Source: Rhodospirillaceae bacterium
Lineage (GTDB): Bacteria; Pseudomonadota; Alphaproteobacteria; Rhodospirillales; JABHCV01
Assembly: GCA_013204045.1 (NCBI GenBank)
Contig: JABMOQ010000107.1
Span: forward strand, 1 to 64,000
Reading direction: 5' to 3'
DNA length: 64,000 bases
Shown here: piece after piece, positions 1 through 64,000 of the stretch
How the letters are laid out: every line of letters begins with the position of its first letter
How positions within the stretch are numbered: the stretch's first letter is position 1
Notes under the pieces: generated by a model
What the model was told of the DNA's origin: nothing
The model's input: only the letters and a program-made list of their open reading frames with translations
Database searches by the model: none
Position numbers and translations under genes: made by a program

Positions 1-417
1 CAACCCAATCCGATGGCGCAAGTCATTACGTTACAAGGCAAAATCCTGCAAGTGCGTGACGTTGACACCCCCCAGCCCGTTGGCTATGGTGCGACCCACA
101 AGATTACCGCCAAGGGCCGCATCGCCACCGTCGGCGTCGGATATGCAGACGGTTACATGCGGTCTTTAAGCAACAAAGGCTTTGGCTTTATCGACGGGTT
201 CAAGGTGCCACTGGTGGGACGGGTTTCCATGGATTTACTTACATTCGACGTATCAGGCGCGCCCCATGGCGCCGCCCGTGCCGGGGCCATGATCGAGCTG
301 ATCGGCCCCCAGGTGCCCATTGACGCCGTGGCCGATGCCGCCGCCACCAATACATACGAGTTGCTGACCGGGCTCGGCCCCCGCTATCACCGCATTTATA
401 AAAGCGGAAACACCTAG
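1..417 (+). CDS. alr: Alanine racemase, C-terminal part (cut by window edge)
   Basis: This is the C-terminal domain of a PLP-dependent alanine racemase, which interconverts L- and D-alanine for peptidoglycan. The frame is open to the first base (Q-P-N-P before the first Met), so the gene begins outside the window. The family hallmark V-G-Y-A-D-G-Y, carrying the catalytic tyrosine of the C-terminal domain, lies about 45 residues in. The substrate-pocket stretch G-R-V-S-M-D follows about 25 residues later. The end (T-N-T-Y-E-L-L-T..R-Y-H-R-I-Y) is typical. mlaE begins 3 nt after the stop, so the genes are probably co-transcribed. alr next to mlaEF/radA is a common alphaproteobacterial order. 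Confidence 0.93.
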   Translation, partial: QPNPMAQVITLQGKILQVRDVDTPQPVGYGATHKITAKGRIATVGVGYADGYMRSLSNKGFGFIDGFKVPLVGRVSMDLLTFDVSGAPHGAARAGAMIELIGPQVPIDAVADAAATNTYELLTGLGPRYHRIYKSGNT

Positions 418-420
418 GCC

Positions 421-1194
421 ATGAACTTCCTGCAACCCATCGGCCGCATGCTGCTGACCTTCCTGGCCACCGCCGGGCGGCTGACCCTGTTCACCGCCGA
501 TGCGGTTAGCCATGTGTTCCGGCCGCCGTTCTATCTTCGCATTCTTGGCCGCCAGATGATCGACATCGGGTATTACTCGCTGCCGGTGGTCGGGCTGACC
601 GCCATTTTCGCCGGCATGGTGCTGGCCCTGCAAAGTTTCACCGGGTTTTCGCGATTTTCCGCCGAAGGCGCCGTCGCCAACGTGGTCGTGCTGTCAATCA
701 CCCGCGAGCTGGGCCCGGTGCTGGCCGGGCTGATGGTGGCCGGGCGCATCGGTGCGTCCCTGGCCGCCGAAATCGGCACCATGCGGGTGACCGAGCAAAT
801 TGATGCCCTGACCACGCTGTCCACCAACCCCATGAAATACATGGTGGCGCCGCGGCTGGTCGCCGGTGTGGTGATGTTCCCGTTCCTGGTGCTGGTCGCC
901 GACATCATTGGCGTCTTCGGTGGCTATCTGGTCGCCGTCCATCGATTGGGTTTCAACGGCGCCAACTACCTGCAACAGACATACGATTTCCTGGCCGCCG
1001 AGGATGTCAATTCCGGCCTAGTCAAGGCTGCCGTGTTCGGCTTCATCGTCACCCTGATGGGCTGCTATCACGGCTATCATTCCCGCGGCGGCGCCCAAGG
1101 GGTCGGCACCGCCACCACCAACGCCGTGGTATCGGCATCGATCCTGATACTGTGCTTCGATTACGTCCTCACCGAAATGTTCTTCACCAAATGA
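421..1194 (+). CDS. mlaE: MlaE-type lipid ABC transporter permease
   Basis: A 257-residue inner-membrane permease of the MlaE family, which with MlaF moves phospholipids between inner and outer membrane to maintain outer-membrane asymmetry. It has about five hydrophobic segments. The highly conserved cytoplasmic signature E-L-G-P-V-L-A-G-L-M-V-A-G-R-I-G followed by A-E-I-G-T-M-R-V-T-E-Q-I-D-A-L lies around residues 95-130. The length matches the family. It sits between alr (3 nt) and the ATPase mlaF (7 nt), clearly one operon. No MlaD (periplasmic MCE protein) or MlaC/MlaB gene is in the window, so the remaining subunits must be elsewhere. Confidence 0.93.
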   Translation: MNFLQPIGRMLLTFLATAGRLTLFTADAVSHVFRPPFYLRILGRQMIDIGYYSLPVVGLTAIFAGMVLALQSFTGFSRFSAEGAVANVVVLSITRELGPVLAGLMVAGRIGASLAAEIGTMRVTEQIDALTTLSTNPMKYMVAPRLVAGVVMFPFLVLVADIIGVFGGYLVAVHRLGFNGANYLQQTYDFLAAEDVNSGLVKAAVFGFIVTLMGCYHGYHSRGGAQGVGTATTNAVVSASILILCFDYVLTEMFFTK

Positions 1195-1201
1195 GCAACA
1201 G

Positions 1202-1978
1202 ATGAGCCAAAGCCAACCAAAGATCAGCCTGGAAAACGTCCATAAAGCTTTCGGCCGCAAGGTTGTGCTCGACGGGCTGTCCCTCGATGTGGGGGTCGGT
1301 GAATCGGTGGTCGTCATCGGTGGTTCGGGCACTGGAAAATCGGTGATGCTGAAATGTATTCTCGGCCTTTTGCACGCCGACAGTGGCTCGATCCTGGTTG
1401 ATGGTGAACAGGTCATCGGCTCCAACACCGAGACCCGCGAGCGCATCAATCATAAATTCGGCATGCTGTTCCAGGGCGGCGCCCTGTTCGACAGCCTGCC
1501 CGTATGGGAAAACGTTTCCTTCGGATTGCTGGCGGAAAAACGCGTCAACCGGGATGAAGCCAAGGAGCTGGCCATTTCCAAACTGGCCCAGGTCGGCCTG
1601 GTTGCGGAAGTTGCCGATCTGTCACCGTCCGAATTGTCCGGCGGCATGCAGAAACGCGTCGGCCTGGCCCGCGCCATCGCCGCCGACCCGGAAGTCATCT
1701 TTTTCGACGAGCCGACCACCGGCCTGGACCCGATCATGGCCGATGTAATTAACGACCTGATCGTCAAGACCACCCGCGAAGTGGGCGCCACGGCCCTTTC
1801 CATCACCCATGACATGGCCTCGGCCCGCAAGATCGCCGACCGGGTGGCCATGCTTTATGAGGGCAAGATCATCTGGGCCGGGCCGGTCGCCGACATCGAC
1901 CATTCAGGCAATGAATACGTCGATCAGTTCATCAACGGCCGTGCCGAAGGGCCGATCCAGATGGCGGTTCGGGCTTAA
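1202..1978 (+). CDS. mlaF: MlaF-type lipid ABC transporter ATPase
   Basis: A 258-residue ABC ATPase that powers the MlaE permease encoded just upstream. Visible motifs are Walker A G-G-S-G-T-G-K-S near residue 41, Q-loop M-L-F-Q-G-G, signature L-S-G-G-M-Q-K-R near 143, Walker B V-I-F-F-D-E-P with T-T-G-L-D-P, and the switch histidine in S-I-T-H-D. The M-Q-K-R variant of the signature is typical of the Mla/Mce (Ttg2A) group. The stop is followed by a roughly 100-nt gap before an unrelated small gene, so the mla operon probably ends here. Confidence 0.93.
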   Translation: MSQSQPKISLENVHKAFGRKVVLDGLSLDVGVGESVVVIGGSGTGKSVMLKCILGLLHADSGSILVDGEQVIGSNTETRERINHKFGMLFQGGALFDSLPVWENVSFGLLAEKRVNRDEAKELAISKLAQVGLVAEVADLSPSELSGGMQKRVGLARAIAADPEVIFFDEPTTGLDPIMADVINDLIVKTTREVGATALSITHDMASARKIADRVAMLYEGKIIWAGPVADIDHSGNEYVDQFINGRAEGPIQMAVRA

Positions 1979-2079
1979 AAACAAGAGAATCGACTCGCGT
2001 TTTTGATCCGGTTTATTATATAGAATAACAGCTGGGCCCCGGCCCCGGATTTACCTTTTCAAGAGCACGCAAGAACGTC

Positions 2080-2391
2080 ATGACTGATCAATCTCAAGGC
2101 TTCGTCGGCATCATGGTCCAAAAAGAGGGCAAGTGGTCGCCGCACTCCAAATTCGATACCAATGCCCTCGGCAGCGCCCTGCTGAAGGCCGAAGAAATTG
2201 ATGGCAGCCGCATCTTTGATGCCGTCAAGGTGATGAGAATCGCTGCCGACGGCGCCCAGAAGGAAATGTGGGTCAGCCCGCATTTGAAAGGCCGCGCCGA
2301 GGCGGCGGCGGCGGCCAAGGTCCGCGCCGGCTTGAAGGAAACCAACCAGAAACTGGAAGCCGCCCGCAAGGCGCAGGGGCGCATGAAGTAG
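2080..2391 (+). CDS. Conserved hypothetical protein (103 aa)
   Basis: A 103-residue soluble protein whose family I cannot name. The first 70 residues look globular, with aromatic and beta-prone stretches (F-V-G-I-M-V-Q; E-M-W-V-S-P-H-L). The last 35 are a charged, Ala/Lys-rich helix that may form a coiled coil. No signal peptide or membrane segment is visible. Codon use resembles the neighbours, supporting a real gene. It lies in the block that separates mlaF from radA, and the next gene converges on it from the other strand. The upstream gap is AT-richer around positions 2003-2030, a plausible promoter, but I could not settle the -35/-10 boxes. Confidence 0.7.
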   Translation: MTDQSQGFVGIMVQKEGKWSPHSKFDTNALGSALLKAEEIDGSRIFDAVKVMRIAADGAQKEMWVSPHLKGRAEAAAAAKVRAGLKETNQKLEAARKAQGRMK

Positions 2392-2407
2392 GTTTGCCGG
2401 CCTCGGT

Positions 2408-2611
2408 TTATTTAGAGCGCGCCGCACCGCGCCGCACCGCACCGACATTCTTGGTGTTGGCACTGATGCCCGGCCCCTTGATGGAATTGGCGCCCGGATC
2501 AAACTGCCCCGGGCGGATCTCCTGGCCCGACCGGTCGGCGGTAACGTCCCGCTTTTTGGCTTTCTGCCCTGCTTTCGCTTTGGCACGTTCGCGGGCCCTG
2601 GCTTTGGTCAT
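2408..2611 (-). CDS. Small, highly basic hypothetical protein
   Basis: A 67-residue protein when started at the internal Met of M-T-K-A-R-A-R-E-R; an upstream in-frame Met would add 19 residues of less protein-like sequence. The N-terminal third is almost entirely Lys, Arg and Ala (R-A-K-A-K-A-G-Q-K-A-K-K-R). The rest carries G-Q-F-D-P-G-A-N and K-G-P-G, Gly/Pro turns typical of small nucleic-acid-associated proteins. This short start is preceded by A/G-rich sequence resembling a ribosome site. No function is recognised; nucleic-acid binding is inferred only from charge. It converges on the 103-aa gene with a 16-nt gap. Confidence 0.55.
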   Translation of the reverse strand: MTKARARERAKAKAGQKAKKRDVTADRSGQEIRPGQFDPGANSIKGPGISANTKNVGAVRRGAARSK

Positions 2612-2942
2612 GACTTGCTCGCCTTTTTCAGGTTGCTTTGGCTTATTCGTGATTCTGGATTCTAGCACATGTTTTGGTTAGCGTGTTGTTTTAATTCATT
2701 TTTATACCTACCCCCCGGACCCTGTGAGTTTGCCTCACTCGCCGTCCATTCTCGTAAATCATTGACTTACCACTAAAAATCCTCTAAACCGCCGTCCATA
2801 CGTGTTGCATTTGTTATGTGTTGCCTAAATAACCGGCACGCCGATTAGCTTGGTTATCCCTTGACAGTGTGAGCGTTAAACCGACCGAGTCGATACAAGG
2901 TGTATGGCTCGGCATCAACACTCCTGTTAGAGGATACTTTTT
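2612..2942 (+). promoter_or_regulatory. Intergenic region and long leader of the cold-shock gene
   Basis: About 330 nt with no convincing gene. It holds two copies of the 10-mer CGCCGTCCAT (2740-2749 and 2790-2799) exactly 50 nt apart. A TTGACA lies at 2861-2866 with no good -10 partner. An imperfect hairpin spans 2885-2912 (CCGAG...CTCGG outer stem, ATAC/GTAT inner stem). The ribosome site AGAGGA at 2929-2934 sits 8 nt before the csp start. Long structured leaders are normal for cold-shock genes. The transcription start is not determined. Confidence 0.4.
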
Positions 2943-3152
2943 ATGGCTACAGGTACAGTTAAGTGGTTCAACCCTGCCAAGGGTTTTGGTTTCATCGAGC
3001 CGGAAGATGGTTCTAAGGACGTTTTCGTTCACATTTCAGCCGTCGAGCGCGCCGGTCTGAGTTCCCTGAACGAAGGTCAGAAGGTCTCTTTTGAGCTTCA
3101 GGCCGGACAGAACGGCAAATCTTCCGCCGAAAATCTTTCCGTTACCGACTAA
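2943..3152 (+). CDS. Cold-shock domain protein (CspA family)
   Basis: A 69-residue single-domain cold-shock protein, an RNA/ssDNA chaperone that melts mRNA structure. It shows the full family pattern: G-T-V-K-W-F-N near the start, RNP1 K-G-F-G-F-I around residues 14-19, RNP2 D-V-F-V-H-I-S around 26-32, and the Gly/Gln-rich loop before the last strand. Length and start match the family exactly and there is a good AGAGGA ribosome site. It is flanked by a structured leader and a terminator-like hairpin, so it is probably monocistronic. Whether it is cold-induced or constitutive cannot be read from the sequence. Confidence 0.95.
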
Positions 3153-3164
3153 TTACGCAAGGCG

Positions 3165-3190
3165 CCGCCTCCAACACCCGTTGGGGGCGG
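3165..3190 (+). terminator. Hairpin after csp
   Basis: CCGCCTCCAAC pairs with GTTGGGGGCGG (11 bp with one T-G pair) across a 4-nt loop, 12 nt after the csp stop. Only a weak T-stretch (TTCC) follows, so it may act as a terminator or a 3'-end stabiliser. Confidence 0.6.
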
Positions 3191-3449
3191 TTCCGTGTGC
3201 GCTAAGTTGGCGACGTGGCCTGTCATGACCGCCCCTGGCTGTCATTTCCCGCCAACCGAGGGAAGCGGGCAGATCGACCATCGATCATTCCTTCGGCAAT
3301 GATAAAAAATCTAAGATAACGGTGCCCTGCGCCGTGCCCCGACGTTCATACGCACCCGTTTGCGAGCGGCCCCCCGTTTGCACTCCGAGGCTATTTAGCC
3401 CAGGCGTTTATCCACATTCTTCGCGATCCGAAGCTATAGGACGACAAAA
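3191..3449. other. Intergenic region before the H1-like gene
   Basis: About 260 nt with no gene-like frame. It contains one exact DnaA-box-like 9-mer, TTATCCACA, at 3408-3416, just upstream of the ribosome site (AGGAC) of the histone-like gene. No second box or AT-rich unwinding region is visible, so I do not call an origin. Confidence 0.4.
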
Positions 3450-3800
3450 ATGTTGAAGTCAGTAAAATCCAAGGCCGAGATTCAATTTGCCGCGACCCAG
3501 AAGAAGGACAAGCAGATCCTCTTGGACAAGGAAATAGCGCAGCAGGAGAGTGCCGGAAAAATTAACAAGCTACGCGCCCTGCGCATGGCCAAGGAAGCCG
3601 CCGACAAGGAAGTCGCCGAGGCCGAGGCCGCCGAAAAAGAGGCCGCCAAGGTCAGGAAGGCCGCCGCCAAGAAAGCCACTGCTAAAAAAGTCGCTGCCAA
3701 AAAAGTCGCCGCAAAAAAAGTCACCGCCAAGAAAGCCGCTGCTAAAAAAGTCACGACTAAGAAAGCCGCCGCCAAGAAAGCCGCTCCCAAGAACAAATAG
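3450..3800 (+). CDS. Histone H1-like Lys/Ala repeat DNA-binding protein
   Basis: A 116-residue, very basic protein. Residues 1-45 are a mixed-charge helical head (K-D-K-Q-I-L-L-D-K-E-I-A-Q-Q-E). Residues 46-65 are Ala/Glu-rich. Residues 66-116 are a tail of pentapeptide repeats of the A-A-K-K-A / A-A-K-K-V type, like the C-terminal tail of eukaryotic H1 and of bacterial H1-like proteins (AlgP and HctA/B style). Such tails bind DNA nonspecifically and can condense it. No partner gene indicates a specific role. The tail is built from 15-bp repeats, which makes its length prone to change by slippage. Confidence 0.75.
   Translation: MLKSVKSKAEIQFAATQKKDKQILLDKEIAQQESAGKINKLRALRMAKEAADKEVAEAEAAEKEAAKVRKAAAKKATAKKVAAKKVAAKKVTAKKAAAKKVTTKKAAAKKAAPKNK
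3667..3795 (+). repeat. 15-bp tandem repeat array encoding A-A-K-K-x tail
   Basis: Roughly eight to nine degenerate copies of a 15-bp unit (consensus near GCCGCCAAGAAAGCC / GCTGCTAAAAAAGTC) encode the Ala-Lys pentapeptides. Two sub-types alternate, one using AAGAAAGCC and one AAAAAAGTC, suggesting duplication of larger blocks. Confidence 0.7.
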
Positions 3801-3853
3801 CCATCGCCCGGGCACCGCCCTGCGGGCCGGTATCCCCCCGATTGAGTGGCATT

Positions 3854-3874
3854 TGACGGTATTCAAAGCCGTCA
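3854..3874 (+). terminator. Small hairpin between H1-like and cNMP-domain genes
   Basis: TGACGG and CCGTCA form a 6-bp stem around a 9-nt loop. No T-tract follows, so function as a terminator is doubtful; it may be a leader structure of the next gene. Confidence 0.25.
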
Positions 3875-3943
3875 GGTTGCTGAAAGCTGGACTTGCTCTA
3901 ATAACGCCCATCAACCTAAGCGTTATTTTAAAGGCCCAGAACC

Positions 3944-4351
3944 GTGACCGAAGCTTTCAAGAGACTGACCTTCCAGTCAGACGAATACCTGCTCAAGGAG
4001 GGCACGCTTAGCAACGCCGCCTATCTGATCCTGAGCGGCAAGGTCGAGATTCGCCTCGGTGCCTTTGGCGATAACCCGAGAAGCCTCGCCGTTCTGGGTA
4101 AGGGCGACGTGATCGGCGAAATGTCCGTACTGGATAATACCCCCCACATGGCCAGCGCCATCGCCATCGAGGAGACGGTCGTCAACGCGCTTTCCGCCGA
4201 CGAGTTCAACCGCCGGGTCGATAATATGGACCCGCTGATGCGGGGTGTGCTCAAAATAATGGTCAACCGGGTGCGCAATATGGGTGAAGACAAGAAAGCC
4301 AAACAACCGAGCATGAACTGGGAAAATTGGAAAAAAGCCGGGCAGGCCTGA
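3944..4351 (+). CDS. Stand-alone cyclic-nucleotide-binding domain protein
   Basis: A 135-residue protein consisting of one cNMP-binding beta-roll and a C-terminal helix. It starts with GTG. The fold is visible in Y-L-L-K-E-G, A-Y-L-I-L-S-G-K-V-E-I, L-G-K-G-D-V-I-G-E-M-S-V-L-D (phosphate-binding-cassette position) and A-L-S-A-D-E-F. The usual cassette arginine is replaced: after G-E-M-S-V-L-D comes N-T-P-H-M-A, so binding of cAMP itself is uncertain. There is no DNA-binding domain, so it is not a classic Crp regulator. Such small proteins act as sensors or partners. A true Crp/Fnr regulator is encoded 320 nt downstream. Confidence 0.8.
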   Translation: MTEAFKRLTFQSDEYLLKEGTLSNAAYLILSGKVEIRLGAFGDNPRSLAVLGKGDVIGEMSVLDNTPHMASAIAIEETVVNALSADEFNRRVDNMDPLMRGVLKIMVNRVRNMGEDKKAKQPSMNWENWKKAGQA

Positions 4352-4374
4352 ACCAGGGCCGCTAATGGTTATTT

Positions 4375-4578
4375 TTATTGTTTGGCATTTTGCGATGGGG
4401 TTTCTTGCAGGGTTGTTATTGCCTCACGCACCTGGCACCAGATTGCGCACGCCTCGCCATAATCTGCCCCCAACCGGCTCAGTTCATCAATGCGCTCATC
4501 GACCTGTCGGCAGGCGTCCTCACCGTACCGTTCAATCATGTTTTGGGCCGCTTTCAGTATCTGAGGGGTATCAGACAT
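4375..4578 (-). CDS. Small helical hypothetical protein beside the FNR-type box
   Basis: A 67-residue acidic, mostly helical protein (I-L-K-A-A-Q-N-M-I-E-R-Y-G; R-I-D-E-L; A-C-A-I-W). Small alphaproteobacterial proteins with this helix pattern are known, but none I recall has a function. The start at M-S-D-T-P-Q is preferred; an alternative Met three codons upstream is possible. It is divergent from the Crp/Fnr gene. Its own strand shows GATAAT at 4603-4598, a good -10. That places the FNR-type palindrome about 58 nt upstream of the predicted transcript start, near a class-I activation position, so it is a candidate FNR-type target. Confidence 0.55.
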   Translation of the reverse strand: MSDTPQILKAAQNMIERYGEDACRQVDERIDELSRLGADYGEACAIWCQVREAITTLQETPSQNAKQ

Positions 4579-4642
4579 TGTTCCCATAACCAGAAATATT
4601 ATCTAAAGAGGCGACTCTAATGCTGATAAACTGGCCACGGCA

Positions 4643-4656
4643 TTGATAGTGATCAA
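4643..4656. promoter_or_regulatory. Perfect FNR/ANR-type operator (TTGAT-N4-ATCAA)
   Basis: TTGATAGTGATCAA matches the FNR consensus at all ten defined positions. It ends 17 nt before the GTG of the Crp/Fnr gene and covers the expected -35 of a TATAAC at 4668-4673. Binding would therefore block that promoter (autorepression) and could activate the divergent small gene. The regulator's recognition helix carries the E-x-x-S-R residues that read TTGAT in FNR. Confidence 0.8.
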
Positions 4657-4673
4657 TTTGCGCAATCTATAAC

Positions 4674-5399
4674 GTGAGAAAAATGAACAATACCCCTCCT
4701 CAATCCAAGTGCCTTAACTGCCCGACCCGGGAAAACACCGAGTGGAATACCCTGAGCGAAGATGAATTGGATCTGATCGACCAGTTCAAGCGGGTAAGCG
4801 ACCGGGAACCCGGAGAAATCATCTATCATCAAGGTGATCAGAGTGAAGGGGTTTACTGCATTCAATCGGGATTGGTCGGAATCCGGCAACTGGATGCCGA
4901 CGGCAAGGAAACCCTGCTCCGGCTTTGCAATCCCGGCGAGACCGTTGGCTACAGGGCCTTGCTGGGCAACAGCGAGCACACCCACTTCGCGGAAATTCTG
5001 GCGCCGAGTCATATCTGCTTCATTGAACGGAAAATCGTCACCGATTTGCTGGCGAAAAACCCGGTAATTGGTGAACGCTTCCTGGTCCGGAGCCTTAAGG
5101 AACTTACTGAGGCCGAGGATAACCTGGTCAGATCACGCAGCCTGAAGGTCCGGACCCGGCTATTGCATTGCCTGATGGTTCTGTTCGACCAGTACGGCTC
5201 GGGCGATGAACTGTCCGGCTATATGCTGAAAATACCGATTTCACGAAAGGATCTGGCGTCGCTGATCGCGGTGACGCCGGAATCGATTTCAAGGGCCATC
5301 AGCCACCTGGAAGAAGATAATCTGGTCCGCTTTGAGGGCCGCAATGTCCACTTTTCGAACATCGAAGCGATCTTTGACGAAATCGGCGCCGTCCATTAG
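4674..5399 (+). CDS. Crp/Fnr-family transcriptional regulator
   Basis: A 241-residue regulator (GTG start; an ATG three codons in is an alternative). It has an N-terminal C-L-N-C-P-T-R segment, a cNMP-type beta-roll (about 30-140, with G-V-Y-C-I-Q-S-G and N-P-G-E-T-V-G-Y), a dimer helix, and a C-terminal winged helix (about 185-235). The recognition helix T-P-E-S-I-S-R-A-I-S keeps the Glu, Ser and Arg that contact TTGAT half-sites in FNR. It lacks the full four-cysteine set of E. coli FNR: only two N-terminal cysteines form a C-x2-C, with others scattered in the roll. An oxygen-sensing Fe-S cluster therefore cannot be assumed; a Dnr-like or other ligand is possible. The perfect FNR-type box upstream suggests autoregulation. 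Confidence 0.85.
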   Translation: MRKMNNTPPQSKCLNCPTRENTEWNTLSEDELDLIDQFKRVSDREPGEIIYHQGDQSEGVYCIQSGLVGIRQLDADGKETLLRLCNPGETVGYRALLGNSEHTHFAEILAPSHICFIERKIVTDLLAKNPVIGERFLVRSLKELTEAEDNLVRSRSLKVRTRLLHCLMVLFDQYGSGDELSGYMLKIPISRKDLASLIAVTPESISRAISHLEEDNLVRFEGRNVHFSNIEAIFDEIGAVH

Positions 5400-5410
5400 G
5401 GTCAGATTTC

Positions 5411-5439
5411 TTGACTTTTCCCCAAAATAGGACTATATT
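5411..5439 (+). promoter_or_regulatory. Strong sigma-70-type promoter
   Basis: TTGACT (5411-5416), a 17-nt spacer and TATATT (5434-5439) match the housekeeping consensus well, with a start expected near 5446. It drives either a small transcript ending near 5546 or the radA operon with a long leader. Confidence 0.6.
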
Positions 5440-5445
5440 CATTTG

Positions 5446-5546
5446 TTGTTCTTTGACAGAGTGAATATGGAAAATGATGCGGACTTGGCCGCCTACATCC
5501 CTATGCGGGTACTTGTTTTCAAAGGGAAAAATGGCTTTGTTTTTTC
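5446..5546 (+). ncRNA. Candidate small transcript between crp and radA
   Basis: This is an inferred transcript of about 100 nt. It begins after the strong promoter and ends at a short hairpin (CAAAG, 10-nt loop, CTTTG, at 5520-5539) followed by a T-run. The stem is weak (5 bp), so read-through into radA is possible. The same stretch has an in-frame 58-codon frame from an ATG at 5467 to the TAA at 5641-5643, with a hydrophobic middle. That frame has no clear ribosome site and runs through the hairpin, so I do not call it a gene. Confidence 0.3.
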
Positions 5547-5676
5547 ATTTTTTTTTATAGGTTTTGCGCTTTTGCGATCCTCAACGGAGTCCATCGCCTT
5601 GTCTTGGCCCCGGGAATCCCGTAAACGAAAGTACGGCAGTTAAGTGGCCGCCCATTCCGTCCGGAAGGACCCATTT

Positions 5677-7083
5677 TTGGCTAAAAAATCGTCCCAGTTC
5701 GTCTGTCAGGAATGCGGTGCCGCGTTCCCCAAATGGAGCGGCCAGTGCGATGCCTGCTCGGGCTGGAATACGCTGGTCGAAGAGGCCACCAACGACAGCG
5801 CCCCCAAGGGCTTAGGGATCGGTAAGGGCCGCCGGGTTTCCTTCGTCGGCCTGAAAGGCGAAGGCCTGACCCCGCCCCGGCGGGTCACCGGCATCGGCGA
5901 GTTCGACCGGGTCTGTGGCGGCGGGCTGGTTCCCGGCTCGGCCCTGCTGGTCGGGGGCGATCCGGGCATCGGTAAATCCACCGTCATGTTGCAGGCAGCC
6001 GCGGCGCTTTCGGCGACCGCCAACGTGGCCTACATTTCCGGCGAAGAAGCCATCGAGCAATTGCGTATGCGGGCCGACCGCCTAGGTTTATCCGCGGCCC
6101 CCGTTCAACTGGCCGCCGCCACCAACATTCGCGACATCGTGACGACCCTGGATAACGCCGACGCCGATGGCCCCAAGGTGGTGGTCATCGATTCAATCCA
6201 GACCATGTTCCTGGACAGTCTTGACTCGGCGCCCGGCTCCGTCGCCCAAGTCAGGGCCTCGGCCCAGGAGCTGATCCGCCTGGCCAAGCGCCGCGGTTTC
6301 TGCGTTATTCTGGTCGGCCATGTAACAAAAGATGGCCAGATCGCCGGCCCGCGGGTCATGGAGCACATGGTCGATACGGTGCTCTATTTCGAAGGCGAGC
6401 GCAGCCACCAGTTCCGGATTTTACGGGCCGTCAAGAACCGCTTCGGCCCCACCGACGAGATCGGCGTGTTCGAGATGACCGACAAGGGCCTGATGGAAGT
6501 GACCAACCCGTCGGCGTTGTTCCTGAGCGATCACCATACCGACATTAGCGGCGCCTCGGTGTTCGCCGGCATGGAAGGCACGCGGCCCATGCTGGTCGAG
6601 ATCCAGACCCTGATTTCGCCGAGTGCCCTTGGCACCCCCCGGCGCGCCGTGGTTGGTTGGGACTCTGGAAGATTGGCGATGGTGCTGGCGGTGCTCGAAT
6701 CCAGATGCGGGCTTGCCCTCGGCGCCAACGACGTGTACCTCAACGTCGCCGGTGGGTTGAAGATCAGCGAACCGGCCGCCGATATGGCGGTGGCGGCGGC
6801 TTTGGCGTCATCTTTAAGCGGCGTGCCGGTGCCACCCCAGACCGTGGTATTCGGCGAAATCGGGCTGTCGGGCGAGGTACGTGCCGTATCGCACACGGAT
6901 GCCCGCCTGAAAGAAGCCGAAAAACTGGGCTTCACCCGGGCCATCGTGCCAAAAGCGCGGGGCAAAAAGACCAGCGGCACTAAAAGCGGAGTCATCGAGG
7001 TGCAGGAAATAGAACATCTGGCCGATCTGCTGGCCAAGTTTCACCAGGCCACCGGAACAAAAATTAAAAAGGCGCACGGATAA
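5677..7083 (+). CDS. radA: DNA repair protein RadA (Sms)
   Basis: A RecA-like, DnaB-type branch-migration helicase acting in recombinational repair. From the TTG start it reads A-K-K-S-S-Q-F-V-C-Q-E-C, the usual RadA beginning. GGAAGGA (5662-5668) sits 8 nt before that TTG, so I prefer it to an in-frame GTG 33 nt upstream. Domains are a four-Cys zinc finger (C-Q-E-C ... C-D-A-C, residues 9-31), Walker A G-D-P-G-I-G-K-S-T near 100, the RadA-specific K-N-R-F-G motif near 250, and a Lon-protease-like C-terminal domain that normally lacks proteolysis. Length (468) is normal. It is followed by cvpA and purF in the usual order. Confidence 0.95.
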   Translation: MAKKSSQFVCQECGAAFPKWSGQCDACSGWNTLVEEATNDSAPKGLGIGKGRRVSFVGLKGEGLTPPRRVTGIGEFDRVCGGGLVPGSALLVGGDPGIGKSTVMLQAAAALSATANVAYISGEEAIEQLRMRADRLGLSAAPVQLAAATNIRDIVTTLDNADADGPKVVVIDSIQTMFLDSLDSAPGSVAQVRASAQELIRLAKRRGFCVILVGHVTKDGQIAGPRVMEHMVDTVLYFEGERSHQFRILRAVKNRFGPTDEIGVFEMTDKGLMEVTNPSALFLSDHHTDISGASVFAGMEGTRPMLVEIQTLISPSALGTPRRAVVGWDSGRLAMVLAVLESRCGLALGANDVYLNVAGGLKISEPAADMAVAAALASSLSGVPVPPQTVVFGEIGLSGEVRAVSHTDARLKEAEKLGFTRAIVPKARGKKTSGTKSGVIEVQEIEHLADLLAKFHQATGTKIKKAHG

Positions 7084-7088
7084 ACCGT

Positions 7089-7784
7089 ATGGAAAACTGG
7101 CCCTTCCAGATTATCGACCTGGTCGTCATCGTGGTGCTGCTGATCTCGGCGTTCCTGGCCTATGCCCGCGGCTTCGTTCACGAGGTGCTGTCGGTTGCCG
7201 GGTGGATCGGCGCCGGTTTCGCCGCCCTTTACGGCCAGCCCTATGTGCAGCCCTATGTGCGCCAGCTGATCCCGTCGCAGATGATTGCCGACCTGGCCAC
7301 CGGCACCATTACTTTCGTCGTCGCGCTGGCGGCGCTGTCGCTGCTGACCCGGGCCATATCGAAGCTGGTTCAGGGCAGCGCCCTGAATTCCCTCGACCGG
7401 GCGCTTGGCTTCCTGTTCGGGCTGGCCCGTGGGGCCGTGCTGATTTGCCTGCTCTATCTGGGTGTCCAGTGGCTGACACCGCCCGACGATCAACCGCAAT
7501 GGATGACCGAGGCCCGCACCATGCCGCTGATCACCGTCGGCGCCGCATGGATCAAGATGCTGCTGCCCGATGACGCCGGCGAGGAAGGTGACAAGATCAA
7601 GGACCAGGCCATCGAAAAGGCGCGCCAGGAAAGCCTGAAAGTGATGGAGGGGCTGATCTCGCCGGCACCGAAGGGGGACGACAGCCAGCCTGCAGAAGGC
7701 TACGATAAGAAAACGCGCAGCGCCATTGAGAACCTGATCGACAACATGACAGGCAATACGCCGGAAGATACCCTGCAACAATAA
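7089..7784 (+). CDS. cvpA: CvpA family membrane protein
   Basis: A 231-residue inner-membrane protein with four predicted hydrophobic helices in the first 150 residues (L-V-V-I-V-V-L-L-I-S-A-F-L-A-Y-A-R-G-F at the start is typical). A long polar C-terminal tail rich in Lys/Glu follows, of a kind seen in alphaproteobacterial members. CvpA is needed for colicin V production in E. coli and is linked to envelope integrity; its biochemical activity is unknown. It starts 5 nt after radA and lies 19 nt before purF, forming a radA-cvpA-purF unit. Confidence 0.92.
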   Translation: MENWPFQIIDLVVIVVLLISAFLAYARGFVHEVLSVAGWIGAGFAALYGQPYVQPYVRQLIPSQMIADLATGTITFVVALAALSLLTRAISKLVQGSALNSLDRALGFLFGLARGAVLICLLYLGVQWLTPPDDQPQWMTEARTMPLITVGAAWIKMLLPDDAGEEGDKIKDQAIEKARQESLKVMEGLISPAPKGDDSQPAEGYDKKTRSAIENLIDNMTGNTPEDTLQQ

Positions 7785-7803
7785 CGGACGTTTCCCAACC
7801 AAG

Positions 7804-9273
7804 ATGCCGAAACCCGATCAAATACCCGACTTTCCGATCTCTGATGATCGCCTGCACGATGAATGCGGCGTCTTTGGCATCTATCGCCACCTGGACGCGG
7901 CGGCCCACTCGGCCCTTGGCCTGCATGCCCTGCAACACCGGGGACAGGAAGCCGCCGGCATCGTTTCCTACGACGGAGAGCACTTTCATTCACACCGGGC
8001 GCTTGGCCTGGTCGGTGACAATTTCAATTCCAAAGATGTGATCCGCACCCTGCCCGGCGAAATGGCCATCGGTCATGTGCGCTATTCGACAACCGGCGAT
8101 ACGGTGCTGCGCAACGTTCAACCGCTGTTCGCCGATTTCAAGTTCGGAGGCCTGGCCATCGCCCATAACGGCAACCTGACCAACGCCTATGGCTTGCGCA
8201 AGGCGCTGGTCGATCGCGGCTGCATCTTCCAATCAACCAGCGACACCGAAACCTTTATCCACCTGATCGCCATCAGCCGTGGCGCCAATGTGGTCGAACG
8301 GGTGACCGATGCCTTGCGGCAGGTCGAAGGCGCCTATTCGCTGGTCGCCATGACCCGGGAAAAGCTGATCGGTGTGCGCGACCCCATGGGGGTCAGGCCG
8401 CTGGTGCTGGGGCAGATCGGAGAATCCTACATTCTGGCGTCGGAAACCTGTGCGCTGGATATCATCGGGGCTGAATTCGTGCGCGATGTAGAGCCCGGCG
8501 AATTAATCGTCATCGACAAAAAAGGCGTCCACTCCTTCCGGCCGTTCGTGCCGGTGGCGACGAAATTCTGCATTTTCGAATACATCTACTTCGCCCGTCC
8601 TGACAGCAACATCGAAGGCAAGAACGTCTATCAGGTTCGAAAAGATATCGGCGCCGAACTGGCCCGGGAAAGCCCTGTGGATGCCGATGTGGTGGTGCCG
8701 GTCCCCGATTCCGGGGTGCCGTCGGCAATCGGCTATGCCGAGCAATCGGGCATTCCGTTCGAGCTTGGCATCATCCGCAATCATTATGTGGGGCGCACCT
8801 TTATCGAACCGACCCAGCAGATCCGTAATTTGGGCGTTAAACTGAAGCACAATGCCAATGCGCTCTACCTGAAAGACAAGCGGGTTATTTTGATCGATGA
8901 TTCCATCGTCCGAGGCACAACGTCTGTAAAGATCGTCGATATGGTGCGCGCCGCCGGGGCCAAGGAAGTCCATATGCGCATTTCCAGCCCGCCGATCAGC
9001 CATTCGTGTTTTTACGGCATCGATACCCCGTCGTCGGAAGAACTCATGGCATCGACTCATAATGTTGAGGAAATGGCCAAGATCATCGGTGTCGATACGC
9101 TGGCCTTCATATCCTACGACGGCCTGTACCGGGCGGTTGGCGAGGAAGTCCGCAACCCGGTGCAACCCCAGTATTGCGATGCCTGCTTCAGCGGCGATTA
9201 CCCGATTCGCCTGACCGATCAAGAAGCCGGCCCGTCGCCGACCCAGCTATCCCTGTTGACCGAGCGGGAATGA
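7804..9273 (+). CDS. purF: Amidophosphoribosyltransferase
   Basis: A 489-residue enzyme for the first committed step of purine synthesis (PRPP plus glutamine to phosphoribosylamine). A short propeptide precedes the catalytic cysteine in H-D-E-C-G-V-F-G (residue 20). The N-terminal Ntn glutaminase domain is followed by a phosphoribosyltransferase domain with V-I-L-I-D-D-S-I-V-R-G-T-T. Cysteines in K-F-C-I-F-E-Y, S-C-F-Y-G-I-D and Y-C-D-A-C-F correspond to the [4Fe-4S] ligands of the Bacillus-type enzyme, so this is the oxygen-sensitive Fe-S form with an N-terminal propeptide. Its stop overlaps the start of the next gene. Confidence 0.96.
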   Translation: MPKPDQIPDFPISDDRLHDECGVFGIYRHLDAAAHSALGLHALQHRGQEAAGIVSYDGEHFHSHRALGLVGDNFNSKDVIRTLPGEMAIGHVRYSTTGDTVLRNVQPLFADFKFGGLAIAHNGNLTNAYGLRKALVDRGCIFQSTSDTETFIHLIAISRGANVVERVTDALRQVEGAYSLVAMTREKLIGVRDPMGVRPLVLGQIGESYILASETCALDIIGAEFVRDVEPGELIVIDKKGVHSFRPFVPVATKFCIFEYIYFARPDSNIEGKNVYQVRKDIGAELARESPVDADVVVPVPDSGVPSAIGYAEQSGIPFELGIIRNHYVGRTFIEPTQQIRNLGVKLKHNANALYLKDKRVILIDDSIVRGTTSVKIVDMVRAAGAKEVHMRISSPPISHSCFYGIDTPSSEELMASTHNVEEMAKIIGVDTLAFISYDGLYRAVGEEVRNPVQPQYCDACFSGDYPIRLTDQEAGPSPTQLSLLTERE

Positions 9274-10019
9274 TGGCAAAGGGCGGCCGCTTGCAGGGGC
9301 GCGTTGCACTGGTCACGGGGGCATCACGGGGTATTGGCCGCGCCGTCGCCCTTCGTTTCGCCGCCGAGGGCGCCCACGTTATTTTGACCGCCCGCACGGT
9401 TGCCGGCCTGGAGGAACTGGATGACGAAATTCAGGTTTTGACCGGCGAGGCCGCGACCCTGGTTCCGTCCGACCTGACAAATTTTGATGACATCGATAAA
9501 ATGGGCGCCGCCGTCCATGACCGTTTCAAGCGCCTTGATGTGCTGGTCGGCAATGCCGGACTGCTGACACCGTTAACCCCCATGGCGCAGGTCAAACCAG
9601 CCGACTGGGACGCGCAACTGGCCATTAACCTGACCGCCAACTATCGCCTGTTGCGCAGCTTTGATCCGCTGCTTAAAGCGTCGGACGCGGGCCGCGCCAT
9701 CTTTGTTTCATCGACGGTGACGCAAGATGTCTGGCCCTACTGGGGTGCCTATGCGGTCACCAAGGCAGGACTTGAAACCATGGTCAGGACCTACGCCGCC
9801 GAAAATGCCAAGACCCACGTGCGCGCCAACCTGATCAATCCCGGCCCGACGCGCACCACCATGCGGCCCATCGCCTACCCCGGCGAAGATCCGGAAACGG
9901 TAAAGCCGCCGGAGGCATTGACGGAAGATTTCCTGAAGCTGGCAGAGGCTTCATGCGATCTCAACGGCCAGGTCATACAGGTGGCCACGCCGCGCCCACC
10001 GGATACCTTGCCTGAATAA
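9270..10019 (+). CDS. Short-chain dehydrogenase/reductase next to purF
   Basis: A 249-residue NAD(P)-dependent SDR. It shows the cofactor loop T-G-A-S-R-G-I-G near residue 14, the N-A-G motif, the catalytic serine in V-S-S-T-V and Y-A-V-T-K (Tyr/Lys dyad). The start is an ATGATGG overlapping the purF stop (translational coupling). An in-frame frame extending further upstream is only purF sequence. An SDR immediately after purF is conserved in many alphaproteobacteria, but its substrate is unknown. Nothing in the sequence points to a specific substrate. Confidence 0.88.
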   Translation: MMAKGGRLQGRVALVTGASRGIGRAVALRFAAEGAHVILTARTVAGLEELDDEIQVLTGEAATLVPSDLTNFDDIDKMGAAVHDRFKRLDVLVGNAGLLTPLTPMAQVKPADWDAQLAINLTANYRLLRSFDPLLKASDAGRAIFVSSTVTQDVWPYWGAYAVTKAGLETMVRTYAAENAKTHVRANLINPGPTRTTMRPIAYPGEDPETVKPPEALTEDFLKLAEASCDLNGQVIQVATPRPPDTLPE

Positions 10020-10054
10020 CGACTTCTGTTACAGTTAACCGGGAGGATATTTCC

Positions 10055-11719
10055 ATTTCCGCAACACAGATACTGATCAACCTTATCGGCGCCGTCGCCA
10101 TGTTGCTGTGGGGCATGCGCATGGTCCGCACGGGCATCGAGCGGGCTTTCGGCTCTGGCTTGCGTCAGGCTATCGGGCGCAGCGTCGATAATCGGTTCAA
10201 GGCTTTGTGCGTCGGAATCGGCGTCACCGCCCTGCTGCAAAGCAGCACGGCGACGGCGTTCATGGTGGCATCGTTTGCCAGCCGCGGACTGATGGCAACG
10301 GCGCCGGCGCTGGCCGTCATGCTGGGCGCCGATATCGGTACCACGCTGGTCGCCCAGGTGCTGTCGTTCGACATCAGCTGGCTGTCGCCATTGTTGATCC
10401 TGGCCGGTGTGGTCGCCCATTACACATCAAACAAAACCCTGACCCGGCAACTGGGCCGCGCCGCCATCGGCCTTGGGCTGATGTTGCTGGCCTTGAAGCT
10501 GATCGTCGCCACCTCGGCCCCGATGCAGAGTTCCGACGTCCTGATTGAAGTCTTCGCATCCCTGGCCGGAGAACCGCTGATCGGCCTGCTGCTCGCCGCC
10601 CTGCTGACCTGGCTCGCTCATTCCAGCCTTGCGGTTGTATTGCTGGTGATGTCGTTGGCCGCCGGTGGCGTGGTGCCGCTGTCCCTGGCCTTCGCGCTGG
10701 TTATCGGCGCGAACTTAGGCGGAGCCCTGCCGCCGGTTATTGCGACCTGGACCGTGGGGCCGGAAGCCCGCCGGGTGCCGCTTGGAAACGCTTTCTTCAA
10801 GGTCAGCGGCTGCATAATCATGCTGCCGCTGATTGGCTTTATCCAGCCCTATGTGGCCATGGTCGAGGCCGACGCGGCGCGCCAGATCGTCAATTTCCAT
10901 ACCCTGTTCAACCTGTCGATTGCCGTTATTTTCATCTTCACCACCGATGCCGTGGCCCGGGTCGCCACCGCCAAACTGCCGGCGATCCCCGATACCCTAG
11001 ACCCGGGCGTGCCCCGCCATCTGGACCGCGCCCACATCACCGAGCCAACCATCGCGCTGGCCAGCGCGGCGCGGGAAACCATGCGCATGGGTGACATCGT
11101 CGAGAAAATGCTGCGCGACAGCCTGATTGTGCTGACCACCGACGACAAAAACCTGGCCCGTCAGGTGGTCAAGATGGATAACGCCGTCGACAAGCTGCAC
11201 GAGGCGATCAAGCTTTACGTGACCGAGGCCAGCCGCGAACGCCTTGACGACGATCACAGCCGACGCACGACCAATATCCTGACCTTCACAACCGATCTGG
11301 AACACATCGGCGATATCGTCGAAAACCTGATGGACATGGCGGCCAAGAAGATCAAGCGCAATATGCATTTTTCCAAAGACGGCTTTGGGGAAATCATTGC
11401 CATTCACGAAAGGGTCGCCGACAACCTGCAACTGGCCCTCGGCATTTTCATATCCGATGATGTCAAGCTGGCCCGTCAGCTGTTGGAAGAAAAGCGCATC
11501 GTCAAGGCGATGGAGCGCACCGGGGCCGAAAGCCACATGGCGCGATTGCGCGAGGGTCGCCCGGAAAGCATCGAAACCAGCGCCCTGCACATGGATATCC
11601 TGCGCGACCTGAAACGTATCCATTCGCATATTGTCGCCATTGCCTATCCGGTACTGGAACAGGCCGGCGAGCTGAAAAACCCGCCGCAGGTGGAAGAACC
11701 GGAAGAAGAAAATGAGTAG
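10055..11719 (+). CDS. Na+/phosphate cotransporter family protein with PhoU-like tail (ATT start proposed)
   Basis: A 554-residue NptA/YjbB-like protein. Two Na/Pi-cotransporter repeats carry L-L-Q-S-S-T (first) and W-L-A-H-S-S-L (second) in about eight membrane helices over residues 1-300. A cytoplasmic PhoU-like helical domain covers 345-550. The first NTG-type start, ATG at 10100, would begin inside the first helix at M-L-L-W-G-M-R. The frame is open upstream and gives I-S-A-T-Q-I-L-I-N-L-I-G-A-V-A before it, the expected N-terminus. GGAGG at 10042-10046 lies 8 nt before an ATT at 10055. I therefore propose an ATT start; CTG at 10073 is the alternative. E. coli YjbB is associated with phosphate export. 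Confidence 0.82.
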   Translation: MSATQILINLIGAVAMLLWGMRMVRTGIERAFGSGLRQAIGRSVDNRFKALCVGIGVTALLQSSTATAFMVASFASRGLMATAPALAVMLGADIGTTLVAQVLSFDISWLSPLLILAGVVAHYTSNKTLTRQLGRAAIGLGLMLLALKLIVATSAPMQSSDVLIEVFASLAGEPLIGLLLAALLTWLAHSSLAVVLLVMSLAAGGVVPLSLAFALVIGANLGGALPPVIATWTVGPEARRVPLGNAFFKVSGCIIMLPLIGFIQPYVAMVEADAARQIVNFHTLFNLSIAVIFIFTTDAVARVATAKLPAIPDTLDPGVPRHLDRAHITEPTIALASAARETMRMGDIVEKMLRDSLIVLTTDDKNLARQVVKMDNAVDKLHEAIKLYVTEASRERLDDDHSRRTTNILTFTTDLEHIGDIVENLMDMAAKKIKRNMHFSKDGFGEIIAIHERVADNLQLALGIFISDDVKLARQLLEEKRIVKAMERTGAESHMARLREGRPESIETSALHMDILRDLKRIHSHIVAIAYPVLEQAGELKNPPQVEEPEEENE

Positions 11720-12707
11720 CGATTCGAAAGTTACCGCAACCATCGATTTTTCAAGCGATGGCAAGCACTGGGGTCATTTAAGTATTCCCCATTCACGCAA
11801 CGCATCGGCATGGGGGGCGGTTCATCTCCCGGTTATTTCCATCCGCGGCGGCCAGGGACAGGTGATGGTGATCACCGGCGGTAACCACGGCGACGAATAC
11901 GAAGGCCCCATAGCCCTGATGAAGCTGGCACGAGAGCTGGAAGCGGGCACCATTAACGGCCAGGTGATCATCATTCCGGCACTTAACTTTCCCGCCGTCA
12001 TGGCTGGGGCGCGGGTGTCGCCCATCGACGGTGTCAACATGAACCGGGCCTTTCCGGGGGACCGCAACGGCAGTGTGTCGTCGATGATCGCGCATTTTGT
12101 CACAGAGAAAATCCTGCCCCGGGCCGATGCCGTGCTCGACATTCATTCCGGCGGCAAGACCCTGATGTTTTCGCCCCAGGCCTGCTATCACAAGCTGGAC
12201 GACGCCGACCTGACCTTACGGGCCATGCAGGCGGCCATGGCCTTCGGTGCCCCCATTACGCTGGAACTGGTCGAACTGGATGCCGGCGGCATGCTCGATA
12301 GTACCGTCGAGGATATGGGCAAGGTGTTCGTCACCACCGAGTTGGGCGGCGGCGGGACGACGACGCCCGAGACCATCGCCATGGCCGAGCGCGGCATCCG
12401 CAACCTGCTGGCGCATTTCGGCGTGACCTCCGGAAAACCGGTGCCCTGCCAGGACCAGCGCATGATGCATATGCCCGACACTGATTGCGTCATCATCTGC
12501 GACGATGCCGGTATCTACGAGGCACTGGTCAATCTAAACGCAACCATCACCGCCGGTGATGCCATCGGCCAAATTCATTTTCCTGAAAAACCGGAACGCG
12601 CGCCCGTCGTTTACCGGGCGGCCCGTGACGGCGTGCTGATCGCGCGTTCCCACAAGGCGCTGGTCGAGCCCGGTGATTTCCTGGCCCTGATCGCCGCCGA
12701 CAGATAA
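11712..12707 (+). CDS. AstE/AspA-family zinc deacylase, DoeB-like
   Basis: A 331-residue M14-type zinc carboxypeptidase-fold deacylase of the succinylglutamate desuccinylase/aspartoacylase family. Zinc-site motifs are N-H-G-D-E-Y-E-G near residue 58 and D-I-H-S-G-G near 143; a catalytic-type E-L-G-G-G occurs near 213. The sequence pattern most resembles DoeB, the N-alpha-acetyl-diaminobutyrate deacetylase of ectoine degradation. No other ectoine gene is in the window, so the acyl substrate is open. It overlaps the Na/Pi transporter by 8 nt, so the two are translationally coupled, an association I cannot explain. It ends 1 nt before a convergent DeoR gene. Confidence 0.82.
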   Translation: MSSDSKVTATIDFSSDGKHWGHLSIPHSRNASAWGAVHLPVISIRGGQGQVMVITGGNHGDEYEGPIALMKLARELEAGTINGQVIIIPALNFPAVMAGARVSPIDGVNMNRAFPGDRNGSVSSMIAHFVTEKILPRADAVLDIHSGGKTLMFSPQACYHKLDDADLTLRAMQAAMAFGAPITLELVELDAGGMLDSTVEDMGKVFVTTELGGGGTTTPETIAMAERGIRNLLAHFGVTSGKPVPCQDQRMMHMPDTDCVIICDDAGIYEALVNLNATITAGDAIGQIHFPEKPERAPVVYRAARDGVLIARSHKALVEPGDFLALIAADR

Positions 12708-12708
12708 A

Positions 12709-13464
12709 TCAGGCGACCAGCACCTCGACGGAAGCTTTCTTCAGGGCCTGGGCCATGGCCCCGGTCGGTTTGACATCGGTGATCAGCTTGGCCAGCCCCA
12801 CCAGATCCGACACCATGACCGGCGCCACCCGGTCAAACTTTGTTTTATCGGCCAGCAATACGGTCATACGGGCCTGCGCCAGCATCAGCCGCCTGAGTTC
12901 GGCAGCCTCGCGGCTGTAATCGGTGAGCCCCCTTTCGGCGGATATGGCGCTGGCGCCGACGAAGGCAAAGTCGCAATAATAGTTGGCCAGCATGATCGTC
13001 GCATCGCGGCCGAGGATCGCCCCCTCGGCGCCCTGGATCTGGCCGCCAAGCATGAACACCCGGTTATCGTTGCGTCCGGAAAGCTGTCCGGCCACGCGCA
13101 CGTCATTGGTATGAATGGTAAGCCGTCGCCGGGGGGCCAGCGCCTCGGCCAGACACAACGTGGTGGTGCCCGAATCGATGATCAGCGACGCCCCGTCGGC
13201 GACCAACTCGGCCGCCGCCCGGCCGATGGCGCGCTTGCCCCGGATATTGACCGACATACGCTCGGCGAAGGCCGGTTCCTGGGCATCCATTGACAGGGCC
13301 CCGCCGTGGGTTTTTTGTAAGCGATTCTCGTTGGCCAGCCGACTGATATCGCGGCGCACGGTTTCCCTGGATACTTTCAGGCGCCGGTGCAATTCGGTCA
13401 CCGAGACCGAGCCATTGCGGGCCAGGATATCGAGTATGGTGGTGCGTCTTTGTTCGGCCAACAT
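12709..13464 (-). CDS. DeoR-family transcriptional regulator (island regulator 1)
   Basis: A 251-residue regulator with an N-terminal DeoR winged helix (residues 5-57, with S-R-E-T-V-R-R-D-I-S-R-L) and a C-terminal DeoR sensor domain (I-I-D-S-G-T-T-T phosphate-type loop near 95; D-K-T-K-F-D near 205). DeoR-family sensors usually bind phosphorylated metabolites. It is divergent from the AEP-type ABC transporter operon and most likely controls it, but a link to other neighbours is not excluded. A second DeoR protein of similar layout sits at the far end of the island. Confidence 0.88.
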   Translation of the reverse strand: MLAEQRRTTILDILARNGSVSVTELHRRLKVSRETVRRDISRLANENRLQKTHGGALSMDAQEPAFAERMSVNIRGKRAIGRAAAELVADGASLIIDSGTTTLCLAEALAPRRRLTIHTNDVRVAGQLSGRNDNRVFMLGGQIQGAEGAILGRDATIMLANYYCDFAFVGASAISAERGLTDYSREAAELRRLMLAQARMTVLLADKTKFDRVAPVMVSDLVGLAKLITDVKPTGAMAQALKKASVEVLVA

Positions 13465-13686
13465 ACCCTGAAATCCCTGTTTTCCCTTAATTTACGCCCC
13501 ACAGTTGCCCATGGACCGTGGCGCCGTCAATGGCGTTTCCGACTGTTTAGAAGCATTATAGTACTGTCATGAAATCACATTTGTCATTTTGTGCTTTTTT
13601 ATGGAACAATACCGCCAAGCCTTGGGGTGGGGCAGAGATACACCTTAAATATATAATAAAACCAGGGAGATGGAGGCTTTAATCTC
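13465..13686. promoter_or_regulatory. Divergent control region, DeoR-1 / AEP transporter
   Basis: 222 nt without a gene. It includes a direct repeat TGTCAT at 13565-13570 and 13582-13587 (17-nt period) inside an AT-rich stretch, and a purine-rich ribosome site (GGGAGATGGAGG) upstream of the binding-protein start. The repeat is a candidate operator for the DeoR protein. Confidence 0.35.
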
Positions 13687-14730
13687 ATGCTAAACAAATT
13701 ATCTTCATTCAAAATGACGAAGCTGGTGACGGTCGCTGCCGCTGCCGCATTCGTCTTTGGTGTCGGCGTCAAAGCCCATGCCGAAACCTTGACCGTTTAT
13801 ACTGCGGTCGAGGCCGAGGATCTGAAAAAATATGCGGCCCGTTTCAACGAGGATCACCCGGATATTGAAATCAAGTGGGTCCGTGATTCCACCGGTATTG
13901 TTACCGCCAAGCTGTTGGCCGAAAAGAACAACCCCCAGGCCGACGTCGTCTGGGGCCTGGCCGCCACCAGCCTGATGCTGCTGGGCAACGAAGGCATGTT
14001 GCAGGCCTATGCGCCGAAGGGACTGGATAAACTCGATCCCAAGTTCCGCGACAGCGCCAATCCGCCAAGCTGGACCGGCATGGATGCCTGGGTCGCCTCG
14101 ATCTGCGTCAACACGGTTGAGGCCGCCAAGTACAACCTGCCGACGCCGAGGAAATGGCGTGATCTGCTGAACTCTGCCTACAAGGGTCACATCATTATGC
14201 CGAACCCCAACTCTTCGGGTACAGGTTTCCTTGATGTGTCTTCGTGGCTGCAACTGTTCGGCGAAGGTGGCGGCTGGACATTTATGGATGGCCTGCACGA
14301 GAACATTGCCCGTTACACCCACTCCGGCTCGAAGCCATGTAAGCTGGCTGCATCCGGTGAAATTCCCATAGGCATCTCGTTCGCCTTCCGTGGCGCCAAG
14401 TCGAAAGCTGCCGGTGCTCCGCTGGATATCATCATTCCGGAAGAAGGCATTGGCTGGGACATGGAAGCCACCAGCATCATCAAGGGCACCAAGAAATTGG
14501 CAGCAGCCAAGACCCTGGTCGACTGGTCGGTCGGCGAAAAGGCCAACAAAATGTATAACGAAGGTTATGCCGTGATCGGTATTACCGCGTTGGCCAAGCC
14601 GGTCGAACACTTCCCGCCGGAAGTCGCATCCAAAATGATCGACAACGACTTCAAATGGGCGGCATCAAACCGTTCGCGCATCCTTGCCGAATGGCAGGCG
14701 CGTTACGATTCCAAATCGGACCCGAAATAA
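13687..14730 (+). CDS. Substrate-binding protein of a 2-aminoethylphosphonate-type ABC transporter
   Basis: A 347-residue periplasmic binding protein with a Sec signal peptide (basic start, hydrophobic A-A-A-A-F-V-F-G-V-G-V core, cleavage near K-A-H-A). The mature part has the iron/AEP class fold (L-T-V-Y-T-A-V-E-A-E-D; W-V-R-D-S-T-G-I-V-T-A-K; P-N-P-N-S-S-G-T-G). This matches the PhnS-like '2-AEP binding protein' group of the phnSTU-2 type. The ATPase and fused permease follow, and PhnW/PhnX lie close by, so AEP is the likely ligand; an iron(III) ligand is less likely from context. A strong terminator follows, typical of a highly expressed binding protein. Confidence 0.85.
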   Translation: MLNKLSSFKMTKLVTVAAAAAFVFGVGVKAHAETLTVYTAVEAEDLKKYAARFNEDHPDIEIKWVRDSTGIVTAKLLAEKNNPQADVVWGLAATSLMLLGNEGMLQAYAPKGLDKLDPKFRDSANPPSWTGMDAWVASICVNTVEAAKYNLPTPRKWRDLLNSAYKGHIIMPNPNSSGTGFLDVSSWLQLFGEGGGWTFMDGLHENIARYTHSGSKPCKLAASGEIPIGISFAFRGAKSKAAGAPLDIIIPEEGIGWDMEATSIIKGTKKLAAAKTLVDWSVGEKANKMYNEGYAVIGITALAKPVEHFPPEVASKMIDNDFKWAASNRSRILAEWQARYDSKSDPK

Positions 14731-14758
14731 TCCGGGCCGGTTGACTTGAAAACTCTGG

Positions 14759-14783
14759 AAGGGCCGGTGTTTCACCGGCCCTT
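14759..14783 (+). terminator. Intrinsic terminator after the AEP binding protein
   Basis: AAGGGCCGGTG and CACCGGCCCTT form a perfect 11-bp stem with a TTT loop, followed by CTTTTG. It lies inside the operon, so it should limit transcription of the ATPase and permease relative to the binding protein. Confidence 0.85.
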
Positions 14784-14835
14784 CTTTTGTATTAAACTAT
14801 GGCAAACGAATAACCATTGAACGGGGGGAAGGCTT

Positions 14836-15957
14836 TTGTCAGAAGGCAGTAGCAACGATCCGCATCCTTATTTAAGGATCCGCGACGTAACCAAAAAATT
14901 CGGCGACTTCACCGCCCTTAGGAACGTGTCCCTGGATGTCAACGAAGGTGAATTTGTTTGCTTCCTGGGCCCGTCCGGTTGCGGCAAAACGACCCTTCTG
15001 CGCGCCATCGCCGGGCTTGATATCCAGACGGTCGGCAGCATCGAACAAGCCGGCGTTGATATTTCCGCCCTGCCGCCGTCGGAACGGGATTTCGGCATTG
15101 TGTTTCAGTCCTATGCCCTGTTCCCCAATCTGACCATCAAGCGCAACGTCGGTTATGGATTGGAAAACCGCAAGACGCCGAAAGCAGAGATAGAGGCCCG
15201 CGTCGCCGAGCTTCTGGAACTGGTCGGTATGCCCGAACAGGGCGACAAGTATCCGGCACAGCTTTCCGGTGGACAGCAGCAACGGGTGGCGCTGGCCAGG
15301 GCGTTGGCGACCTCGCCGGGATTGCTGTTGCTGGACGAGCCCTTAAGCGCGCTGGACGCCAAGGTCCGCGTGCATCTGCGCCACGAAATCAAACACCTGC
15401 AACACAAGCTGGGCGTGACCACCATCATGGTCACCCATGACCAGGAAGAAGCCCTGACCATGGCCGATCGCATTGTCGTCATGAATGAAGGGGGCATCGA
15501 TCAGGTTGGAACGCCGCTTGAGATTTATCGCAGGCCCGCCAGCCCCTTCGTCGCCGATTTCGTCGGTACCATGAATTTCATTCCGGCCACCGTTTCCGGT
15601 CCCGACCGCGTCAGCATCGGCGGCAATGAAATCAACGTCGGCGAAGGCCTGAACGGCGTTGGCGTTGGCAGCCCGGTCACCGTCTGCATCCGGCCCGAGG
15701 ACGTAACCACCCGTGATATCGTCGGCTCATCGGCAAATTCTATCGAGACAACGGTCGATAATCTTGAGTTCCTGGGCTCCTTCTACCGGGCCCAGCTGTT
15801 AACCACGGGAAATGGTAAAGCAAAATTGCTGGCCGATTTTTCCATTAATCTGATCCGTGATATCGGCGTCGAGGAAGGTAAAACCCTGAGCATCAGCCTG
15901 CCGGAAAGCCGGCTACGGGTGTTCGAGGGCAGCGCCAAAACGGAGGCCGATATATGA
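14836..15957 (+). CDS. ABC transporter ATPase, 2-aminoethylphosphonate type
   Basis: A 373-residue ABC ATPase starting with TTG behind GGGGGGAAGG. It shows Walker A G-P-S-G-C-G-K-T-T near residue 46, Q-loop V-F-Q-S-Y-A-L-F-P, signature L-S-G-G-Q-Q-Q-R-V near 144, Walker B L-L-L-L-D-E-P-L-S-A-L-D and switch V-T-H-D. A C-terminal TOBE-like domain (residues 245-365) is typical of PotA/FbpC/AEP-type importers. The reading frame ends in ATGA shared with the permease start. The pairing with a fused double permease and AEP-type binding protein supports the AEP assignment. Confidence 0.87.
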   Translation: MSEGSSNDPHPYLRIRDVTKKFGDFTALRNVSLDVNEGEFVCFLGPSGCGKTTLLRAIAGLDIQTVGSIEQAGVDISALPPSERDFGIVFQSYALFPNLTIKRNVGYGLENRKTPKAEIEARVAELLELVGMPEQGDKYPAQLSGGQQQRVALARALATSPGLLLLDEPLSALDAKVRVHLRHEIKHLQHKLGVTTIMVTHDQEEALTMADRIVVMNEGGIDQVGTPLEIYRRPASPFVADFVGTMNFIPATVSGPDRVSIGGNEINVGEGLNGVGVGSPVTVCIRPEDVTTRDIVGSSANSIETTVDNLEFLGSFYRAQLLTTGNGKAKLLADFSINLIRDIGVEEGKTLSISLPESRLRVFEGSAKTEADI

Positions 15958-17666
15958 GCAATGCCGCCGCCCTTGCCGCCCAGCCTGCGGCGTCCGGAAT
16001 TAAACCGAAGCTGAGCCAGGACGACCGCATCATGCGCGGTTTCATCCTGATGGTCGGTGTCTGGATGACGGTTACTGTTCTGCTGCCGCTATACGCCATG
16101 CTGTCGAAAAGTTTTGAGAACCATGACGGTGTTTTCACCGGCATTGCCAACTACATTGAATACTTCTCAACTCCGGCGTTGTTCTATTCCATCGAGAACA
16201 GCCTGTTCATCGCCATCGTGTCGACTTTTTTCACCATTACGCTGGCTTTTATCTTTGCTTACGGGCTGACCCGGAGCTGCATCCCGGGCAAGGCCGTCTT
16301 CAAATCCATCGCCCTCATTCCGATCCTGGCGCCATCGCTGTTGCCTGCCATTTCTTTCGTCTACTTTTTCGGCAAGCAAGGAATTATCAATGAAGTGCTC
16401 ATGGGTAACGAGATCTATGGCCCCATCGGCATTGTCATGGGCGAGGTGTTCTACACATTTCCCCATGCCCTGATGATTTTGATCACCGCCCTTTCGACCG
16501 CCGACGGCAGATTGTACGAAGCGGCTATCTCCTTACGCGCCAGCCCCATGAAGACCTTTTTTACGGTCACCCTGCCCGGCATCAAGTACGGCCTGATCAG
16601 TGCCATTTTCGTCGTCTTTACCCTGGTCATCACCGATTTCGGCATCCCCAAGGTAATCGGCGGCCAGTACAACGTGCTGGCGACGGACATTTACAAACAG
16701 GTGATCGGCCAACAGAACTTCCAGATGGGCGCCGTGGTTAGCGTGGTGCTGTTGTTTCCGGCAATTATCGCCTTCGTCGTTGACCGCATCGTGCAGCGCA
16801 AACAAGTCGCCCTGCTGACGGCCCGCGCCGTTCCCTATGAGCCAAAACCGCTGCTTTCCTTCGACGGCATAATGTTCGCCTATTGCTGCCTGATCGGTTT
16901 CCTGATTATCGCCGTTCTGGCCATGGCCTGTTACGCGTCGTTCATTACCTTCTGGCCCTACAACATGACGTTGTCGTTGAAGAACTACAATTTCGATGTC
17001 ATGGATGGCGGTGGCTGGGAATCGTTCTTTAATTCAATCCGCATGGCCTCTTACACTGCCGTTATCGGTACCATTATTATTTTCACCGGCGCCTACATGG
17101 TGGAAAAGGCCAAAGGTTTCGGCGCCGTTCGCGGCACCATTCAGTTCCTGTGCATCCTGCCCATGGCGGTTCCGGGCATGGTGCTCGGCCTGGCCTACAT
17201 CTTTTTCTTCAATCACCCGGACAACCCGTTGAACTTTATCTACGGGACCATGGCCATTCTGGTCATCTGTACAGTCAGTCACTTCTATACGGTCAGTCAC
17301 CTGACGGCGATGACGGCGCTGAAACAAATGGACCCGGAATTCGAAGCCGTGTCGGCGTCGCTGAAAGTGCCGTTCTTCAAGACCTTCATCCGCGTGACCG
17401 TGCCGGTATGCATGCCGGCGATTCTGGATATTTCCATCTATCTGTTCGTCAATGCCATGACCACGGTGTCGGCGGTTATTTTCCTGTATTCCACGGAAAC
17501 CAATCTGGCATCGGTGGCGGCCCTGAACATGGATGATGCCGGCGATGTGGCCCCGGCCGCCGCCATGTGCATGATGATTGTTTATGCCTCGGCCACGGTG
17601 CGCATCGGCCATGCCCTGCTGACCCGGGGGCTGGCGCAACGAACGCAACGGTGGCGCAAGCGTTAG
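15954..17666 (+). CDS. ABC transporter permease, two fused permease domains, 2-aminoethylphosphonate type
   Basis: A 570-residue inner-membrane permease made of two tandem binding-protein-dependent permease domains (about residues 20-275 and 290-565), twelve helices in all. Each domain carries an EAA-type loop: E-A-A-I-S-L-R-A-S-P in the first and E-A-V-S-A-S-L-K-V-P in the second. This single-polypeptide arrangement is typical of the FbpB and PhnU-type AEP permeases. It overlaps the ATPase gene by 4 nt. The following gene converges with a 1-nt gap, so the operon ends here without room for a separate terminator. Confidence 0.87.
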   Translation: MSNAAALAAQPAASGIKPKLSQDDRIMRGFILMVGVWMTVTVLLPLYAMLSKSFENHDGVFTGIANYIEYFSTPALFYSIENSLFIAIVSTFFTITLAFIFAYGLTRSCIPGKAVFKSIALIPILAPSLLPAISFVYFFGKQGIINEVLMGNEIYGPIGIVMGEVFYTFPHALMILITALSTADGRLYEAAISLRASPMKTFFTVTLPGIKYGLISAIFVVFTLVITDFGIPKVIGGQYNVLATDIYKQVIGQQNFQMGAVVSVVLLFPAIIAFVVDRIVQRKQVALLTARAVPYEPKPLLSFDGIMFAYCCLIGFLIIAVLAMACYASFITFWPYNMTLSLKNYNFDVMDGGGWESFFNSIRMASYTAVIGTIIIFTGAYMVEKAKGFGAVRGTIQFLCILPMAVPGMVLGLAYIFFFNHPDNPLNFIYGTMAILVICTVSHFYTVSHLTAMTALKQMDPEFEAVSASLKVPFFKTFIRVTVPVCMPAILDISIYLFVNAMTTVSAVIFLYSTETNLASVAALNMDDAGDVAPAAAMCMMIVYASATVRIGHALLTRGLAQRTQRWRKR

Positions 17667-17667
17667 C

Positions 17668-18273
17668 TCAGGCGACCGCCTCGATGGTCTTGACCATATC
17701 CAGGGTGATGTTGTTCACACTGCGGATTTCAAAACCGGCGGCGCGGACATTGGCAACGGTGTCGCGGTTGATCTCGGGGCCAAGGCCTCGAAACACCGGG
17801 TTCAACAGGTTCATCATCAGGCTGAACGGGAACACCCTTGAGCCGGTGTGCTCGAACATGTAAAGCCCGCCGCCCGGCTTCAATACCCGTTTGAGCTGTT
17901 TAAGCCCGGCCACCGGATCGGGGACCGAGCAGAAGGTGCACGACGTGAATACCTGATCGAAGCTTGCGTCGGCAAAGTCCATGTCATGCACATCCATTAC
18001 CCTGGCCGTCATGTTGCCGTCGTAAGCGGCGACACGGGGGGCGGCTTTCTCCAACATCTTCGGACTGATGTCGATGCCGGTGATGTCCTTGCCCGACGGA
18101 AAGCAGCCGATATCAAGGCCGGTGCCGACGGCCAGGAACAGGATCTTGCCCGCCATCTTGGCATATAGGGCCTCCTTCACCGGGCGCCAGCGCTTCTCCG
18201 GGCCGGCGCCGTTCATCAGGTCGAAAATACCTGCGGCCTTGTCCCATTTGTTGCGGGTGATGGCGTCGGTCAT
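17668..18273 (-). CDS. Class I SAM-dependent methyltransferase (UbiE/PmtA-like)
   Basis: A 201-residue Rossmann-fold methyltransferase starting at M-T-D-A-I-T-R-N-K-W-D. Motif I is degenerate but recognisable (L-F-L-A-V-G-T-G-L-D-I-G near residue 50), followed by D-I-S-P-K-M-L, F-T-S-C-T-F-C-S-V-P-D and L-K-R-V-L-K-P-G-G. The whole resembles UbiE-like enzymes, including Rhodobacter-type phosphatidylethanolamine N-methyltransferase PmtA. A lipid or small amine substrate is plausible given the neighbours but unproven. Its start overlaps the stop of a membrane protein (ATGA), so the two are coupled. Upstream in-frame codons belong to that gene. Confidence 0.75.
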   Translation of the reverse strand: MTDAITRNKWDKAAGIFDLMNGAGPEKRWRPVKEALYAKMAGKILFLAVGTGLDIGCFPSGKDITGIDISPKMLEKAAPRVAAYDGNMTARVMDVHDMDFADASFDQVFTSCTFCSVPDPVAGLKQLKRVLKPGGGLYMFEHTGSRVFPFSLMMNLLNPVFRGLGPEINRDTVANVRAAGFEIRSVNNITLDMVKTIEAVA

Positions 18274-18641
18274 CAGGCGGCCTGCCCATGCAGCCGGTCT
18301 TGCAGCAGGTAGGCGAGAACGCAGCCGATAATGCCGACTGTGACGCCGGTGCAAGCGACCTGGATCAGGCTAAGCGCATCGGCCCCGCGCATGGGAATGA
18401 CCATCCCGGCAGCCATGCCGCTCAACATGGCCGGGGCCATGAGCTCGAACAATCCAAAAAACGGTGCCAGCAGGAAGCCGACTAGTAAAGCGACGACCAT
18501 ACCCAGGGCCATGCCGATGAACATGGCTGGCACCATCCACCAGCCCCCGGGCAAAGCCCACCACACCAACCCACCGCTGGCAACGCCAGACAGCATGGCG
18601 GCGACAAGGTCGCCAAAAATGAAATAAGGACGCTTTTCCAT
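18273..18641 (-). CDS. Small integral membrane protein coupled to the methyltransferase
   Basis: A 122-residue protein with about four hydrophobic helices rich in Gly, Ala and Met (A-M-L-S-G-V-A-S-G-G-L; M-F-I-G-M-A-L-G-M-V-V-A-L-L; M-L-S-G-M-A-A-G-M-V-I; T-V-G-I-I-G-C-V-L). Glycine-spaced helices recur with an internal similarity (A-M-L-S-G twice), hinting at a duplicated two-helix unit. I do not recognise the family. Overlap with the methyltransferase suggests it anchors or supplies that enzyme. It is transcribed away from phnW. Confidence 0.65.
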   Translation of the reverse strand: MEKRPYFIFGDLVAAMLSGVASGGLVWWALPGGWWMVPAMFIGMALGMVVALLVGFLLAPFFGLFELMAPAMLSGMAAGMVIPMRGADALSLIQVACTGVTVGIIGCVLAYLLQDRLHGQAA

Positions 18642-18656
18642 AGGCCGGAATTATAC

Positions 18657-18669
18657 CGATAAATTATCG
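18657..18669. promoter_or_regulatory. Palindrome CGATAA-A-TTATCG in the divergent phnW promoter region
   Basis: A perfect 6+1+6 inverted repeat lies 16 nt upstream of the membrane-protein start and about 75 nt upstream of phnW. It is a candidate operator for either direction. Confidence 0.35.
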
Positions 18670-18745
18670 TTCGGCGTGTTTTTTAATGTGGCTTTTTGCC
18701 CGATTATGACCGATACTGCGCCGTCTTTAAATTGGAGATTCGGCC

Positions 18746-19870
18746 ATGCCCAGCCCCACAGGCGACCCATTCCTGCTGACCCCCGGCCCCTTGACCACGG
18801 CGATCGAGACCAAGGAAGCCATGCTCCATGACTGGGGCTCACGCGATGCCGGATTTATTGAAACCAACGCCCGCGTGCGCCAACGCGTCCTGGCCATCGC
18901 CAACGCCGCCGACACCCACGTTTGCGTGCCCATGCAGGGCAGTGGCACCTTCGCCGTCGAGGCGACCCTCGGCACTCTGGTCCCCCGGCAGGGAAAGTCC
19001 TTGATCCTCATTAACGGCGCCTACGGAAAACGCATGGCGAAAATTCTCGATTACATGAACCGCGCCTATGTCACCCTGGAAACACCCGAGGATTCAGCCC
19101 CCGATCCGGATGACGTTGACGCCATCCTGGCCGACGACGGCGATATTTCCCATGTCATCATGGTTCACTGCGAAACCACATCGGGCATCCTCAATCCGGT
19201 TGAAAAAATTTCCGAGATTTGCGCCGGCCATGGTCGTTCGTTGATCATAGACGCCATGAGCGCCTTCGGCGCCATCCAGATAGATGCCAAAAAGATACGT
19301 TTCGATGCCGTCATGGCGTCTTCCAACAAGTGCCTGGAAGGCGTCCCCGGCATGGGCTTTTCCATTATCCGCAAAACGTCTCTGGAAGACTGTAAGGGCA
19401 ATGCCCATTCCCTTAGCCTTGACCTTTTTGACCAGTGGCAGGCCATGGAAGCCAACAATCAGTGGCGCTTCACCCCGCCGACCCATGTCATTGCCGCCTT
19501 CGCCAAGGCACTAGATCTGTATGAAGCAGAAGGCGGGCAACCGGGCCGCCTCGCCCGATATGCCGCCAATTGCAAAATTCTTGTGGATGGCATGCGGGAC
19601 CTGGGCTTTAAAACCTTGCTGCCCGACCAGTTACAGGCGCCGATCATCGTCACCTTCCATATGGCGGCGGACCCCAAGTTTGACTTCCAGCGCTTTTATG
19701 ACGGGCTCAAAGACAAGGGATTCGTCATTTATCCCGGAAAATTGACGGTCGCCGACAGCTTCCGCATCGGCTGCATTGGGCAACTTGGCGAAACCGAAAT
19801 GAACGGCGCACTGGAAGCGGTGCGCCAGACCCTATCCGAAATGGGCGTCACCAGCGGCGCCCCCGCTTAA
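18746..19870 (+). CDS. phnW: 2-aminoethylphosphonate:pyruvate aminotransferase
   Basis: A 374-residue PLP aminotransferase that converts AEP and pyruvate to phosphonoacetaldehyde and alanine. Hallmarks are L-L-T-P-G-P-L near the start, R-D-A-G-F, the G-S-G-T-F-A-V-E-A cofactor loop, H-C-E-T-T-S-G, D-A-M-S-A-F-G and the Schiff-base lysine in S-S-N-K-C-L-E-G-V-P-G near residue 195. Length and order match PhnW. The start has a TGGAGA ribosome site. phnX follows 32 nt downstream, completing the two-step AEP pathway. Confidence 0.92.
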   Translation: MPSPTGDPFLLTPGPLTTAIETKEAMLHDWGSRDAGFIETNARVRQRVLAIANAADTHVCVPMQGSGTFAVEATLGTLVPRQGKSLILINGAYGKRMAKILDYMNRAYVTLETPEDSAPDPDDVDAILADDGDISHVIMVHCETTSGILNPVEKISEICAGHGRSLIIDAMSAFGAIQIDAKKIRFDAVMASSNKCLEGVPGMGFSIIRKTSLEDCKGNAHSLSLDLFDQWQAMEANNQWRFTPPTHVIAAFAKALDLYEAEGGQPGRLARYAANCKILVDGMRDLGFKTLLPDQLQAPIIVTFHMAADPKFDFQRFYDGLKDKGFVIYPGKLTVADSFRIGCIGQLGETEMNGALEAVRQTLSEMGVTSGAPA

Positions 19871-19902
19871 CCCCCTGCTTACCCCCTAAGGAGAATTCAA
19901 TT

Positions 19903-20751
19903 ATGGCTTACAATCCAGATTATGTTTACCAGCGTGGCTACCGTGGCAAGGTCAAGGGCGTCGTCCTCGACTGGAGCGGAACCATTGCCGATGCCTATGT
20001 GCTGGCCCCGGCCGTGGTCTTCGTCGAGGTGTTCGCCAAAGAAGGCGTCACCGTCACCATGCAGGACGCCCGCGGCCCCATGGGCCTGCGCAAGGATTTG
20101 CACATCAAGGCCATGACCGAAGACCCGGTGGTGGCTGAAAAGTGGAAAGCCGTACACAAGAAGTATCCGAACCAGAAAGACGTCGACAAGATGTTCAAGA
20201 ACTTCGTGCCCATGCAGCTGGCGTGCCTGAAGAAATACACCACGCTGCTGCCCGGTGCGGCCAAATGTTCGAAGGATCTGAAGAAGCGCGGCATCATGAT
20301 CGGCAGCTCGACCGGTTTCCTTCGCGCCATGGTCGAAATCCTGGCCAAGGATGCCAGGAAACAGGGCTTCATCATCGACGCCACCGTTGCCGGCGATGAT
20401 GTTGTCCACGGCGCACGGCCAAAACCGTTCATGGTGTTCCGCAACATGGATTTGATGGATGTGCACCCGGTGCAGTCCATCGTCAAGGTCGATGACACCA
20501 CGTCGGGAATCGGCGAGGCACTGGAAGCCGGTTGCTGGGGCGTCGGCGTGTCGCTGTATAGCAACTACATGGACATCAATTCCCTGGCCGAAGCCAAGAA
20601 GATGCCGAAAAAGGAAATCGACCGCCGCAACCAGATCACAAAGGAAATCCTGCAAAAGGCGGGAGCCCACTATGTGATTGATTCCATTGCCGAATTGCCG
20701 AAAGTGATCGACGATATCAACAAGCGTTTGGCGCGCGGCGAACGGCCCTAG
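19903..20751 (+). CDS. phnX: Phosphonoacetaldehyde hydrolase
   Basis: A 282-residue HAD-superfamily phosphonatase that cleaves the C-P bond of phosphonoacetaldehyde to acetaldehyde and phosphate. The nucleophile motif is D-W-S-G-T (canonical D-W-A-G-T). The Schiff-base lysine is retained in P-M-G-L-R-K-D-L-H, motif II S-S-T-G-F near 125, R-P-K-P near 170 and acidic motif K-V-D-D-T-T near 190. Serine for alanine in motif I and the extended L-A-P-A-V-V-F segment mark a variant subgroup, so activity on AEP-derived aldehyde is likely but not certain. A strong terminator follows. Confidence 0.88.
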   Translation: MAYNPDYVYQRGYRGKVKGVVLDWSGTIADAYVLAPAVVFVEVFAKEGVTVTMQDARGPMGLRKDLHIKAMTEDPVVAEKWKAVHKKYPNQKDVDKMFKNFVPMQLACLKKYTTLLPGAAKCSKDLKKRGIMIGSSTGFLRAMVEILAKDARKQGFIIDATVAGDDVVHGARPKPFMVFRNMDLMDVHPVQSIVKVDDTTSGIGEALEAGCWGVGVSLYSNYMDINSLAEAKKMPKKEIDRRNQITKEILQKAGAHYVIDSIAELPKVIDDINKRLARGERP

Positions 20752-20775
20752 CGGCATCTTTTCGATCAATTAAGG

Positions 20776-20806
20776 GGGCGGTTCCGTTACGGGCCGCCCT
20801 TTTTTT
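20776..20806 (+). terminator. Intrinsic terminator after phnX
   Basis: GGGCGG (20776-20781) pairs with CCGCCC (20794-20799), with an inner CCG/CGG extension, followed directly by seven T. The convergent transporter gene ends within the T-run. Confidence 0.9.
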
Positions 20807-21668
20807 ATCCCGCCAGAACGACACCAACGATGCCACCGGCCAACACCAGCGAAGCAATCAGCCTTCTTACGATGCTGCCTTCCCGGAACATCAGGCCGCC
20901 GAGGATAACGCTGATCGGGATCGACGCCTGACGCACGGACGTCACGGCGGCGACGTCCCCGCCCATGCCGTAGGCGGTCAGGATCAACCAGTATGACGAA
21001 TAGCAGATGGCGGCCAACCCCAAGAATAGCAGGGGTTTTTTTGTCCAGCTAAACAGGTCGGGCAGTCGTGTGCCGGGTAGCCCAAAGAAGCGATAGACAA
21101 AAATATAGACCGGCAGGCTGCTCGCCTCGACCCAGAAAAACAGCACCGGCGGCTCGATGGCCTGCATGGCACGCGCGTCGGCGATTGAATAGATGCCGGT
21201 GCCCGACATGGCCAGCAAGGCGATAAACATCGTCTTGGGGTCGTGAAAAATATGCGAGCCGCGCCGGTATTGCAGGACAAACGCGCCGATCAGCACGCAG
21301 GCGATCCCGACCAGCAGTTGCGGCGTATAGCTTTCTCCCAGGAACAGCAAGCCGACGATAACGATGAACAACGGCGAGGAGCGGATAATCGGGTAATAAA
21401 CCGATAGATCGCCATGACCCAGGGTGCGGATCAGCGAAATGCCATAGAGCAATTGCCCCGCCACGGACAAAGCGATCAACGGCCAAACCTGGGCCACCGA
21501 CAGCAAGTCATAGCCCATGATGGTGGCATGAGAGAAGGATGTGAACATCAGCAAGGTGACCATCCCGATAAACGCACCGTCGATGCGCTTTTCACGCTTA
21601 ATCATGGCGTTCCATAACGGATGCAGCGCCGCCGACAACAGCACCATTGCGGCGATTTTCAATTCCAT
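20805..21668 (-). CDS. EamA/DMT-family transporter
   Basis: A 287-residue inner-membrane protein with about ten helices in two EamA repeats, typical of drug/metabolite exporters and small-metabolite uptake carriers. I start it at M-E-L-K-I-A-A-M-V-L-L, directly at the first helix; a longer frame adds 22 polar residues and would overlap the promoter region of the next operon. Motifs include H-P-L-W-N-A-M-I-K and Y-Y-P-I-I-R-S-S-P in the first repeat. Substrate cannot be predicted. Its place between phnWX and the GS-like operon suggests transport of a pathway amine or product. Confidence 0.8.
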   Translation of the reverse strand: MELKIAAMVLLSAALHPLWNAMIKREKRIDGAFIGMVTLLMFTSFSHATIMGYDLLSVAQVWPLIALSVAGQLLYGISLIRTLGHGDLSVYYPIIRSSPLFIVIVGLLFLGESYTPQLLVGIACVLIGAFVLQYRRGSHIFHDPKTMFIALLAMSGTGIYSIADARAMQAIEPPVLFFWVEASSLPVYIFVYRFFGLPGTRLPDLFSWTKKPLLFLGLAAICYSSYWLILTAYGMGGDVAAVTSVRQASIPISVILGGLMFREGSIVRRLIASLVLAGGIVGVVLAG

Positions 21669-21809
21669 AGGGTCTGATTTCCGTGATTTCAGGGCGCCGC
21701 GATGATGCGCGCAAAGGCTTGGCGGGTAAAGCAATTCCGCCTACAATCCGGGCAAATAGAGGCTGGCGGACATAACCCCCAGACCGACCCCTTTCAGAGA
21801 GGAACCCAT

Positions 21810-23186
21810 ATGATGGCCATGAACCCGCGCAAGGTTCGCAACGTCGCAGATGCCAAAAAAATTGTCATCGAGCGCAAGCTTGAGCACGTCAAAGTCGGCG
21901 TTTTCGACATTGATGGCATCATGCGCGGCAAATACATATCAAAGGACAAGTTTTTTTCGGCGCTTGAGGGCGGCTTCGGTTTTTGCGACGTGGTGCTCGG
22001 CTGGGATTCGAAAGACGTGCTTTACGATAACGTCACCTACACCGGCTGGCATACGGGTTACCCCGACGCGCCGGTACGCATAATCCCTGAAAGTTGCCGG
22101 GAAATTCCGTGGGAAGACGGCATGCTGTTCTTTCAAGGTGAATTTACAGACAAGGCAGAGGAAATTTGCCCACGCGGGATTTTGCGTAAAGTCCTTGGCA
22201 AAGCCAGGAAGATGGGCTTTTCGGTTTATGCCGGATTCGAATATGAATTTTTCGTGTTCGAGGAAACGCCCGATAGCGTGCGCGAAAAAAACTACCGCGA
22301 CCTGAAGCCCATCGCACCGGGCGAGTTTGGCTATTCGGTGATTCGCAATTCGGTTCATTCCGATTTTTACAGTGACCTGCTCGATACCAGCACCTTGATG
22401 GATTTCCCCATCGAGGGCCTGCACGAGGAAACCGGCCCCGGTGCTTTGGAGGCCGCCATCACCGTCGACAATGGCCTTGCGGCGGCCGACAAGGCGGCGT
22501 TGTTCAAGACGTTCGCCAAAATCATGTCGCAAAAGGTCGGCATGATGGCGACCTTCATGGCCAAGTGGTCGCCGGACTGTCCGGGCGCGGGCGGCCATAT
22601 GCACATGTCCATGAAAGATCAAAAGGGCAAATCGGTGTTCTTTGATCCGAAGAAACCCGGCGGCATGAGCGACCGGCAACGTTACTTTATTGGCGGTCAG
22701 CAGAAACTAATGCCTGAAGTTCTGGCGATGATTTCACCGACGGTTAATTCCTACACCCGTCTGATCCCCGGTTTCTGGGCACCGACCGATGCCAGCTGGG
22801 GCATCGACAACCGCACCTGCGCCTTGCGCGTTATTCCCGGCTCGGCCAAATCGCAACGGGTCGAATACCGGGTTGCGGCGGCCGATGCCAACCCGTATCT
22901 GGCGCTGGCGGCGTCCGTCGGTTCCGGCCTGTGGGGGATCGAAAACAAGGTCGAGCCTGAAAAGCCCATCGAGGGTAACGCCTACGACATGACATTCCCG
23001 AAAAAATTACAACTGCCGGCAACCCTTTGGGATGCGGCGCAGCGGCTTAAAGGCTCGAAGCCCGCCCGCGAGCTGTTTGGCGATGCCTTCGTCGAGCACT
23101 TCGCCGCCACCCGCGAATGGGAAGAACGCGAATTCCGCAAGCACATTTCCGATTGGGAAATGGACCGTTACTTCGAAATTATCTGA
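21810..23186 (+). CDS. Glutamine-synthetase-like gamma-glutamyl-amine ligase
   Basis: A 458-residue type-III GS-fold ATP-dependent ligase (PuuA/GlnA4/GmaS-like group). GAGAGGA 7 nt upstream fixes the start at M-M-A-M-N-P-R; the in-frame extension upstream is intergenic. Active-site elements kept are G-F-E-Y-E-F near 140, G-P-G-A-L-E-A, G-G-H-M-H-M-S near 257, N-R-T-C-A-L-R-V near 330 and Y-R-V-A-A-A-D-A-N-P-Y near 350. True glutamine synthetase has a different length and context. The operon partners (aldehyde dehydrogenase, iron alcohol dehydrogenase) suggest it glutamylates an amino alcohol such as ethanolamine so that the hydroxyl can be oxidised safely. The exact amine is inference. Confidence 0.82.
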   Translation: MMAMNPRKVRNVADAKKIVIERKLEHVKVGVFDIDGIMRGKYISKDKFFSALEGGFGFCDVVLGWDSKDVLYDNVTYTGWHTGYPDAPVRIIPESCREIPWEDGMLFFQGEFTDKAEEICPRGILRKVLGKARKMGFSVYAGFEYEFFVFEETPDSVREKNYRDLKPIAPGEFGYSVIRNSVHSDFYSDLLDTSTLMDFPIEGLHEETGPGALEAAITVDNGLAAADKAALFKTFAKIMSQKVGMMATFMAKWSPDCPGAGGHMHMSMKDQKGKSVFFDPKKPGGMSDRQRYFIGGQQKLMPEVLAMISPTVNSYTRLIPGFWAPTDASWGIDNRTCALRVIPGSAKSQRVEYRVAAADANPYLALAASVGSGLWGIENKVEPEKPIEGNAYDMTFPKKLQLPATLWDAAQRLKGSKPARELFGDAFVEHFAATREWEEREFRKHISDWEMDRYFEII

Positions 23187-23201
23187 TATGGAACCCCTGA
23201 C

Positions 23202-24593
23202 ATGACATCCACCTTACGCACCATCTCGCCCGTAGACGGCTCGGTTTACGTCGAGCGCGACTACGCCAATGAAACCCGGATCGCCGCCGCCCTCAGCGCC
23301 GCCAAAAAGGCGCAAGGCCTATGGCGCAATACGCCTGTGGACGAGAGGGCCGCCATCTGCATGAAGGCGGTCGATGCCTTCGTCGCCATGAAAGACGGCA
23401 TTGGCGACGAAATAAGTTGGCAGATGGGCCGCCCCATCCAATACGGCGGCGGCGAGGTTGGCGGCTTCGAGGAACGGGCCCGCTATATGATCGGTGTCGC
23501 CGCCGAGGCCCTGGCCGATATTGCCATAGAGGAAAAATCAGGCTTCACCCGCTTCATCCGCCGCGAGCCGCTGGGCGTGGTGTTTGTTATTGCGCCGTGG
23601 AACTATCCCTACCTGACATCTGTCAACGCCTTCATGCCAGCGATCATGGCCGGCAACGCGGTTATCTTGAAACATTCGGCGCAGACGCCGCTGTGCGCCG
23701 AGCGTATATTTGAGTCCTTCAAGGTGGCCGGGCTGCCGGACGGGGTGTTCCAGTACCTGCACCTGAACCACGCCGATACGGAGCGCATGATCAAGGCGGC
23801 CGAAGTCGATTACGTTGCCTTTACCGGCTCCGTCCCCGGTGGCCAGATGGTCGAAACCGCCGCCGCCGGCCGCTTCATCGGCGTCGGGCTGGAACTGGGC
23901 GGCAAGGATCCGGGCTATGTGCGGGCCGATGCCGACTTGAATAACGCCGTCGAAACCCTTGTCGACGGGGCGTTCTTCAATTCCGGCCAGTCGTGCTGCG
24001 GCATCGAGCGCATCTATGTCCATGAAGACCTGTTCGACCCCTTCGTCGCCGGCGCCGTCGATCTGGTCAATAAATACAAGCTCGGCAATCCGCTGGACCC
24101 GGAAACCAACCTGGGGCCCATGGTCCGTACCGGGGCGGCGGAATATGTACGCGGCCAGATCAAGGATGCTGTCGCCGCCGGGGCCAAGGCCCTGATCGAC
24201 CCGGCGCACTTTCCGGCCGACAAGGAAGCAAGCCCGTATCTGGCACCCCAGGTGTTGATCAACGTCGATCATTCCATGGAAGTGATGATGGAGGAAAGCT
24301 TTGGCCCCGTGGTCGGCATCATGAAGGTTGCCGGCGACGACGAAGCCATAAAACTGATGAACGACAGCCCTTATGGCTTGACCGCAAGTGTCTTTACAGC
24401 CGATACGGATGCGGCAATTTCCATTGGTGACAGAGTCAGTACCGGGACCTGGTTCATGAACCGCTGCGATTACCTGGACCCCATGCTGGCGTGGACCGGG
24501 GTCCATCATTCGGGACGCGGCTGCACCTTATCTAAACTGGGCTATGACCATTTAACCCGGCCCAAGTCCTTTCATTTAAAAACCACCCTTTGA
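23202..24593 (+). CDS. NAD(P)-dependent aldehyde dehydrogenase of the GS-like operon
   Basis: A 463-residue ALDH. Key motifs are A-P-W-N-Y-P (cofactor and oxyanion region near 132), F-T-G-S-V-P-G-G near 207, the general base Glu in E-L-G-G-K-D near 234, the catalytic cysteine in G-Q-S-C-C-G near 267 and E-E-S-F-G-P near 365. It begins 15 nt after the GS-like gene and ends 16 nt before the alcohol dehydrogenase. In a gamma-glutamylation route it would oxidise the gamma-glutamyl aminoaldehyde to the acid. Oxidation of acetaldehyde from PhnX is a competing possibility. Confidence 0.88.
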   Translation: MTSTLRTISPVDGSVYVERDYANETRIAAALSAAKKAQGLWRNTPVDERAAICMKAVDAFVAMKDGIGDEISWQMGRPIQYGGGEVGGFEERARYMIGVAAEALADIAIEEKSGFTRFIRREPLGVVFVIAPWNYPYLTSVNAFMPAIMAGNAVILKHSAQTPLCAERIFESFKVAGLPDGVFQYLHLNHADTERMIKAAEVDYVAFTGSVPGGQMVETAAAGRFIGVGLELGGKDPGYVRADADLNNAVETLVDGAFFNSGQSCCGIERIYVHEDLFDPFVAGAVDLVNKYKLGNPLDPETNLGPMVRTGAAEYVRGQIKDAVAAGAKALIDPAHFPADKEASPYLAPQVLINVDHSMEVMMEESFGPVVGIMKVAGDDEAIKLMNDSPYGLTASVFTADTDAAISIGDRVSTGTWFMNRCDYLDPMLAWTGVHHSGRGCTLSKLGYDHLTRPKSFHLKTTL

Positions 24594-24609
24594 GCCAAGG
24601 AATACAAAC

Positions 24610-25788
24610 ATGAGCGACGACGCAAAAAACCTTATGGGAAACTGGAACTATCCGACCGCCATGCGCTTCGGCGTCGGCCGTATTTCTGAGCTGGCCGATG
24701 CCTGCAAGGCGCTCGGCATGAAAAAGCCGCTGCTGGTGACAGACCCCGGACTGGCTGCCCTGCCTATGGTATCTGATGCAATCAAGGCCAACGATGCCGC
24801 CGGGTTGCCAACGGGGCTGTATTCCAATGTCAAACCGAACCCGGTGGCGTCGAACGTCGAAGGCGGGGTCAAGGCATACCGGGACGGCGGCCACGACGGC
24901 GTCATCGCCTTTGGCGGGGGCAGCGCCCTTGATGCCGCAAAATGCGTCGCCTTCATGTCCGGGCAAACCCGGCCGATCTGGGATTTCGAAGATGTTGGCG
25001 ATAACTGGAGCCGGGCCGACCCCGCCGGCATCGCCCCCATCATTGCCGTGCCGACCACGTCGGGCACCGGATCGGAAGTCGGCCGCGCCGGCGTCATCAC
25101 CAACGAAGAAACCCACACCAAGAAAGTTATCTTCCACCCGATGATGATGCCGGGCATCGTTATCTCCGACCCGGCCCTGACCGTCGGCCTGCCGCCCCAT
25201 ATCACCGCGGGTACCGGGCTTGATGCCTTCATTCACTGTTTCGAAGCCTTTTGCGCGCCAGGCTTTCATCCCATGGCCGAAGGCATCGCCATCGAGGGCA
25301 TGCGGCTGGTCAAGGACTGGTTGCCGACCGCCGTCGAGGATGGCAAAAACCTGCAGGCCCGGGCCAACATGTTGGCCGCAGCCTCCATGGGAGCGACGGC
25401 ATTCCAGAAGGGCCTCGGCGCCATTCACTCGCTGGCCCACCCGGTCGGTGCCGTCTACGACGTCCATCACGGCCTCGCCAACGCCGTTTTCTGGCCTTAT
25501 GTGATGGACTTCAATCGCGACGCCATATCGAATCGCATGAAACGCCTGTCCCGCTATCTGGGGCTGAAGAATTCAAATTTCGACGGCATGCTGGAATGGA
25601 CACTGGAATTCAGGAAATCCCTGAACATTCCGCACACGGCCAGGGAGATTGGCGTCGAGGATAGCCGGTTGGAAGAGTTGGCCGAAATGGCCGCCGTTGA
25701 TCCGACCGCCAGCGGCAACCCGATCAAGGTGGGCCCGGCGGATATGCTGGCCATGTACAAAGCCGCCATGGAAGGGCGTATCGGTTAA
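24610..25788 (+). CDS. Iron-containing alcohol dehydrogenase
   Basis: A 392-residue group-III (Fe-type) alcohol dehydrogenase. The NAD-binding G-G-G-S region is A-F-G-G-G-S-A-L-D-A-A-K near residue 97, followed by P-T-T-S-G-T-G-S-E near 150. Metal ligands are expected in T-G-L-D-A-F-I-H near 205, A-I-H-S-L-A-H-P near 275 and the following Y-D-V-H-H-G. It is the third gene of the GS-like operon. Best guess: oxidation of the gamma-glutamylated amino alcohol to the aldehyde used by the neighbouring ALDH. Reduction of acetaldehyde to ethanol is an alternative. Confidence 0.88.
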   Translation: MSDDAKNLMGNWNYPTAMRFGVGRISELADACKALGMKKPLLVTDPGLAALPMVSDAIKANDAAGLPTGLYSNVKPNPVASNVEGGVKAYRDGGHDGVIAFGGGSALDAAKCVAFMSGQTRPIWDFEDVGDNWSRADPAGIAPIIAVPTTSGTGSEVGRAGVITNEETHTKKVIFHPMMMPGIVISDPALTVGLPPHITAGTGLDAFIHCFEAFCAPGFHPMAEGIAIEGMRLVKDWLPTAVEDGKNLQARANMLAAASMGATAFQKGLGAIHSLAHPVGAVYDVHHGLANAVFWPYVMDFNRDAISNRMKRLSRYLGLKNSNFDGMLEWTLEFRKSLNIPHTAREIGVEDSRLEELAEMAAVDPTASGNPIKVGPADMLAMYKAAMEGRIG

Positions 25789-25792
25789 AACC

Positions 25793-26434
25793 ATGGACCC
25801 GGCCCTCGTGGAAATCGGCCTGCTGGCCTTTACGACTTTTTTCGCCACCATCAGCCCGGTCGATGTTGCCGCCCTTTATGCGGCGATGACCCCGAAAGCG
25901 ACCGACGCCCAGCGCCGCACCATGGCCATCAAGGGGACGCTGATCGCCGGCGTCATCATGCTGGTATTCGCCCTACTCGGCGATGAAGTCCTGAAACGGC
26001 TTGGCATCACCCTGCCGGCCATGAAGACGGCGGGCGGCATCCTGCTGCTGCTGATCGCCATCGATATGGTGTTCGCCCGGCCGTCGGGTGGCTCGTCGAC
26101 GACCGAGGACGAAACCGAGGAAGCCGGTCACAAGGAAGACGTGTCCGTATTCCCCCTGGCCACCCCGCTGATCGCCGGACCCGGCACCATGGGCGCGGTC
26201 ATTCTGCTGTCGGCCAAAACCGATGGCAATATCGCCCAGGAAATGGCCATCATTGTCGCCATCGTCGCGATCCTGATCGTCACCTTGGGGATGCTGCTGA
26301 TGGCGGGGCGGCTTCAAAAACTGCTTGGCATTACCGGCCTCAACGTCATTACCCGCGTCGTCGGCGTGCTGCTGGCTGCATTGGCCGTGCAATTCATCTT
26401 CGACGGCATTGCATCGAGCGGCCTGTTACGTTAA
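25793..26434 (+). CDS. MarC family integral membrane protein
   Basis: A 213-residue, six-helix membrane protein of the MarC/NAAT family. The start at M-D-P-A-L-V-E-I lies 4 nt after the alcohol dehydrogenase stop; the longer in-frame frame upstream is only that gene read out of phase. Family features are T-F-F-A-T-I-S-P-V-D-V-A near the start and P-L-A-T-P-L-I-A-G-P-G-T-M-G near 120. MarC proteins were once linked to drug resistance, but their function is unclear and a few relate to amino acid transport. It may be co-transcribed with the GS-like operon. Confidence 0.88.
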   Translation: MDPALVEIGLLAFTTFFATISPVDVAALYAAMTPKATDAQRRTMAIKGTLIAGVIMLVFALLGDEVLKRLGITLPAMKTAGGILLLLIAIDMVFARPSGGSSTTEDETEEAGHKEDVSVFPLATPLIAGPGTMGAVILLSAKTDGNIAQEMAIIVAIVAILIVTLGMLLMAGRLQKLLGITGLNVITRVVGVLLAALAVQFIFDGIASSGLLR

Positions 26435-26444
26435 GACCCTTGCC

Positions 26445-26741
26445 ATGACCGAAGAAACAGACAACAAGCCGGTTGATGATCCCGTCGCCATCGCCATCCT
26501 CCTTGCGCTGGATGCCGTGGAAGGCAGTGACACCCTGTCGTTTCAGGATATCGCCAAGCAGATCGCCGAGGCCAAGAGGAAGCCCAAAGACAAGCCCGAC
26601 CTGTGGCGGCGCTATCTTGTGGCGGTCCGCCAGCAGGCCATCCATCTGGCCAAATCCAACCGCATCGAGATCATGCGCAAAGGGGCCGTCGCCGATCCCA
26701 ATGATTTCAAGGGTATCGTCAGGCTCAGGCTGGCGAAATAG
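26445..26741 (+). CDS. DUF3253-like small protein
   Basis: A 98-residue soluble protein starting at M-T-E-E-T-D-N-K, 10 nt after the marC-like gene. The C-terminal winged-helix-like part follows the DUF3253 pattern: paired helices, then R-Y-L-V-A-V-R-Q-Q-A-I-H-L-A, R-I-E-I-M-R-K-G and D-P-N-D-F-K-G-I-V-R-L-R-L. The family's function is unknown. The match is from memory of the pattern, so the family name is moderately sure. Confidence 0.7.
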   Translation: MTEETDNKPVDDPVAIAILLALDAVEGSDTLSFQDIAKQIAEAKRKPKDKPDLWRRYLVAVRQQAIHLAKSNRIEIMRKGAVADPNDFKGIVRLRLAK

Positions 26742-26743
26742 AT

Positions 26744-27172
26744 CCAGCCCCTATCTTATGGGTAGAAGGCGACAGTGCATGCCGAACCCTGCCACCTGAA
26801 TGGGCCGCCGATCTGGATCAGGCCCTCGTCCGCGGGACACGGTTCATCCGCGAGGTGGCATTTTTCCACCACCCCACCAAAACCCTGGTCCTGACCGATC
26901 TGATCGAAAACTATGGCGATGAAACGGCCGCCCGCCTGGACTGGAAAATGCAGATCTGGTGGAGGTTTATCTTCAGGATGTGGAACAACCCGAAACCGGC
27001 CCCTGAATACCAGATGGGATGGAAAGACAAGGCCGCGGCAAAACAGTCTCTGGAACGCATGCTCGCATGGAATTTTGAACGGATCATCATCGCCCATGGT
27101 GACTTGATCGACAGCGATGCCAAATCCGTGGCCATGTCGGCCTGGCGTTCCATTCTTGAAACGAGAGCCTAG
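26744..27172 (+). pseudogene. 5'-truncated DUF4336-type remnant
   Basis: The frame from about 26744 to the stop reads as the C-terminal half of a DUF4336 protein: E-W-A-A-D-L-D-Q-A-L-V-R-G, then V-A-F-F-H-H-P-T-K-T-L-V-L-T-D-L-I-E-N, and later I-I-I-A-H-G-D-L-I. These family members are usually around 230-250 residues; the N-terminal hundred or so are missing. The only NTG-type start of note, a GTG at 26855, lies in the middle of a conserved strand. Upstream the frame runs into the preceding gene's end without ATG or GTG. I read it as a decayed gene; a frameshift or an unusual start are alternatives. Confidence 0.6.
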
Positions 27173-28089
27173 CCTGTCAGAACGGCCAGTTGGGACTTGA
27201 AGTCACCGGACGCCATCAATTTTTTGCAGTTCTCGAAGCGGCCTTCCGCGTAGGCGGTAAAATTTTCGGCCGGGTTGTCGTTGGCCACCTGAATCGCCCC
27301 CCACAAAGTCCACAGCAAATCGCACATGGCCTTGTACATAACCATGCGGGCGTGCTTATCGGGCGGCGGCGGGCCGTCGAAATAGGCTTCCAGAAGCGCC
27401 TTGTCCTGGGCCGGGCCGAATTCTGCCTCGACGGACAGGTCGCCCAAATCCCACATGGCGTCGTTGTTGCCGGAATATTCCCAGTCGATCACATACATAC
27501 GGGCGCCCGTATCGAGGAAGTTTTCGGCCAGCGGATCGCAATGACACGGCACCAACGGTGCCGGGGCCCGAGCCAACGCGGCCCGCACGGCTTCGGCCTG
27601 TGTTTGGGTTTTCTCGTAATCATCCGGAATCCAGGCATTTTTTTCACGCAGCATGGTCAGGTATTCATCCATCATGGTGAAGATGTTGAATTCGGTGGAA
27701 AAATTTTCGCCGCAATCATGCAATTTTCTGAACGCCTGCCCAGCCCGGGCGACGGCCCCCAGATCCTTGAACAGCTGACTGTTCATGGTTACCGCGCCGT
27801 CAATGTAGCGGGTCAGTTGCACACCGTTGGCCGCATCAAAATAAAGTACTTCTGCGTTGATTCCGGCCTTGGCCGTGACCCGGGCGCAGACCTCTTCGGC
27901 CTTGCGGTCGATATATTCCCCGGTGCCTTCGCCGGCGATGCGCAGCATGTAACTGTCTTTTTCACCTTCGACGCCGATCCGGAAATTCCGGTTGGTCAGG
28001 CCGCCCAGACGCTCATAGCTGAAATGGTCCGCCGCCCTGCCTTTGAACAACGGAATCTCCAGCAGGGTATCGGTAACGTCGTCACTCAT
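27169..28089 (-). CDS. Choline/ethanolamine-kinase-like phosphotransferase (1)
   Basis: A 306-residue protein-kinase-like small-molecule kinase of the APH/choline kinase superfamily. A Brenner-type loop is visible as C-H-C-D-P-L-A-E-N-F near residue 183 (Cys where Gly/Asn is usual) and the metal-binding D in Y-V-I-D-W-E-Y-S-G near 203, with N-terminal G-G-L-T-N-R-N-F-R as the nucleotide loop. The D-W-E-Y-S-G-N-N form is characteristic of choline/ethanolamine kinases. It overlaps the demethylase by 4 nt. Substrate is probably an amino alcohol, inferred from family and operon. Confidence 0.8.
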   Translation of the reverse strand: MSDDVTDTLLEIPLFKGRAADHFSYERLGGLTNRNFRIGVEGEKDSYMLRIAGEGTGEYIDRKAEEVCARVTAKAGINAEVLYFDAANGVQLTRYIDGAVTMNSQLFKDLGAVARAGQAFRKLHDCGENFSTEFNIFTMMDEYLTMLREKNAWIPDDYEKTQTQAEAVRAALARAPAPLVPCHCDPLAENFLDTGARMYVIDWEYSGNNDAMWDLGDLSVEAEFGPAQDKALLEAYFDGPPPPDKHARMVMYKAMCDLLWTLWGAIQVANDNPAENFTAYAEGRFENCKKLMASGDFKSQLAVLTG

Positions 28090-30500
28090 GCTTTCAGCCT
28101 TTCCATTTTTGGATCATACAGCGGGCCATCGTGGCGGGTTGCCTGGAACACCTCGCCGAAGGCTTCTATCTGGAAATCGTTATGTTCGCATTCCCCGACC
28201 GGCAGGTAGCCGAACACCATGGGCTTGCCGATGGTGTGACCAAAATTGGCGCTGGTCGTCACTTCCAGCACTTTTCCGTCGCGCATGATCGGCTCCGAGC
28301 CATAAATGGCGGCTTCACCGTCTAGGGTGAAGAACTGCAACTTTCGAGTCACGCCCTCATTCCGGATGCGCTCCAACGCGTCCCGGCCAATGAAATCACC
28401 CTTCTTCATATTGACGCGGAAACTCAATCCCGCCTCGTAGGGGTTATAGTCGGGTGTGATGTCGGTGCTCCAGTAAAGATAGCCTTTCTCCATGCGCAGG
28501 GTGTCGATGGCCCGGTAGCCCACATTGGCGATGCCGAAATCCTTGCCGGCCGCGGCCAACGCCTGATAGACGGGCAGCATATGCGGTTTTTCCATATGCA
28601 GTTCCCATCCCAGTTCGCCCACATAACCGATGCGCTGGGCGCGTACCGGGTGGCCGGCGATCTTGATGTGTTTGAAAGTGGCGAACGGCAGGGCCCCGTT
28701 TGAAACGTCATCGTCGGTGACTTTCCCGAGAACATTGCGGGCATCTGGTCCACACAGGTTGATGACGCCGTTAACCTCGGTCAGGTCTTCGATGACCACC
28801 GAACCGTCGCCGGGGATATGGCCTTCAATCCAGCAACGATCATGAACGCCGAAGGCGCTGCCGGTGACCAGATAAAAATCATCCTCCCCCGAACGAGTGA
28901 TCGTCAGGTCGGCCTCGATGCCACCGCGGGGATTGAGGAACTGGGTATAGATGATCTTGCCCGGCTCCTTGTCCATGTCCGATACCGCCAGCCCTTGCAG
29001 AGCCTTCAGCGCACCAGCGCCGGAAATACGGAATTTGCTGAACGATGATTGATCGATCAGGGCGACGCGTTCGCGCACCGCCTTGTGTTCTTCCGCCACA
29101 CGGCCGAACCAGTTGGGACGGCGGAAGGTCAGGGTCTCGTCCAGTTTTTCGCCCTTGGGGATAAAGAAGTTGGGACGCTCCCATCCGGCCTTCGATCCAT
29201 AAGACGCGCCGTGCTCTTTCAACACATCGTAAATGGGGCTCTGGCGGATGTTGCGGGCCGACTCATGTTCTTCGCCGGGAAAGTGGACGTAATAGGTCTT
29301 GCCGTATGATTCGATGGTCCGTGGGTACAGGAACGATTTTTCATTGTGGTGATCGTTGAAGCGGCGGATGTCGAACGGCCACAGGTCGATACTGGGTTCG
29401 CCCTCGATGATCCACTCGGCGACCATCTGGCCGACGCCGCCGGCCGCCGCGATGCCAATTGAAATACCGGTGGCCGAGAAAAAGTTATCGACCTCAGGCG
29501 CCCAGCCAAGAATAAAACCTTCGTCCGCCGACCACGGAATCGGCCCGTTGATCATTTGGCGGATGCCGACTTCGTTGACGATGGGGGTGCGTTTGCCTGC
29601 GTTGATGGCCAACTGCTCGAAGCGGTCAAAGTTTTCCGGCAGCAGTTCCTGGGCGAAAGGCTCGGGGATACCGTTTTCACCGAAAGAAACCGTGTTCGGC
29701 TCCCAGCCGCCGATGGCGATGCCGCGCACTTCCGGTTTGTAATAGATCAGATGGTCAGGATCGCGCATACCCGGCATGTTATCGGGTACGCCGGGGATCG
29801 GGTCGGTGATGATGTACTGGTGTTCCAGTGCCACCGCCGGTGACTTGACCCCTGCTTTAAGCGCCAGGTCCCGGGACCAGAATCCGGCGGCATTAACGAC
29901 CACGTCGCATTTGACGGTGCCGTGATCGGTGATGAGTTCCTTGACCCGCCGGTTCTCGACGATGATATCCAGGACCTTGACGCCCTGGACGATCTCGGCG
30001 CCGTTGTCGCGGGCGCCCTTGGCAAAGGCCTGGGTCACACTGGAGGGGTCCACATAACCGTCGGTCGGGATGAAGGCGGCGCCAAGCACATCTTCGGTGC
30101 TCATGATCGGGAACAGATCTTGCGCTTGCTTGGGGGAAAGCATTTGCAACTCGAGCCCGAAGCTTTTGGCCATGGACGACGCCCGTTTAAGTTCCAGCAT
30201 CCGCTCATCAGAACACGCGAGACGGAGGCTGCCGACCTGCTTCCAGTCCACCACCTGTCCGGTCTCGGCCTCAAGACGGCCATAGATCTCGACACTTTTT
30301 TGCAGCACCCGGGTCAGGTTGCGCGACGAGCGCAATTGGCCGACAAGCCCCGCCGCGTGCCAGGTGGACCCCTGGGTCAGGCCGTTTTTTTCGATCAGCA
30401 GGACGTCCTTTTTACCCATTCTGGCCAGTTGATAAGCAACCGAACAGCCGACGATACCACCGCCGATGATGATGATTTCTGCATCCCTGAGGTCTGCCAT
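28086..30500 (-). CDS. FAD-dependent dimethylglycine/sarcosine-dehydrogenase-like demethylase
   Basis: An 804-residue enzyme with an N-terminal FAD-dependent amine oxidase domain (G-G-G-I-V-G-C-S near 12; S-T-W-H-A-A-G-L near 45, whose His binds FAD covalently in dimethylglycine dehydrogenase). A linker (370-425) and a C-terminal GcvT-type folate-binding domain (430-800, with Y-V-G-E-L-G-W-E and D-T-L-R-M-E-K-G-Y) follow. Such enzymes remove N-methyl groups and can pass the C1 unit to tetrahydrofolate. Flanking kinase genes and the betaine-type transporter upstream suggest an N-methylated amine from outside. The precise substrate is not readable. Confidence 0.87.
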   Translation of the reverse strand: MADLRDAEIIIIGGGIVGCSVAYQLARMGKKDVLLIEKNGLTQGSTWHAAGLVGQLRSSRNLTRVLQKSVEIYGRLEAETGQVVDWKQVGSLRLACSDERMLELKRASSMAKSFGLELQMLSPKQAQDLFPIMSTEDVLGAAFIPTDGYVDPSSVTQAFAKGARDNGAEIVQGVKVLDIIVENRRVKELITDHGTVKCDVVVNAAGFWSRDLALKAGVKSPAVALEHQYIITDPIPGVPDNMPGMRDPDHLIYYKPEVRGIAIGGWEPNTVSFGENGIPEPFAQELLPENFDRFEQLAINAGKRTPIVNEVGIRQMINGPIPWSADEGFILGWAPEVDNFFSATGISIGIAAAGGVGQMVAEWIIEGEPSIDLWPFDIRRFNDHHNEKSFLYPRTIESYGKTYYVHFPGEEHESARNIRQSPIYDVLKEHGASYGSKAGWERPNFFIPKGEKLDETLTFRRPNWFGRVAEEHKAVRERVALIDQSSFSKFRISGAGALKALQGLAVSDMDKEPGKIIYTQFLNPRGGIEADLTITRSGEDDFYLVTGSAFGVHDRCWIEGHIPGDGSVVIEDLTEVNGVINLCGPDARNVLGKVTDDDVSNGALPFATFKHIKIAGHPVRAQRIGYVGELGWELHMEKPHMLPVYQALAAAGKDFGIANVGYRAIDTLRMEKGYLYWSTDITPDYNPYEAGLSFRVNMKKGDFIGRDALERIRNEGVTRKLQFFTLDGEAAIYGSEPIMRDGKVLEVTTSANFGHTIGKPMVFGYLPVGECEHNDFQIEAFGEVFQATRHDGPLYDPKMERLKA

Positions 30501-30512
30501 TGCCGTTCTCCG

Positions 30513-31382
30513 TTATCCCGAAAAGGTTTCATAGGCACGCCGAAAGCGTGCCAGGTTTTCATCAGTGTAGGCGATATAGTCAAAATCTATGGTGGAATGA
30601 ACTTCCGACACCATGCTCCACATGGTTTCGCGCAGCAGCGAAGCGCATTTCATGGCTTCGTAACGGCGCAACAAGCCATCGTCTGCGGGCGCGCCGTAAT
30701 AGGCTTCAAGCAACCAACGTTCCTGCTCTGGTGAAAACTCGTTGTTGGACGCCAGCCCACCCAGATCAAACAGCGGGCTGTTGTAACCGGCGTAATCCCA
30801 ATCGATCAACCATAGCCTGGCGCCGTCATCGATGAAATTTGCGGCCAGTAGATCGTTATGACCGAACACCACCTCTACCGGACCGACGGCTTTTTCCAGT
30901 ATCGCCGCCATTTCACTTAAAGAATCTAACTGGCCCAACATGCGGCTGTCAGCTTCCTTCAGGGTCTGGGTGTAATCCCGCAGCACATGAAAAACCCAGA
31001 ACACCAGCGCCGCCCCCCTGAAGTGGTTGGGCAATTCATCATGCACCTTTCGGATCAGGGGAATAATACGTTGCAGGTTCTCAGGCTTGCGCACATCTTC
31101 CGGCCCGAAGGTTTTACCGTCGATGAACCTCAGAACCAGGGCGCCGGGCTCGGCGTGGACGACTTCCGGTGATATGCCCGCCGCAAATGCCGCCCGGCTG
31201 GTGGCCAGTTCGTTGAAACGCATGATGCCGTGTTCGGGAATATCATCACCAATCCTGACCACGAATTTTCCCGAATTGTCGGTAACGACAAAATTGGTGT
31301 TGGTAATACCGCCGGCCAGTGGTTGCGGATCGACCGGTCCGTACCAGCAACGAAGTGCGCGTGCTTTTTCGATTGCTTCCAT
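30513..31382 (-). CDS. Choline/ethanolamine-kinase-like phosphotransferase (2)
   Basis: A 289-residue paralogue of the first kinase. G-G-I-T-N-T-N-F forms the nucleotide loop, F-G-H-N-D-L-L-A-A-N-F the catalytic loop and W-L-I-D-W-D-Y-A-G the metal site. Here the catalytic loop is canonical (H-N-D), unlike the H-C-D of the other copy, so the two may differ in activity or substrate. It lies between the permease gene (3-nt gap) and the demethylase (12-nt gap), in one operon. Confidence 0.82.
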   Translation of the reverse strand: MEAIEKARALRCWYGPVDPQPLAGGITNTNFVVTDNSGKFVVRIGDDIPEHGIMRFNELATSRAAFAAGISPEVVHAEPGALVLRFIDGKTFGPEDVRKPENLQRIIPLIRKVHDELPNHFRGAALVFWVFHVLRDYTQTLKEADSRMLGQLDSLSEMAAILEKAVGPVEVVFGHNDLLAANFIDDGARLWLIDWDYAGYNSPLFDLGGLASNNEFSPEQERWLLEAYYGAPADDGLLRRYEAMKCASLLRETMWSMVSEVHSTIDFDYIAYTDENLARFRRAYETFSG

Positions 31383-31385
31383 GCC

Positions 31386-33392
31386 CTACTCCAGTCCCAA
31401 TTCGGCCTTGCGCCGGGTGCTCCAGGCGTTGATCAGGCGATCGGAAATAATGGCGATGAAGGCGACACAGACACCGGCGACGATGCCGCGCCCGGAATCG
31501 GCCTTGGTCAGGGCGATGTAGACCTCCTGGCCGAGATCCCGGGTGCCAACCAGCGCCGTAATCACCAGCATGGACAAGGCCATCATGATGGTCTGGTTGA
31601 TGCCGAGCATGATTTCCGGCAGCGCCAGCGGCATCTGCACTTTCCACAACACCTGGCGGCGGGTGCAACCGGCGGCGCGGGCCGCTTCGATCAAATGCGG
31701 CGGCACCTGACGCAGGCCGTGGTTTGTATAGCGGATGGCCGGCGCCAGGGCATAAGCGATAACCGCCAGCATGGCGGCAAAATCGCCGACCCGAAACAGC
31801 ATCACCACCGGCATCAGGTAAACGAACGATGGCAATGTCTGCAGGGTATCGATCGCCGCCTGCACGATTCGGTTCAATCGTTCGTTACGGGAAGCGGCAA
31901 TGCCGATGGGGATACCGATGGCGCAGGCGATCAACACCGAAAGACCGCACAAGTAAACGGTGACCATTGATTTCGGCCATTGCCCGACAACGGCGATGAA
32001 CAGCGCCAATGCGCCGGTCAGCAGCGCCAGCCGCCAACCGCCCAGTTGCCAACCGCCCAGCGCCACCAGCCCGACGACCGCCACCCATGGCAGGCCGAGC
32101 AGGAAGCGCTTGAACGGAATCATAATATTCAGCAACAGGAAGTTCTTGAAGCCGTCGAGCTGGTCGAAATAGTTGATGTTGATCGACCTGACCAGATCGC
32201 CCCAAAAAGCGCCGGTGGTCAGCTGCAGGGTTTCCGGGTAGGCATTCATGACCGTCATTCCCGCGCCCGCCGCCCATGTGACGGCGATAATGGCAAAGGC
32301 CAGACATAAATGCGGATTGCGGCGAATGAAGCCGTGACTCGTTACCTCGTGCACCGGTGGCGGGCGCCGGGCATAGGCCTGACTCAAACGGTCCAGCGCG
32401 ATGGCCAGCAGGGTAATCGCCAGCCCGGCCTCGACCCCCTCACCAATTTTAAGACGCTTCAAGGCATTGAGCACATCAAAACCAAGCCCGCCGGCGCCGA
32501 TCATGGACGCGATGATGACCATGTTCAGGGACAGCATGACGACCTGGTTGACGCCGACCATCAGGGTCGACTTGGCGGCCGGGATTTGCACCTTCCATAA
32601 TAACTGCCGCGGGCTGCACCCGGCCATGGAGCCGAATTCGGTAATTTCCGACGGCACCTGTTTTAACGCCAGCAAGGTAATACGGACCATGGGCGGCATG
32701 GCATAAATGATGGTGGCGATCATCGCCGAAACGGGGCTGAACCCGAACAGGATCAATATGGGCACAAGATAGGCGAACACCGGCACCGTTTGCATCAGGT
32801 CGAGGACCGGCCGGATGGCCAATTCAAAACGCCGCGACCGGAACCCGGCGATGCCCAGCGCCAACCCACCGGCGACACCGAACGGCACCGCGATAATAAT
32901 CGACGACAAGGTCACCATGGCGCTATCCCACTGCCCGAAGACAGCGAGATAAAGGAAACACAGCCCGACCAGCAACGCCAGCTTCCAGTCCTTGGCATAA
33001 AGCCCCATCAGGGAGACCACGGAAATGACGGCCAGCCACGACAGGCGCGGGAAAATCTCGACCGCGTCGGAGCCCTGCCCCTTCAGAAAGCCGGTCGACA
33101 GCAGGCTTCTGACCAGCCAGTAGGGCTGCTCGATAACCCAGGCGATGGAGCGGGTAAGCTCCCGGAAGGTAAACAGGCCCAGGTCAAATTCATTGAGCAG
33201 CCATTTTACAAAATCGCTGATCCAGACACTTATGGGGATGACCCATTCCCGTGGAAACTTGAAGGCCCAAGGAAGGTTTTCCTTGCCGATCAGGCTGACA
33301 ACTACGGCCAGCCCGAGCGCCACCACCCAGATGATAAGCCACGGATTTACCGAAATCGGACGGTGGCCGGAAACGATGGCAGGGCTGTTCAC
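31386..33392 (-). CDS. Betaine/quaternary-amine ABC permease, two fused domains
   Basis: A 668-residue inner-membrane permease with two complete ProW/OpuAB-type domains (about residues 60-330 and 370-660). Conserved loops are E-F-G-S-M-A-G-C-S-P-R-Q-L-L-W-K-V in the first and E-A-A-R-A-A-G-C-T-R-R-Q-V-L-W-K-V in the second. Most glycine-betaine systems use one domain forming a dimer, so this is a tandem fusion. The first base pairs overlap the ATPase stop (4 nt). The binding protein encoded upstream is OpuAC/ProX-like. Confidence 0.87.
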   Translation of the reverse strand: MNSPAIVSGHRPISVNPWLIIWVVALGLAVVVSLIGKENLPWAFKFPREWVIPISVWISDFVKWLLNEFDLGLFTFRELTRSIAWVIEQPYWLVRSLLSTGFLKGQGSDAVEIFPRLSWLAVISVVSLMGLYAKDWKLALLVGLCFLYLAVFGQWDSAMVTLSSIIIAVPFGVAGGLALGIAGFRSRRFELAIRPVLDLMQTVPVFAYLVPILILFGFSPVSAMIATIIYAMPPMVRITLLALKQVPSEITEFGSMAGCSPRQLLWKVQIPAAKSTLMVGVNQVVMLSLNMVIIASMIGAGGLGFDVLNALKRLKIGEGVEAGLAITLLAIALDRLSQAYARRPPPVHEVTSHGFIRRNPHLCLAFAIIAVTWAAGAGMTVMNAYPETLQLTTGAFWGDLVRSININYFDQLDGFKNFLLLNIMIPFKRFLLGLPWVAVVGLVALGGWQLGGWRLALLTGALALFIAVVGQWPKSMVTVYLCGLSVLIACAIGIPIGIAASRNERLNRIVQAAIDTLQTLPSFVYLMPVVMLFRVGDFAAMLAVIAYALAPAIRYTNHGLRQVPPHLIEAARAAGCTRRQVLWKVQMPLALPEIMLGINQTIMMALSMLVITALVGTRDLGQEVYIALTKADSGRGIVAGVCVAFIAIISDRLINAWSTRRKAELGLE

Positions 33393-34417
33393 AAGCCACC
33401 CTCCTTCTCGACCAATACCGCCAGCACCGCGTCCCGGGTAACCTCGCCGACAATGGCGCCGCCTTTATTGACGACCGAAAAGGGCGCACCCGCGTTGACA
33501 ATATCGGCGGCCAAATCGCCAATCTTGGTGGTTACCAGAACCTGCCCGGCGACGGTGGCGCCAGATACCGGCCCCATGATGGCGCCCGCCGACAGTACCT
33601 TGGCGCGCGGAATGCCGCGGGTGAATTCCGCCACATAGTCGGTGGCCGGATTGAGCACCAGTTCTTCCGGCGTTCCCGTCTGGATGATTTCGCCGCCGTT
33701 CATGATGGCGATACGGTCAGCAAGGCGAATGGCCTCGTCAAAATCATGGGTGATAAAGACGATGGTTTTATGCAGCACGTTTTGCAGACGCATGAATTCA
33801 TCCTGCATCTCGCGGCGGATCAACGGATCGAGGGCCGAAAAAGGTTCGTCTAAAAACCAGATTTCCGGTTTCACGGCCAAAGACCGGGCAATGCCCACGC
33901 GCTGCTGTTGGCCGCCCGACAATTCGCGCGGATAGTACCCTTCGCGCCCGACCAGCCCGACCAGTTCGATAACTTCGCGGGCGCGGGCCTCGCGGGTTTG
34001 CCGGCCCACCCCCTGAACCTCAAGGGGAAAGGCGACGTTGCCTAATACGGTCAGATGGGGCAGCAGGGCAAAATGCTGGAACACCATGCCCATCTTGTGC
34101 CGGCGAATCTCGATCAGCTCTTTTACGCCGGTTTTGAGCAGGTCCCGGCCTTCGAACAGGACCTCGCCGGCGGTCGGCTCGATCAGCCTGCTCATGCACC
34201 GGACAAGCGTCGACTTGCCACAGCCGGACAGCCCCATGATAACGAAAATCTCGCCCTCGGCGACCGACAGGCTGACATCGCGCACCGCGCCGATATAGCC
34301 TTCCTCGGCCATATTGTTTGTGGTCGGCGCATTATTGTGCCGGGACAGAAAACCCGCCGGGTTTTCGCCGAAAATCTTCCAGACATTGTTGCAGACAAGC
34401 TTACTGGACTCAGACAT
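33389..34417 (-). CDS. Betaine-type ABC transporter ATPase (ProV/OpuAA-like)
   Basis: A 342-residue ATPase. Walker A is G-L-S-G-C-G-K-S-T near residue 58, signature L-S-G-G-Q-Q-Q-R-V near 165 and Walker B I-W-F-L-D-E-P-F-S-A-L-D-P. The C-terminal 75 residues resemble a single degenerate CBS unit; full ProV proteins carry two, which sense ionic strength, so osmotic gating may be absent. The N-terminal extension containing F-G-E-N-P is typical of ProV. It is separated from the binding-protein gene by a strong terminator. Confidence 0.88.
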   Translation of the reverse strand: MSESSKLVCNNVWKIFGENPAGFLSRHNNAPTTNNMAEEGYIGAVRDVSLSVAEGEIFVIMGLSGCGKSTLVRCMSRLIEPTAGEVLFEGRDLLKTGVKELIEIRRHKMGMVFQHFALLPHLTVLGNVAFPLEVQGVGRQTREARAREVIELVGLVGREGYYPRELSGGQQQRVGIARSLAVKPEIWFLDEPFSALDPLIRREMQDEFMRLQNVLHKTIVFITHDFDEAIRLADRIAIMNGGEIIQTGTPEELVLNPATDYVAEFTRGIPRAKVLSAGAIMGPVSGATVAGQVLVTTKIGDLAADIVNAGAPFSVVNKGGAIVGEVTRDAVLAVLVEKEGGL

Positions 34418-34447
34418 AACGACTATTGCCTTGAATAGAAAAGGCGA

Positions 34448-34485
34448 AAACGGCGGCAGAACAGTTCCCTGCCCGGCCGCCGTTT
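34448..34485 (-). terminator. Terminator after the betaine-type binding protein
   Basis: On the minus strand AAACGGCGGC and GCCGCCGTTT form a 10-bp stem, continuing into TTTC and a later CTTTTC. It sits between the binding-protein and ATPase genes, as in the AEP operon. Confidence 0.8.
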
Positions 34486-34507
34486 CTGCATTTTAACGAC
34501 TGGAACG

Positions 34508-35461
34508 CTACTTGATCCAGGCTTTCCATACACTCTCGTTTTTCTTCATCCATTCATCGACGGCGGCTTCCAACTTTACGCCGTCAAGATCGATTTTAAC
34601 AATCATGGCACTCATCTCGGCATTTTCGATATGGAAATTACGAATTGCCTTGTAAGCGCCCGGCCATTTCTTCTCGCCGCCTTTCCAGCCGACCTTCTTG
34701 ATCCAGCCGAACGGCTTGCCGCAATCGTACTTCATGCTTTTGTTGATGCCCCATTTGGGATCGTTGTAGCAGGCATCGGTGTACTCGGGGAATTCGACCC
34801 ATTCGCCTTCGTACTTGGCGACTGCCCAATGTGGCGCATAAATCCACAGCAGCACAGGCGCCTTGCGGGCATAGGCGGAATCCAGTTCGGCAAACAACGC
34901 CGCATCGGTGCCGGCATGAACGACTTCGAAGTCCATACCCAGGGCCTCGACCCGTTCATCATCGAAGCCGGCCCAGGTGACGGGACCGCCAAGATAGCGG
35001 CCCTTGGGGGCGGTTTCCGGAGTCGAGAATGCCTCGGCGCACTTGGCCAGGGCCTTCCAGTCGGGCAGGCCCGGACACCTTTCCTTCATGTACAGCGGAT
35101 ACCACCAATCTTCCTTGGCATCCATGCCGGTTTCGCCAAGATCGACGGTCTTGCCGGTGGCCAGGCTTTCGTCCATGGCCTGCTTGCCGGTGGTTTCCCA
35201 CATTTCCATGGCAACGTGCAGATCGCCCGATTCGAGGCCCGCGAACTGGGCAATATAATCGGCCTGAACATATTCGATGTTGTAGCCAGCCTTTTTCAGA
35301 ACTTCACCCATGATATGGGTGGTGACGTACTGGCCGGTCCAGTCATGGATGGTCAGTTTGATAGGGTCCCGGGATTCCACATCCGCTTGTGCGGGCGCGG
35401 AAAAAGCGAGGCCGACAGCCAGGGCCGAAGCCACGGCGGCCGTACGTAGTATTGAGATCAT
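34508..35461 (-). CDS. Betaine/quaternary-amine binding protein (ProX/OpuAC-like)
   Basis: A 317-residue periplasmic protein with a clear signal peptide ending near P-A-Q-A (residue 27). The mature part has many aromatic residues expected to form a cation-pi cage: H-D-W-T-G-Q-Y near 40, M-W-E-T-T near 86, D-W-W-Y-P-L-Y near 118 and Y-A-P-H-W near 205. This supports a quaternary or methylated amine ligand such as betaine, choline or carnitine, but ligand identity cannot be read. It is the first gene of a minus-strand operon running to the first kinase. Confidence 0.87.
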   Translation of the reverse strand: MISILRTAAVASALAVGLAFSAPAQADVESRDPIKLTIHDWTGQYVTTHIMGEVLKKAGYNIEYVQADYIAQFAGLESGDLHVAMEMWETTGKQAMDESLATGKTVDLGETGMDAKEDWWYPLYMKERCPGLPDWKALAKCAEAFSTPETAPKGRYLGGPVTWAGFDDERVEALGMDFEVVHAGTDAALFAELDSAYARKAPVLLWIYAPHWAVAKYEGEWVEFPEYTDACYNDPKWGINKSMKYDCGKPFGWIKKVGWKGGEKKWPGAYKAIRNFHIENAEMSAMIVKIDLDGVKLEAAVDEWMKKNESVWKAWIK

Positions 35462-35627
35462 GATCGATTCTCCCCGTTATATGTTGTGGCGCTTATGCGC
35501 CTTGCTTGGTTATGCCGAGCCGATAGTTTCAAACAATCGCCCCCTTGAATCAACTTCAAACCATATTTTATTTGTGGAATTCCAACAAAAACCACATACT
35601 CGCCAAAAATGCAGGAGGCTCGGGTCC
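35462..35627. promoter_or_regulatory. Divergent control region, betaine-type operon / DeoR-2
   Basis: 166 nt without a gene. It carries an inverted repeat TGTGG-N14-CCACA at 35573-35596 in an AT-rich segment, and the ribosome site GGAGG (35614-35618) of the DeoR gene. It is a candidate operator, not matched to a known motif. Confidence 0.35.
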
Positions 35628-36389
35628 ATGCGGCGAATGGAACGACAAACGGCAATTCTAAAGGAAGTCGCCAAGACAGGTTCGGTGACGGCCTTGGACC
35701 TTGCCCGGGCCCTTGCGGTCTCCGGCGAGACCATCCGCCGCGATATCATGGCCCTATCCGAAGACGGCCTTTTGCGCCGCACCCACGGCGGTGCCGCCAT
35801 GCCGAACCCGTTCGAGGAACCGAGTTTCCGTCAGCGCCTGGGCGAGAACCCCGAGGCCAAGAAAGCCATCGCCCGGCTCGCCGCCGAACAGGTCCGGAAC
35901 GGCGACTCGCTGATGCTCGACACCGGTAGCACCACTGCCTATGTGGCGCGGGCGTTGCTCAACCACCGGGACTTGCTGGTGGTCACCAATTCCGTCGATA
36001 TCGCCCGCACCCTGGCGACCCGGCGCGGCAACCGGGTCTATATGGCGGGCGGAGAGTTGCGCGCCGATGACGGGGCGTCATTGGGCCAATCGGCATCCGA
36101 ATTTGTGCAGCAATTCCGCGTCCGCCTGTCGATCATTTCCATCGGTGCCATCGACGAAGGTGACGGGTTGATGGATTATTACCTGGATGAAGCCGAATTA
36201 TCGCGAGCCATTATCGGGCGGGCTGAACGCGCCATCATCGTTGCCGACCACACAAAATTTGGCCGCCGCGGCGTCGTCAAGGTGTGCGGATGGGAACACA
36301 TCGCCACCCTGATCACGGACCGCGAGCCGCCGAAATCTTTCGTCAATAATTTGAAAAAAGCGGGAACCGAAATTCTGGTTACGGATTAA
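35628..36389 (+). CDS. DeoR-family transcriptional regulator (island regulator 2)
   Basis: A 253-residue DeoR protein starting at M-R-R-M-E-R behind GGAGG 9 nt upstream; a longer open frame upstream is intergenic. The winged helix (residues 5-55) has S-G-E-T-I-R-R-D-I. The sensor domain has L-D-T-G-S-T-T-A near 90 and D-H-T-K-F-G near 208. It is divergent from the betaine-type operon and converges (4-nt overlap) with the amidotransferase gene. A phosphorylated effector is usual for this family; products of the two nearby kinases are attractive candidates. Confidence 0.88.
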   Translation: MRRMERQTAILKEVAKTGSVTALDLARALAVSGETIRRDIMALSEDGLLRRTHGGAAMPNPFEEPSFRQRLGENPEAKKAIARLAAEQVRNGDSLMLDTGSTTAYVARALLNHRDLLVVTNSVDIARTLATRRGNRVYMAGGELRADDGASLGQSASEFVQQFRVRLSIISIGAIDEGDGLMDYYLDEAELSRAIIGRAERAIIVADHTKFGRRGVVKVCGWEHIATLITDREPPKSFVNNLKKAGTEILVTD

Positions 36390-37243
36390 CGTTTCAAGGA
36401 CGGAATAACCAGCTGCTCGATCCAGTTGCGAACCTCAAGCTGGCGAATGTCTTCTTTCATCACATCATCGTCGATGCCGAGCAGCCAGGCCAGGTCGCTA
36501 CGATCATGATCCTGATGCAGGGTTTCCAGAAGATCGACGTATTTTTCGGCGTCTTCGCGGTTTTTGAAAAAGCCGAGCTTGATCAGCACATCGATACGGC
36601 ACCAGGTCAGCCGCGCCAGTTCGTGAAGATCGTATTCGGGATGATACTGGGGCGACCAGAACACGCCGCCCTTGTATACCACCGACACCGCCTGCACCCG
36701 GGTGAAGGCGTTCGACGCCAGCACGCTCGAGCCGGTTGGCATGTGGGTAATTTCATCGACGTGGCTGATGAAGGCATCGAACACATTTGCCTTGTCGATG
36801 TACATGGGATGGCTGCGGCCCTCGGGCGTCAGTTCGATCTTGCGGGCAATGCCCATTTCCCGGCCCCGCGGATTGGCCTGAACGATACCGCCGGCGGCAA
36901 CGACGGCGATCTGGGCCGCCCAGCAACTGCCGAAAGCCGGCACTCTGGCCTCGAACCCGGCACGGCAAAATTCGATCTGGTTCCTGACTTCCGGGCTGCC
37001 GTCATAGGCGGTCAGGCTGCATCCGGTCCACGCAATGCCGTCATAATCGGACAACCCTGCGCCTGTCGGTAATTTACAGCCGGGATCACTTGGATAAACG
37101 ACATCGCATGAAGCATCGGGCACGAACCGCTTCAACATTTTACTATATAGATCGCCCGCCGTCGAAGCGCCGCCTGCGGCAAGCTCGTCGCGAGATTTTT
37201 TGACGTAGCCGTCGATAATCAGGAATCGAATATTCTCAGTCAT
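36386..37243 (-). CDS. Class-I glutamine-amidotransferase-like gamma-glutamyl hydrolase
   Basis: A 285-residue GATase1-fold protein starting at M-T-E-N-I-R-F. The nucleophile Cys is in F-G-S-C-W-A-A-Q near residue 105 (usual G-x-C-x-G-x-Q, so the elbow is altered) and the His-Glu pair in Y-H-P-E-Y-D near 205. No synthetase partner is encoded beside it, so it is more likely a stand-alone hydrolase like PuuD than an amidotransferase subunit. With the GS-like ligase 14 kb away it could remove gamma-glutamate at the end of a glutamylation route. This link is inference. Starts 1 nt after the HAD stop. Confidence 0.75.
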   Translation of the reverse strand: MTENIRFLIIDGYVKKSRDELAAGGASTAGDLYSKMLKRFVPDASCDVVYPSDPGCKLPTGAGLSDYDGIAWTGCSLTAYDGSPEVRNQIEFCRAGFEARVPAFGSCWAAQIAVVAAGGIVQANPRGREMGIARKIELTPEGRSHPMYIDKANVFDAFISHVDEITHMPTGSSVLASNAFTRVQAVSVVYKGGVFWSPQYHPEYDLHELARLTWCRIDVLIKLGFFKNREDAEKYVDLLETLHQDHDRSDLAWLLGIDDDVMKEDIRQLEVRNWIEQLVIPSLKR

Positions 37244-37244
37244 G

Positions 37245-38006
37245 TCAGGCCCCGGCCAATTTATCAATAATACCAGCCAAATCGGCATGACGTTCGCAGA
37301 TGGCGTCTGCCGTGGTGTTGTTTTTGTCATCGGGCCGGGTCGCTGTGAACAGCACCGCCTTCATGCCAATGGCGTGTGGCCCCTTGACGTCATTGTGGTC
37401 GCGATCACCGATATGAACCATTTCCTCGACGGCGACGCCCAGTTGTTCGGCGGCGGCATCGAACATGGAACGGTGGGGTTTGGAATGGCCGACCTCGTCG
37501 GAAAAAGCGAAGGCTGAGAAATATTGTTTTAGTCCGTGGGCATCCAAAAGATCGCGCAGGCCCGTCCCCGGCGTAACGATGGCATCGGATACGATGGCAA
37601 GTTTGTAGCGTTTGGCCAGATCCTCCAGGGCGCTGCCAATATCAGGAATGGCATCCGGGTAGATATCGACTTCCATGCGGCCGAGTGCTTCGATCACCCG
37701 GTCCCGGTCGGTGGACGGCAGTTCGCGGCCCAGGCCCTTTAATATGACCTCAACCCGCTCGGCCACGGTCCAGTTGATGGAATGGCTTTTCCAGACATTG
37801 TTGAACCCGGCGTCGGCCACATCAAAGGCCAGCTTGACGTCGGCCAGCGGTATCGGTTGCTGACGGTTCAGGGCGTCCCAGACAATATGGCGGCGTTCGT
37901 CGTATTTCGAGCGCAGGCCCTGAGCCTGGCGTTTCGGCTCGTCTGAATCATCATCGACGATGGTGTCCCAAAGATCGAAGGTAACGGCTTTGATGGTGGT
38001 GCCCAC
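37245..38006 (-). CDS. HAD-superfamily hydrolase
   Basis: A 253-residue HAD hydrolase (haloacid-dehalogenase/phosphatase type). Motif I is F-D-L-W-D-T-I near residue 10, motif II I-V-S-D-A near 127, the lysine lies in H-S-K-P-H near 170 and motif III is I-G-D-R-D-H-N-D-V near 200. It has a helical cap domain at 20-100. The D-L-W-D-T form fits phosphatases. Kinase-type genes in the adjacent operon make a phosphorylated amino alcohol a possible substrate, but no direct evidence supports it. Confidence 0.83.
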   Translation of the reverse strand: MGTTIKAVTFDLWDTIVDDDSDEPKRQAQGLRSKYDERRHIVWDALNRQQPIPLADVKLAFDVADAGFNNVWKSHSINWTVAERVEVILKGLGRELPSTDRDRVIEALGRMEVDIYPDAIPDIGSALEDLAKRYKLAIVSDAIVTPGTGLRDLLDAHGLKQYFSAFAFSDEVGHSKPHRSMFDAAAEQLGVAVEEMVHIGDRDHNDVKGPHAIGMKAVLFTATRPDDKNNTTADAICERHADLAGIIDKLAGA

Positions 38007-38072
38007 GGATGCAATCCTTCCCTGTAAAAACGCTGCGGATGGTGGAACAAGTTACCCCGGGCGTCAATAATT

Positions 38073-39011
38073 CTATCGGGTCGATACTCTTTCGGCCAGC
38101 AGGCACAGGATCTCGAACATCATGGTGGCGGCGACAATTGCCGTGTTACCGGTCTGATCGAAGGGCGGCGAGACCTCGACCACATCGGCGCCGACCAGAT
38201 CCAGGCCGCCAAGCCCGCGCAACAGGGCCTGGGCTTCGATGGTGGTGATGCCGCCAATTTCCGGCGTGCCGGTGCCCGGCGCATAGATGGGATCAAGGCC
38301 GTCGACGTCAAAGGATATATAGGTCGGCCCGTCGCCAACCACGCGGCGGGCTTCGGCGATCACCGCCTGGACGCCGATCTCGGTGAATTCTTCCATGAAA
38401 ATCACCCGCATGCCGCTGTCCCGGGAATAGTTCCAGCCCTCGTCCGTGTTCTGGGCGCCGCGGATGCCGATCTGCACCGTGCGTTTGGGATCCAGAATTC
38501 CGGCCTCGACGGCAAGGCGAAACGGCCCGCCATGATGAAACTTCGATCCCTGGAACGGCCCCCAGGTATCCGTATGGGCGTCCACATGAACCATGCCAAT
38601 GGGTTTTTTCAGGCTGGCGATGGCGCGCATTATAGGGAATGTGATCGAATGATCGCCGCCGGCCGTCAACGGCATGGCGCCGGTCTTGTGGATGGTGCTG
38701 AAAAAGTCGGTGATTTCATCCATGGTTTTTTCTGGATCGTAAACCGATGTAAACGGAACGTCGCCCACATCGCCGACCCGGGCCACGTCAAACGGCTTCA
38801 ACTTGCTGACATGGTGGATGGACCGGGTCAGGCTCGACAGGTCACGAATCTGGCGTGGCCCGTGGCGCGCCCCCGGCCGGTTGGTGACGCCGCCATCATA
38901 GGGCACACCGGCCAGGGCGATATCCAGCCCCTTGCCATCCGGCGTGTAGGGGGTACGCATAAATGTCGGTATCCCCATGTAGCGGGGAGCCCCCTTTGGA
39001 TCGTCGCTCAT
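38073..39011 (-). CDS. Agmatinase-family ureohydrolase
   Basis: A 312-residue manganese ureohydrolase of the SpeB/agmatinase group, releasing urea from a guanidino compound. Metal motifs are G-G-D-H-S near 122, D-A-H-T-D-T near 147 and S-F-D-V-D-G-L-D-P near 236. Many alphaproteobacterial 'agmatinases' act on guanidinobutyrate or guanidinopropionate instead, so substrate is uncertain. It sits 3 nt after the Sel1-repeat gene and 66 nt before the HAD gene on the same strand. Confidence 0.87.
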   Translation of the reverse strand: MSDDPKGAPRYMGIPTFMRTPYTPDGKGLDIALAGVPYDGGVTNRPGARHGPRQIRDLSSLTRSIHHVSKLKPFDVARVGDVGDVPFTSVYDPEKTMDEITDFFSTIHKTGAMPLTAGGDHSITFPIMRAIASLKKPIGMVHVDAHTDTWGPFQGSKFHHGGPFRLAVEAGILDPKRTVQIGIRGAQNTDEGWNYSRDSGMRVIFMEEFTEIGVQAVIAEARRVVGDGPTYISFDVDGLDPIYAPGTGTPEIGGITTIEAQALLRGLGGLDLVGADVVEVSPPFDQTGNTAIVAATMMFEILCLLAERVSTR

Positions 39012-39014
39012 CGG

Positions 39015-39725
39015 TTAATTCCCCGTTCTTTTCCAACCCTTGGCCCGTTTCACGCCACGGTCAATCTGGAAATTATTCATTTTCCTAGCCAACATATCAC
39101 GGGACCTCTGGGGGTCGTAAAGGGGATTGATCTCAATGATTTTCAGCCGGTGGGGAATGGCCAGAGTATACCATTTGTAGGCTTCAATCAGGTCACGCTC
39201 GACCGCCCAGCCTTCCTCGTACATGCCCCCCAACAGGTGCTTGGCGACCGGGTGCCCTTTGGCGGCGGCCTTTGCGTACCAGTCGAAAGCCTCGTTATAG
39301 TCCTGGATTACGCCGTGGCCGTAAAAATACATCTGGCCAAGGGCGAAGTCGGCTTCGGCCAGATGGCCAATTTTTGACGCCAGCCGGTACCACTTGATCG
39401 CCTGCTTGAAATCCTGCCTGACCCCGTCACCGTTTTCCAGCATTCGGGCAACTGCCAGCCGCGATCGGTTATCGCCCTTTTCGGCGGCCTTCTCATACCA
39501 GCGGTAAGCCTGATGAAGATCCTTATCGACCCCTATGCCACCCTGGTAGGCCTCGGCCAGGGTATATTGGGCCTGCACATCACCGGACTCGGCGCCGGCC
39601 CGGGTCTTATCCATGGCCGTGGCGGAGGCCCTGTCGCCGCCCGACGAAAAATCACCTGATATGTAAAGAAAAGCAATGCCGACACACACCAGCAGAATGA
39701 CCGGAAGCAGGATCAAACGCTTCAT
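39015..39725 (-). CDS. Sel1-repeat protein
   Basis: A 236-residue protein with an N-terminal hydrophobic segment (L-I-L-L-P-V-I-L-L-V-C-V-G-I-A-F-L-Y) acting as signal anchor. About four to five Sel1-like TPR repeats follow (A-Q-Y-T-L-A-E-A-Y..G; A-Y-R-W-Y-E-K-A-A-E-K-G; A-I-K-W-Y-R-L-A-S; A-F-D-W-Y-A-K-A-A; A-Y-K-W-Y-T-L-A). Such repeats mediate protein-protein contacts in the periplasm or membrane. A role in the catabolic operon downstream is not evident. Confidence 0.85.
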   Translation of the reverse strand: MKRLILLPVILLVCVGIAFLYISGDFSSGGDRASATAMDKTRAGAESGDVQAQYTLAEAYQGGIGVDKDLHQAYRWYEKAAEKGDNRSRLAVARMLENGDGVRQDFKQAIKWYRLASKIGHLAEADFALGQMYFYGHGVIQDYNEAFDWYAKAAAKGHPVAKHLLGGMYEEGWAVERDLIEAYKWYTLAIPHRLKIIEINPLYDPQRSRDMLARKMNNFQIDRGVKRAKGWKRTGN

Positions 39726-39743
39726 CGGGCACGGCCCGACGCG

Positions 39744-40073
39744 CTACTGGGCAGTTTGGGTGTTGTGATCGTTGTTGCCCATCTTGCGCTGGTTGCCTTC
39801 AAGAGGATCGGGGCGATCATAACAGGTAACCGAGCCAAGGGTCCGGTAGCACCATATTTTGGGGGCGACATTGATCTCGTCCTCTTTGCAATAGGTCTGC
39901 CCGCTGGCTTCCCGAGAGGTCGAGCAATCTTTGCCGCTGGCATAAGAAACGATGTGGTCACTGAACGGCTTGCCGGTACTAACCGCCGATGCGCCCTCAA
40001 GAACCGTCACCGGCGGAAACAACGAGCAGGCGCCGACGGTAAGGAGAACCACGATAATGGAAATAAACCGCAT
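39744..40073 (-). CDS. Small lipoprotein with four mature cysteines
   Basis: A 109-residue protein starting at M-R-F-I-S-I-I-V-V (an upstream Met four codons earlier is possible). The lipobox is L-T-V-G-A-C around residue 16. The mature part has four further cysteines (D-C-S, Y-C-K, W-C-Y, T-C-Y), suggesting two disulfides, and no recognised domain. It lies 18 nt upstream of the Sel1 gene, likely first in the operon. The same DNA also reads in another frame but without signal-peptide or compositional support. Confidence 0.7.
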   Translation of the reverse strand: MRFISIIVVLLTVGACSLFPPVTVLEGASAVSTGKPFSDHIVSYASGKDCSTSREASGQTYCKEDEINVAPKIWCYRTLGSVTCYDRPDPLEGNQRKMGNNDHNTQTAQ

Positions 40074-40247
40074 TTTCTGGAACACGCCCTTTCGCGCGCA
40101 AGCTACCTGAGTACATTCTTGCCCCCAGCATGTACTGCTTGAGTTAAAAGCCGGTTAATGGTGGGCTTTTCTTGCTTGCTGGGCCAATATTGGCTAATCA
40201 ATGGCCTCCTTGATTTAATGGATCATGAAACCTGGGAGAAAGCCTCC

Positions 40248-40811
40248 ATGGTGTCCTTGGAAACGCCCATTTGCGACTTTGGATGGAAAGCCGTCGATTT
40301 CAGCCTGATGGGCGTCGATGGCCAGACCTACAGCCTTGAAAACGTGCGCGGGCCTAACGGCACGCTGGTCATGTTCATCTGTAACCATTGCCCCTACGTC
40401 AAGGCGATTCTGGACCGCCTGGTCCGCGATATGGCGGAATTGCAGGGAAAAGGCATCGGCGTCATCGCCGTCATGTCCAATGATCCGACCGATTATCCTG
40501 AAGATTCCGCTGAAAACATGAAAACCGTGGCGGCGGCGAACGGCTTCACATTCCCCTATGTCATCGACCCGACTCAAGCGACGGCGTGGGCCTATGGCGC
40601 CGTCTGCACCCCGGATTTCTTCGGTTTTGACAAGAATCTGGGCCTTCAGTACCGGGGCCGGCTTGACGCGTCGGGCAAGACCCCCGGGCCGTCCGATGCC
40701 CGCCGTGAGCTGTTCGAGGCCATGTCCCAGGTCGCCGAAACCGGCCACGGCCCGGCCCAGCAAACCCCGTCCATGGGCTGCTCGATCAAATGGATTGAGG
40801 ATCAGGAATAA
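40248..40811 (+). CDS. Thioredoxin-fold redox protein (AhpC/TSA-like)
   Basis: A 187-residue cytosolic thioredoxin-fold protein. The active site is C-N-H-C-P-Y-V near residue 45, giving a C-x-x-C in the position of the peroxiredoxin/thioredoxin motif. V-I-D-P-T and A-V-C-T-P-D-F-F later are typical of this resilience-type family. The start at M-V-S-L-E-T-P is supported by GGGAGAAAG upstream; two upstream Met are also in frame. Function is an oxidoreductase with unknown partner. It precedes the yfgM-like gene on the same strand. Confidence 0.8.
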   Translation: MVSLETPICDFGWKAVDFSLMGVDGQTYSLENVRGPNGTLVMFICNHCPYVKAILDRLVRDMAELQGKGIGVIAVMSNDPTDYPEDSAENMKTVAAANGFTFPYVIDPTQATAWAYGAVCTPDFFGFDKNLGLQYRGRLDASGKTPGPSDARRELFEAMSQVAETGHGPAQQTPSMGCSIKWIEDQE

Positions 40812-40883
40812 CCGTAATTGCCATCCTTGGGCGGTACGGATACGTTAAGCGCCTGGGTAACCTATAGATAACCGGAGACGATT

Positions 40884-41549
40884 GTGGCCGAACCCGTTGA
40901 TGACGGCATTTTCCGCGAAATTGATGAAGAACTTCGCAATGAACAGTTTTCCAAGCTATGGAAACGCTATGGCAATCTGCTGATTGCCGGCGTCGTTGCC
41001 ATGGTCGCCGGCGTCGGCGGCTTTCAGGCATGGAAAAGCTATGACCTTAAGGAGCGTGGCCGCCAGGGCGAACAATTCGCGGCTTCTCTGGATCTGGCTG
41101 ACGGCAAAGACAGCCAGGCGGCGATCGACCAATTGTCCAGACTGGCCGCCGACTCCGGCAGCGGTTATGCCATGCTGGCCGGTTTTCAGGGTGCCGCCCT
41201 GCTCGCCAAACAGGGTGATCGCACCGCCGCCATTGCCGCCTACGGCATGCTGGCGACAGATACGTCGCTGGACGCCATATATCGCGATCTCGCCGTTATT
41301 TTCTCGGTCACCCAGCAAATAAATGCCGGCGGCGCCGACAATGGGACTTTAACCGCCCTGTTGGCCCCGCTCAGCGCCGACGATAACCCGTGGCGTCACA
41401 GCGCCCGCGAACTGCTGGGCGTGCTCGCGATCTCTTCCGGTGACACGGCCAAGGCTCAGGAATTGTTCAAGGCACTTTCAAAAGACCCGACAGCGCCGCA
41501 GGGTATCAGGCAACGGGCCGGCGAAATGCTGTCCGCCGGGATCGGGTAA
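40884..41549 (+). CDS. YfgM-like TPR membrane protein
   Basis: A 221-residue protein starting with GTG. A polar N-terminus (D-G-I-F-R-E-I-D-E-E-L-R-N-E-Q) precedes one membrane helix (L-L-I-A-G-V-V-A-M-V-A-G-V) at about 33-48. A periplasmic TPR-like region (L-A-D-G-K-D-S-Q-A-A..Q-L) fills the rest. This is the YfgM/TPR_21 architecture, an ancillary factor of SecYEG and periplasmic folding. The order yfgM-like, bamB, der is conserved in proteobacteria, supporting the assignment. Confidence 0.85.
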   Translation: MAEPVDDGIFREIDEELRNEQFSKLWKRYGNLLIAGVVAMVAGVGGFQAWKSYDLKERGRQGEQFAASLDLADGKDSQAAIDQLSRLAADSGSGYAMLAGFQGAALLAKQGDRTAAIAAYGMLATDTSLDAIYRDLAVIFSVTQQINAGGADNGTLTALLAPLSADDNPWRHSARELLGVLAISSGDTAKAQELFKALSKDPTAPQGIRQRAGEMLSAGIG

Positions 41550-41559
41550 GGAAAACGTC

Positions 41560-42900
41560 ATGGCCTATCGCGGTTATAAACTTCTTTTCACGGCCCCCAT
41601 CCTGCTGCTGGCCGGTTGCGCATATCTGACCGAACCGGGCGGTATTTTCGGCGATGATCTGAAAATTCCATTACCCGGCGAACGCATATCGGTGCTTCTG
41701 CATCAGCGTTCCCTGAATCCGGACCCGGAACTGGCCGAACTACAGATCAAACTTCCGGCCCCGACCCCGAACCAGGACTGGCCACAGGCCGGGGGCTATC
41801 CCAACCATGCCATGCACCATATTGAGATTGGCGAGAGCATCAATTATGCCTGGAGCGCCGATGTCGGTGCTGGCGCGAACGATGATATCCGCTTTGTCGG
41901 ATCGCCCATCGTCGCCGCCGGCCGAATCTTCGCCATGGATACCCAATCAAGCGTCAGCGCCTTTGATATCACGGATGGCAAACGGCTGTGGCAGGTTGAC
42001 CTCACCCCCGACGAGGAAGACGACGACCACATCACCGGCGCCCTGTCCTTTGATGACGGCAAGGTGTTCGTCACCACAGGCTTTGCCCAGGTCATCGCCC
42101 TGGATGCCGCAAACGGTAAAATATTATGGCGCAAGCCCGTTTCCAGTCCCATGCGAACGGCGGCGACGGTACGTGGGGGGCGCGTTTTCGTGATTACCGT
42201 CGACAGCCGCCTCTACGCGTTAAATGCCGAAACCGGCGAGGAATTATGGAACTATATCGGAATCGCCGAGGTCGCCAGCTTGCTTGGGGGGGCCAGCCCG
42301 GCCGTTGATGCGGGTGTTGTCGTGGCACCGTTTGCATCCGGTGAACTGGTCGCATTAAAGGCCGAAAACGGCCGCGTGCTGTGGACCGATTCCCTGACCG
42401 CAGCGCAGCGCACAGATGTGGTTTCCTCGCTTGCCCATATTCGCGGCCGTCCGATTATCGACCGCGGCTTTGTTATTGCCATGTCCCATGGCGGGGTTAT
42501 GGTCGCCATCGACCTGCGCAGTGGGCGGCGTATCTGGAACAAGGAAATCGGCGGTTTGGCCAGCCCGTGGGTGGCCGGAAACTACATATTCCTGCTGACC
42601 AATGATGCCGAGGTCGCGGCCATTTCCCGTGATGACGGACGCGTCATCTGGGTGCAGACCCTGGCCCGCTACGAGGATCCGGAAGAAAAAGATATTCCGA
42701 TCGTCTGGAACGGCCCTATTTTGGCCAGCAACCGGTTGATCGTTTCCGGCTCCAACGGGCGCGTCTATTCCATATCGCCTTATGATGGCCGCATCATGGG
42801 CAGCGTCGAGATGCCATCGGGTATTTCGGTACCGCCAATTGTCGCCGGACGCAGCGTCTATTTCCTGGCCAATAACGCCACCCTGGTGGCCTACCGCTAA
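41560..42900 (+). CDS. bamB: Outer membrane assembly lipoprotein BamB
   Basis: A 446-residue lipoprotein of the BAM complex that folds outer-membrane proteins. The signal peptide ends in L-L-L-A-G-C (Cys near residue 17). The mature part is a PQQ-like eight-bladed beta-propeller with repeated blade motifs: F-A-M-D-T-Q-S-S-V-S-A-F-D..D-G-K-R-L-W-Q; V-I-A-L-D-A-A-N-G-K-I-L-W-R; L-Y-A-L-N-A-E-T-G-E-E-L-W; L-V-A-L-K-A-E-N-G-R-V-L-W. It starts 10 nt after the yfgM-like gene; the longer in-frame frame upstream is that gene out of phase. Length exceeds the E. coli protein by about 50, as in other alphaproteobacteria. Confidence 0.9.
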   Translation: MAYRGYKLLFTAPILLLAGCAYLTEPGGIFGDDLKIPLPGERISVLLHQRSLNPDPELAELQIKLPAPTPNQDWPQAGGYPNHAMHHIEIGESINYAWSADVGAGANDDIRFVGSPIVAAGRIFAMDTQSSVSAFDITDGKRLWQVDLTPDEEDDDHITGALSFDDGKVFVTTGFAQVIALDAANGKILWRKPVSSPMRTAATVRGGRVFVITVDSRLYALNAETGEELWNYIGIAEVASLLGGASPAVDAGVVVAPFASGELVALKAENGRVLWTDSLTAAQRTDVVSSLAHIRGRPIIDRGFVIAMSHGGVMVAIDLRSGRRIWNKEIGGLASPWVAGNYIFLLTNDAEVAAISRDDGRVIWVQTLARYEDPEEKDIPIVWNGPILASNRLIVSGSNGRVYSISPYDGRIMGSVEMPSGISVPPIVAGRSVYFLANNATLVAYR

Positions 42901-42927
42901 CTGCACGCCCTGGAAGTACACCAAACT

Positions 42928-44307
42928 ATGAGTTTCACCGTCGCAATCGTCGGCCGCCCCAACGTCGGCAAATCAACTCTGTTCAACCGCCTTGTCGGCA
43001 AGCGATTGGCTATCGTCGATGATACGCCAGGTGTGACCCGTGACCGCCGTGAAGGCGAAGGCCGCATCGCCGACATATCCTTCACCATCATCGACACCGC
43101 CGGGCTCGAGGAAGCAGAAGATGAATCCCTGCAGGGACGCATGCGCGAGCAGACCGAGCGCGCTATCAGCGAGTCCGACGTCGCCCTGATGCTGATTGAT
43201 GCCCGGGCCGGGGTAACGCCCATGGATAATCACTTTGCCAACTGGATCCGTCAGAAGAACCTGCCCGTTATATTGCTGGCCAATAAATGTGAAAGCCAGG
43301 CAGCAACCAGCGGATTGGCCGAGGCCTACCGTCTTGGGCTTGGCGAGCCGATGGCGTTTTCTGCCGAACACGGCCAGGGCCTGGACGAGCTTTATGATGT
43401 GCTTCAGCCGCTCATCAAAAACACCGACGAAGAAGCCAAATTAGAAGAAATATTTGGCGATGATGATGACGGCGAAGAAGGCGATGATGTCAGTCGCCCG
43501 ATCAACCTGGCCATCGTCGGCCGCCCCAATGTGGGCAAGTCGACCCTGGTCAACAAGCTGCTTGGCGAGGAACGCATGCTGACCGGCCCGGAAGCCGGGA
43601 TCACCCGCGATGCCATTTCCACCACATGGCAGTTTGAGGGCCGCAAGATTAAACTTATCGATACCGCAGGCCTCCGGCGTCAGGTCAAGGTAACGGAAAA
43701 GATCGAGGGACTGTCGACGACGGACTCATTACGCACCATCCGCTTCGCACAGGTGGTGGTGCTGGTGCTTGACCCCAATGACATGCTGGAAAAACAGGAC
43801 CTGACCATCGCCCGAAGAGTGGTCGACGAGGGCCGGGCGCTGGTCATCGCCGTCAACAAGTGGGATCTGATCAAGGATAAAAAAGAGGCTCTGGGCCGCT
43901 TGAGCGACCGGCTGCAAACGTCCTTACCGCAGGTCCGCGGTATCCCTGTGGTGACCCTGTCGGCGAAGACCGGAGGCGGCGTCAAGAGCCTTTTGCCGGC
44001 GGTCATGGAAACCTACAGGCTGTGGAACTCGCGGCTTTCGACCGGCGCGTTGAACCGCTGGCTGGAAGGCATCCTGGAACACCACCCGCCGCCCCTGTCC
44101 CAGGGCAAACGTATCAAAATGCGCTACATCACCCAGGCCAAGACCCGGCCGCCGACCTTCGTGGTTTTCACCAGCCGCCCGGAAGGCTTGCCGACGTCGT
44201 ATAATCGCTATCTGATCAATGCCCTGCGCGATGATTTCGGCATGGTCGGAATCCCCATCCGCTTGCACACGAAAAAGGGCAAGAACCCTTACGTGGATAA
44301 AGACTGA
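42928..44307 (+). CDS. der: Ribosome biogenesis GTPase Der (EngA)
   Basis: A 459-residue double-GTPase for 50S subunit assembly. Two G domains are visible: G-R-P-N-V-G-K-S-T (near 10) with D-T-P-G and N-K-C-E, and G-R-P-N-V-G-K-S-T again (near 197) with D-T-A-G-L and N-K-W-D. An acidic linker separates them (E-I-F-G-D-D-D-D-G-E-E-G-D-D). The C-terminal KH-like domain has R-I-K-M-R-Y-I-T-Q. Length and order are standard. It ends immediately before a convergent small gene of the aldehyde oxidoreductase cluster. Confidence 0.96.
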   Translation: MSFTVAIVGRPNVGKSTLFNRLVGKRLAIVDDTPGVTRDRREGEGRIADISFTIIDTAGLEEAEDESLQGRMREQTERAISESDVALMLIDARAGVTPMDNHFANWIRQKNLPVILLANKCESQAATSGLAEAYRLGLGEPMAFSAEHGQGLDELYDVLQPLIKNTDEEAKLEEIFGDDDDGEEGDDVSRPINLAIVGRPNVGKSTLVNKLLGEERMLTGPEAGITRDAISTTWQFEGRKIKLIDTAGLRRQVKVTEKIEGLSTTDSLRTIRFAQVVVLVLDPNDMLEKQDLTIARRVVDEGRALVIAVNKWDLIKDKKEALGRLSDRLQTSLPQVRGIPVVTLSAKTGGGVKSLLPAVMETYRLWNSRLSTGALNRWLEGILEHHPPPLSQGKRIKMRYITQAKTRPPTFVVFTSRPEGLPTSYNRYLINALRDDFGMVGIPIRLHTKKGKNPYVDKD

Positions 44308-44598
44308 TTAGCCGCCACCGCGGCGGAAGGCATTGTCGAAGCGCTCGATAAATGCCGCCGCCTCATCCTCGCCGTAACCTGAAAACGTCAACGTGACGCG
44401 GGTCACCGGTATGGCAAACAGGGCAATATGCCGGATCGATTGTTCGGCAAGGCCGATGGTCAGGCGCTTGTCGCCGTCCGCAACCGTGATGGCATTGCCC
44501 TGCCGGTCTTGATCATCCCCGATAACGCGGCCGATGTTGCGGAAGAATTCGTCGTGGGTGATGCCCATTTCTTTGTTGATGACCACGTCACCGGGCAT
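44308..44598 (-). CDS. Small protein at the end of the aldehyde oxidoreductase operon
   Basis: A 96-residue protein starting at M-P-G-D-V-V-I-N-K, 2 nt after the MoaD-like stop; an in-frame extension upstream overlaps that gene. It has no recognised domain. The body is alpha/beta-like (I-G-R-V-I-G-D-D; L-A-E-Q-S-I-R-H-I-A-L-F-A-I-P-V; R-V-T-L-T-F-S-G-Y) and ends in a Gly tail (R-R-G-G-G). Position suggests a role in the oxidoreductase or its cofactor, inferred from the operon only. Convergent with der, with no gap. Confidence 0.65.
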   Translation of the reverse strand: MPGDVVINKEMGITHDEFFRNIGRVIGDDQDRQGNAITVADGDKRLTIGLAEQSIRHIALFAIPVTRVTLTFSGYGEDEAAAFIERFDNAFRRGGG

Positions 44599-44600
44599 GA

Positions 44601-44852
44601 TTAACCGCCCGCCACGGGGGGCCATACGGCGAGGGCATCGCCTTCTTTCATTTTCATGGCGGCGCGTTCGCTGGGTCCCACATAATGGCCGTTGACGAGC
44701 ACCAGATGGCAATGCTCCGGCGGTACCCCGTGTTCTTCGAGCACCTGCTCCAGGGTATAACCCTTGGTAATCTCGATCTCTGTCTCATTGCCGGTCGTGC
44801 CCTCTGGCAGAAACTTGCCAAGGGATGCAAAAAGCTTGAGCGTTATCTTCAT
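44601..44852 (-). CDS. MoaD/ThiS-like sulfur carrier protein
   Basis: An 83-residue ubiquitin-fold protein (M-K-I-T-L-K-L-F-A-S-L start; L-V-N-G-H-Y-V-G; G-D-A-L-A-V-W-P-P) ending in the exact C-terminal Gly-Gly needed for thiocarboxylation. MoaD supplies the dithiolene sulfur of pterin cofactors. Its place in an AOR operon matches the tungsten-cofactor needs of that enzyme. The similar gene in the Aromatoleum AOR operon is, from memory, also MoaD-like. It starts 4 nt after the FAD subunit stop. Confidence 0.88.
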   Translation of the reverse strand: MKITLKLFASLGKFLPEGTTGNETEIEITKGYTLEQVLEEHGVPPEHCHLVLVNGHYVGPSERAAMKMKEGDALAVWPPVAGG

Positions 44853-44856
44853 AAGA

Positions 44857-46098
44857 TCAGATCACCCGGGTGGCACCGATATAGGCCTCGGCCAGGCGGT
44901 TGGGATCTGCCATCAGCCGGTCTTTCCAGACGCCAAGCCGGACATTTGACTGGATCAAGCCGCGCAGCACGCCGATATGATCGGTGCGGCCCAGGGTCAG
45001 GGCGCCGACCAGGCGGTCGCCTTCAAAATTAAGAATCGTGTAACGGGATTTTTTTTCATCAATGCGCTCGACACTGTCGCCGCCTTCCGTGCCTTGCCAA
45101 AGGCCGAACGAGCAAGAAATCAGCCCCAGGGTATCGAGCACGTTCATGTTCAGGCTGCCCTTATAGGCGGCATCCTTGCCGGCCATATTAAGGGCGGCAA
45201 TGCGGCCGTGCTCAACAGCCGTCGGCTGAATGGCGTGAACGTCCCACCCGCCGGTTGAAAAATCTGGCCCCTGGGCGACGTCGCCGGCGGCATAGATGTT
45301 ATCGACACTGGTTTTCAAATGATTGTCGACCTTGATTCCGATCTCGGTTTCAACGCCGCTGCCGTCCAGGAATCCGGCGTTTGATTTAACCCCGGTGGCG
45401 ACGACGACCAGATCGGCGGCGATGGTCTGGCCATTATCGACGGCCACGGAAAGCTTGCCGCCACCTTCGGTCACCGATGTGACCCGCGCCGATGTCATAA
45501 CGTTGACGCCCTTGTCCCGGCACCAGTCGGAGATCATGTTGCCGGCGGTCTGGTTCATCATCCGGGGCACCATGCGGTCTTCGGCTTCGACCACGGTCAG
45601 GTTGGCGCCGCTTACCGCCAGGGCTTCCATGATGATGCAACCGATAAAACCGGCGCCCATCAGAACCACGTCCTTGCCGTCGCCGATTAGCCGTACGATG
45701 GCGCGGGCGTCTTCCAGGGTCCAGCAATGATGGACGCCCGCAAGGTCGAGCCCGTCAACCGGCGGCCTGATCGGGTGCGACCCGGTCGCCACCAGTAACT
45801 TGTCATAGGGGATTTCTGCGCCGTCGCTTAAAACCAGTTTGCCGGTATCCGGCGAAACGCTTTTGGCAACGCCCTGAACGTACTTGATACCCTTGGACTC
45901 ATAAAAATTGTCAGACTTGCGCAGGTAGGTTCCGTCGGCCTCAATCTTGCCGATCAAATAATAAGGAATGGCCATGCGGCCATAGGGCGGGTCCGCCTCG
46001 GCCCCGACAAGCACCACGCTGCCGTCCGGGTCGATCTGGCGAAGGGTTTCGGCGGCGGTGACACCGGCCGGGCCGGCGCCGACAATCACATAATCCAT
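44857..46098 (-). CDS. aorC: FAD/NAD-dependent oxidoreductase subunit of aldehyde oxidoreductase
   Basis: A 413-residue pyridine-nucleotide-disulfide-oxidoreductase-fold flavoprotein. The FAD motif V-G-A-G-P-A-G-V near residue 6 and NAD motif G-A-G-F-I-G-C near 145 are present. G-D-V-A near 270 is the second FAD contact. No redox-active C-x4-C pair is seen, so it acts as an electron-transfer subunit. In Aromatoleum AOR the equivalent AorC couples the enzyme to NAD+. Here it follows aorB and a strong hairpin. Confidence 0.82.
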   Translation of the reverse strand: MDYVIVGAGPAGVTAAETLRQIDPDGSVVLVGAEADPPYGRMAIPYYLIGKIEADGTYLRKSDNFYESKGIKYVQGVAKSVSPDTGKLVLSDGAEIPYDKLLVATGSHPIRPPVDGLDLAGVHHCWTLEDARAIVRLIGDGKDVVLMGAGFIGCIIMEALAVSGANLTVVEAEDRMVPRMMNQTAGNMISDWCRDKGVNVMTSARVTSVTEGGGKLSVAVDNGQTIAADLVVVATGVKSNAGFLDGSGVETEIGIKVDNHLKTSVDNIYAAGDVAQGPDFSTGGWDVHAIQPTAVEHGRIAALNMAGKDAAYKGSLNMNVLDTLGLISCSFGLWQGTEGGDSVERIDEKKSRYTILNFEGDRLVGALTLGRTDHIGVLRGLIQSNVRLGVWKDRLMADPNRLAEAYIGATRVI

Positions 46099-46118
46099 TT
46101 GAAATTCCCGAAAAAGAA

Positions 46119-46148
46119 ACCGCGCCCTCTATCGTCAGAGGGCGCGGT
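46119..46148 (-). terminator. Terminator-like hairpin between aorB and aorC
   Basis: ACCGCGCCCTCT and AGAGGGCGCGGT pair perfectly (12 bp, 6-nt loop). On the minus strand TTTCTTTTT follows, so transcription from aorA-aorB is probably partly stopped before the FAD subunit. Confidence 0.85.
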
Positions 46149-46161
46149 ATATTTTAGCAGA

Positions 46162-48009
46162 CTAAAGGGCCAACCGGGCCAGAGTCTCGTTGGACGGAAC
46201 GCCTTCGGCGGTCCAGCCACGCAGCTCGTAGTATTCAGGCAGCATCTTAAGCAAATCGCTGACCTTGCCTTTGGCCGGGCCGGTTTTGGCCGCGTCCTTG
46301 AGCATACGCTGGGGAAGCAAATCGTCGGCGGCGGTAAAACCGGCGTCGTTGTTGAACTTGCGTTCCAGGTTCCAGATACGCTCGCCGGCTTCCATCATGG
46401 TTTCCGATGTCCAGCCGCCTTCGCTGTCGGCCGCCATCATCGGCGAGATGTCGTCCATGGTCAGGGCGAAGGTGGTGAAGATGCAGGTACCGGTCGAATC
46501 GACGGCCGCCGTCGCATCCTGAAACGCCTTGACCAGACCGGGCTTGCCGTCGGACGTCAGCGGATCGGTCTTTTCCGGAATGCCCAGGACTTCCGACGCC
46601 ACCGTGTAGCTGCGCAAATGGCAGGCCCCGCGGTTGGATGTGGCGTAGGTCAGGCCCATGCCCTGAATGCCGCGCGGATCGTAAGCCGGGAATTCCTGGC
46701 TTTTGACCGTCATGGACAATTCCGGGTGGCCGTACTTTTCGCAGAGGCGGCGCGAGCCCTGACCGATTTCCTTGCCGAAACCCTGGCCCAGGCCGGTCTG
46801 GTCGCAGATTTTCGCCAACGCTTCCGCCGAGCCCCACTCCAGCTTGATGCCGCCGGTTTCCTTATCGGTGATAGCGCCGATCTCATAGAGCTCCATGGCC
46901 GCGGCCACGGTCGAGCCGAGCGAGATCGGGTCCATGCCGTATTCATTGCAGATGTAGTTGCAGTAGGTCAGGGTTTCCAAATCGGAAACGCCGGTCGCTG
47001 CCCCCAACGCCCAGGCGGCTTCGTATTCAAGGCCACCTTCCTTGCCGTGGTATTTGGGCTGTCCCTTGACCGTGAAATGGTTGGCATCCATCTGCGACAC
47101 CCGCTGGCACGATATCGGGCAACCGAAGCAGGCCGCGTTGGAAACCAGGTTGGCCTTGCCGTCGCTTTCCCGGGGCTCGGTCATGGCTTCGCCGCCGATC
47201 TTCGATGCCCCATCGAACTGGATATCCTTGGCGTTGTGGGTCGGCAGTGCGCCGGTTTCGTTGATAACGTTCATCAACACCTGGGTGCCATAGGTCGGCA
47301 GCCCCTCGCCGGTGACCGCATTATCGGCCAGAATCTGCTTGGCCGCACCGGCGGCCTGCATGAACTTCATGGCATCATCAACCGGGACACCGACGGTGCC
47401 ACGGCAGGCAATCGCCTTGAGGTTTTTCGATCCCATGACGGCACCGACACCGGAACGTCCGGCGGCACGATCCTTGTCGTTGACGACGCCGGCAAACAGC
47501 ACGCCGGATTCACCGGCCTGCCCGACCGAGGCGCAACGGATGTCGTTGTCGCCACGCGCCGCGCGCAAGGCGTCTTCCGTATCCCACACCGACATGCCCC
47601 ACATGGCGGAAGCATCTTTCAGTTCGGCGTTTTCATTGTCGATGTCCAGATAGACCGGTTTCGCCGACTTGCCTTCGAAAATGATCATGTCCCAGCCGGC
47701 GTTCTTTAGTTCAGCACCGAAAAATCCGCCTGAATTGGAACAAGCGATGGCGCCGGTCAACGGGCCCTTGCAGATCACCGACCAGCGACCGGATGTCGGC
47801 GCGGCGGTGCCGGTCAACGGACCGGTGGCGAAGATCAGTTTGTTCTCGGGCGACATGGGATCGACCTTGGGGTCGCATTCCTCGACGAAATACTTGGTCG
47901 CCAGTCCACGCTGGCCGATGTATTTCTTGGCCCAATCCATGTTCAGCGGTTCGCTAACGCAGGTGCCGCTGGTGAGGTTTACCCTGAGTATCTTTTTAGT
48001 CCATGACAT
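46162..48009 (-). CDS. aorB: Aldehyde:ferredoxin oxidoreductase, tungsten-type catalytic subunit
   Basis: A 615-residue AOR-family enzyme oxidising aldehydes to acids (or reducing acids at low potential) using a bis-tungstopterin. The N-terminal domain begins W-T-K-K-I-L-R-V-N-L. The [4Fe-4S] cysteines lie in C-F-G-C-P-I-S-C near 300 and D-S-T-G-T-C near 515. The pterin-binding stretch is R-S-G-V-G-A-V-M-G-S-K-N-L-K-A near 190. A GGAGG ribosome site precedes it. The full set (polyferredoxin, this subunit, FAD subunit, MoaD-like) matches AorABC of Aromatoleum. The aldehyde substrate is unknown; no tungstate transporter is in the window. Confidence 0.9.
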   Translation of the reverse strand: MSWTKKILRVNLTSGTCVSEPLNMDWAKKYIGQRGLATKYFVEECDPKVDPMSPENKLIFATGPLTGTAAPTSGRWSVICKGPLTGAIACSNSGGFFGAELKNAGWDMIIFEGKSAKPVYLDIDNENAELKDASAMWGMSVWDTEDALRAARGDNDIRCASVGQAGESGVLFAGVVNDKDRAAGRSGVGAVMGSKNLKAIACRGTVGVPVDDAMKFMQAAGAAKQILADNAVTGEGLPTYGTQVLMNVINETGALPTHNAKDIQFDGASKIGGEAMTEPRESDGKANLVSNAACFGCPISCQRVSQMDANHFTVKGQPKYHGKEGGLEYEAAWALGAATGVSDLETLTYCNYICNEYGMDPISLGSTVAAAMELYEIGAITDKETGGIKLEWGSAEALAKICDQTGLGQGFGKEIGQGSRRLCEKYGHPELSMTVKSQEFPAYDPRGIQGMGLTYATSNRGACHLRSYTVASEVLGIPEKTDPLTSDGKPGLVKAFQDATAAVDSTGTCIFTTFALTMDDISPMMAADSEGGWTSETMMEAGERIWNLERKFNNDAGFTAADDLLPQRMLKDAAKTGPAKGKVSDLLKMLPEYYELRGWTAEGVPSNETLARLAL

Positions 48010-48057
48010 GATCGTTTCCTCCCTGTTTGATTCTTGCTAATTGCTATCTTTTATTTT

Positions 48058-48537
48058 TTAAGACTGCGCCGCTTGTCCGGCATCGGTTTTTTTCGCCCAC
48101 AGCCGCATTTTTGCCATGCCCGTCTGTTCGGCATCGATATAGGTCAGCGCCGGGGTCGGACAGATTTCCACGCACTTGGGATCACCGCCGCACAAATCGC
48201 ACTTGATGACCTTGCCGGTGGCATGATTGTAATTAATGGTGCCGAAGGGACAGGCAATGGTGCAGACTTTGCAGCCGACACACAGCGCGTCGGAAACTTC
48301 CTTGGCACCGGTTTTGGTGTTGATGTAAATGGCATCCACCGGACACGCCTGCATGCACCAGGCGTCGGCGCACTGGGTACAGCTATAAGGGACATTGCGC
48401 CCTTCTTCCGGAAAATTGAAAACCTTGATCCGGGATTTGGCCGGGTTGAAGACACCTTCATGTTCATAACTGCATGCCATTTCGCACTGCTGGCATCCTG
48501 TGCAGTCACTGATACTCATATAAAGCGCTTTAACCAT
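48058..48537 (-). CDS. aorA: Polyferredoxin subunit (four [4Fe-4S] clusters)
   Basis: A 159-residue iron-sulfur electron-transfer protein. Four cysteine clusters are seen: C-T-G-C-Q-Q-C-E-M-A-C (14), C-T-Q-C..C-M-Q-A-C-P (55), C-V-G-C-K-V-C-T-I-A-C-P (90), C-D-L-C..C-V-E-I-C-P (115). This is the DMSO-reductase-B/HycB layout. It carries electrons between the tungsten subunit and the FAD subunit. It begins the operon behind GGGAGGAT; the catalytic gene follows 48 nt later. Confidence 0.87.
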   Translation of the reverse strand: MVKALYMSISDCTGCQQCEMACSYEHEGVFNPAKSRIKVFNFPEEGRNVPYSCTQCADAWCMQACPVDAIYINTKTGAKEVSDALCVGCKVCTIACPFGTINYNHATGKVIKCDLCGGDPKCVEICPTPALTYIDAEQTGMAKMRLWAKKTDAGQAAQS

Positions 48538-48707
48538 CGGTATCCTCCCAGTTTACGCCCTTTTTCAGGGCCTTCAGAGCACTTTAGCACCCTTATCCGG
48601 GCCTCGCGCAACCCCAAATTCCGTGGGGGATTTTACATTGCGGAATGGCTCGAAAAACCATAAACATTCAAGGCCCCAAACGGGGGCAAATGTGGAAAGA
48701 GAGCCAG

Positions 48708-49262
48708 ATGCCGATCTACTTCATCCGTCACGGCCAATCCGAGTTTAACGCCCGTTTCCCGGACGTCTATGAGGATCATATGCCAGATCCGCTGGTTTTC
48801 GATGCCAGATTGTCGGCCCTTGGCCGCGAACAATCCATCGCCGCCCGAACCCGCATATCGGAATTACGGATCGACCGGGTTATCACCTCGCCGCTGACCC
48901 GGGCCATCGAAACGGCGCTGCATATTTTCGAAGGCAGCGTGCCGATCAGCGTCAGCGACCTGCACCGGGAAATACAGGTCCACAGCTGCGATATTGGCCG
49001 CCCGCCCGCCGATCTGGCGCGCGACTTCCCGGCCCTCGCCTTCGATCATCTTGCCGATTGCTGGTGGCATGACGGCCCGGGCAACGCCCACGGCGTGCCG
49101 ATCGAGCCGGAGGCGGTGTATCAAGGCCGCATCACCCGGTTCCGGGAAGACATGGACACCGCCAAAGACCAGCACCTTGCCGTCATCGGTCATGGCGCAT
49201 TCTTCGAGGAACTGATCGGGCGGATGTTGGATAACTGTGAAATTCACCAGTACCAGCCATGA
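48708..49262 (+). CDS. Histidine phosphatase family protein
   Basis: A 184-residue phosphoglycerate-mutase-fold phosphatase starting at M-P-I-Y-F-I-R-H-G. The catalytic R-H-G lies at residues 7-9, T-S-P-L-T-R-A near 62 and the second histidine in V-I-G-H-G near 163. A longer start adding 21 residues is possible; GGAAAGAGAG upstream favours the short one. Its stop and the next gene's start share ATGA. Substrate unknown. Confidence 0.82.
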   Translation: MPIYFIRHGQSEFNARFPDVYEDHMPDPLVFDARLSALGREQSIAARTRISELRIDRVITSPLTRAIETALHIFEGSVPISVSDLHREIQVHSCDIGRPPADLARDFPALAFDHLADCWWHDGPGNAHGVPIEPEAVYQGRITRFREDMDTAKDQHLAVIGHGAFFEELIGRMLDNCEIHQYQP

Positions 49263-49765
49263 GCCCGGAAATTCGCCCGGAAATTCGCGACGTCACCGAC
49301 GCCGATCTGGCTGCCGTGCTGGCCCTCAATCAGGCGGCGCTGCCCCATGTGAGTTCCGTTGGCCTTGAAGACATGCGGCGCTTCGCCGGCGAAGCGAGCC
49401 GTTTCCGTATTGTCCAGGAGGCTGGCCATGTCGCCGGGTTCCTGATCGCCCTGTCGCCGGGCCTCGCCTACGCCAGCGATAATTACCGCTGGTTCTGCGC
49501 CGCCTATGACGACTTTCTTTATATAGACCGCATTGTCATCAATGAGGCCGCCCGCGGCCGCGGTCTGGGCAAGGCCATGTACGGGGACATCATCGCCACC
49601 GCCCGCACCCTGGCCCCGATTTTAACCTGCGAGGTCAATTCCCGACCGCCCAATCCCCAGTCCATGGCTTTCCACGAAGCTTTCGGCTTCGCCCCCGTCG
49701 GCACTCAGGCCACCGAGGGCGGCACCAAAGAAGTCACCCTGCTGTCGCTGGACCTAAAAACTTAG
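49259..49765 (+). CDS. GNAT-family N-acetyltransferase
   Basis: A 168-residue acetyl-CoA-dependent transferase. The acetyl-CoA loop is R-G-R-G-L-G-K-A near residue 100, with beta-strand V-A-G-F-L-I-A-L and the C-terminal F-H-E-A-F-G-F-A-P-V-G. It is translationally coupled to the phosphatase (ATGA). The acceptor is unknown. It converges on serA with a 12-nt overlap. Confidence 0.85.
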   Translation: MSPEIRPEIRDVTDADLAAVLALNQAALPHVSSVGLEDMRRFAGEASRFRIVQEAGHVAGFLIALSPGLAYASDNYRWFCAAYDDFLYIDRIVINEAARGRGLGKAMYGDIIATARTLAPILTCEVNSRPPNPQSMAFHEAFGFAPVGTQATEGGTKEVTLLSLDLKT

Positions 49766-51331
49766 CGCCTTCACCTGCACCACCTGGGGCAGGCGGCAGA
49801 TGCTTTGCATGACCGAGTCAATGGGTGCCTGATCGACCTCGATCAAGGCGATGGCGTCGCCGCCCTGGGCGGCCCGGCCCAAATGGAAAGTGGCGATGTT
49901 GATACCGGCATCGCCCAGCGTCGTGCCCAGGGCGCCGATAAACCCCGGCTTGTCCTTGTTGGTGATGAACAGCATGTTGGGGCCGAGCGCGGCGTCGATG
50001 GGAATGTCCTTGATCTCGACGATGCGCGGGCGCTCGCCGGCAAACAGGGTGCCGGCCACGGAACGGGTCTGGGCCTCGGTCTTGATGGTCAGCTTGATCA
50101 GGGTCTGGTAGGCGCTGGCCCGTTCGTGGGTGACTTCGGATACATCGATGTCCCGTTCCCGGGCGATCACCGGCGCGTTGACCATGTTGACCGATTCCAT
50201 CAACGGCGACAGCAGCCCTTGCAGGACGATGGCGGTCAGCGGCTTGGTGTTAAGCTCGGCGGCGTGGCCTTCGTATTCGATGATCACCGCATTGAGGCCC
50301 GATTCCGTCACCTGGCCTGCAAAACTGCCGAGCTGTTCGGCGAGCTTCATATAGGGGCGCAGGCGCGGCGCTTCTTCCGCCGTCACCGACGGCATGTTCA
50401 GGGCATTGGTAACGGCACCGGACACCAGATAGTCGGCCATCTGTTCGGCCACCTGCACGGCGACCTTTTCCTGGGCTTCCGTGGTCGATGCGCCGAGATG
50501 GGGGGTGACGATGACGCTATCCATGCCGAACAGCATATTGTCGGTGGCCGGCTCGTCCGACAACACGTCGAGCCCGGCCCCCGCGATGTGGCCGTTTTCA
50601 AGGCCGGCTTTCAGGTCGGCCTCGACGATCAGTCCGCCCCGGGCGCAGTTGATGATGCGCACGCCTTTTTTCATTTTCTGAATCGCGGCGGCGTCGATGA
50701 TGTTGCGGGTGGCGTCGGTCAAGGGGGTGTGCAGGGAAATGAAATCGGCCCGGGCCAGCATGTCATCCAGCTCGACCTTTTCGACGCCGAGCTCGGCGGC
50801 CCGTTCCGGCGACAGGAACGGATCAAAGGCGATCACCCGCATTTTTAACCCCTGCGCCCGATCGGCGACGACGGCGCCGATATTGCCGCAGCCGATAATG
50901 CCGAGCACCTTGCCCATAAGCTCGACGCCCATGAACTTGCTTTTTTCCCATTTCCCGGCGTGGGTCGAGGCATTGGCCTGGGGAATTTGCCGGGCCAGGG
51001 ACAGAATCATGGCGATGGCGTGCTCGGCGGTGGTGATGGAATTGCCGAACGGCGTGTTCATGACCACCACCCCGGCCGCCGTCGCCGCGTTCAGGTCGAT
51101 ATTGTCGATGCCGATCCCGGCCCGGCCGATGACCTTGAGGTTTTTGGCGGCGGCCAGCACTTTCGCCGTCACCTTGGTGGACGAGCGAACGGCCAGGCCG
51201 TCGTAGTCACCGATGCAGGCGATCAACTGGTCACGGTCCAGCCCAGGGATGACATCGACCTCGACGCCGCGCTCGGCGAAAATTTCGGCGGCCCGGGGGC
51301 TCATCTTGTCGGCGATCAGGACTTTCGGCAT
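49754..51331 (-). CDS. serA: D-3-phosphoglycerate dehydrogenase
   Basis: A 525-residue enzyme for the first step of serine synthesis. It has NAD-binding G-C-G-N-I-G-A near residue 150, the R-x-G-x-D-N region (G-R-A-G-I-G-I-D-N), the catalytic His in T-P-H-L-G-A-S-T and a C-terminal ASB plus ACT domain (A-T-F-H-L-G-R near 475). The start at M-P-K-V-L-I-A overlaps the serC stop (TAATG); the longer frame upstream is serC sequence. serC-serA is the conserved alphaproteobacterial order. Confidence 0.95.
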   Translation of the reverse strand: MPKVLIADKMSPRAAEIFAERGVEVDVIPGLDRDQLIACIGDYDGLAVRSSTKVTAKVLAAAKNLKVIGRAGIGIDNIDLNAATAAGVVVMNTPFGNSITTAEHAIAMILSLARQIPQANASTHAGKWEKSKFMGVELMGKVLGIIGCGNIGAVVADRAQGLKMRVIAFDPFLSPERAAELGVEKVELDDMLARADFISLHTPLTDATRNIIDAAAIQKMKKGVRIINCARGGLIVEADLKAGLENGHIAGAGLDVLSDEPATDNMLFGMDSVIVTPHLGASTTEAQEKVAVQVAEQMADYLVSGAVTNALNMPSVTAEEAPRLRPYMKLAEQLGSFAGQVTESGLNAVIIEYEGHAAELNTKPLTAIVLQGLLSPLMESVNMVNAPVIARERDIDVSEVTHERASAYQTLIKLTIKTEAQTRSVAGTLFAGERPRIVEIKDIPIDAALGPNMLFITNKDKPGFIGALGTTLGDAGINIATFHLGRAAQGGDAIALIEVDQAPIDSVMQSICRLPQVVQVKALSF

Positions 51332-52470
51332 TAGCTGTCTCCTTCGGAAATGGTTGCAAACGCCCAATCGAGCCACGGAAAAAGGGCTTCAAGATTGGCG
51401 GTCTCGACGGTCGAGCCGCCCCAGATTCGCAGGCCCGGCGGGGCCTCCGGGTAGGCGCCGATGTCGTTGGCGGCGCCTTCGCCTTCAAGAAGCGCGACCA
51501 TGCGTTTGATGAAATCGGCGTCTGCGCCGGCGACCTTCAGGCAGATGGACGTCCGCGAGCGCGTCGCTTTATCCTGGGCCAGAAATTCGACCCACGGCGT
51601 CTCTGCGACCCATTTTTCCAGAGCCGCCAGATTGGCCTTGGCTCGGGCGATCAGGGCCGGCAATCCGCCGATCCCTTCCGCCCATTTCAAGCCATCGACG
51701 GCATCTTCGACGGCCAGCATGGACGGCGTGTTGATGGTCGCGCCCTTGAAGATGGCCTCCATCAGCTTGCCGTTCTTGGTCAGCCGGAAAATTTTCGGCA
51801 ACGGCCAGCTTGGCGTATAGCTTTCAAGCCGCTGGACGGCGCGCGGGCTGAGAATCAGCATGCCGTGGGCGCCCTCGCCGCCCATGACCTTTTGCCACGA
51901 GTAGGTGGTCACATCGAGTTTGTCCCACGGCAGGTCATAGGCGAACACCGCCGATGTGGCATCGCAAATGGTCAGGCCCGTGCGATCGCCCGAGATCCAT
52001 GCGCCGTCCGGCACGCAAATGCCCGACGTGGTGCCGTTCCAGGTGAAACAGACGTCGCGGTCGAAATCGACGGCGCTTAAATCCGGCAGCTCGCCGTAGG
52101 GCGCGCTCAACACCCGCACGTCATCCAGTTTCAATTGCTTGGTGACATCGGCGGCCCAGCCGGCGCCGAAACTTTCCCAGGCCAGCATGTCGACACCGCG
52201 CGCCCCGAGCAGCGACCACATGGCCATTTCCACGGCCCCGGTATCCGATGCCGGGACAATGGCGATGCGGTAATCATCGGGCACCCCTAAAATAGCGCGG
52301 GCGCGATCGATGACCTCGGCCAGCCGCGCCTTGCATGGGCCGGAACGGTGGGAACGGCCGGTCAGCGCGCCGGAAAGCGCGCCCACGGTCCAGCCAGGAC
52401 GTTTGGCACACGGGCCAGTAGAAAAATTGGGGTTTTCCGGACGCATGTCCGGCTTCTGGTGCGGATTCAT
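51331..52470 (-). CDS. serC: Phosphoserine aminotransferase
   Basis: A 379-residue class-V PLP aminotransferase making phosphoserine. N-terminal [13 protein letters not shown] is the alphaproteobacterial SerC form. The PLP lysine lies in S-W-Q-K-V-M-G-G-E near residue 195, with D-A-T-S-A-V-F upstream. A GGGAG ribosome site precedes the ATG. Upstream lie a small hairpin and a long hairpin. Coupled to serA by a 1-nt overlap. Confidence 0.93.
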
Positions 52471-52499
52471 TTGTATCTCCCTTCCTCGCAGAAGAGTCG

Positions 52500-52517
52500 C
52501 GCCTCGTTGGGGAGGCG
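52500..52517 (-). promoter_or_regulatory. Hairpin in the serC leader (candidate serC RNA motif)
   Basis: On the minus strand CGCCTC and GAGGCG form a 6-bp stem around CCCAAC, 30-47 nt upstream of the serC ATG. A structured 'serC' leader motif is known upstream of serC in alphaproteobacteria; whether this matches its consensus needs a covariance-model search. Confidence 0.4.
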
Positions 52518-52576
52518 TGGCCCACGGCGCTTATAGGCCCCCGGCCCCATGCCGTCAATGGAAGACGTCAACGAAA

Positions 52577-52623
52577 AGCCGACAGGGTCACCGCCGGGAG
52601 GGGCGGCGGATCACCTGTCGGCT
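52577..52623 (-). terminator. Long hairpin after the peroxiredoxin gene
   Basis: AGCCGACAGG pairs with CCTGTCGGCT (10 bp), with an inner CCGCCG/CGGCGG stem separated by a 4x4 internal loop. On the minus strand TTTTCG follows. It probably terminates the peroxiredoxin transcript before the serC leader. Confidence 0.75.
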
Positions 52624-52646
52624 TGGCAGATCAAGAGATAGAGTCG

Positions 52647-53180
52647 TTAAGCGGCTTTACGGTTTTCTTGCAGGTATCCCAGCATGGTGTCGGCGTCGGA
52701 GACTTCAAACGGGTCGCTCGGGCAGTTGTCCGAGAAGCCGTCCTCGACGTACATCTTGGTGATCTCGCCATCCTCGACGAGCATCGAGTAGCGCCAGCTG
52801 CGCATGCCGAAGCCGAGATTGTCCTTGTTCACCAGCATGCCCATTTTGCGGGTGAATTCGCCGCTGCCGTCGGGCAGCAGGAAGACGTTTTTGGCATTCT
52901 GCGACTTGCCCCACTGATACATGACGAAGGCATCGTTGACTGACAGGCAGATGACCGCATCGACACCTTCGGCCTGAAATTCCCCGTAAAGTTCCTCATA
53001 GCGCGGCAGGTGGGATGTCGAGCAGGTCGGCGTGAAGGCACCGGGCAGGGAGAACACAATAACCCGCTTGCCTTTGAAAATTTCGTCCGAGGTCAGGTCT
53101 TTCCATTCGAACGGGTTGTCGCCTTCGATGGCGTCGTTGCGGACTCGGGTCTTGAAGGTCACGTTGGGGACGGTGGTCAT
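52647..53180 (-). CDS. Peroxiredoxin (Prx5 type)
   Basis: A 177-residue thiol peroxidase that reduces hydroperoxides. The peroxidatic cysteine lies in P-G-A-F-T-P-T-C-S near residue 50, with P-x-x-x-T-x-x-C exact. The [10 protein letters not shown] stretch and later M-R-S-W-R-Y are Prx5-like. No fused glutaredoxin. Start at M-T-T-V-P-N follows AAAGGAAA; a longer N-terminus upstream is less protein-like. It is divergent from the OxyR-like gene and probably controlled by it. Confidence 0.93.
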
Positions 53181-53310
53181 GTTGATTTCCTTTGTTTCAA
53201 TATGTTTGTGTGATGTCTTGATGAGGAAAATAGAGATCATTTAATCATTTGAGAAATGAGTAATATTCGTTATATTAAGTGATTAAATCAATTTATAGAT
53301 AGGCCCCTTC
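53181..53310. promoter_or_regulatory. Divergent peroxiredoxin/oxyR control region
   Basis: 130 AT-rich nt with two inverted repeats: TCATTT-GAG-AAATGA (53245-53259) and TGAT-TAA-ATCA (53280-53290), 20 nt apart. Paired dyads on one face of the helix are what a LysR-type tetramer would bind. Confidence 0.5.
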
Positions 53311-54213
53311 ATGCAGCCGGAACCCAGTTTGCGCCAGCTTCGCCATTTCCTCAGCCTGGCCGAGCATTGCCATTTCAGCCGCGCCGCCGAGGCCTGCCTG
53401 CTGACCCAGTCGTCGTTGAGTGCCAGCATCAGGGAACTGGAAAATATCCTGGGCGCGGCGTTGTTCGAGCGCACCAAGCGTTCCGTCATGCTGACTCCCC
53501 TGGGCCGTGACATGATCGGGCTGGCCAAGGATGTGATCGCCCGCCTGGACGACCTGACCGATGCCGCCCGCGGGGCCGCGGCACCCCTGTCCGGCGATCT
53601 TCGCATGGGCGTGATTCCAACCATCGGCCCGTTCCTGCTGCCCCGGGTGCTGCCGGGCCTGCGCAACGCGCACCCGGATTTGCGGCTTTATTTGCGTGAA
53701 CAGCAGACCGCCCCCCTGCTCCGCCAACTGGCCGACGGCACCCTGGATCTGGTGTTACTGGCGCTACCCTACAAAACCGAGAAACTGGAAATATTTGAAT
53801 TCGCCGACGATCCCTTCCTCGGCGTCTTTCCCCGCGGCCATGCCATGGGTAAGTTCGAGACCCTGACCCCGGCCCGCCTGGCCCCCGATGCCCTGCTGGT
53901 GCTTGAACAGGGCAATTGCCTGACCGAGCAGACGTTGAGCATGAGCAAAAAAATGGCGGGTGATTTTCAGGCGACCAGCCTGCACACCCTGGTGCAGATG
54001 GTCGATAACGGGCTTGGACTGACGGTGCTGCCGAAAATGGCGGTCGACGCCGGCATCCTGCGCGGCCTCAGGCTGGATGTGCGGCCGTTTTCGAGCCCCG
54101 GTGCCACGCGCCGCATCGCCTTGGTGTGGCGCACATCGTCCAGGCGCGGTGACGAATTTCGCATGCTCGGAGAATTTCTGCGCGATGAACTGGCAACCCC
54201 GGTGCGGAAATAG
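53311..54213 (+). CDS. oxyR: LysR-family regulator, OxyR-like
   Basis: A 300-residue LysR protein with N-terminal helix-turn-helix (residues 6-65, F-S-R-A-A-E-A-C-L-L-T-Q-S-S-L-S) and a regulatory domain. The redox region reads L-E-Q-G-N-C-L-T-E-Q-T-L-S-M-S: the first OxyR cysteine is present, but the position of the second (nine residues on) is serine. Disulfide switching as in E. coli is therefore not available within this stretch. A one-cysteine mechanism (sulfenate or mixed disulfide) is possible. Divergence from a peroxiredoxin supports the OxyR label. Confidence 0.82.
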   Translation: MQPEPSLRQLRHFLSLAEHCHFSRAAEACLLTQSSLSASIRELENILGAALFERTKRSVMLTPLGRDMIGLAKDVIARLDDLTDAARGAAAPLSGDLRMGVIPTIGPFLLPRVLPGLRNAHPDLRLYLREQQTAPLLRQLADGTLDLVLLALPYKTEKLEIFEFADDPFLGVFPRGHAMGKFETLTPARLAPDALLVLEQGNCLTEQTLSMSKKMAGDFQATSLHTLVQMVDNGLGLTVLPKMAVDAGILRGLRLDVRPFSSPGATRRIALVWRTSSRRGDEFRMLGEFLRDELATPVRK

Positions 54214-54221
54214 CCGGCGGG

Positions 54222-55583
54222 TTACAGTTCCACCTGTTGCAGGTACTCGGGCACGCTGGCGTTCCAGCCCAGGTGGTCCTCGATTTTCATTTTAAGGGAC
54301 GATGCGGCTTCCGGCTCGCCGTGGGTGATGAATGTTTGACGCGGCGGCGCCTGAAAATGGCGCAGCCAGTCCAGAATCTCGCCATAATCGGCATGGGCCG
54401 ATATGTTATGCAATTCTTTCACCTCGGCCCGCACCGGCCACATGCGACCGTGAATTTTTATTTCATCCTCGCCGTGCACCAATCGGGCGCCCCGGGTTCC
54501 GGCGGCCTGATAGCCGGTAAATAAAATGGTGTTGCGCCCATCGCCGACGAAATGTTTCAGGTGGTGCAAAACCCGCCCACCCGTGGCCATGCCACTGGCC
54601 GAAATGATCACGGCGGGGGCGGCGGCACCCTGATCCAGTGCTTTCGACTCTTCCACCGTGTGGGTGTATTTCGCAACATGGCAGACATCGGCGCACATTT
54701 TTTCCGCCAGTCGATGATCGTTCCGGTGCTTGCTTAACAATTGAGTGGCATTGATGGCCATGGGGCTATCCAGAAAAACCGGGATCATCGCCGGTATGGC
54801 GCCCGCCTTTTTAAGCTCGTAAATGTAATAAAGAATGCTTTGCGTGCGCCCCACGGCGAAGGCCGGAATGATCACCGAGCCGCCGCGCGCCGCCGTGCTG
54901 CGGATGATCTCCCCTATTTTTTCCAGCGGGTTGCCGTCTTTATGCAAGCGGTCACCATAGGTGGATTCCACCACCAGATAGTCGGCCCCCTGCATTTCGG
55001 CCGGCGGTTTCATGAGCGGATCATCGGCGCGGCCCAGATCGCCGGAAAACAGAATGGATGTCTGCCCGTCACTGATGTGAACAAAAGCCGATCCCAGAAT
55101 GTGGCCGGATCGACTGAGGGTAAACGTCAGCCCACCGGCAAGGGTGTGGGGCTTGCCGAAATCCACAACCTTGAACTGGCGCAGGGAATCTTCTGCATCT
55201 TTTTGTGTGTATAGGGGCAAAGCCGGTTTGTGTTTTGTATACTCATACCGGTTGGCCCGTTCCGCATCGGCTTCCTGAAGGTGGCCGCTATCGGGCAGCA
55301 GGATACGGCAGAGATCGAACGTCGCGGCGGAACAATAAATTTTTCCCTTGAAGCCGCGTTTGACCAGCATCGGAATATAGCCGCTGTGATCGATATGGGC
55401 GTGGGTCAACAGGACCGCTTCAATGGAAGCCGGATCAACCGGCAGCTTTTCCCAGTTCCGCAAACGCAAATTCTTGAGCCCCTGAAACAGGCCGCAATCG
55501 ACAAGAATTTTATGATCGCCCTGCTCTATCAGGTATTTGGAGCCGGTCACCGTGCCCGTCGCCCCTAAAAAGGTGAGTTTCAT
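54222..55583 (-). CDS. Metallo-beta-lactamase fold beta-CASP nuclease
   Basis: A 453-residue MBL-fold protein of the beta-CASP group (CPSF-73/RNase-J relatives). Zinc motif T-H-A-H-I-D-H-S-G near residue 55, S-G-D-L-G-R-A-D-D near 195, and C-terminal RMMBL-type H-A-D-Y-G-E-I near 395 are visible. Start M-K-L-T-F-L-G-A-T-G-T-V-T-G-S is classic; an earlier Met is the tail of the preceding gene. RNA processing is the family's role; this bacterial subgroup is little studied. It lies 11 nt after the permease gene. Confidence 0.85.
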   Translation of the reverse strand: MKLTFLGATGTVTGSKYLIEQGDHKILVDCGLFQGLKNLRLRNWEKLPVDPASIEAVLLTHAHIDHSGYIPMLVKRGFKGKIYCSAATFDLCRILLPDSGHLQEADAERANRYEYTKHKPALPLYTQKDAEDSLRQFKVVDFGKPHTLAGGLTFTLSRSGHILGSAFVHISDGQTSILFSGDLGRADDPLMKPPAEMQGADYLVVESTYGDRLHKDGNPLEKIGEIIRSTAARGGSVIIPAFAVGRTQSILYYIYELKKAGAIPAMIPVFLDSPMAINATQLLSKHRNDHRLAEKMCADVCHVAKYTHTVEESKALDQGAAAPAVIISASGMATGGRVLHHLKHFVGDGRNTILFTGYQAAGTRGARLVHGEDEIKIHGRMWPVRAEVKELHNISAHADYGEILDWLRHFQAPPRQTFITHGEPEAASSLKMKIEDHLGWNASVPEYLQQVEL

Positions 55584-55594
55584 GAATGCATATC

Positions 55595-57457
55595 CTAAAG
55601 CCCGTAGTACCACGGCGCGAACACCGAGAACACAATCCACATAAGAATAACCAGCGGCACCCCGGCGCGGAAGTAATCGCTGAACCGGTAATGGCCCGGC
55701 CCCATAACCAGTATGCCGGTCTTGTAGCCGATCGGGGTGGCGATGCCGCAGTTGGCGGCGAACACCACGGCGATGGCAAATATGTGTGGGTCGAGGCCGA
55801 ACTCGCGGGCGATGCCAATGGCCACCGGGGTAAACAGCACGGCGGCCGCCTTGGCACTGACGATGTTGGCCATGATTGCCGTGAACAGGAAAAACGCCGA
55901 CAGGATGATCGCCGGGCTGGCGCCGGAAATCGCATGGGTCAACTGGCTGGCCAGATACTGGGCGCCACCGGTTTCCTGCATGGCGACACCCATGGCCAGG
56001 GCCGCCGGGATCAGGGTGAACAGCTTTGAATCAAGGGCGCGGATCGCCTGCTGAAGATTGATTGCCCCGGTCATCACCATGGCGATGGCGCCCAGCAAGG
56101 CCGCACCGACCACCGGAAACATCCCCGATGCGGCCAGCACGACAACGCCCAAAAAGATCAGCCCGGCGCTTTTCGCGTGATGGATAACCGGCAGTTCCTG
56201 GGTCGACCATTCCATCAGCACCACGTTGCGATCAACGCGCAGGGATTGAATATCGTCGGGCTCGCCCTGCACCAACAAAATATCACCGGCTTCCAGCAAG
56301 GTATCGCCAAGGCGCGAACGGATGGTATGGGCGCGGCGCTGCACGCCAAGCACGAAACACCGGGTGCGTAGCTGAAACCCGGTCTGGCGCAGCCTGAGGC
56401 CGACCATGCTTGATGCCGGCGCGACCATGACTTCGGCGATCACCCGCTCTCCCCGTATCTTGGCTTCCTCGCCGCCCGGTTCGGCGGCGGCGGCGCTGGC
56501 GATACCCGGATCATCGGCCAGCACATCGGACAGCGCCTTGCGCGATGCGGCGGCGACCACGGTGTCGCCCTCCTCAATAATGAAATCGTGATAAGGGGGC
56601 GTGAACACCTGTTCGCCCCGGATGATCATACGGACCCTGACATCGGGCATTTTGTTGACGACCCCGCCGACCGCCTTGCCGCCGATCAGCGAGGAATCGG
56701 GGCCGACGGCGATTTGCGTTAAAAAATGCCGCGGGCTGCGTTGCATGATCCGGTGCGCCAGCGAGGTTCGTTCCGGCAACAGCAGGGGCAGGAATACCAG
56801 CACGTAGACCAGCCCGGCCCCGGCCAGCACCAGCCCCGGCACGGTAAAATCGAAAAACCCCAGCGGCGCTTCGCCAAGCTCGACCAGGGCGCTGGACACC
56901 AGCAGGTTGGTGCCGGACCCGATCAGCGTCGTCATACCGCCCAGCACGGCGGCATAGTTAAGCCCCATCATCACCTTGCTGGCCGGTTTTTTTAAGCGCT
57001 CGGCGAGCATTTGCATGACCGGGATAAAGATAACGACGACCGGAATGTTGTTAAGGAAGGCGCTGACCACCAGCACCACGGTCAGCACCACGGCCATGGA
57101 CAGCCAGCCCCGGCCGCCGCCGATGTCGATGACCCGGCGGGCGACACCGTCCAGCACCCCGGTACGGACCATGCCCTGGCCGACCACCAGCAGCGCCAGC
57201 ACCGTGATCAGGGCCGGATTGGCAAACCCGCGCAGCAGCCGGTCCGCCGACAGCACGTTGGCGGCACCATCTGCATAATCCGGTGAAAAGACGGGAAACA
57301 CCTGAAAAAAGATGATGAAGGCGCAAATAATGAGAATCGAGGTGACCTCGATCTTCAGTCGCTCGGACGCATAAAGCGCCAACGCACAGCCGATCAGGGC
57401 GAAGGTCACCCACATCTGCACTGTATTTCCGGCCAGTTGGGCTGTTTCGGCTGTCAT
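55595..57457 (-). CDS. SLC13-type permease with TrkA-C domains
   Basis: A 620-residue membrane transporter of the DASS/ArsB-like SLC13 superfamily. Membrane segments lie at about 10-200 and 420-620. In between are two cytoplasmic TrkA-C (RCK_C) domains, around 220-300 and 320-400. N-N-I-P-V-V-V-I-F-I-P near 135 and N-I-V-S-A-K-A near 550 match the substrate-binding helical hairpins. Di/tricarboxylate or sulfate are usual substrates. It is upstream of the beta-CASP gene; the link is unclear. Confidence 0.85.
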   Translation of the reverse strand: MTAETAQLAGNTVQMWVTFALIGCALALYASERLKIEVTSILIICAFIIFFQVFPVFSPDYADGAANVLSADRLLRGFANPALITVLALLVVGQGMVRTGVLDGVARRVIDIGGGRGWLSMAVVLTVVLVVSAFLNNIPVVVIFIPVMQMLAERLKKPASKVMMGLNYAAVLGGMTTLIGSGTNLLVSSALVELGEAPLGFFDFTVPGLVLAGAGLVYVLVFLPLLLPERTSLAHRIMQRSPRHFLTQIAVGPDSSLIGGKAVGGVVNKMPDVRVRMIIRGEQVFTPPYHDFIIEEGDTVVAAASRKALSDVLADDPGIASAAAAEPGGEEAKIRGERVIAEVMVAPASSMVGLRLRQTGFQLRTRCFVLGVQRRAHTIRSRLGDTLLEAGDILLVQGEPDDIQSLRVDRNVVLMEWSTQELPVIHHAKSAGLIFLGVVVLAASGMFPVVGAALLGAIAMVMTGAINLQQAIRALDSKLFTLIPAALAMGVAMQETGGAQYLASQLTHAISGASPAIILSAFFLFTAIMANIVSAKAAAVLFTPVAIGIAREFGLDPHIFAIAVVFAANCGIATPIGYKTGILVMGPGHYRFSDYFRAGVPLVILMWIVFSVFAPWYYGL

Positions 57458-57539
57458 GGCGGCAGTCTACCCCGGAATGGGGGGACGACAAAATCATCTG
57501 GCATGGGGCCGATGGGGTATGATAGAACCCAGCCGCTAT

Positions 57540-57613
57540 TGGGGAATCGTCTAACGGTAGGACAGCGGTCTCTGACACCGTCAATCGTGGTTCGAATCCA
57601 CGTTCCCCAGCCA
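57540..57613 (+). tRNA. trnQ: tRNA-Gln (anticodon CTG)
   Basis: A cloverleaf with acceptor stem TGGGGAA / TTCCCCA, discriminator G and encoded CCA. D-arm has TAACGGTAGG, anticodon loop CTCTGAC (anticodon CTG), T-arm GGTTCGAATCC. Decodes CAG. Confidence 0.95.
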
Positions 57614-57629
57614 ACTGTCCCCGGCACCC

Positions 57630-58166
57630 CTATTCCCCTGCCTCAGGCACCCTTGTTCCCCGGCCCCGGTCCAAAACAGTCAGGCCATTGGATAGCTGGC
57701 GCTCGGAAATAATATCCATTTCATCGAGGCTGCGTATTTCGGTTGCAAGGTTGTCGATCAGGTTGCCAAAAAGCGACAGGGTCTCAGGGGACAATGGCTT
57801 GCCCTTGTCGGCTTCCATCTTCACCAGCAGCATATTATTGAGGGAATTGTTGACCACATCATGCACCGACGCCAGGGTGCTGCGGGCGACGGATAATTTT
57901 TCCGATTCCACTTCGCGTTTACGCTTGTGCCTGCGTACCAGACGGAATTCGTCAATGGCGAACATTATGCCAATCAGGATGACGGAAAAGATGACCTCTT
58001 CCGTCTTCATGTATACCATGTTGTCCAAGGTGCTGACGAATGCCCTGAACAGATCTATGTGGAAAATCAGGGTTCCCAGGGTGAAAATAGTCACGACAAA
58101 TATTGCCGCAACCGTCAGGGAATATTGCCTGAAGAATTTTCTGAATTTTGGTATTTCCGGGTTCAT
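57630..58166 (-). CDS. Two-helix membrane protein with an orphan H-box-like domain
   Basis: A 178-residue protein with two membrane helices (V-A-A-I-F-V-V-T-I-F-T-L-G-T-L and V-I-F-S-V-I-L-I-G-I-M-F-A) and a cytoplasmic helical part. The latter contains V-H-D-V-V-N-N-S-L-N-N-M-L-L, which resembles the H-box (H-D-x-x-N-x-L) of histidine kinases. No ATP-binding domain follows. It may be a phosphotransfer or dimerisation partner for the neighbouring kinases. That is inferred from the motif and location. Confidence 0.65.
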   Translation of the reverse strand: MNPEIPKFRKFFRQYSLTVAAIFVVTIFTLGTLIFHIDLFRAFVSTLDNMVYMKTEEVIFSVILIGIMFAIDEFRLVRRHKRKREVESEKLSVARSTLASVHDVVNNSLNNMLLVKMEADKGKPLSPETLSLFGNLIDNLATEIRSLDEMDIISERQLSNGLTVLDRGRGTRVPEAGE

Positions 58167-58322
58167 GATTTTTTTTGCTCTTGAATCAAAATAAAGTCCC
58201 CACGGCCGGGGAGGCTCAGAACTTTACCCATGGTTCTTGAACATATGGTTACCATGATAGGCAATTAAAACCCGCCATCATCCCTAAAAAAGTGTGGGTT
58301 TAATGCTCTTAAAAGCCCGGCC
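58167..58322. other. Intergenic region in the signalling cluster
   Basis: 156 nt without a gene. It contains the palindrome ATGGT-T-ACCAT at 58245-58255 and otherwise nothing I can assign. Confidence 0.3.
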
Positions 58323-59051
58323 TTACTCCAACACCCCGGTAAACTTGTAGCCGTGGCCCGGCACGGTGACGATGTATTTGGGGTTTTTGGGGGATTTTTC
58401 GATCTTCTTGCGCAGGCGGCTGACGTAAACGTCGATCATGCGGTCTGACGGCGGCTCGTCATCGCGGGCGATGGCGTCGAGCAGGTGATCGCGGGACAGC
58501 ACCCGGTTCGGGGCCTTGACAAGGGCGGCCAGAAGATTGAATTCACCGCCGGTCAATGGCACGTCATCGCCACCGGCGGCGGTTAGCGTGCGCGATGCCA
58601 GATCAAGCCGCCAGCCATCGAAGTCTATTGTTTCGGCCGTCTCGTCTTGGCGCTCGCCGCTGCGTTTGAGCACATTACGCACCCTGAGCACCAGTTCCCG
58701 CGGATCGAACGGCTTGGTCAGGAAGTCATCGGCGCCGATGCCAAGGCCGGTCAGCCGGTCCTCCATGCCCTTGCGGGCCGTCATGATGATGATGGGAACG
58801 TTCGAGCGGGCCCGAATCTGGCGGGCCAGAGTCAGGCCGTCTTCATCGGGCAAGGTCAGGTCGAGCAAGATCAGGTCGGCCGGGCGCTTGTTGAGGGCGG
58901 CGAACATATCCTTGCCGGTCAGCACCCCGGTAATGTCATAGCCTTCCTGCTCCAGGTAGACGCCAAGCAGAGATTGCATCATTTCGTCGTCCTCGACGAC
59001 CAGCAGATGCAGCTTCTTTCGGTCATTTTTTGTTGAAATCAAACCCCCCAA
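58323..59051 (-). CDS. OmpR-family response regulator
   Basis: A 242-residue two-component regulator with receiver domain (residues 12-125; phosphoacceptor Asp in L-I-L-L-D-L-T-L-P-D, conserved D-D-E at the start and T-K-P-F-D-P-R-E-L at the end) and a winged-helix DNA-binding domain (140-240, with S-R-D-H-L-L-D-A, I-D-V-Y-V-S-R-L-R-K-K-I and V-P-G-H-G-Y). Start is probably TTG preceding a run of G; the exact start is uncertain. It is divergent from the receiver-kinase gene and likely works with it. Confidence 0.88.
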   Translation of the reverse strand: MGGLISTKNDRKKLHLLVVEDDEMMQSLLGVYLEQEGYDITGVLTGKDMFAALNKRPADLILLDLTLPDEDGLTLARQIRARSNVPIIIMTARKGMEDRLTGLGIGADDFLTKPFDPRELVLRVRNVLKRSGERQDETAETIDFDGWRLDLASRTLTAAGGDDVPLTGGEFNLLAALVKAPNRVLSRDHLLDAIARDDEPPSDRMIDVYVSRLRKKIEKSPKNPKYIVTVPGHGYKFTGVLE

Positions 59052-59177
59052 CTTTCATGTGTTTATTGTCATTGGGCCGTCGGCGTTTGCAACATTCTAG
59101 CAACATTGCGGCCATATGGACACAACAACATGATGCCATGTTGCTCCTCAAGTCACCCGAACAGGCGCAACTGGATC

Positions 59178-60428
59178 ATGGAACAGACAATGGAATTGAA
59201 TATGATAGACAACGCCGTTTTGACAACGGCCAAGATTCTGATCGTCGATGACGAGCCCGATATCATCGACGAGGTGGTCGAGCAACTTGAAGACGAAGGC
59301 CTTGTCTGTGTTTCCGCCTATAACGCCGCCCAGGCCCTTGAGCTGATCGAGGCCGACACCGCGATCGGCGTCGTCGTCACCGACATCCGCATGCCCGGCA
59401 TGGACGGCCTGGAAATGGCCCGCAAGCTATCCGATGATTACGGCGACAGCCGCGACCTGTTCGTCATCGTGGTCACCGGCCACGCCGGCATGAAGGAAGC
59501 CATCGAGGCCCTGCAACTGGGCGCCGAGGATTTTCTGACCAAGCCGATCTCGCCGGACCATCTTCTGCACTCGGTGCGCCGGGCCGGGGAAATGATCCAC
59601 CTACGCGCCAACGAACGCTTCTACCAACAGAAGCTGGAACAGCAGGTCCAGGCAAAAACCACCGAGGTCCGCGAGCTGGCCGCCGACCTTGCGGCGCGCA
59701 ACCAGGAACTGCACACCAAAAACCGGGAGCTGACGGTGGTCAGCCAATTGAAGGACGAATTCCTGCAAATGATGAGCCACGAGCTGAACACACCGCTCAA
59801 CGCCATCATCGGCTTCTCGCAATTGCTGATGGATTCGGCCAGGCAAAAAGCCGATGACACGGCTGAAAAATGCGCCAGCTACATTTATTCGAGCGGCATG
59901 CGTTTGATGAAAACCTTCGATTCCATCATCACCCTGTCGTCCCTGACGGCGGGGGATTTCAATCTTACGCCTTCACGCTTCTCGGCCCGCAATTTCATCG
60001 ATTCGACGATTTCCGAATTCACGCCGATGCTGGACAACTGGAAGGCCGACCTTCAATGCGATATGCCGGAACGCCCCTTCGACATGACCGCCGATTTCCA
60101 GGAACTTCTAAAAGCCGTCGGTCACCTGATCGAAAACGCCGCCAAATACGGCAACGAAGGCGGCAAGGTTCATCTGACCATCAGCCGGAAAGACGGCCAG
60201 GTTGTTTTCGCGGTCACCGATAACGGCCCCGGCATGACGGCGAAACAGGCCGCCATCGCGCAGGAACCCATGCGCCAGGTCGATGGCTCCCTTGCCCGAA
60301 AGTACGAAGGCATGGGCCTTGGCCTGCCCTTGGCCAGGGCCATCGCGGAACTGCACGGCGGCCGGCTTGATGTGGACAGCACACCGGGCAGCGGCACCAC
60401 CGTCACCATCACCGTGCCGGAAAAATAG
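59178..60428 (+). CDS. Receiver-histidine kinase hybrid
   Basis: A 416-residue cytosolic protein with an N-terminal receiver (I-L-I-V-D-D-E-P-D near residue 16; V-V-V-T-D-I-R-M-P-G phosphoacceptor; T-K-P-I-S), coiled coil (165-215, Q-A-K-T-T-E-V-R-E-L), HisKA H-box (M-M-S-H-E-L-N-T-P-L-N) and HATPase (N-A-A-K-Y-G; D-N-G-P-G-M; G-M-G-L-G-L-P). No membrane segment. Input therefore comes through receiver phosphorylation. Start at M-E-Q-T-M-E-L is chosen; two further Met follow. The next gene overlaps or starts at its stop. Confidence 0.87.
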   Translation: MEQTMELNMIDNAVLTTAKILIVDDEPDIIDEVVEQLEDEGLVCVSAYNAAQALELIEADTAIGVVVTDIRMPGMDGLEMARKLSDDYGDSRDLFVIVVTGHAGMKEAIEALQLGAEDFLTKPISPDHLLHSVRRAGEMIHLRANERFYQQKLEQQVQAKTTEVRELAADLAARNQELHTKNRELTVVSQLKDEFLQMMSHELNTPLNAIIGFSQLLMDSARQKADDTAEKCASYIYSSGMRLMKTFDSIITLSSLTAGDFNLTPSRFSARNFIDSTISEFTPMLDNWKADLQCDMPERPFDMTADFQELLKAVGHLIENAAKYGNEGGKVHLTISRKDGQVVFAVTDNGPGMTAKQAAIAQEPMRQVDGSLARKYEGMGLGLPLARAIAELHGGRLDVDSTPGSGTTVTITVPEK

Positions 60429-61345
60429 AGGCCAGGAAAATCAGAAATTTAATCATAGCCGGGCCCCTCGCCTTTGCCATCGCCATCGCATGGTTGGGCA
60501 ATAGCGATATCAACCTGTCGGAAAATTACGGCCTGCAAACCGCAGGCACCGGAGACGAAGATAGGCGACTCATTCACTTCGGCTTCGATCTGCGCGGCAC
60601 CCCCGATGAAGACGCTCGCCAGTACCTGGCGTTCCTGAATTACCTTGAGGCCAAAACCGGCCGTCGCTTCGTGCTGCGCTTTACGCCCAAGGATGGAAAG
60701 CTCGACGAAGACCTGGCAAATGGTGTGGTCGAAGTGGCCGCCGTCGGCGCCGTCAGTTACCTGAACGCCAGCCAGTTGGGAAACGTGATTCCCCTGGCCC
60801 GTGGCCTGAACAAGCAGGGCAAGGCCGTCTATAAATCGGTGATCGTCACCCTGCCCGGCAGCGCCATCCATTCCATTGACGATCTTCGCGGTAAAAGAAT
60901 GGCTTTCGGCGGCATCGATTCAACGCAAGGCCACATTATTCCACGGCTTTCCCTGAACGCCGCCGGTATCCATCTGGATGATCTTGCCACCTATGTCTAC
61001 ACCGGTTCGCACCGCAGTTGCGCCAACGCGGTAATCGACGGCATTGCCGACGCCTGCGCCATGCAAGATACTCTGGGCGAAACCCTTGAATCAGAAGGCA
61101 AGGTCACGATTATTTTCTCCTCAAAAAATTATCCGTCCAGCGGCATCGCCGCCAACACCACGCTGCCCAAGGAAATTCTCGACAAAATCACCGCCGCCCT
61201 GATCGATTTCGACCCCACCGGCGCCCATGCGGTCGAACTTTATAACTGGGGACGCACGGAAATGCCCAACGGCTTCATCGTTGCAAAGGACAGCGACTAC
61301 AAGGATATGCGCGCCAACCTGCAAAAACTCGGGCTGTTGAGGTAG
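60425..61345 (+). CDS. PhnD-like periplasmic binding protein (non-NTG start proposed)
   Basis: About 306 residues if read from ATA at 60425, which overlaps the kinase stop (ATAG). It is 301 residues if started at ATC 60440, and 283 from the first NTG (TTG 60494). The upstream codons encode a Sec signal peptide (R-K-I-R-N-L-I-I-A-G-P-L-A-F-A-I-A-I-A), which a TTG start would destroy. The mature part is a phosphate/phosphite/phosphonate (PhnD) family fold: F-G-F-D-L-R-G-T-P; Y-L-A-F-L-N-Y-L-E-A-K-T-G; V-A-A-V-G-A-V-S-Y; I-D-S-T-Q-G-H. No ABC partners are nearby; kinase genes flank it. It is likely a sensory ligand-binding protein. Confidence 0.75.
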   Translation: MEARKIRNLIIAGPLAFAIAIAWLGNSDINLSENYGLQTAGTGDEDRRLIHFGFDLRGTPDEDARQYLAFLNYLEAKTGRRFVLRFTPKDGKLDEDLANGVVEVAAVGAVSYLNASQLGNVIPLARGLNKQGKAVYKSVIVTLPGSAIHSIDDLRGKRMAFGGIDSTQGHIIPRLSLNAAGIHLDDLATYVYTGSHRSCANAVIDGIADACAMQDTLGETLESEGKVTIIFSSKNYPSSGIAANTTLPKEILDKITAALIDFDPTGAHAVELYNWGRTEMPNGFIVAKDSDYKDMRANLQKLGLLR

Positions 61346-61348
61346 ATT

Positions 61349-63493
61349 ATGAACACCAAACGAAACACCCTCAGGCACCCGACCCTGGCGCTGCCCCTGC
61401 TGATCTGCCTGATCGGGGCGGCGACCGCCGGAATCTCCATTGCCACCCTGTATAGGGTGTCCATTGACGAAGAAAAAACCCGGCTGACCCAAATGGTCCA
61501 CAGCCAGGCCCGGCTGATGGAGGCCGTCGCCGAATTTGAAAATGCACACAGCCACCAGGAACATCCCGGCGGCGCCTTCGGGGCGACCATGGCGCAAATC
61601 GTCGCCGCCCACAAATCCATCGATGGTTTCGGGGAAACTGGCGAGTTCGTCATCGGCAAGCTGATCGATGGTCAGGTCGCGCTTTTGCAACCGCCGCGCT
61701 TTGAAGGCGACCTTAACTTCCAGATTCCGGCATTTGCCCCGGTTCCCATGCAGCGGGCGTTATCGGGTGAAAGCGGCGTAATTATCGCGCCCGATTACAA
61801 AGGCAATGAGGTGTTGGCATCCTATGTGCCGGTTCCTGTCCTGAACATCGGTCTGGTCGCCAAAATCGATACCCATGAACTGTACCGACCCTTTATCGTG
61901 GCAGGCCTGGTCGCGACGCTGCTTTCGGCGCTCATGCTGGTGATCGGGTTCTATGCGGCGCGCTATTTCGCCGCCCCCTTCGCCGAACGGGAAGCGGTTC
62001 TTAAAACCCTTACGAAAAACCAGAAAGAACTCGCCAAGGCCCAGCAACTGGCGGGGCTTGGAAGCTGGAGCTGGAACCTGTCTGACAATTTTGAAGAATG
62101 GTCTGACGAACAATTCAGGATTTTCGGCTATGAGCCGGGGGAAGTCACCCCGACCCTCGACCTGTTCATCAACGCCCTACACCCGAAAGACCAGGCGGGG
62201 GTCGCCCTGGAAGTTGAAAACACCCTGAATAATGACGCACCCTACGACACCGAATTCCGGATTATCGATGCCAAAGGGAAGGTTCGCCACGTACAGGCCC
62301 ATGGCGAGGTCGCGCGCGACAAGGATGGCAAGGCGGTTTCCATGATCGGAACCATCATGGATATTACCGAGCGCAGAACATCCGAACAGGCATTGAAAAA
62401 AAGTGAGGAACGCTTCACCAAAAGCCAGAATTTTGCCAACATCGGCACCTGGGACTGGGATATCCAAAACGGCAATCTGTACTGGTCTGACCGCATCGCG
62501 CCCTTTTTCGGATACGAAGCGGGGACCCTGGAAACCACCTATGAAAACTTCGTTGGCGCCATCCACCCGGATGACCGACAGGCCGTGACCGACGCCGTCA
62601 CCGCATGCGTCGAGGACGGCATTAAATACAACATCGAACACCGGGTCGTGTGGCCCGACGGCACCGTGCGTTACCTGCATGAAAAAGGCGACGTGGTTCG
62701 CGATGAAGACGGCAAGCCCCTGAACATGCTTGGTGTCGTCCAGGACATTACCAAAAGCAAGTCCCTGCAAGCCCAGTTGATCCAGTCGTCGAAGATGGCG
62801 ACCCTGGGTGAAATGGCGACCGGCGTCGCCCACGAATTACACCAGCCCCTTAACGTCATCCGCATGGCCATCAACAACATCCAGCGCAAACTGAAAGACA
62901 ACAAGGCTGATCCCGGGTACCTGTCCAACAAGCTGGGCAAGATCGACAATCAGGTTGAACGGGCCACGGCGATCATCGAACACATGTGCATTTTCGGCCG
63001 CAAGCCGGGCACCACCCCGGTGCCGCTGGACCCGAAAAAGATAGTCGACAGCACCCTGGGCATGATCGGCGAACAGCTGCGCCTGGCCGATATTCAGGTC
63101 ACCGTCGAGGCGCCGGAAAAATGCCCACTAATTTTAGGCCACCAGGTACAGGTCGAGCAGGTACTGCTCAACCTGATCGGCAACGCCCGCGATATTCTTA
63201 AAGATTGGCACCAGGGCGAAAAACGCATCTCGATCACCGTCGGGGAAAGCGCCGACGCGGTCATCATCGCCGTCGAGGACAGCGGCGGCGGTATTGCCGA
63301 AAGTGACCTGCCGCGCATCTTCGAGCCGTTCTTCACCACCAAGGAAATTGGCCAGGGCACCGGGTTGGGCCTGTCCATCAGCTACGGCATCATCACCGAC
63401 ATGGGCGGCACCATTACGGCGGCCAACACCGATGGCGGGGCGCGCTTTGTCATCTGCCTGCCCCAAGACACGCAGGAAACGGTGGCGGCTTGA
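61349..63493 (+). CDS. Membrane PAS-domain sensor histidine kinase
   Basis: A 714-residue sensor. A membrane helix at 12-33, a periplasmic domain of about 145 residues and a second helix near 182-205 are followed by two PAS_3-like domains (235-350 and 365-480, each with W-S-W/W-D-W and a V-x-D-I-T-x exit). HisKA H-box is [14 protein letters not shown] near 490. HATPase has [14 protein letters not shown] and G-T-G-L-G-L-S. It starts 3 nt after the PhnD-like gene, so both form a sensor unit. No output domain: a separate regulator (perhaps the neighbouring receiver proteins) is needed. Confidence 0.87.
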
Positions 63494-63554
63494 CGGCGGC
63501 GACCGGTGGCAGCAAGCTATCGGCATCTTGACCCCGTAGCCTTGAGGATTTTTC

Positions 63555-63986
63555 ATGCGTTCGTGTGTTACCTGCCCCGGCGCCGGCACCGGCGATTGCG
63601 CCGGCACCAACCTGCACCCGGTTTTGGGCAAGGTGCTGGAGCTTTACGGCGACGGCATGACCGACAAGTTCGACATCCTGTTCGCCCTTGGCAGCGACGC
63701 CGAGAAATTGCTGGAACGCTATACCTACCGGGTGTCGCCCGATTGCTGGTCCAGGGCCTCGTTGCTGGCCATCGCCGACGCCCTGGTAGCCGGCGGGGCG
63801 CCGGAAGATACCATCCGGACGGCCAAAAACGCCTTCGCCCTTTTCCCGTGGCGCCTGGAAGAGCTGGTCGAACAGGCACCGGATCTCTATCAGGCGGTTC
63901 TCGTCAGCACCCCCGATGACAGCTTCGAACAAGCCTTCAGCAAGCGGGCGTTCGTCAAGATCTGCAAACAGGTCGCTTACGAATAG
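63555..63986 (+). CDS. Small protein with N-terminal Cys cluster
   Basis: A 143-residue soluble protein. Its first residues carry C-V-T-C and a further C (M-R-S-C-V-T-C-P-G-A-G-T-G-D-C-A-G), a possible metal or redox site. The remainder is helical. No domain is recognised. It follows the PAS kinase by 61 nt on the same strand, and probably belongs to the signalling cluster. The frame ends 14 nt before the window end. Confidence 0.65.
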   Translation: MRSCVTCPGAGTGDCAGTNLHPVLGKVLELYGDGMTDKFDILFALGSDAEKLLERYTYRVSPDCWSRASLLAIADALVAGGAPEDTIRTAKNAFALFPWRLEELVEQAPDLYQAVLVSTPDDSFEQAFSKRAFVKICKQVAYE

Positions 63987-64000
63987 CACTGCGGCTCTTG

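Follow-up and report, generated by a model that had tools for sequence, protein, structure and literature searches.

Marine bacteria can draw nitrogen from the ethanolamine of membrane lipids. For the alphaproteobacterium Phaeobacter sp. MED193 an ethanolamine route has been published in which every one of the four steps has its named enzyme, and closely related genes of C. salexigens and of A. tumefaciens C58 are described there as a demonstrated ethanolamine pathway (PMC10132767). The Phaeobacter operon (EtoVWX, ETAGA, GAADDH, GETADH, GGAH) covers the same four steps and roles that we propose below, a likeness drawn from the roles described, and it holds all genes together with the TRAP transporter, whereas at our locus the transporter and hydrolase genes lie apart from the operon (PMC10132767). 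The GlnA4 cluster of Streptomyces coelicolor can likewise be compared by its description, which is that of a gamma-glutamylethanolamide route with aldehyde dehydrogenase and glutamine amidotransferase genes; it has a short-chain dehydrogenase where our locus has an iron-containing alcohol dehydrogenase (PMC6529630).

The putrescine route of E. coli, PuuA-PuuB-PuuC-PuuD, also proceeds by glutamate masking, oxidation and hydrolysis, with a flavin oxidase, PuuB, where our locus has an alcohol dehydrogenase; PuuA and PuuD are 30% and 21% identical to the corresponding proteins here. The operon of the Csal_0678 region lies in a genome (G086) that we take to be Chromohalobacter from its 100% identity to PDB 4uab and 5dm3. 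It shows the order EtoX-ligase-ALDH-FeADH, and its aldehyde and alcohol dehydrogenases are 54% and 55% identical to ours, whereas its ligase belongs to another subfamily and is 30% identical.

The gamma-glutamylation route for ethanolamine is already published; the genes described here are real and the route is not new. A preliminary description of this DNA knew of no account of such a route in this alphaproteobacterial setting. This claim of novelty fails, since the route is published for Phaeobacter, Chromohalobacter, Agrobacterium and Streptomyces, the Phaeobacter case being alphaproteobacterial (PMC10132767).

Layout of the locus

The stretch analysed (the window, 64,000 nucleotides) comes from an uncultured alphaproteobacterium. 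Its relevant features are:

21810-23186, plus strand: GS-like gamma-glutamyl amine ligase, proposed to act on ethanolamine (Pfam Gln-synt_C, 335.3 bits; catalytic residues; EtoX or permease neighbours in homologues)
23202-24593, plus strand: aldehyde dehydrogenase (ALDH), proposed to form gamma-glutamylglycine (Pfam Aldedh, 405 bits; Cys motif GQSC and ELGGK present)
24610-25788, plus strand: iron-containing alcohol dehydrogenase (Fe-ADH), proposed gamma-glutamylethanolamide dehydrogenase (Pfam Fe-ADH, 163 bits; ADH_Fe_C, 147.3 bits; best NCBIfam model 4-hydroxybutyrate dehydrogenase, 333.5 bits, below its cut-off of 500)
25799-26434, plus strand: MarC-family membrane protein, conserved neighbour (Pfam MarC, 171 bits)
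27169-28089, minus strand: choline-kinase-like protein (Pfam Choline_kinase/APH)
28086-30500, minus strand: DMGDH/GcvT-like flavoprotein between two kinases (GcvT/sarcosine-oxidase-like matches)
30513-31382, minus strand: choline-kinase-like protein (Pfam Choline_kinase/APH)
31386-33392, minus strand: ProW, double length (NCBIfam, Pfam)
33389-34417, minus strand: ProV (NCBIfam, Pfam)
34508-35461, minus strand: ProX/TmoX-like substrate-binding protein of the second operon (Pfam OpuAC; 4xz6 at 282 bits)
35628-36389, plus strand: DeoR-family regulator (ORF 35310-36389, start uncertain; Pfam HTH_DeoR, DeoRC)
36386-37243, minus strand: class-I GATase-fold hydrolase, proposed gamma-glutamylglycine amidohydrolase (Pfam GATase class I, 45.9 bits; triad; fold)
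37245-38006, minus strand: HAD-family hydrolase, a recurrent companion of the GATase (Pfam HAD)

Open reading frames and Pfam matches confirmed the coordinates previously given for the ligase, ALDH, Fe-ADH and GATase. The longest frames would start at 21702 (ligase) and 37330 (GATase); we preferred 21810 and 37243, where the alignments of most homologues begin; 21810 is also preceded by GAGAGGA. Ligase, ALDH and Fe-ADH, which had been read as one operon, are separated by gaps of 15 bp (ligase-ALDH) and 16 bp (ALDH-Fe-ADH). The stand-alone class-I GATase gene indeed lies about 11 kb downstream, on the opposite strand, 10.6 kb beyond Fe-ADH and 13.2 kb from the ligase.

The ligase and its conserved partners

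Of 80 homologous loci, 67 have an Fe-ADH relative no more than 5 kb from the ligase (44/48 where both flanks reach at least 5 kb) and 53 an ALDH relative (37/48), indicating that the grouping of ligase and dehydrogenases is not due to chance. A MarC relative lies within the same distance in 5/80 loci, and after Fe-ADH in the three family relatives.

By alignment and tree, the ligase is 30% identical to PDB 5DM3, presumably the Chromohalobacter ligase, and falls in a separate clade, which rules it out as a 5DM3-type enzyme. The rows were 31 hand-chosen window-type ligases and the window's own, any with an internal stop being dropped; the tree has long branches (the C8 and C29 rows of the same genome, PuuA and 11zs) and is read for the separation of two clades only. 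Despite their 30% identity, the two types fill the same operon slot, and if they do the same job there, surveys based on one ligase miss the other. The structure model of the ligase reached a pLDDT of 81.6, with weak stretches at residues 66-81 and 174-180, and no conclusion rests on it.

Family-level matches link the ligase to glutamine synthetase, gamma-glutamylputrescine synthetase and methylamine ligase alike, but it is very unlikely to be any of these. It scored 235.6 bits against the GlnA model (cut-off 429), 184.9 against the PuuA model GGputSyn (cut-off 650) and 207.8 against the type III GS model TIGR03105 (cut-off 469.6). Moreover, Glu327 of the ammonium site of true glutamine synthetases is Trp in 32/32 aligned window-type ligases, with the metal residues kept, and an alcohol dehydrogenase as partner suits none of the three substrates. 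At the glutamate site, Asn264 is Pro in 31/32. That ALDH and Fe-ADH instead serve the neighbouring AEP route by handling acetaldehyde released by PhnX, the ligase being unrelated, is hardly credible. PhnW and PhnX are positioned just upstream of the trio and PhnW occurs in the flanks of 12/80 ligase loci, a raw count; however, the 67 loci in which ligase and Fe-ADH stand together mostly have no PhnW. The preliminary description had linked the trio to AEP. The genes are nearby, and PhnS2, PhnT2, PhnU2, PhnW and PhnX of the window all pass curated model cut-offs, but the link here is one of position alone. A further report has the FAD enzymes PbfB-D acting on methylated AEP, and its text does not contain the term "glutamine synthetase" (PMC10590968).

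A proposed route for ethanolamine

Gene identity, catalytic residues, conserved linkage and the presence of ethanolamine transporters beside homologues are observed. On this ground we consider it probable (about 0.75) that the trio and the GATase catabolise ethanolamine by gamma-glutamylation, a reading in which we infer every substrate and reaction. The GS-like ligase would join glutamate and ethanolamine in an ATP-dependent reaction, Fe-ADH would turn the hydroxyl of the glutamylated ethanolamine into an aldehyde, ALDH would oxidise this to gamma-glutamylglycine, and the GATase-fold hydrolase would split the latter into glutamate and glycine. The genes of the route would be dispersed, that for an EtoX-like transporter lying on a different contig and that for the hydrolase next to a second operon, to which it is joined in relatives. 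Both the substrate and the split layout had been proposed before, and they gain inferential support from the EtoX and permease neighbours of homologues and from relatives in which the GATase stands beside the ligase.

The gene for an EtoX-like (ethanolamine TRAP) binding protein immediately precedes the ligase in 3/3 other genomes of the family that carry the ligase, in the order EtoX-ligase-ALDH-FeADH-MarC, and these proteins match 4uab, which we take to originate from Chromohalobacter, at 570 bits. At a distance of up to 5 kb from the ligase, 10/80 loci have EtoX and another 10/80 an ethanolamine-permease-like gene; four such permeases were checked, two scoring above the TIGR00908 cut-off and two just under it. 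The window has no EtoX gene beside its ligase, the EtoX-like gene of this genome being on contig C35. Several findings weigh against the reading. Besides the Pro at the glutamate site, these are the 30% identity of the ligase to 5DM3 and its separate clade, the 13.2 kb and the change of strand between ligase and GATase in the window, and the EtoX-like protein of this genome, which is 64% identical to that of the family relatives. Among 289 class genomes EtoX and the window-type ligase occur together in 9 where 5.6 were expected, a weak overlap (p 0.08, in a Fisher test that ignores phylogeny). Of 30 EtoX loci with 1.5 kb flanks, none had a window-type ligase, 6 had one of the 5DM3 type, 1 had one of the 11zs type and 23 had no ligase. 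EutB, of the B12-dependent Eut pathway, was found in 0/6 family genomes, one of them 67% complete, with a positive E. coli control.

The Cys-His-Glu triad of the GATase is invariant in 34/34 hand-chosen aligned rows; this set is quoted because another one, from which matches that were below 70 bits, short or stop-containing had been dropped, holds duplicates of the same gene. The structure model (pLDDT 95.1) has plant gamma-glutamyl peptidase 1 as its nearest solved fold. GATase matches in two genomes (G010, G011) span one TGA, but intact frames of 287-289 aa there place it upstream of the conserved start. In 6/6 family genomes ligase and GATase are both present or both absent.

It is possible, if unlikely, that the trio is the ethanolamine route while the window GATase belongs functionally to the second operon, the last step of the route being left to another hydrolase. 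In the family relatives and in G133 the kinase-DMGDH-HAD operon ends with the GATase, at a distance from the ligase, and the window-type ligase is missing from 19/29 class genomes with the GATase, though EtoX is present in 6 of the 19. Two findings speak against this: in 7/10 sampled class genomes with both, the GATase follows the ligase as fourth gene (1.3-2.6 kb downstream, same strand), and the sole match in the window's own genome at E <= 1e-5 is the window gene itself. A different substrate is distinctly unlikely: the ligase might prefer another small amino alcohol, chiefly N-methylethanolamine, giving gamma-glutamylsarcosine, then sarcosine by the hydrolase and glycine by DMGDH-like demethylation. 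Such a preference would fit three findings: 9/80 loci have a DMGDH-like gene of at least 38% identity no more than 5 kb from the ligase, several of them being Reyranella loci with a TRAP system unlike EtoX; the kinase of the DMGDH operon and the ligase co-occur in 18 cases against 4.4 expected (Fisher test, phylogeny ignored); and at one locus, L066, both operons lie side by side. However, ethanolamine-family transporters accompany the ligase in the closest relatives and in 20/80 loci, and to our knowledge a ligase using a secondary amine would be unusual.

The second operon

The second, co-inherited operon, with which relatives share the GATase, comprises a TmoX-like ABC importer, two choline-kinase-like proteins with a GntI-like match under the model cut-off, DMGDH-like flavoproteins, the HAD protein and the GATase. 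As to the betaine uptake claimed earlier, family models assign the ABC system to the ProXWV/choline type, but the closest solved relative of the ProX-like protein is 4xz6, which the structure listing names glycine betaine/proline and which we take to be the TMAO-binding TmoX. A literature search with poor coverage of subscription papers gave no title describing the operon, which does not imply that it is unpublished.

As an unlikely speculation, the second operon might form the first half of a combined pathway: it would take up an N-methylated amino alcohol, demethylate it, with the C1 units ending up bound to folate, and pass the product on to the gamma-glutamyl route. This would make methylated ethanolamines a widespread, undescribed source of C1 units and nitrogen, part of which would be held by SAR11-sized genomes of 1.4 Mb. 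Once known, the substrate of this recurrent operon would show whether methylated-amine breakdown ties to the ethanolamine route.

The HAD gene adjoins the GATase gene in L012, L017, L064, L171-L174 and L181. A search with one simple pattern (TTCG, 1-8 bases, CGAA) and inspection of the intergenic stretches detected no DeoR-type palindrome common to both operons. DeoR relatives sit between the kinase/ABC operon and the ligase operon in L053 and L066.

The ligase operon and its probable place in a known pathway

All four genes on which the preliminary description built a gamma-glutamylation route for ethanolamine are present, and its coordinates for them are right. Family models describe them as follows:

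21810-23186, + strand, glutamine synthetase (GS) catalytic-domain protein (the ligase)
23202-24593, + strand, aldehyde dehydrogenase (ALDH)
24610-25788, + strand, iron alcohol dehydrogenase (Fe-ADH)
36386-37243, - strand, class-I GATase-fold protein (the GATase)

The ligase scored below every curated cut-off tried, namely glutamine synthetase, type III GS and gamma-glutamylputrescine synthetase. The source genome measures 2.68 Mb and is 98.7% complete, the window being its contig C68. A contig scan for ligase loci, of which the best 80 of 520 were retained (ligases of 64-79% identity), carried titles from Alpha- and Gammaproteobacteria, Desulfobacterales, Nitrospirota and others. Ligase, ALDH and Fe-ADH form a genuine unit: no more than 5 kb from the ligase, an Fe-ADH relative was found at 67 and an ALDH relative at 53 of these best 80 loci, and at 44 and 37, respectively, of the 48 with 5 kb on both sides. 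The top match, L007, is titled as a Rhodospirillales MAG and has the same coordinates and matches as G011, a genome of the window's own family. Elsewhere in the window (44857-48009), an aldehyde ferredoxin oxidoreductase-like gene adjoins a pyridine-nucleotide oxidoreductase gene.

The chemistry proposed for these genes, in which ethanolamine is joined to glutamate, oxidised to gamma-glutamylglycine and hydrolysed to glutamate and glycine, can be inferred with good reason; its supposed novelty does not survive the literature. For Phaeobacter sp. MED193, PMC10132767 names an ethanolamine gamma-glutamylase, a gamma-glutamylethanolamide dehydrogenase, a gamma-glutamylacetylaldehydeamide dehydrogenase and a gamma-glutamylglycine amidohydrolase, with higher abundance when the cells grow on phosphorylethanolamine; closely related genes of C. 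salexigens and A. tumefaciens C58, it states, have been demonstrated to form an ethanolamine pathway. The same steps are proposed for Streptomyces in PMC6529630, and also for C. salexigens according to the review PMC9397018. Since the route is described in these organisms, it is known, also in Alphaproteobacteria. The window's route is probably a member of this known pathway, and its own marks are a ligase of another subfamily than PDB entry 5DM3 and the dispersal of its genes.

Ligase residues, transporters and substrate

We aligned 32 ligases of the window's subfamily (window-type) against positions that we take to form the metal, nucleotide and glutamate sites of GS. Twelve such residues are retained in 32/32, while the Asn264 position holds Pro in 31 and Ala in one. 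Glu327, the ammonium-binding residue in GS, is replaced by Trp in all 32 (Tyr in PuuA, Phe in the 5DM3 type). This replacement fits an amine ligase rather than a glutamine synthetase.

5DM3 itself is only 30% identical to the window ligase and lies in a separate clade. Genome G086 has the order EtoX-ligase-ALDH-FeADH, with an EtoX (binding protein of the ethanolamine TRAP transporter) 100% identical to PDB entry 4uab and a ligase 100% identical to 5DM3. A window-type ligase occupies the same slot in the Halomonadaceae locus L083 and in L130, L131 and L133, in genomes reached via L083; judged by gene order, one operon slot is thus common to two distant ligase subfamilies.

Four of the six genomes in the window's family, its own counted, carry the ligase; EutB, looked for in all six, was found in none. 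The other three ligase-bearing genomes carry EtoX, ligase, ALDH, Fe-ADH and MarC consecutively. The EtoX of L007 matches 4uab, which we take to be C. salexigens protein Csal_0678, with 570 bits. According to PMC10132767, ethanolamine is bound by the C. salexigens homologue of EtoX, and the Phaeobacter protein has a Kd of 7.9 uM. In 10 of the best 80 of 520 loci the ligase has EtoX no more than 5 kb away, and in another 10 a TIGR00908-kind permease, with zero overlap; either occurs in 17 of the 48 full-flank loci. Four permeases tested against the ethanolamine-permease cut-off of 382 bits scored 553 and 550, above it, and 379 and 358, slightly below. On contig C35 of the window's genome, an EtoX-like gene (64%) is accompanied by a DctM gene.

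Counted against ethanolamine as the substrate are the weak overlap of EtoX and window-type ligase across 289 class genomes (9 genomes versus 5.6 expected, p 0.08) and the surroundings (1.5 kb flanks) of 30 EtoX loci, where the ligase was of the 5DM3 type in 6, of the 11zs type in 1, of the window type in 0 and missing in 23. One further genome, G297 (L203), has a window-type ligase adjoining EtoX.

An MTTB-family methyltransferase gene adjoins the EtoX-like and DctM genes on C35 (L123:1850-5996). DMGDH-like genes (42-44%) lie near the ligase in L060, L063, L077, L080, L082, L085 and L086, some with a TRAP system that is not EtoX-like.

Upstream of the ligase, PhnS2, PhnT2, PhnU2, PhnW and PhnX score above curated cut-offs at 13687-20751, a complete set for AEP uptake and PhnW-PhnX, with a methyltransferase-like gene (17668-18354) on the opposite strand. 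Of the best 80 of 520 ligase loci, 12 have a PhnW relative in their flanks, a raw count from which we draw no functional link. Just ahead of the ligase, but encoded on the opposite strand, is a membrane protein (20805-21734), a relative of the phosphonate-associated TIGR03340 (121.9 bits against a cut-off of 288); L008, L009 and L019 also have such a protein at most 5 kb from the ligase.

The candidate hydrolase

The Cys-His-Glu triad of the GATase is invariant in 34/34 aligned homologues. For its AlphaFold model (mean pLDDT 95.1), both Foldseek and VIA-align give Arabidopsis gamma-glutamyl peptidase 1 as the nearest fold (in VIA-align, Z 25.3 with an rmsd of 3.2 over 245 residues); in VIA-align the glutamine amidotransferase 1o1y comes next (Z 24.1), and PuuD scores Z 20.7. 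A gamma-glutamyl hydrolase role is suggested by this likeness of the modelled fold, which is not proof of function.

In the 289 class genomes (ligase called at E <= 1e-180, GATase at E <= 1e-55), the ligase is found in 45, a window-type GATase in 29 and both in 10. In 7 of these 10 the GATase follows the ligase on the same strand at 1.3-2.6 kb, where a fourth operon gene would stand; two have it on a different contig, and the window has it on the opposite strand at a distance of 13.2 kb. The six family genomes have either both genes or neither. Counted against the pairing are the 19/29 GATase-bearing class genomes from which a window-type ligase is missing. Among the best 80 of 520 loci, 7 have a window-type GATase no more than 5 kb from the ligase and 24, mostly gammaproteobacterial by title, a different GATase there; in the ten rows listed, the latter shares 21-24% identity with the window's. 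L014, L017 and L038 have window-type GATase genes in tandem; compared with the window's GATase, one copy is close (64-71%) and the other distant (41-49%).

The second operon

The most interesting part is a second operon, conserved and co-inherited with the ligase and EtoX. In G133 (L181) its order is ProX, ProV, ProW, choline-kinase-like protein (kinase), two DMGDH-like flavoproteins, kinase, HAD and GATase, and parts of this order are present in the family relatives L171-L173. The window (27169-38006) has this gene set, but with a single DMGDH-like copy; another contig of the genome holds a 45% relative of that copy, and a DeoR gene splits HAD and GATase from the other genes. In L066 the second operon and the ligase operon are neighbours, together with a DeoR gene. 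Kinase and ligase are found together in 18 genomes versus 4.4 expected (p 5e-10), and kinase and EtoX in 13 versus 3.5 (p 2e-6), both values ignoring phylogeny. The nearest solved relative of the operon's binding protein is 4xz6, which we take to be TmoX, a TMAO-binding protein. Two 1.4 Mb genomes outside the 45 with a window-type ligase, G391 and G162 (L191, L193), carry a DMGDH-kinase pair, to which G162 adds ProW and ProX; G162 also has EtoX.

Follow-up and report, generated by a model that had tools for sequence, protein, structure and literature searches.

A PhnD-like binding protein without ABC partners as part of the candidate exchangeable input of a proposed receiver-kinase and membrane-kinase relay

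Binding proteins of family PF12974 are mostly annotated as transport proteins, which raises the question of what one of them does between two kinase genes. We addressed this question in a 64,000-nucleotide stretch of DNA from a Rhodospirillaceae bacterium (contig JABMOQ010000107.1; hereafter, the window), where the genes for an OmpR/TorR-type response regulator, a receiver-kinase (RR-HK), a PhnD/PtxB-like binding protein (SBP) and a membrane kinase (HK) all lie within 5.2 kb (Table 1). The initial annotation had named a receiver-kinase, a PhnD-type SBP without ABC partners and a membrane PAS kinase in this order. Pfam searches and open reading frames recovered the same arrangement, with no ABC ATPase or permease detected beside the SBP among the Pfam matches and open reading frames of the window. 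The cluster had also been drawn as extending from 59178 to 63986. Its genes fill this interval as far as 63493, where the kinase stops; what follows is a separate 143-aa open reading frame with no significant family match and no counterpart in the loci of relatives, and we rejected it as a part of the system.

The RR-HK has no predicted transmembrane (TM) segment, while the membrane kinase has predicted segments near residues 13-31 and 182-200, followed by two PAS_3 domains, HisKA and HATPase_c. Catalytic motifs are intact in both kinases and in the OmpR-type regulator. The SBP frame is likewise uninterrupted and sits close to both neighbours: it begins about 11 nt past the RR-HK stop (counted from the start codon proposed below) and ends 3 nt before the kinase gene. 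The kinase sensor domain had no match in the PDB by sequence. Its structural model (pLDDT 84.9) resembles single-Cache domains, with weak structural matches (best E 0.006), which leaves predicted secondary structure as the main basis for the label 'Cache-like'.

Table 1. Features of the kinase cluster and of the AEP genes in the window.
Feature	Position	Strand	Basis or remark
AEP uptake/transamination genes phnS2, phnT2, phnU2, phnW	13687-19870		All above equivalog cut-offs
OmpR/TorR-type response regulator (receiver + winged helix)	58323-59051	-	Pfam: Response_reg 8e-29, Trans_reg_C 5e-26; divergent from operon
39-bp element GCAACATTCTAGCAACATTGCGGCCATATGGACACAACA, GCAACA repeated at 11-bp pitch	59089-59127	+	Candidate regulator site/promoter
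RR-HK: N-terminal receiver (D69), HisKA (H201), HATPase_c; cytosolic	59178-60428	+	Pfam: Response_reg 8e-29, HisKA 3e-15, HATPase_c 4e-25; motifs, no TM
PhnD/PtxB-like SBP with predicted N-terminal signal/anchor	60440-61345	+	PF12974 Phosphonate-bd 6e-51; start inferred (ATC 60440)
Membrane HK: TM, Cache-like periplasmic domain, TM, PAS, PAS, HisKA (H495), HATPase_c	61349-63493	+	Pfam
143-aa open reading frame	63555-63986		Outside the proposed system

Whether the SBP faces the periplasm, as the initial annotation had supposed, turns on its start codon. The open frame spans 60371-61345, and the region of the frame from 60425 to 60496 offers no ATG, GTG or TTG that would include the signal/anchor segment. 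The only standard start, TTG at 60494, sits past the hydrophobic segment and would yield a cytosolic protein. All SBP homologues with a known N-terminus carry an N-terminal hydrophobic segment, three of them with a lipobox. Since no standard start keeps the anchor and the homologues with a known N-terminus all have such a segment, the start would be either a rare codon or the site of a sequence variant. We infer that it is ATC 60440-60442, which lies 8 nt after a GAGG (60428-60431), retains the anchor and gives a homologue-like N-terminus, IRNLIIAGPLAFAIAIAWL. With this start the SBP is predicted to be anchored and periplasmic, in agreement with the earlier supposition.

The SBP scores 173.6 bits against PF12974 (gathering cut-off 27), and the solved structures nearest to it in sequence are PtxB, ArrX, PhnD, HtxB and AioX. 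An AlphaFold2 model (pLDDT 80.6) produced Foldseek matches to PtxB (3e-24), AioX (9e-23) and ArrX (2e-22), and the modelled fold points to a small oxyanion as the ligand. In alignments (residue 1 being the codon at 60425), Y136, S166, T167 and H196 correspond to PhnD Tyr93, Ser127, Thr128 and His157. Gln168 replaces PhnD Ser129 and PhnD Tyr47 is not conserved, and ligand binding may therefore be altered. In PhnD, Glu177 and Asp205 hold the amine of AEP, and in AioX, Cys106 binds arsenite (PMC5908839). Both carboxylates are gone from the aligned SBP, which has T216 and S239 in their place, making AEP binding unlikely. AioX-type arsenite binding is also unlikely, as the equivalent of Cys106 is Gly108, and the SBP was set aside as an arsenite receptor of that type for this reason.

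Close homologues of the SBP (about 48-57% identity) were found in 3 of the 317 genomes of the order, the window's own included, and in Spirochaetales and Phycisphaerae MAGs. A 398-genome sample of the phylum contained none beyond the window's own genome, and a search for viral relatives found none. The subfamily forms one clade (support 100/100) that is separate from ArrX in the same tree. A membrane HK directly follows the SBP gene at every locus with readable downstream DNA (L037, L031, L032, L033 and L034), in a small sample of eight SBPs of which several lie on short MAG contigs and the non-proteobacterial ones are possibly mis-binned. HK open reading frames also follow several SBPs of the sister group. 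Elsewhere, as in other phyla, the sensor that accompanies the subfamily is another one, of a HAMP-linked kind.

The RR-HK family occurs in 12 of the 317 genomes of the order. At all eight RR-HK loci with a readable downstream flank, several of them on short, fragmentary MAG contigs, the next kinase gene has the same kinase core as in the window. The nearest relative, G002, belongs to the same family and has an ortholog of the OmpR gene in the corresponding divergent position (phmmer 4e-127); conservation of this gene beside the operon is confined to the family. Both the adjacency of the kinases and the retention of the regulator in G002 are consistent with the signalling unit of RR-HK, HK and OmpR protein that the initial annotation had proposed. 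The RR-HKs of the window and G002 are sisters (support 99/98) with 65% identity, and their kinase cores share 71% identity. Homology between the two membrane kinases starts only at about residue 212, just past the second TM segment. With the cores alike and the homology confined to the region from there on, the SBP together with the TM-sensor-TM segment is the part that differs between the two operons.

Other operons carry still other inputs. G002 has a CHASE3 sensor and no SBP, and G005 another membrane sensor, also with no SBP. The sensor of the window (63-65% identity) comes directly after the RR-HK, with no SBP between them, in G180, G016 and G177; sensors of this type are widespread in the order, occurring in 109 of 248 genomes. 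G041 keeps the RR-HK/SBP/HK order, with a PhnD-like SBP of the same family and a HAMP-linked sensor of the Cache type, the kind found with the SBP in other phyla. In G017 (L117:285-4959), an SBP_bac_3 protein occupies the SBP slot and is followed by another sensor. Judged by these sequence comparisons, the RR-HK and the membrane kinase core are a conserved pair with exchanged inputs, an arrangement that is new here.

Building on the domains, intact catalytic motifs, gene order, input exchange and conserved promoter element of the locus, we lean towards an SBP-assisted phosphorelay that would run from an anchored oxyanion receptor through the membrane kinase and the RR-HK to the OmpR-type regulator, with an exchangeable input. 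The anchored SBP would bind a small oxyanion in the periplasm, other than AEP and other than arsenite held in the AioX mode, and the ligand-bound form would dock on the neighbouring membrane PAS kinase, at that kinase's Cache-like domain in the periplasm. This kinase would phosphorylate the cytosolic RR-HK on its receiver, and the RR-HK could act as an intermediate kinase in the manner of ExsG and set the phosphorylation of the divergent OmpR-type regulator; the direction of both transfers is presumed. The regulator may in turn control the operon by binding the tandem GCAACA element within the divergent promoter of its own gene. The exchangeable input would comprise the SBP gene and the N-terminal TM-sensor-TM segment of the kinase, and the conserved unit the RR-HK and the kinase core.

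Parts of this scheme have counterparts in known systems. AioX and ArrX serve sensor kinases as receptors of oxyanions (PMC5908839), and the AioX-AioS-AioR and ArrX-ArrS-ArrR systems combine a PhnD-fold periplasmic SBP, a membrane kinase and a regulator without ABC partners. Their receptors are among the closest structures to the SBP, and their SBP, kinase and regulator genes lie together, as in the window. However, the SBP lacks the arsenite-binding cysteine and belongs to a clade separate from ArrX, and the window adds an RR-HK relay step and has no adjacent Mo-enzyme. The tetrathionate and thiosulfate kinases TtrS and ThsS (PMC5408782) also feed an HK through a PhnD-like oxyanion-binding module, although in those proteins PhnD domain and kinase are fused into one chain, whereas here the two are separate open reading frames. 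The same genome also encodes a PF12974-HK fusion and a LuxR-type regulator beside DsrE, SoxY and SoxZ (L128, G000:C5:7000-17000, at 4264-6772), and this fusion is a candidate TtrS/ThsS-type sensor for thiosulfate.

ExsG of the BphP1 cascade (PMC3899027) resembles the RR-HK in having a soluble N-terminal receiver, a C-terminal kinase and no TM segment. It acts as an intermediate, with a sensor kinase upstream of it and a regulator downstream, the place that we propose for the RR-HK, and phosphorylation of its receiver can invert the signal. Unlike ExsG, which is an HWE-family hexamer, the RR-HK matches HisKA and HATPase_c with no HWE match, and its downstream partner is of the OmpR type. In CuaD-CuaS-CuaR (PMC10384115), the SBP binds the sensor kinase and is an add-on that raises the sensitivity of a two-component pair also working alone; that system differs in having a sugar SBP, a Gram-positive host and no RR-HK.

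The main rival to the SBP-assisted relay is direct sensing by the membrane kinase, which would detect a ligand of its own with the Cache-like domain, the SBP being a recent insertion that is not needed for signalling or that only sequesters ligand. Three operons have the same sensor right after the RR-HK without an SBP, the nearest relative has no SBP either, and no standard start codon keeps the signal segment of the SBP. Because the same sensor occurs in these three operons, coupling of the SBP to the kinase is likely rather than established, and, given that the subfamily has a HAMP-linked partner elsewhere, the SBP and sensor of the window may be a recent or non-cognate combination. A CuaDSR-type add-on role would reconcile the SBP-free operons with an SBP that takes part in signalling. 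Against a dispensable SBP stand its intact frame, packed tightly between the kinase genes, the kinase adjacency of its subfamily wherever downstream DNA is readable, the RR-HK/SBP/HK order kept in G041 and the unrelated SBP that fills the slot in G017, and on balance we consider this rival unlikely.

Two further readings concern phosphonates and transport. In the first, the SBP would respond to phosphonates or AEP and be coupled to the window's AEP island, a link that the initial annotation had raised as suggestive. The PhnD fold of the SBP and the presence of phnS2-T2-U2-W would fit this reading. However, besides lacking both amine-holding carboxylates, the SBP misses the equivalog cut-off of TIGR03431, the PhnD phosphonate transporter SBP (97.3 against 261.1 bits). 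The AEP operon, which encodes an SBP of its own, is about 40 kb away from the kinase cluster, with unrelated genes in between, no phosphonate gene was found among the identified neighbours of close SBP relatives, and a phnC-phnD-phnE locus with phnH/I/J (C-P lyase) is present elsewhere in the genome (L127, G000:C159:5500-15000). Phosphonate or AEP sensing is thus highly improbable, and coupling to the island was rejected on the pocket residues, the distance and the separate AEP SBP. The more general suggestion of anion sensing fared better, since most PhnD oxyanion-binding residues are kept in the alignment; phosphonate and AEP are not supported as ligands. It is most improbable that the SBP is an ordinary transporter part using an ABC permease encoded elsewhere, such as phnCE of contig C159. 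The genome does encode such a pair and the usual annotation of PF12974 would suit this role, but the pair has its own PhnD, matched by E. coli PhnD at 1e-93, whereas the neighbours of the SBP are kinases. No ABC genes were seen beside close homologues of the subfamily, and a predicted anchor or lipobox with kinase adjacency suits a receptor better. With no ABC neighbours and the phnCDE set on contig C159, we rejected the SBP as an ABC-transporter component.

Returning to the SBP-assisted relay, we tentatively suggest a broader possibility, that the conserved pair is a relay cassette with a standing receptor slot. Unrelated SBPs (PhnD-like, SBP_bac_3) might be inserted between the kinase genes with matching or non-matching sensors, plugging new ligands into one output. 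The PhnD-like subfamily would then be a portable, kinase-dedicated oxyanion receptor shared among Alphaproteobacteria, Spirochaetes and Planctomycetes, and its ligand would belong neither to the phosphonates nor to the arsenic oxyanions.

The 39-bp element before the operon is conserved in the OmpR/RR-HK intergenic region of G002 (L115/L132), where its flanks diverge, and its local alignment score of 33 compares with a maximum of 15 in 1000 shuffles. An 11-bp repeat pitch is expected of OmpR-family sites. The element is probably a regulator site but might instead be part of a promoter. A third copy lies upstream of rpoH in G002 (L130:1501-1540) and may join the signalling system to the heat-shock sigma factor. 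Exact GCAACA-N5-GCAACA matches on contig C136 of the window's genome (G000) and contig C52 of G002 were rejected as further copies because the remainder of the element is missing. One-mismatch matches in the genomes showed no excess over the control level and so were not used as a regulon.

These operons offer natural chimeras for studying how sensor kinases acquire SBPs and exchange them: one kinase core is found with an SBP and a Cache sensor, with a Cache sensor alone, with a CHASE3 sensor, and with an SBP_bac_3 protein and another sensor. The comparison further delimits a small subfamily of candidate oxyanion receptors, which could be screened in the search for new biosensors, and it points to a DNA element that would serve as a reporter of the system's output.

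Two other regions of the window drew our attention. At 27169-34417, choline/betaine-type ABC genes and two kinases distantly matching guanitoxin GntI (below the cut-off) surround a GcvT/sarcosine-oxidase-like protein. At 46162-48009, an aldehyde ferredoxin oxidoreductase (AFOR_N and AFOR_C) adjoins a pyridine nucleotide-disulphide oxidoreductase.
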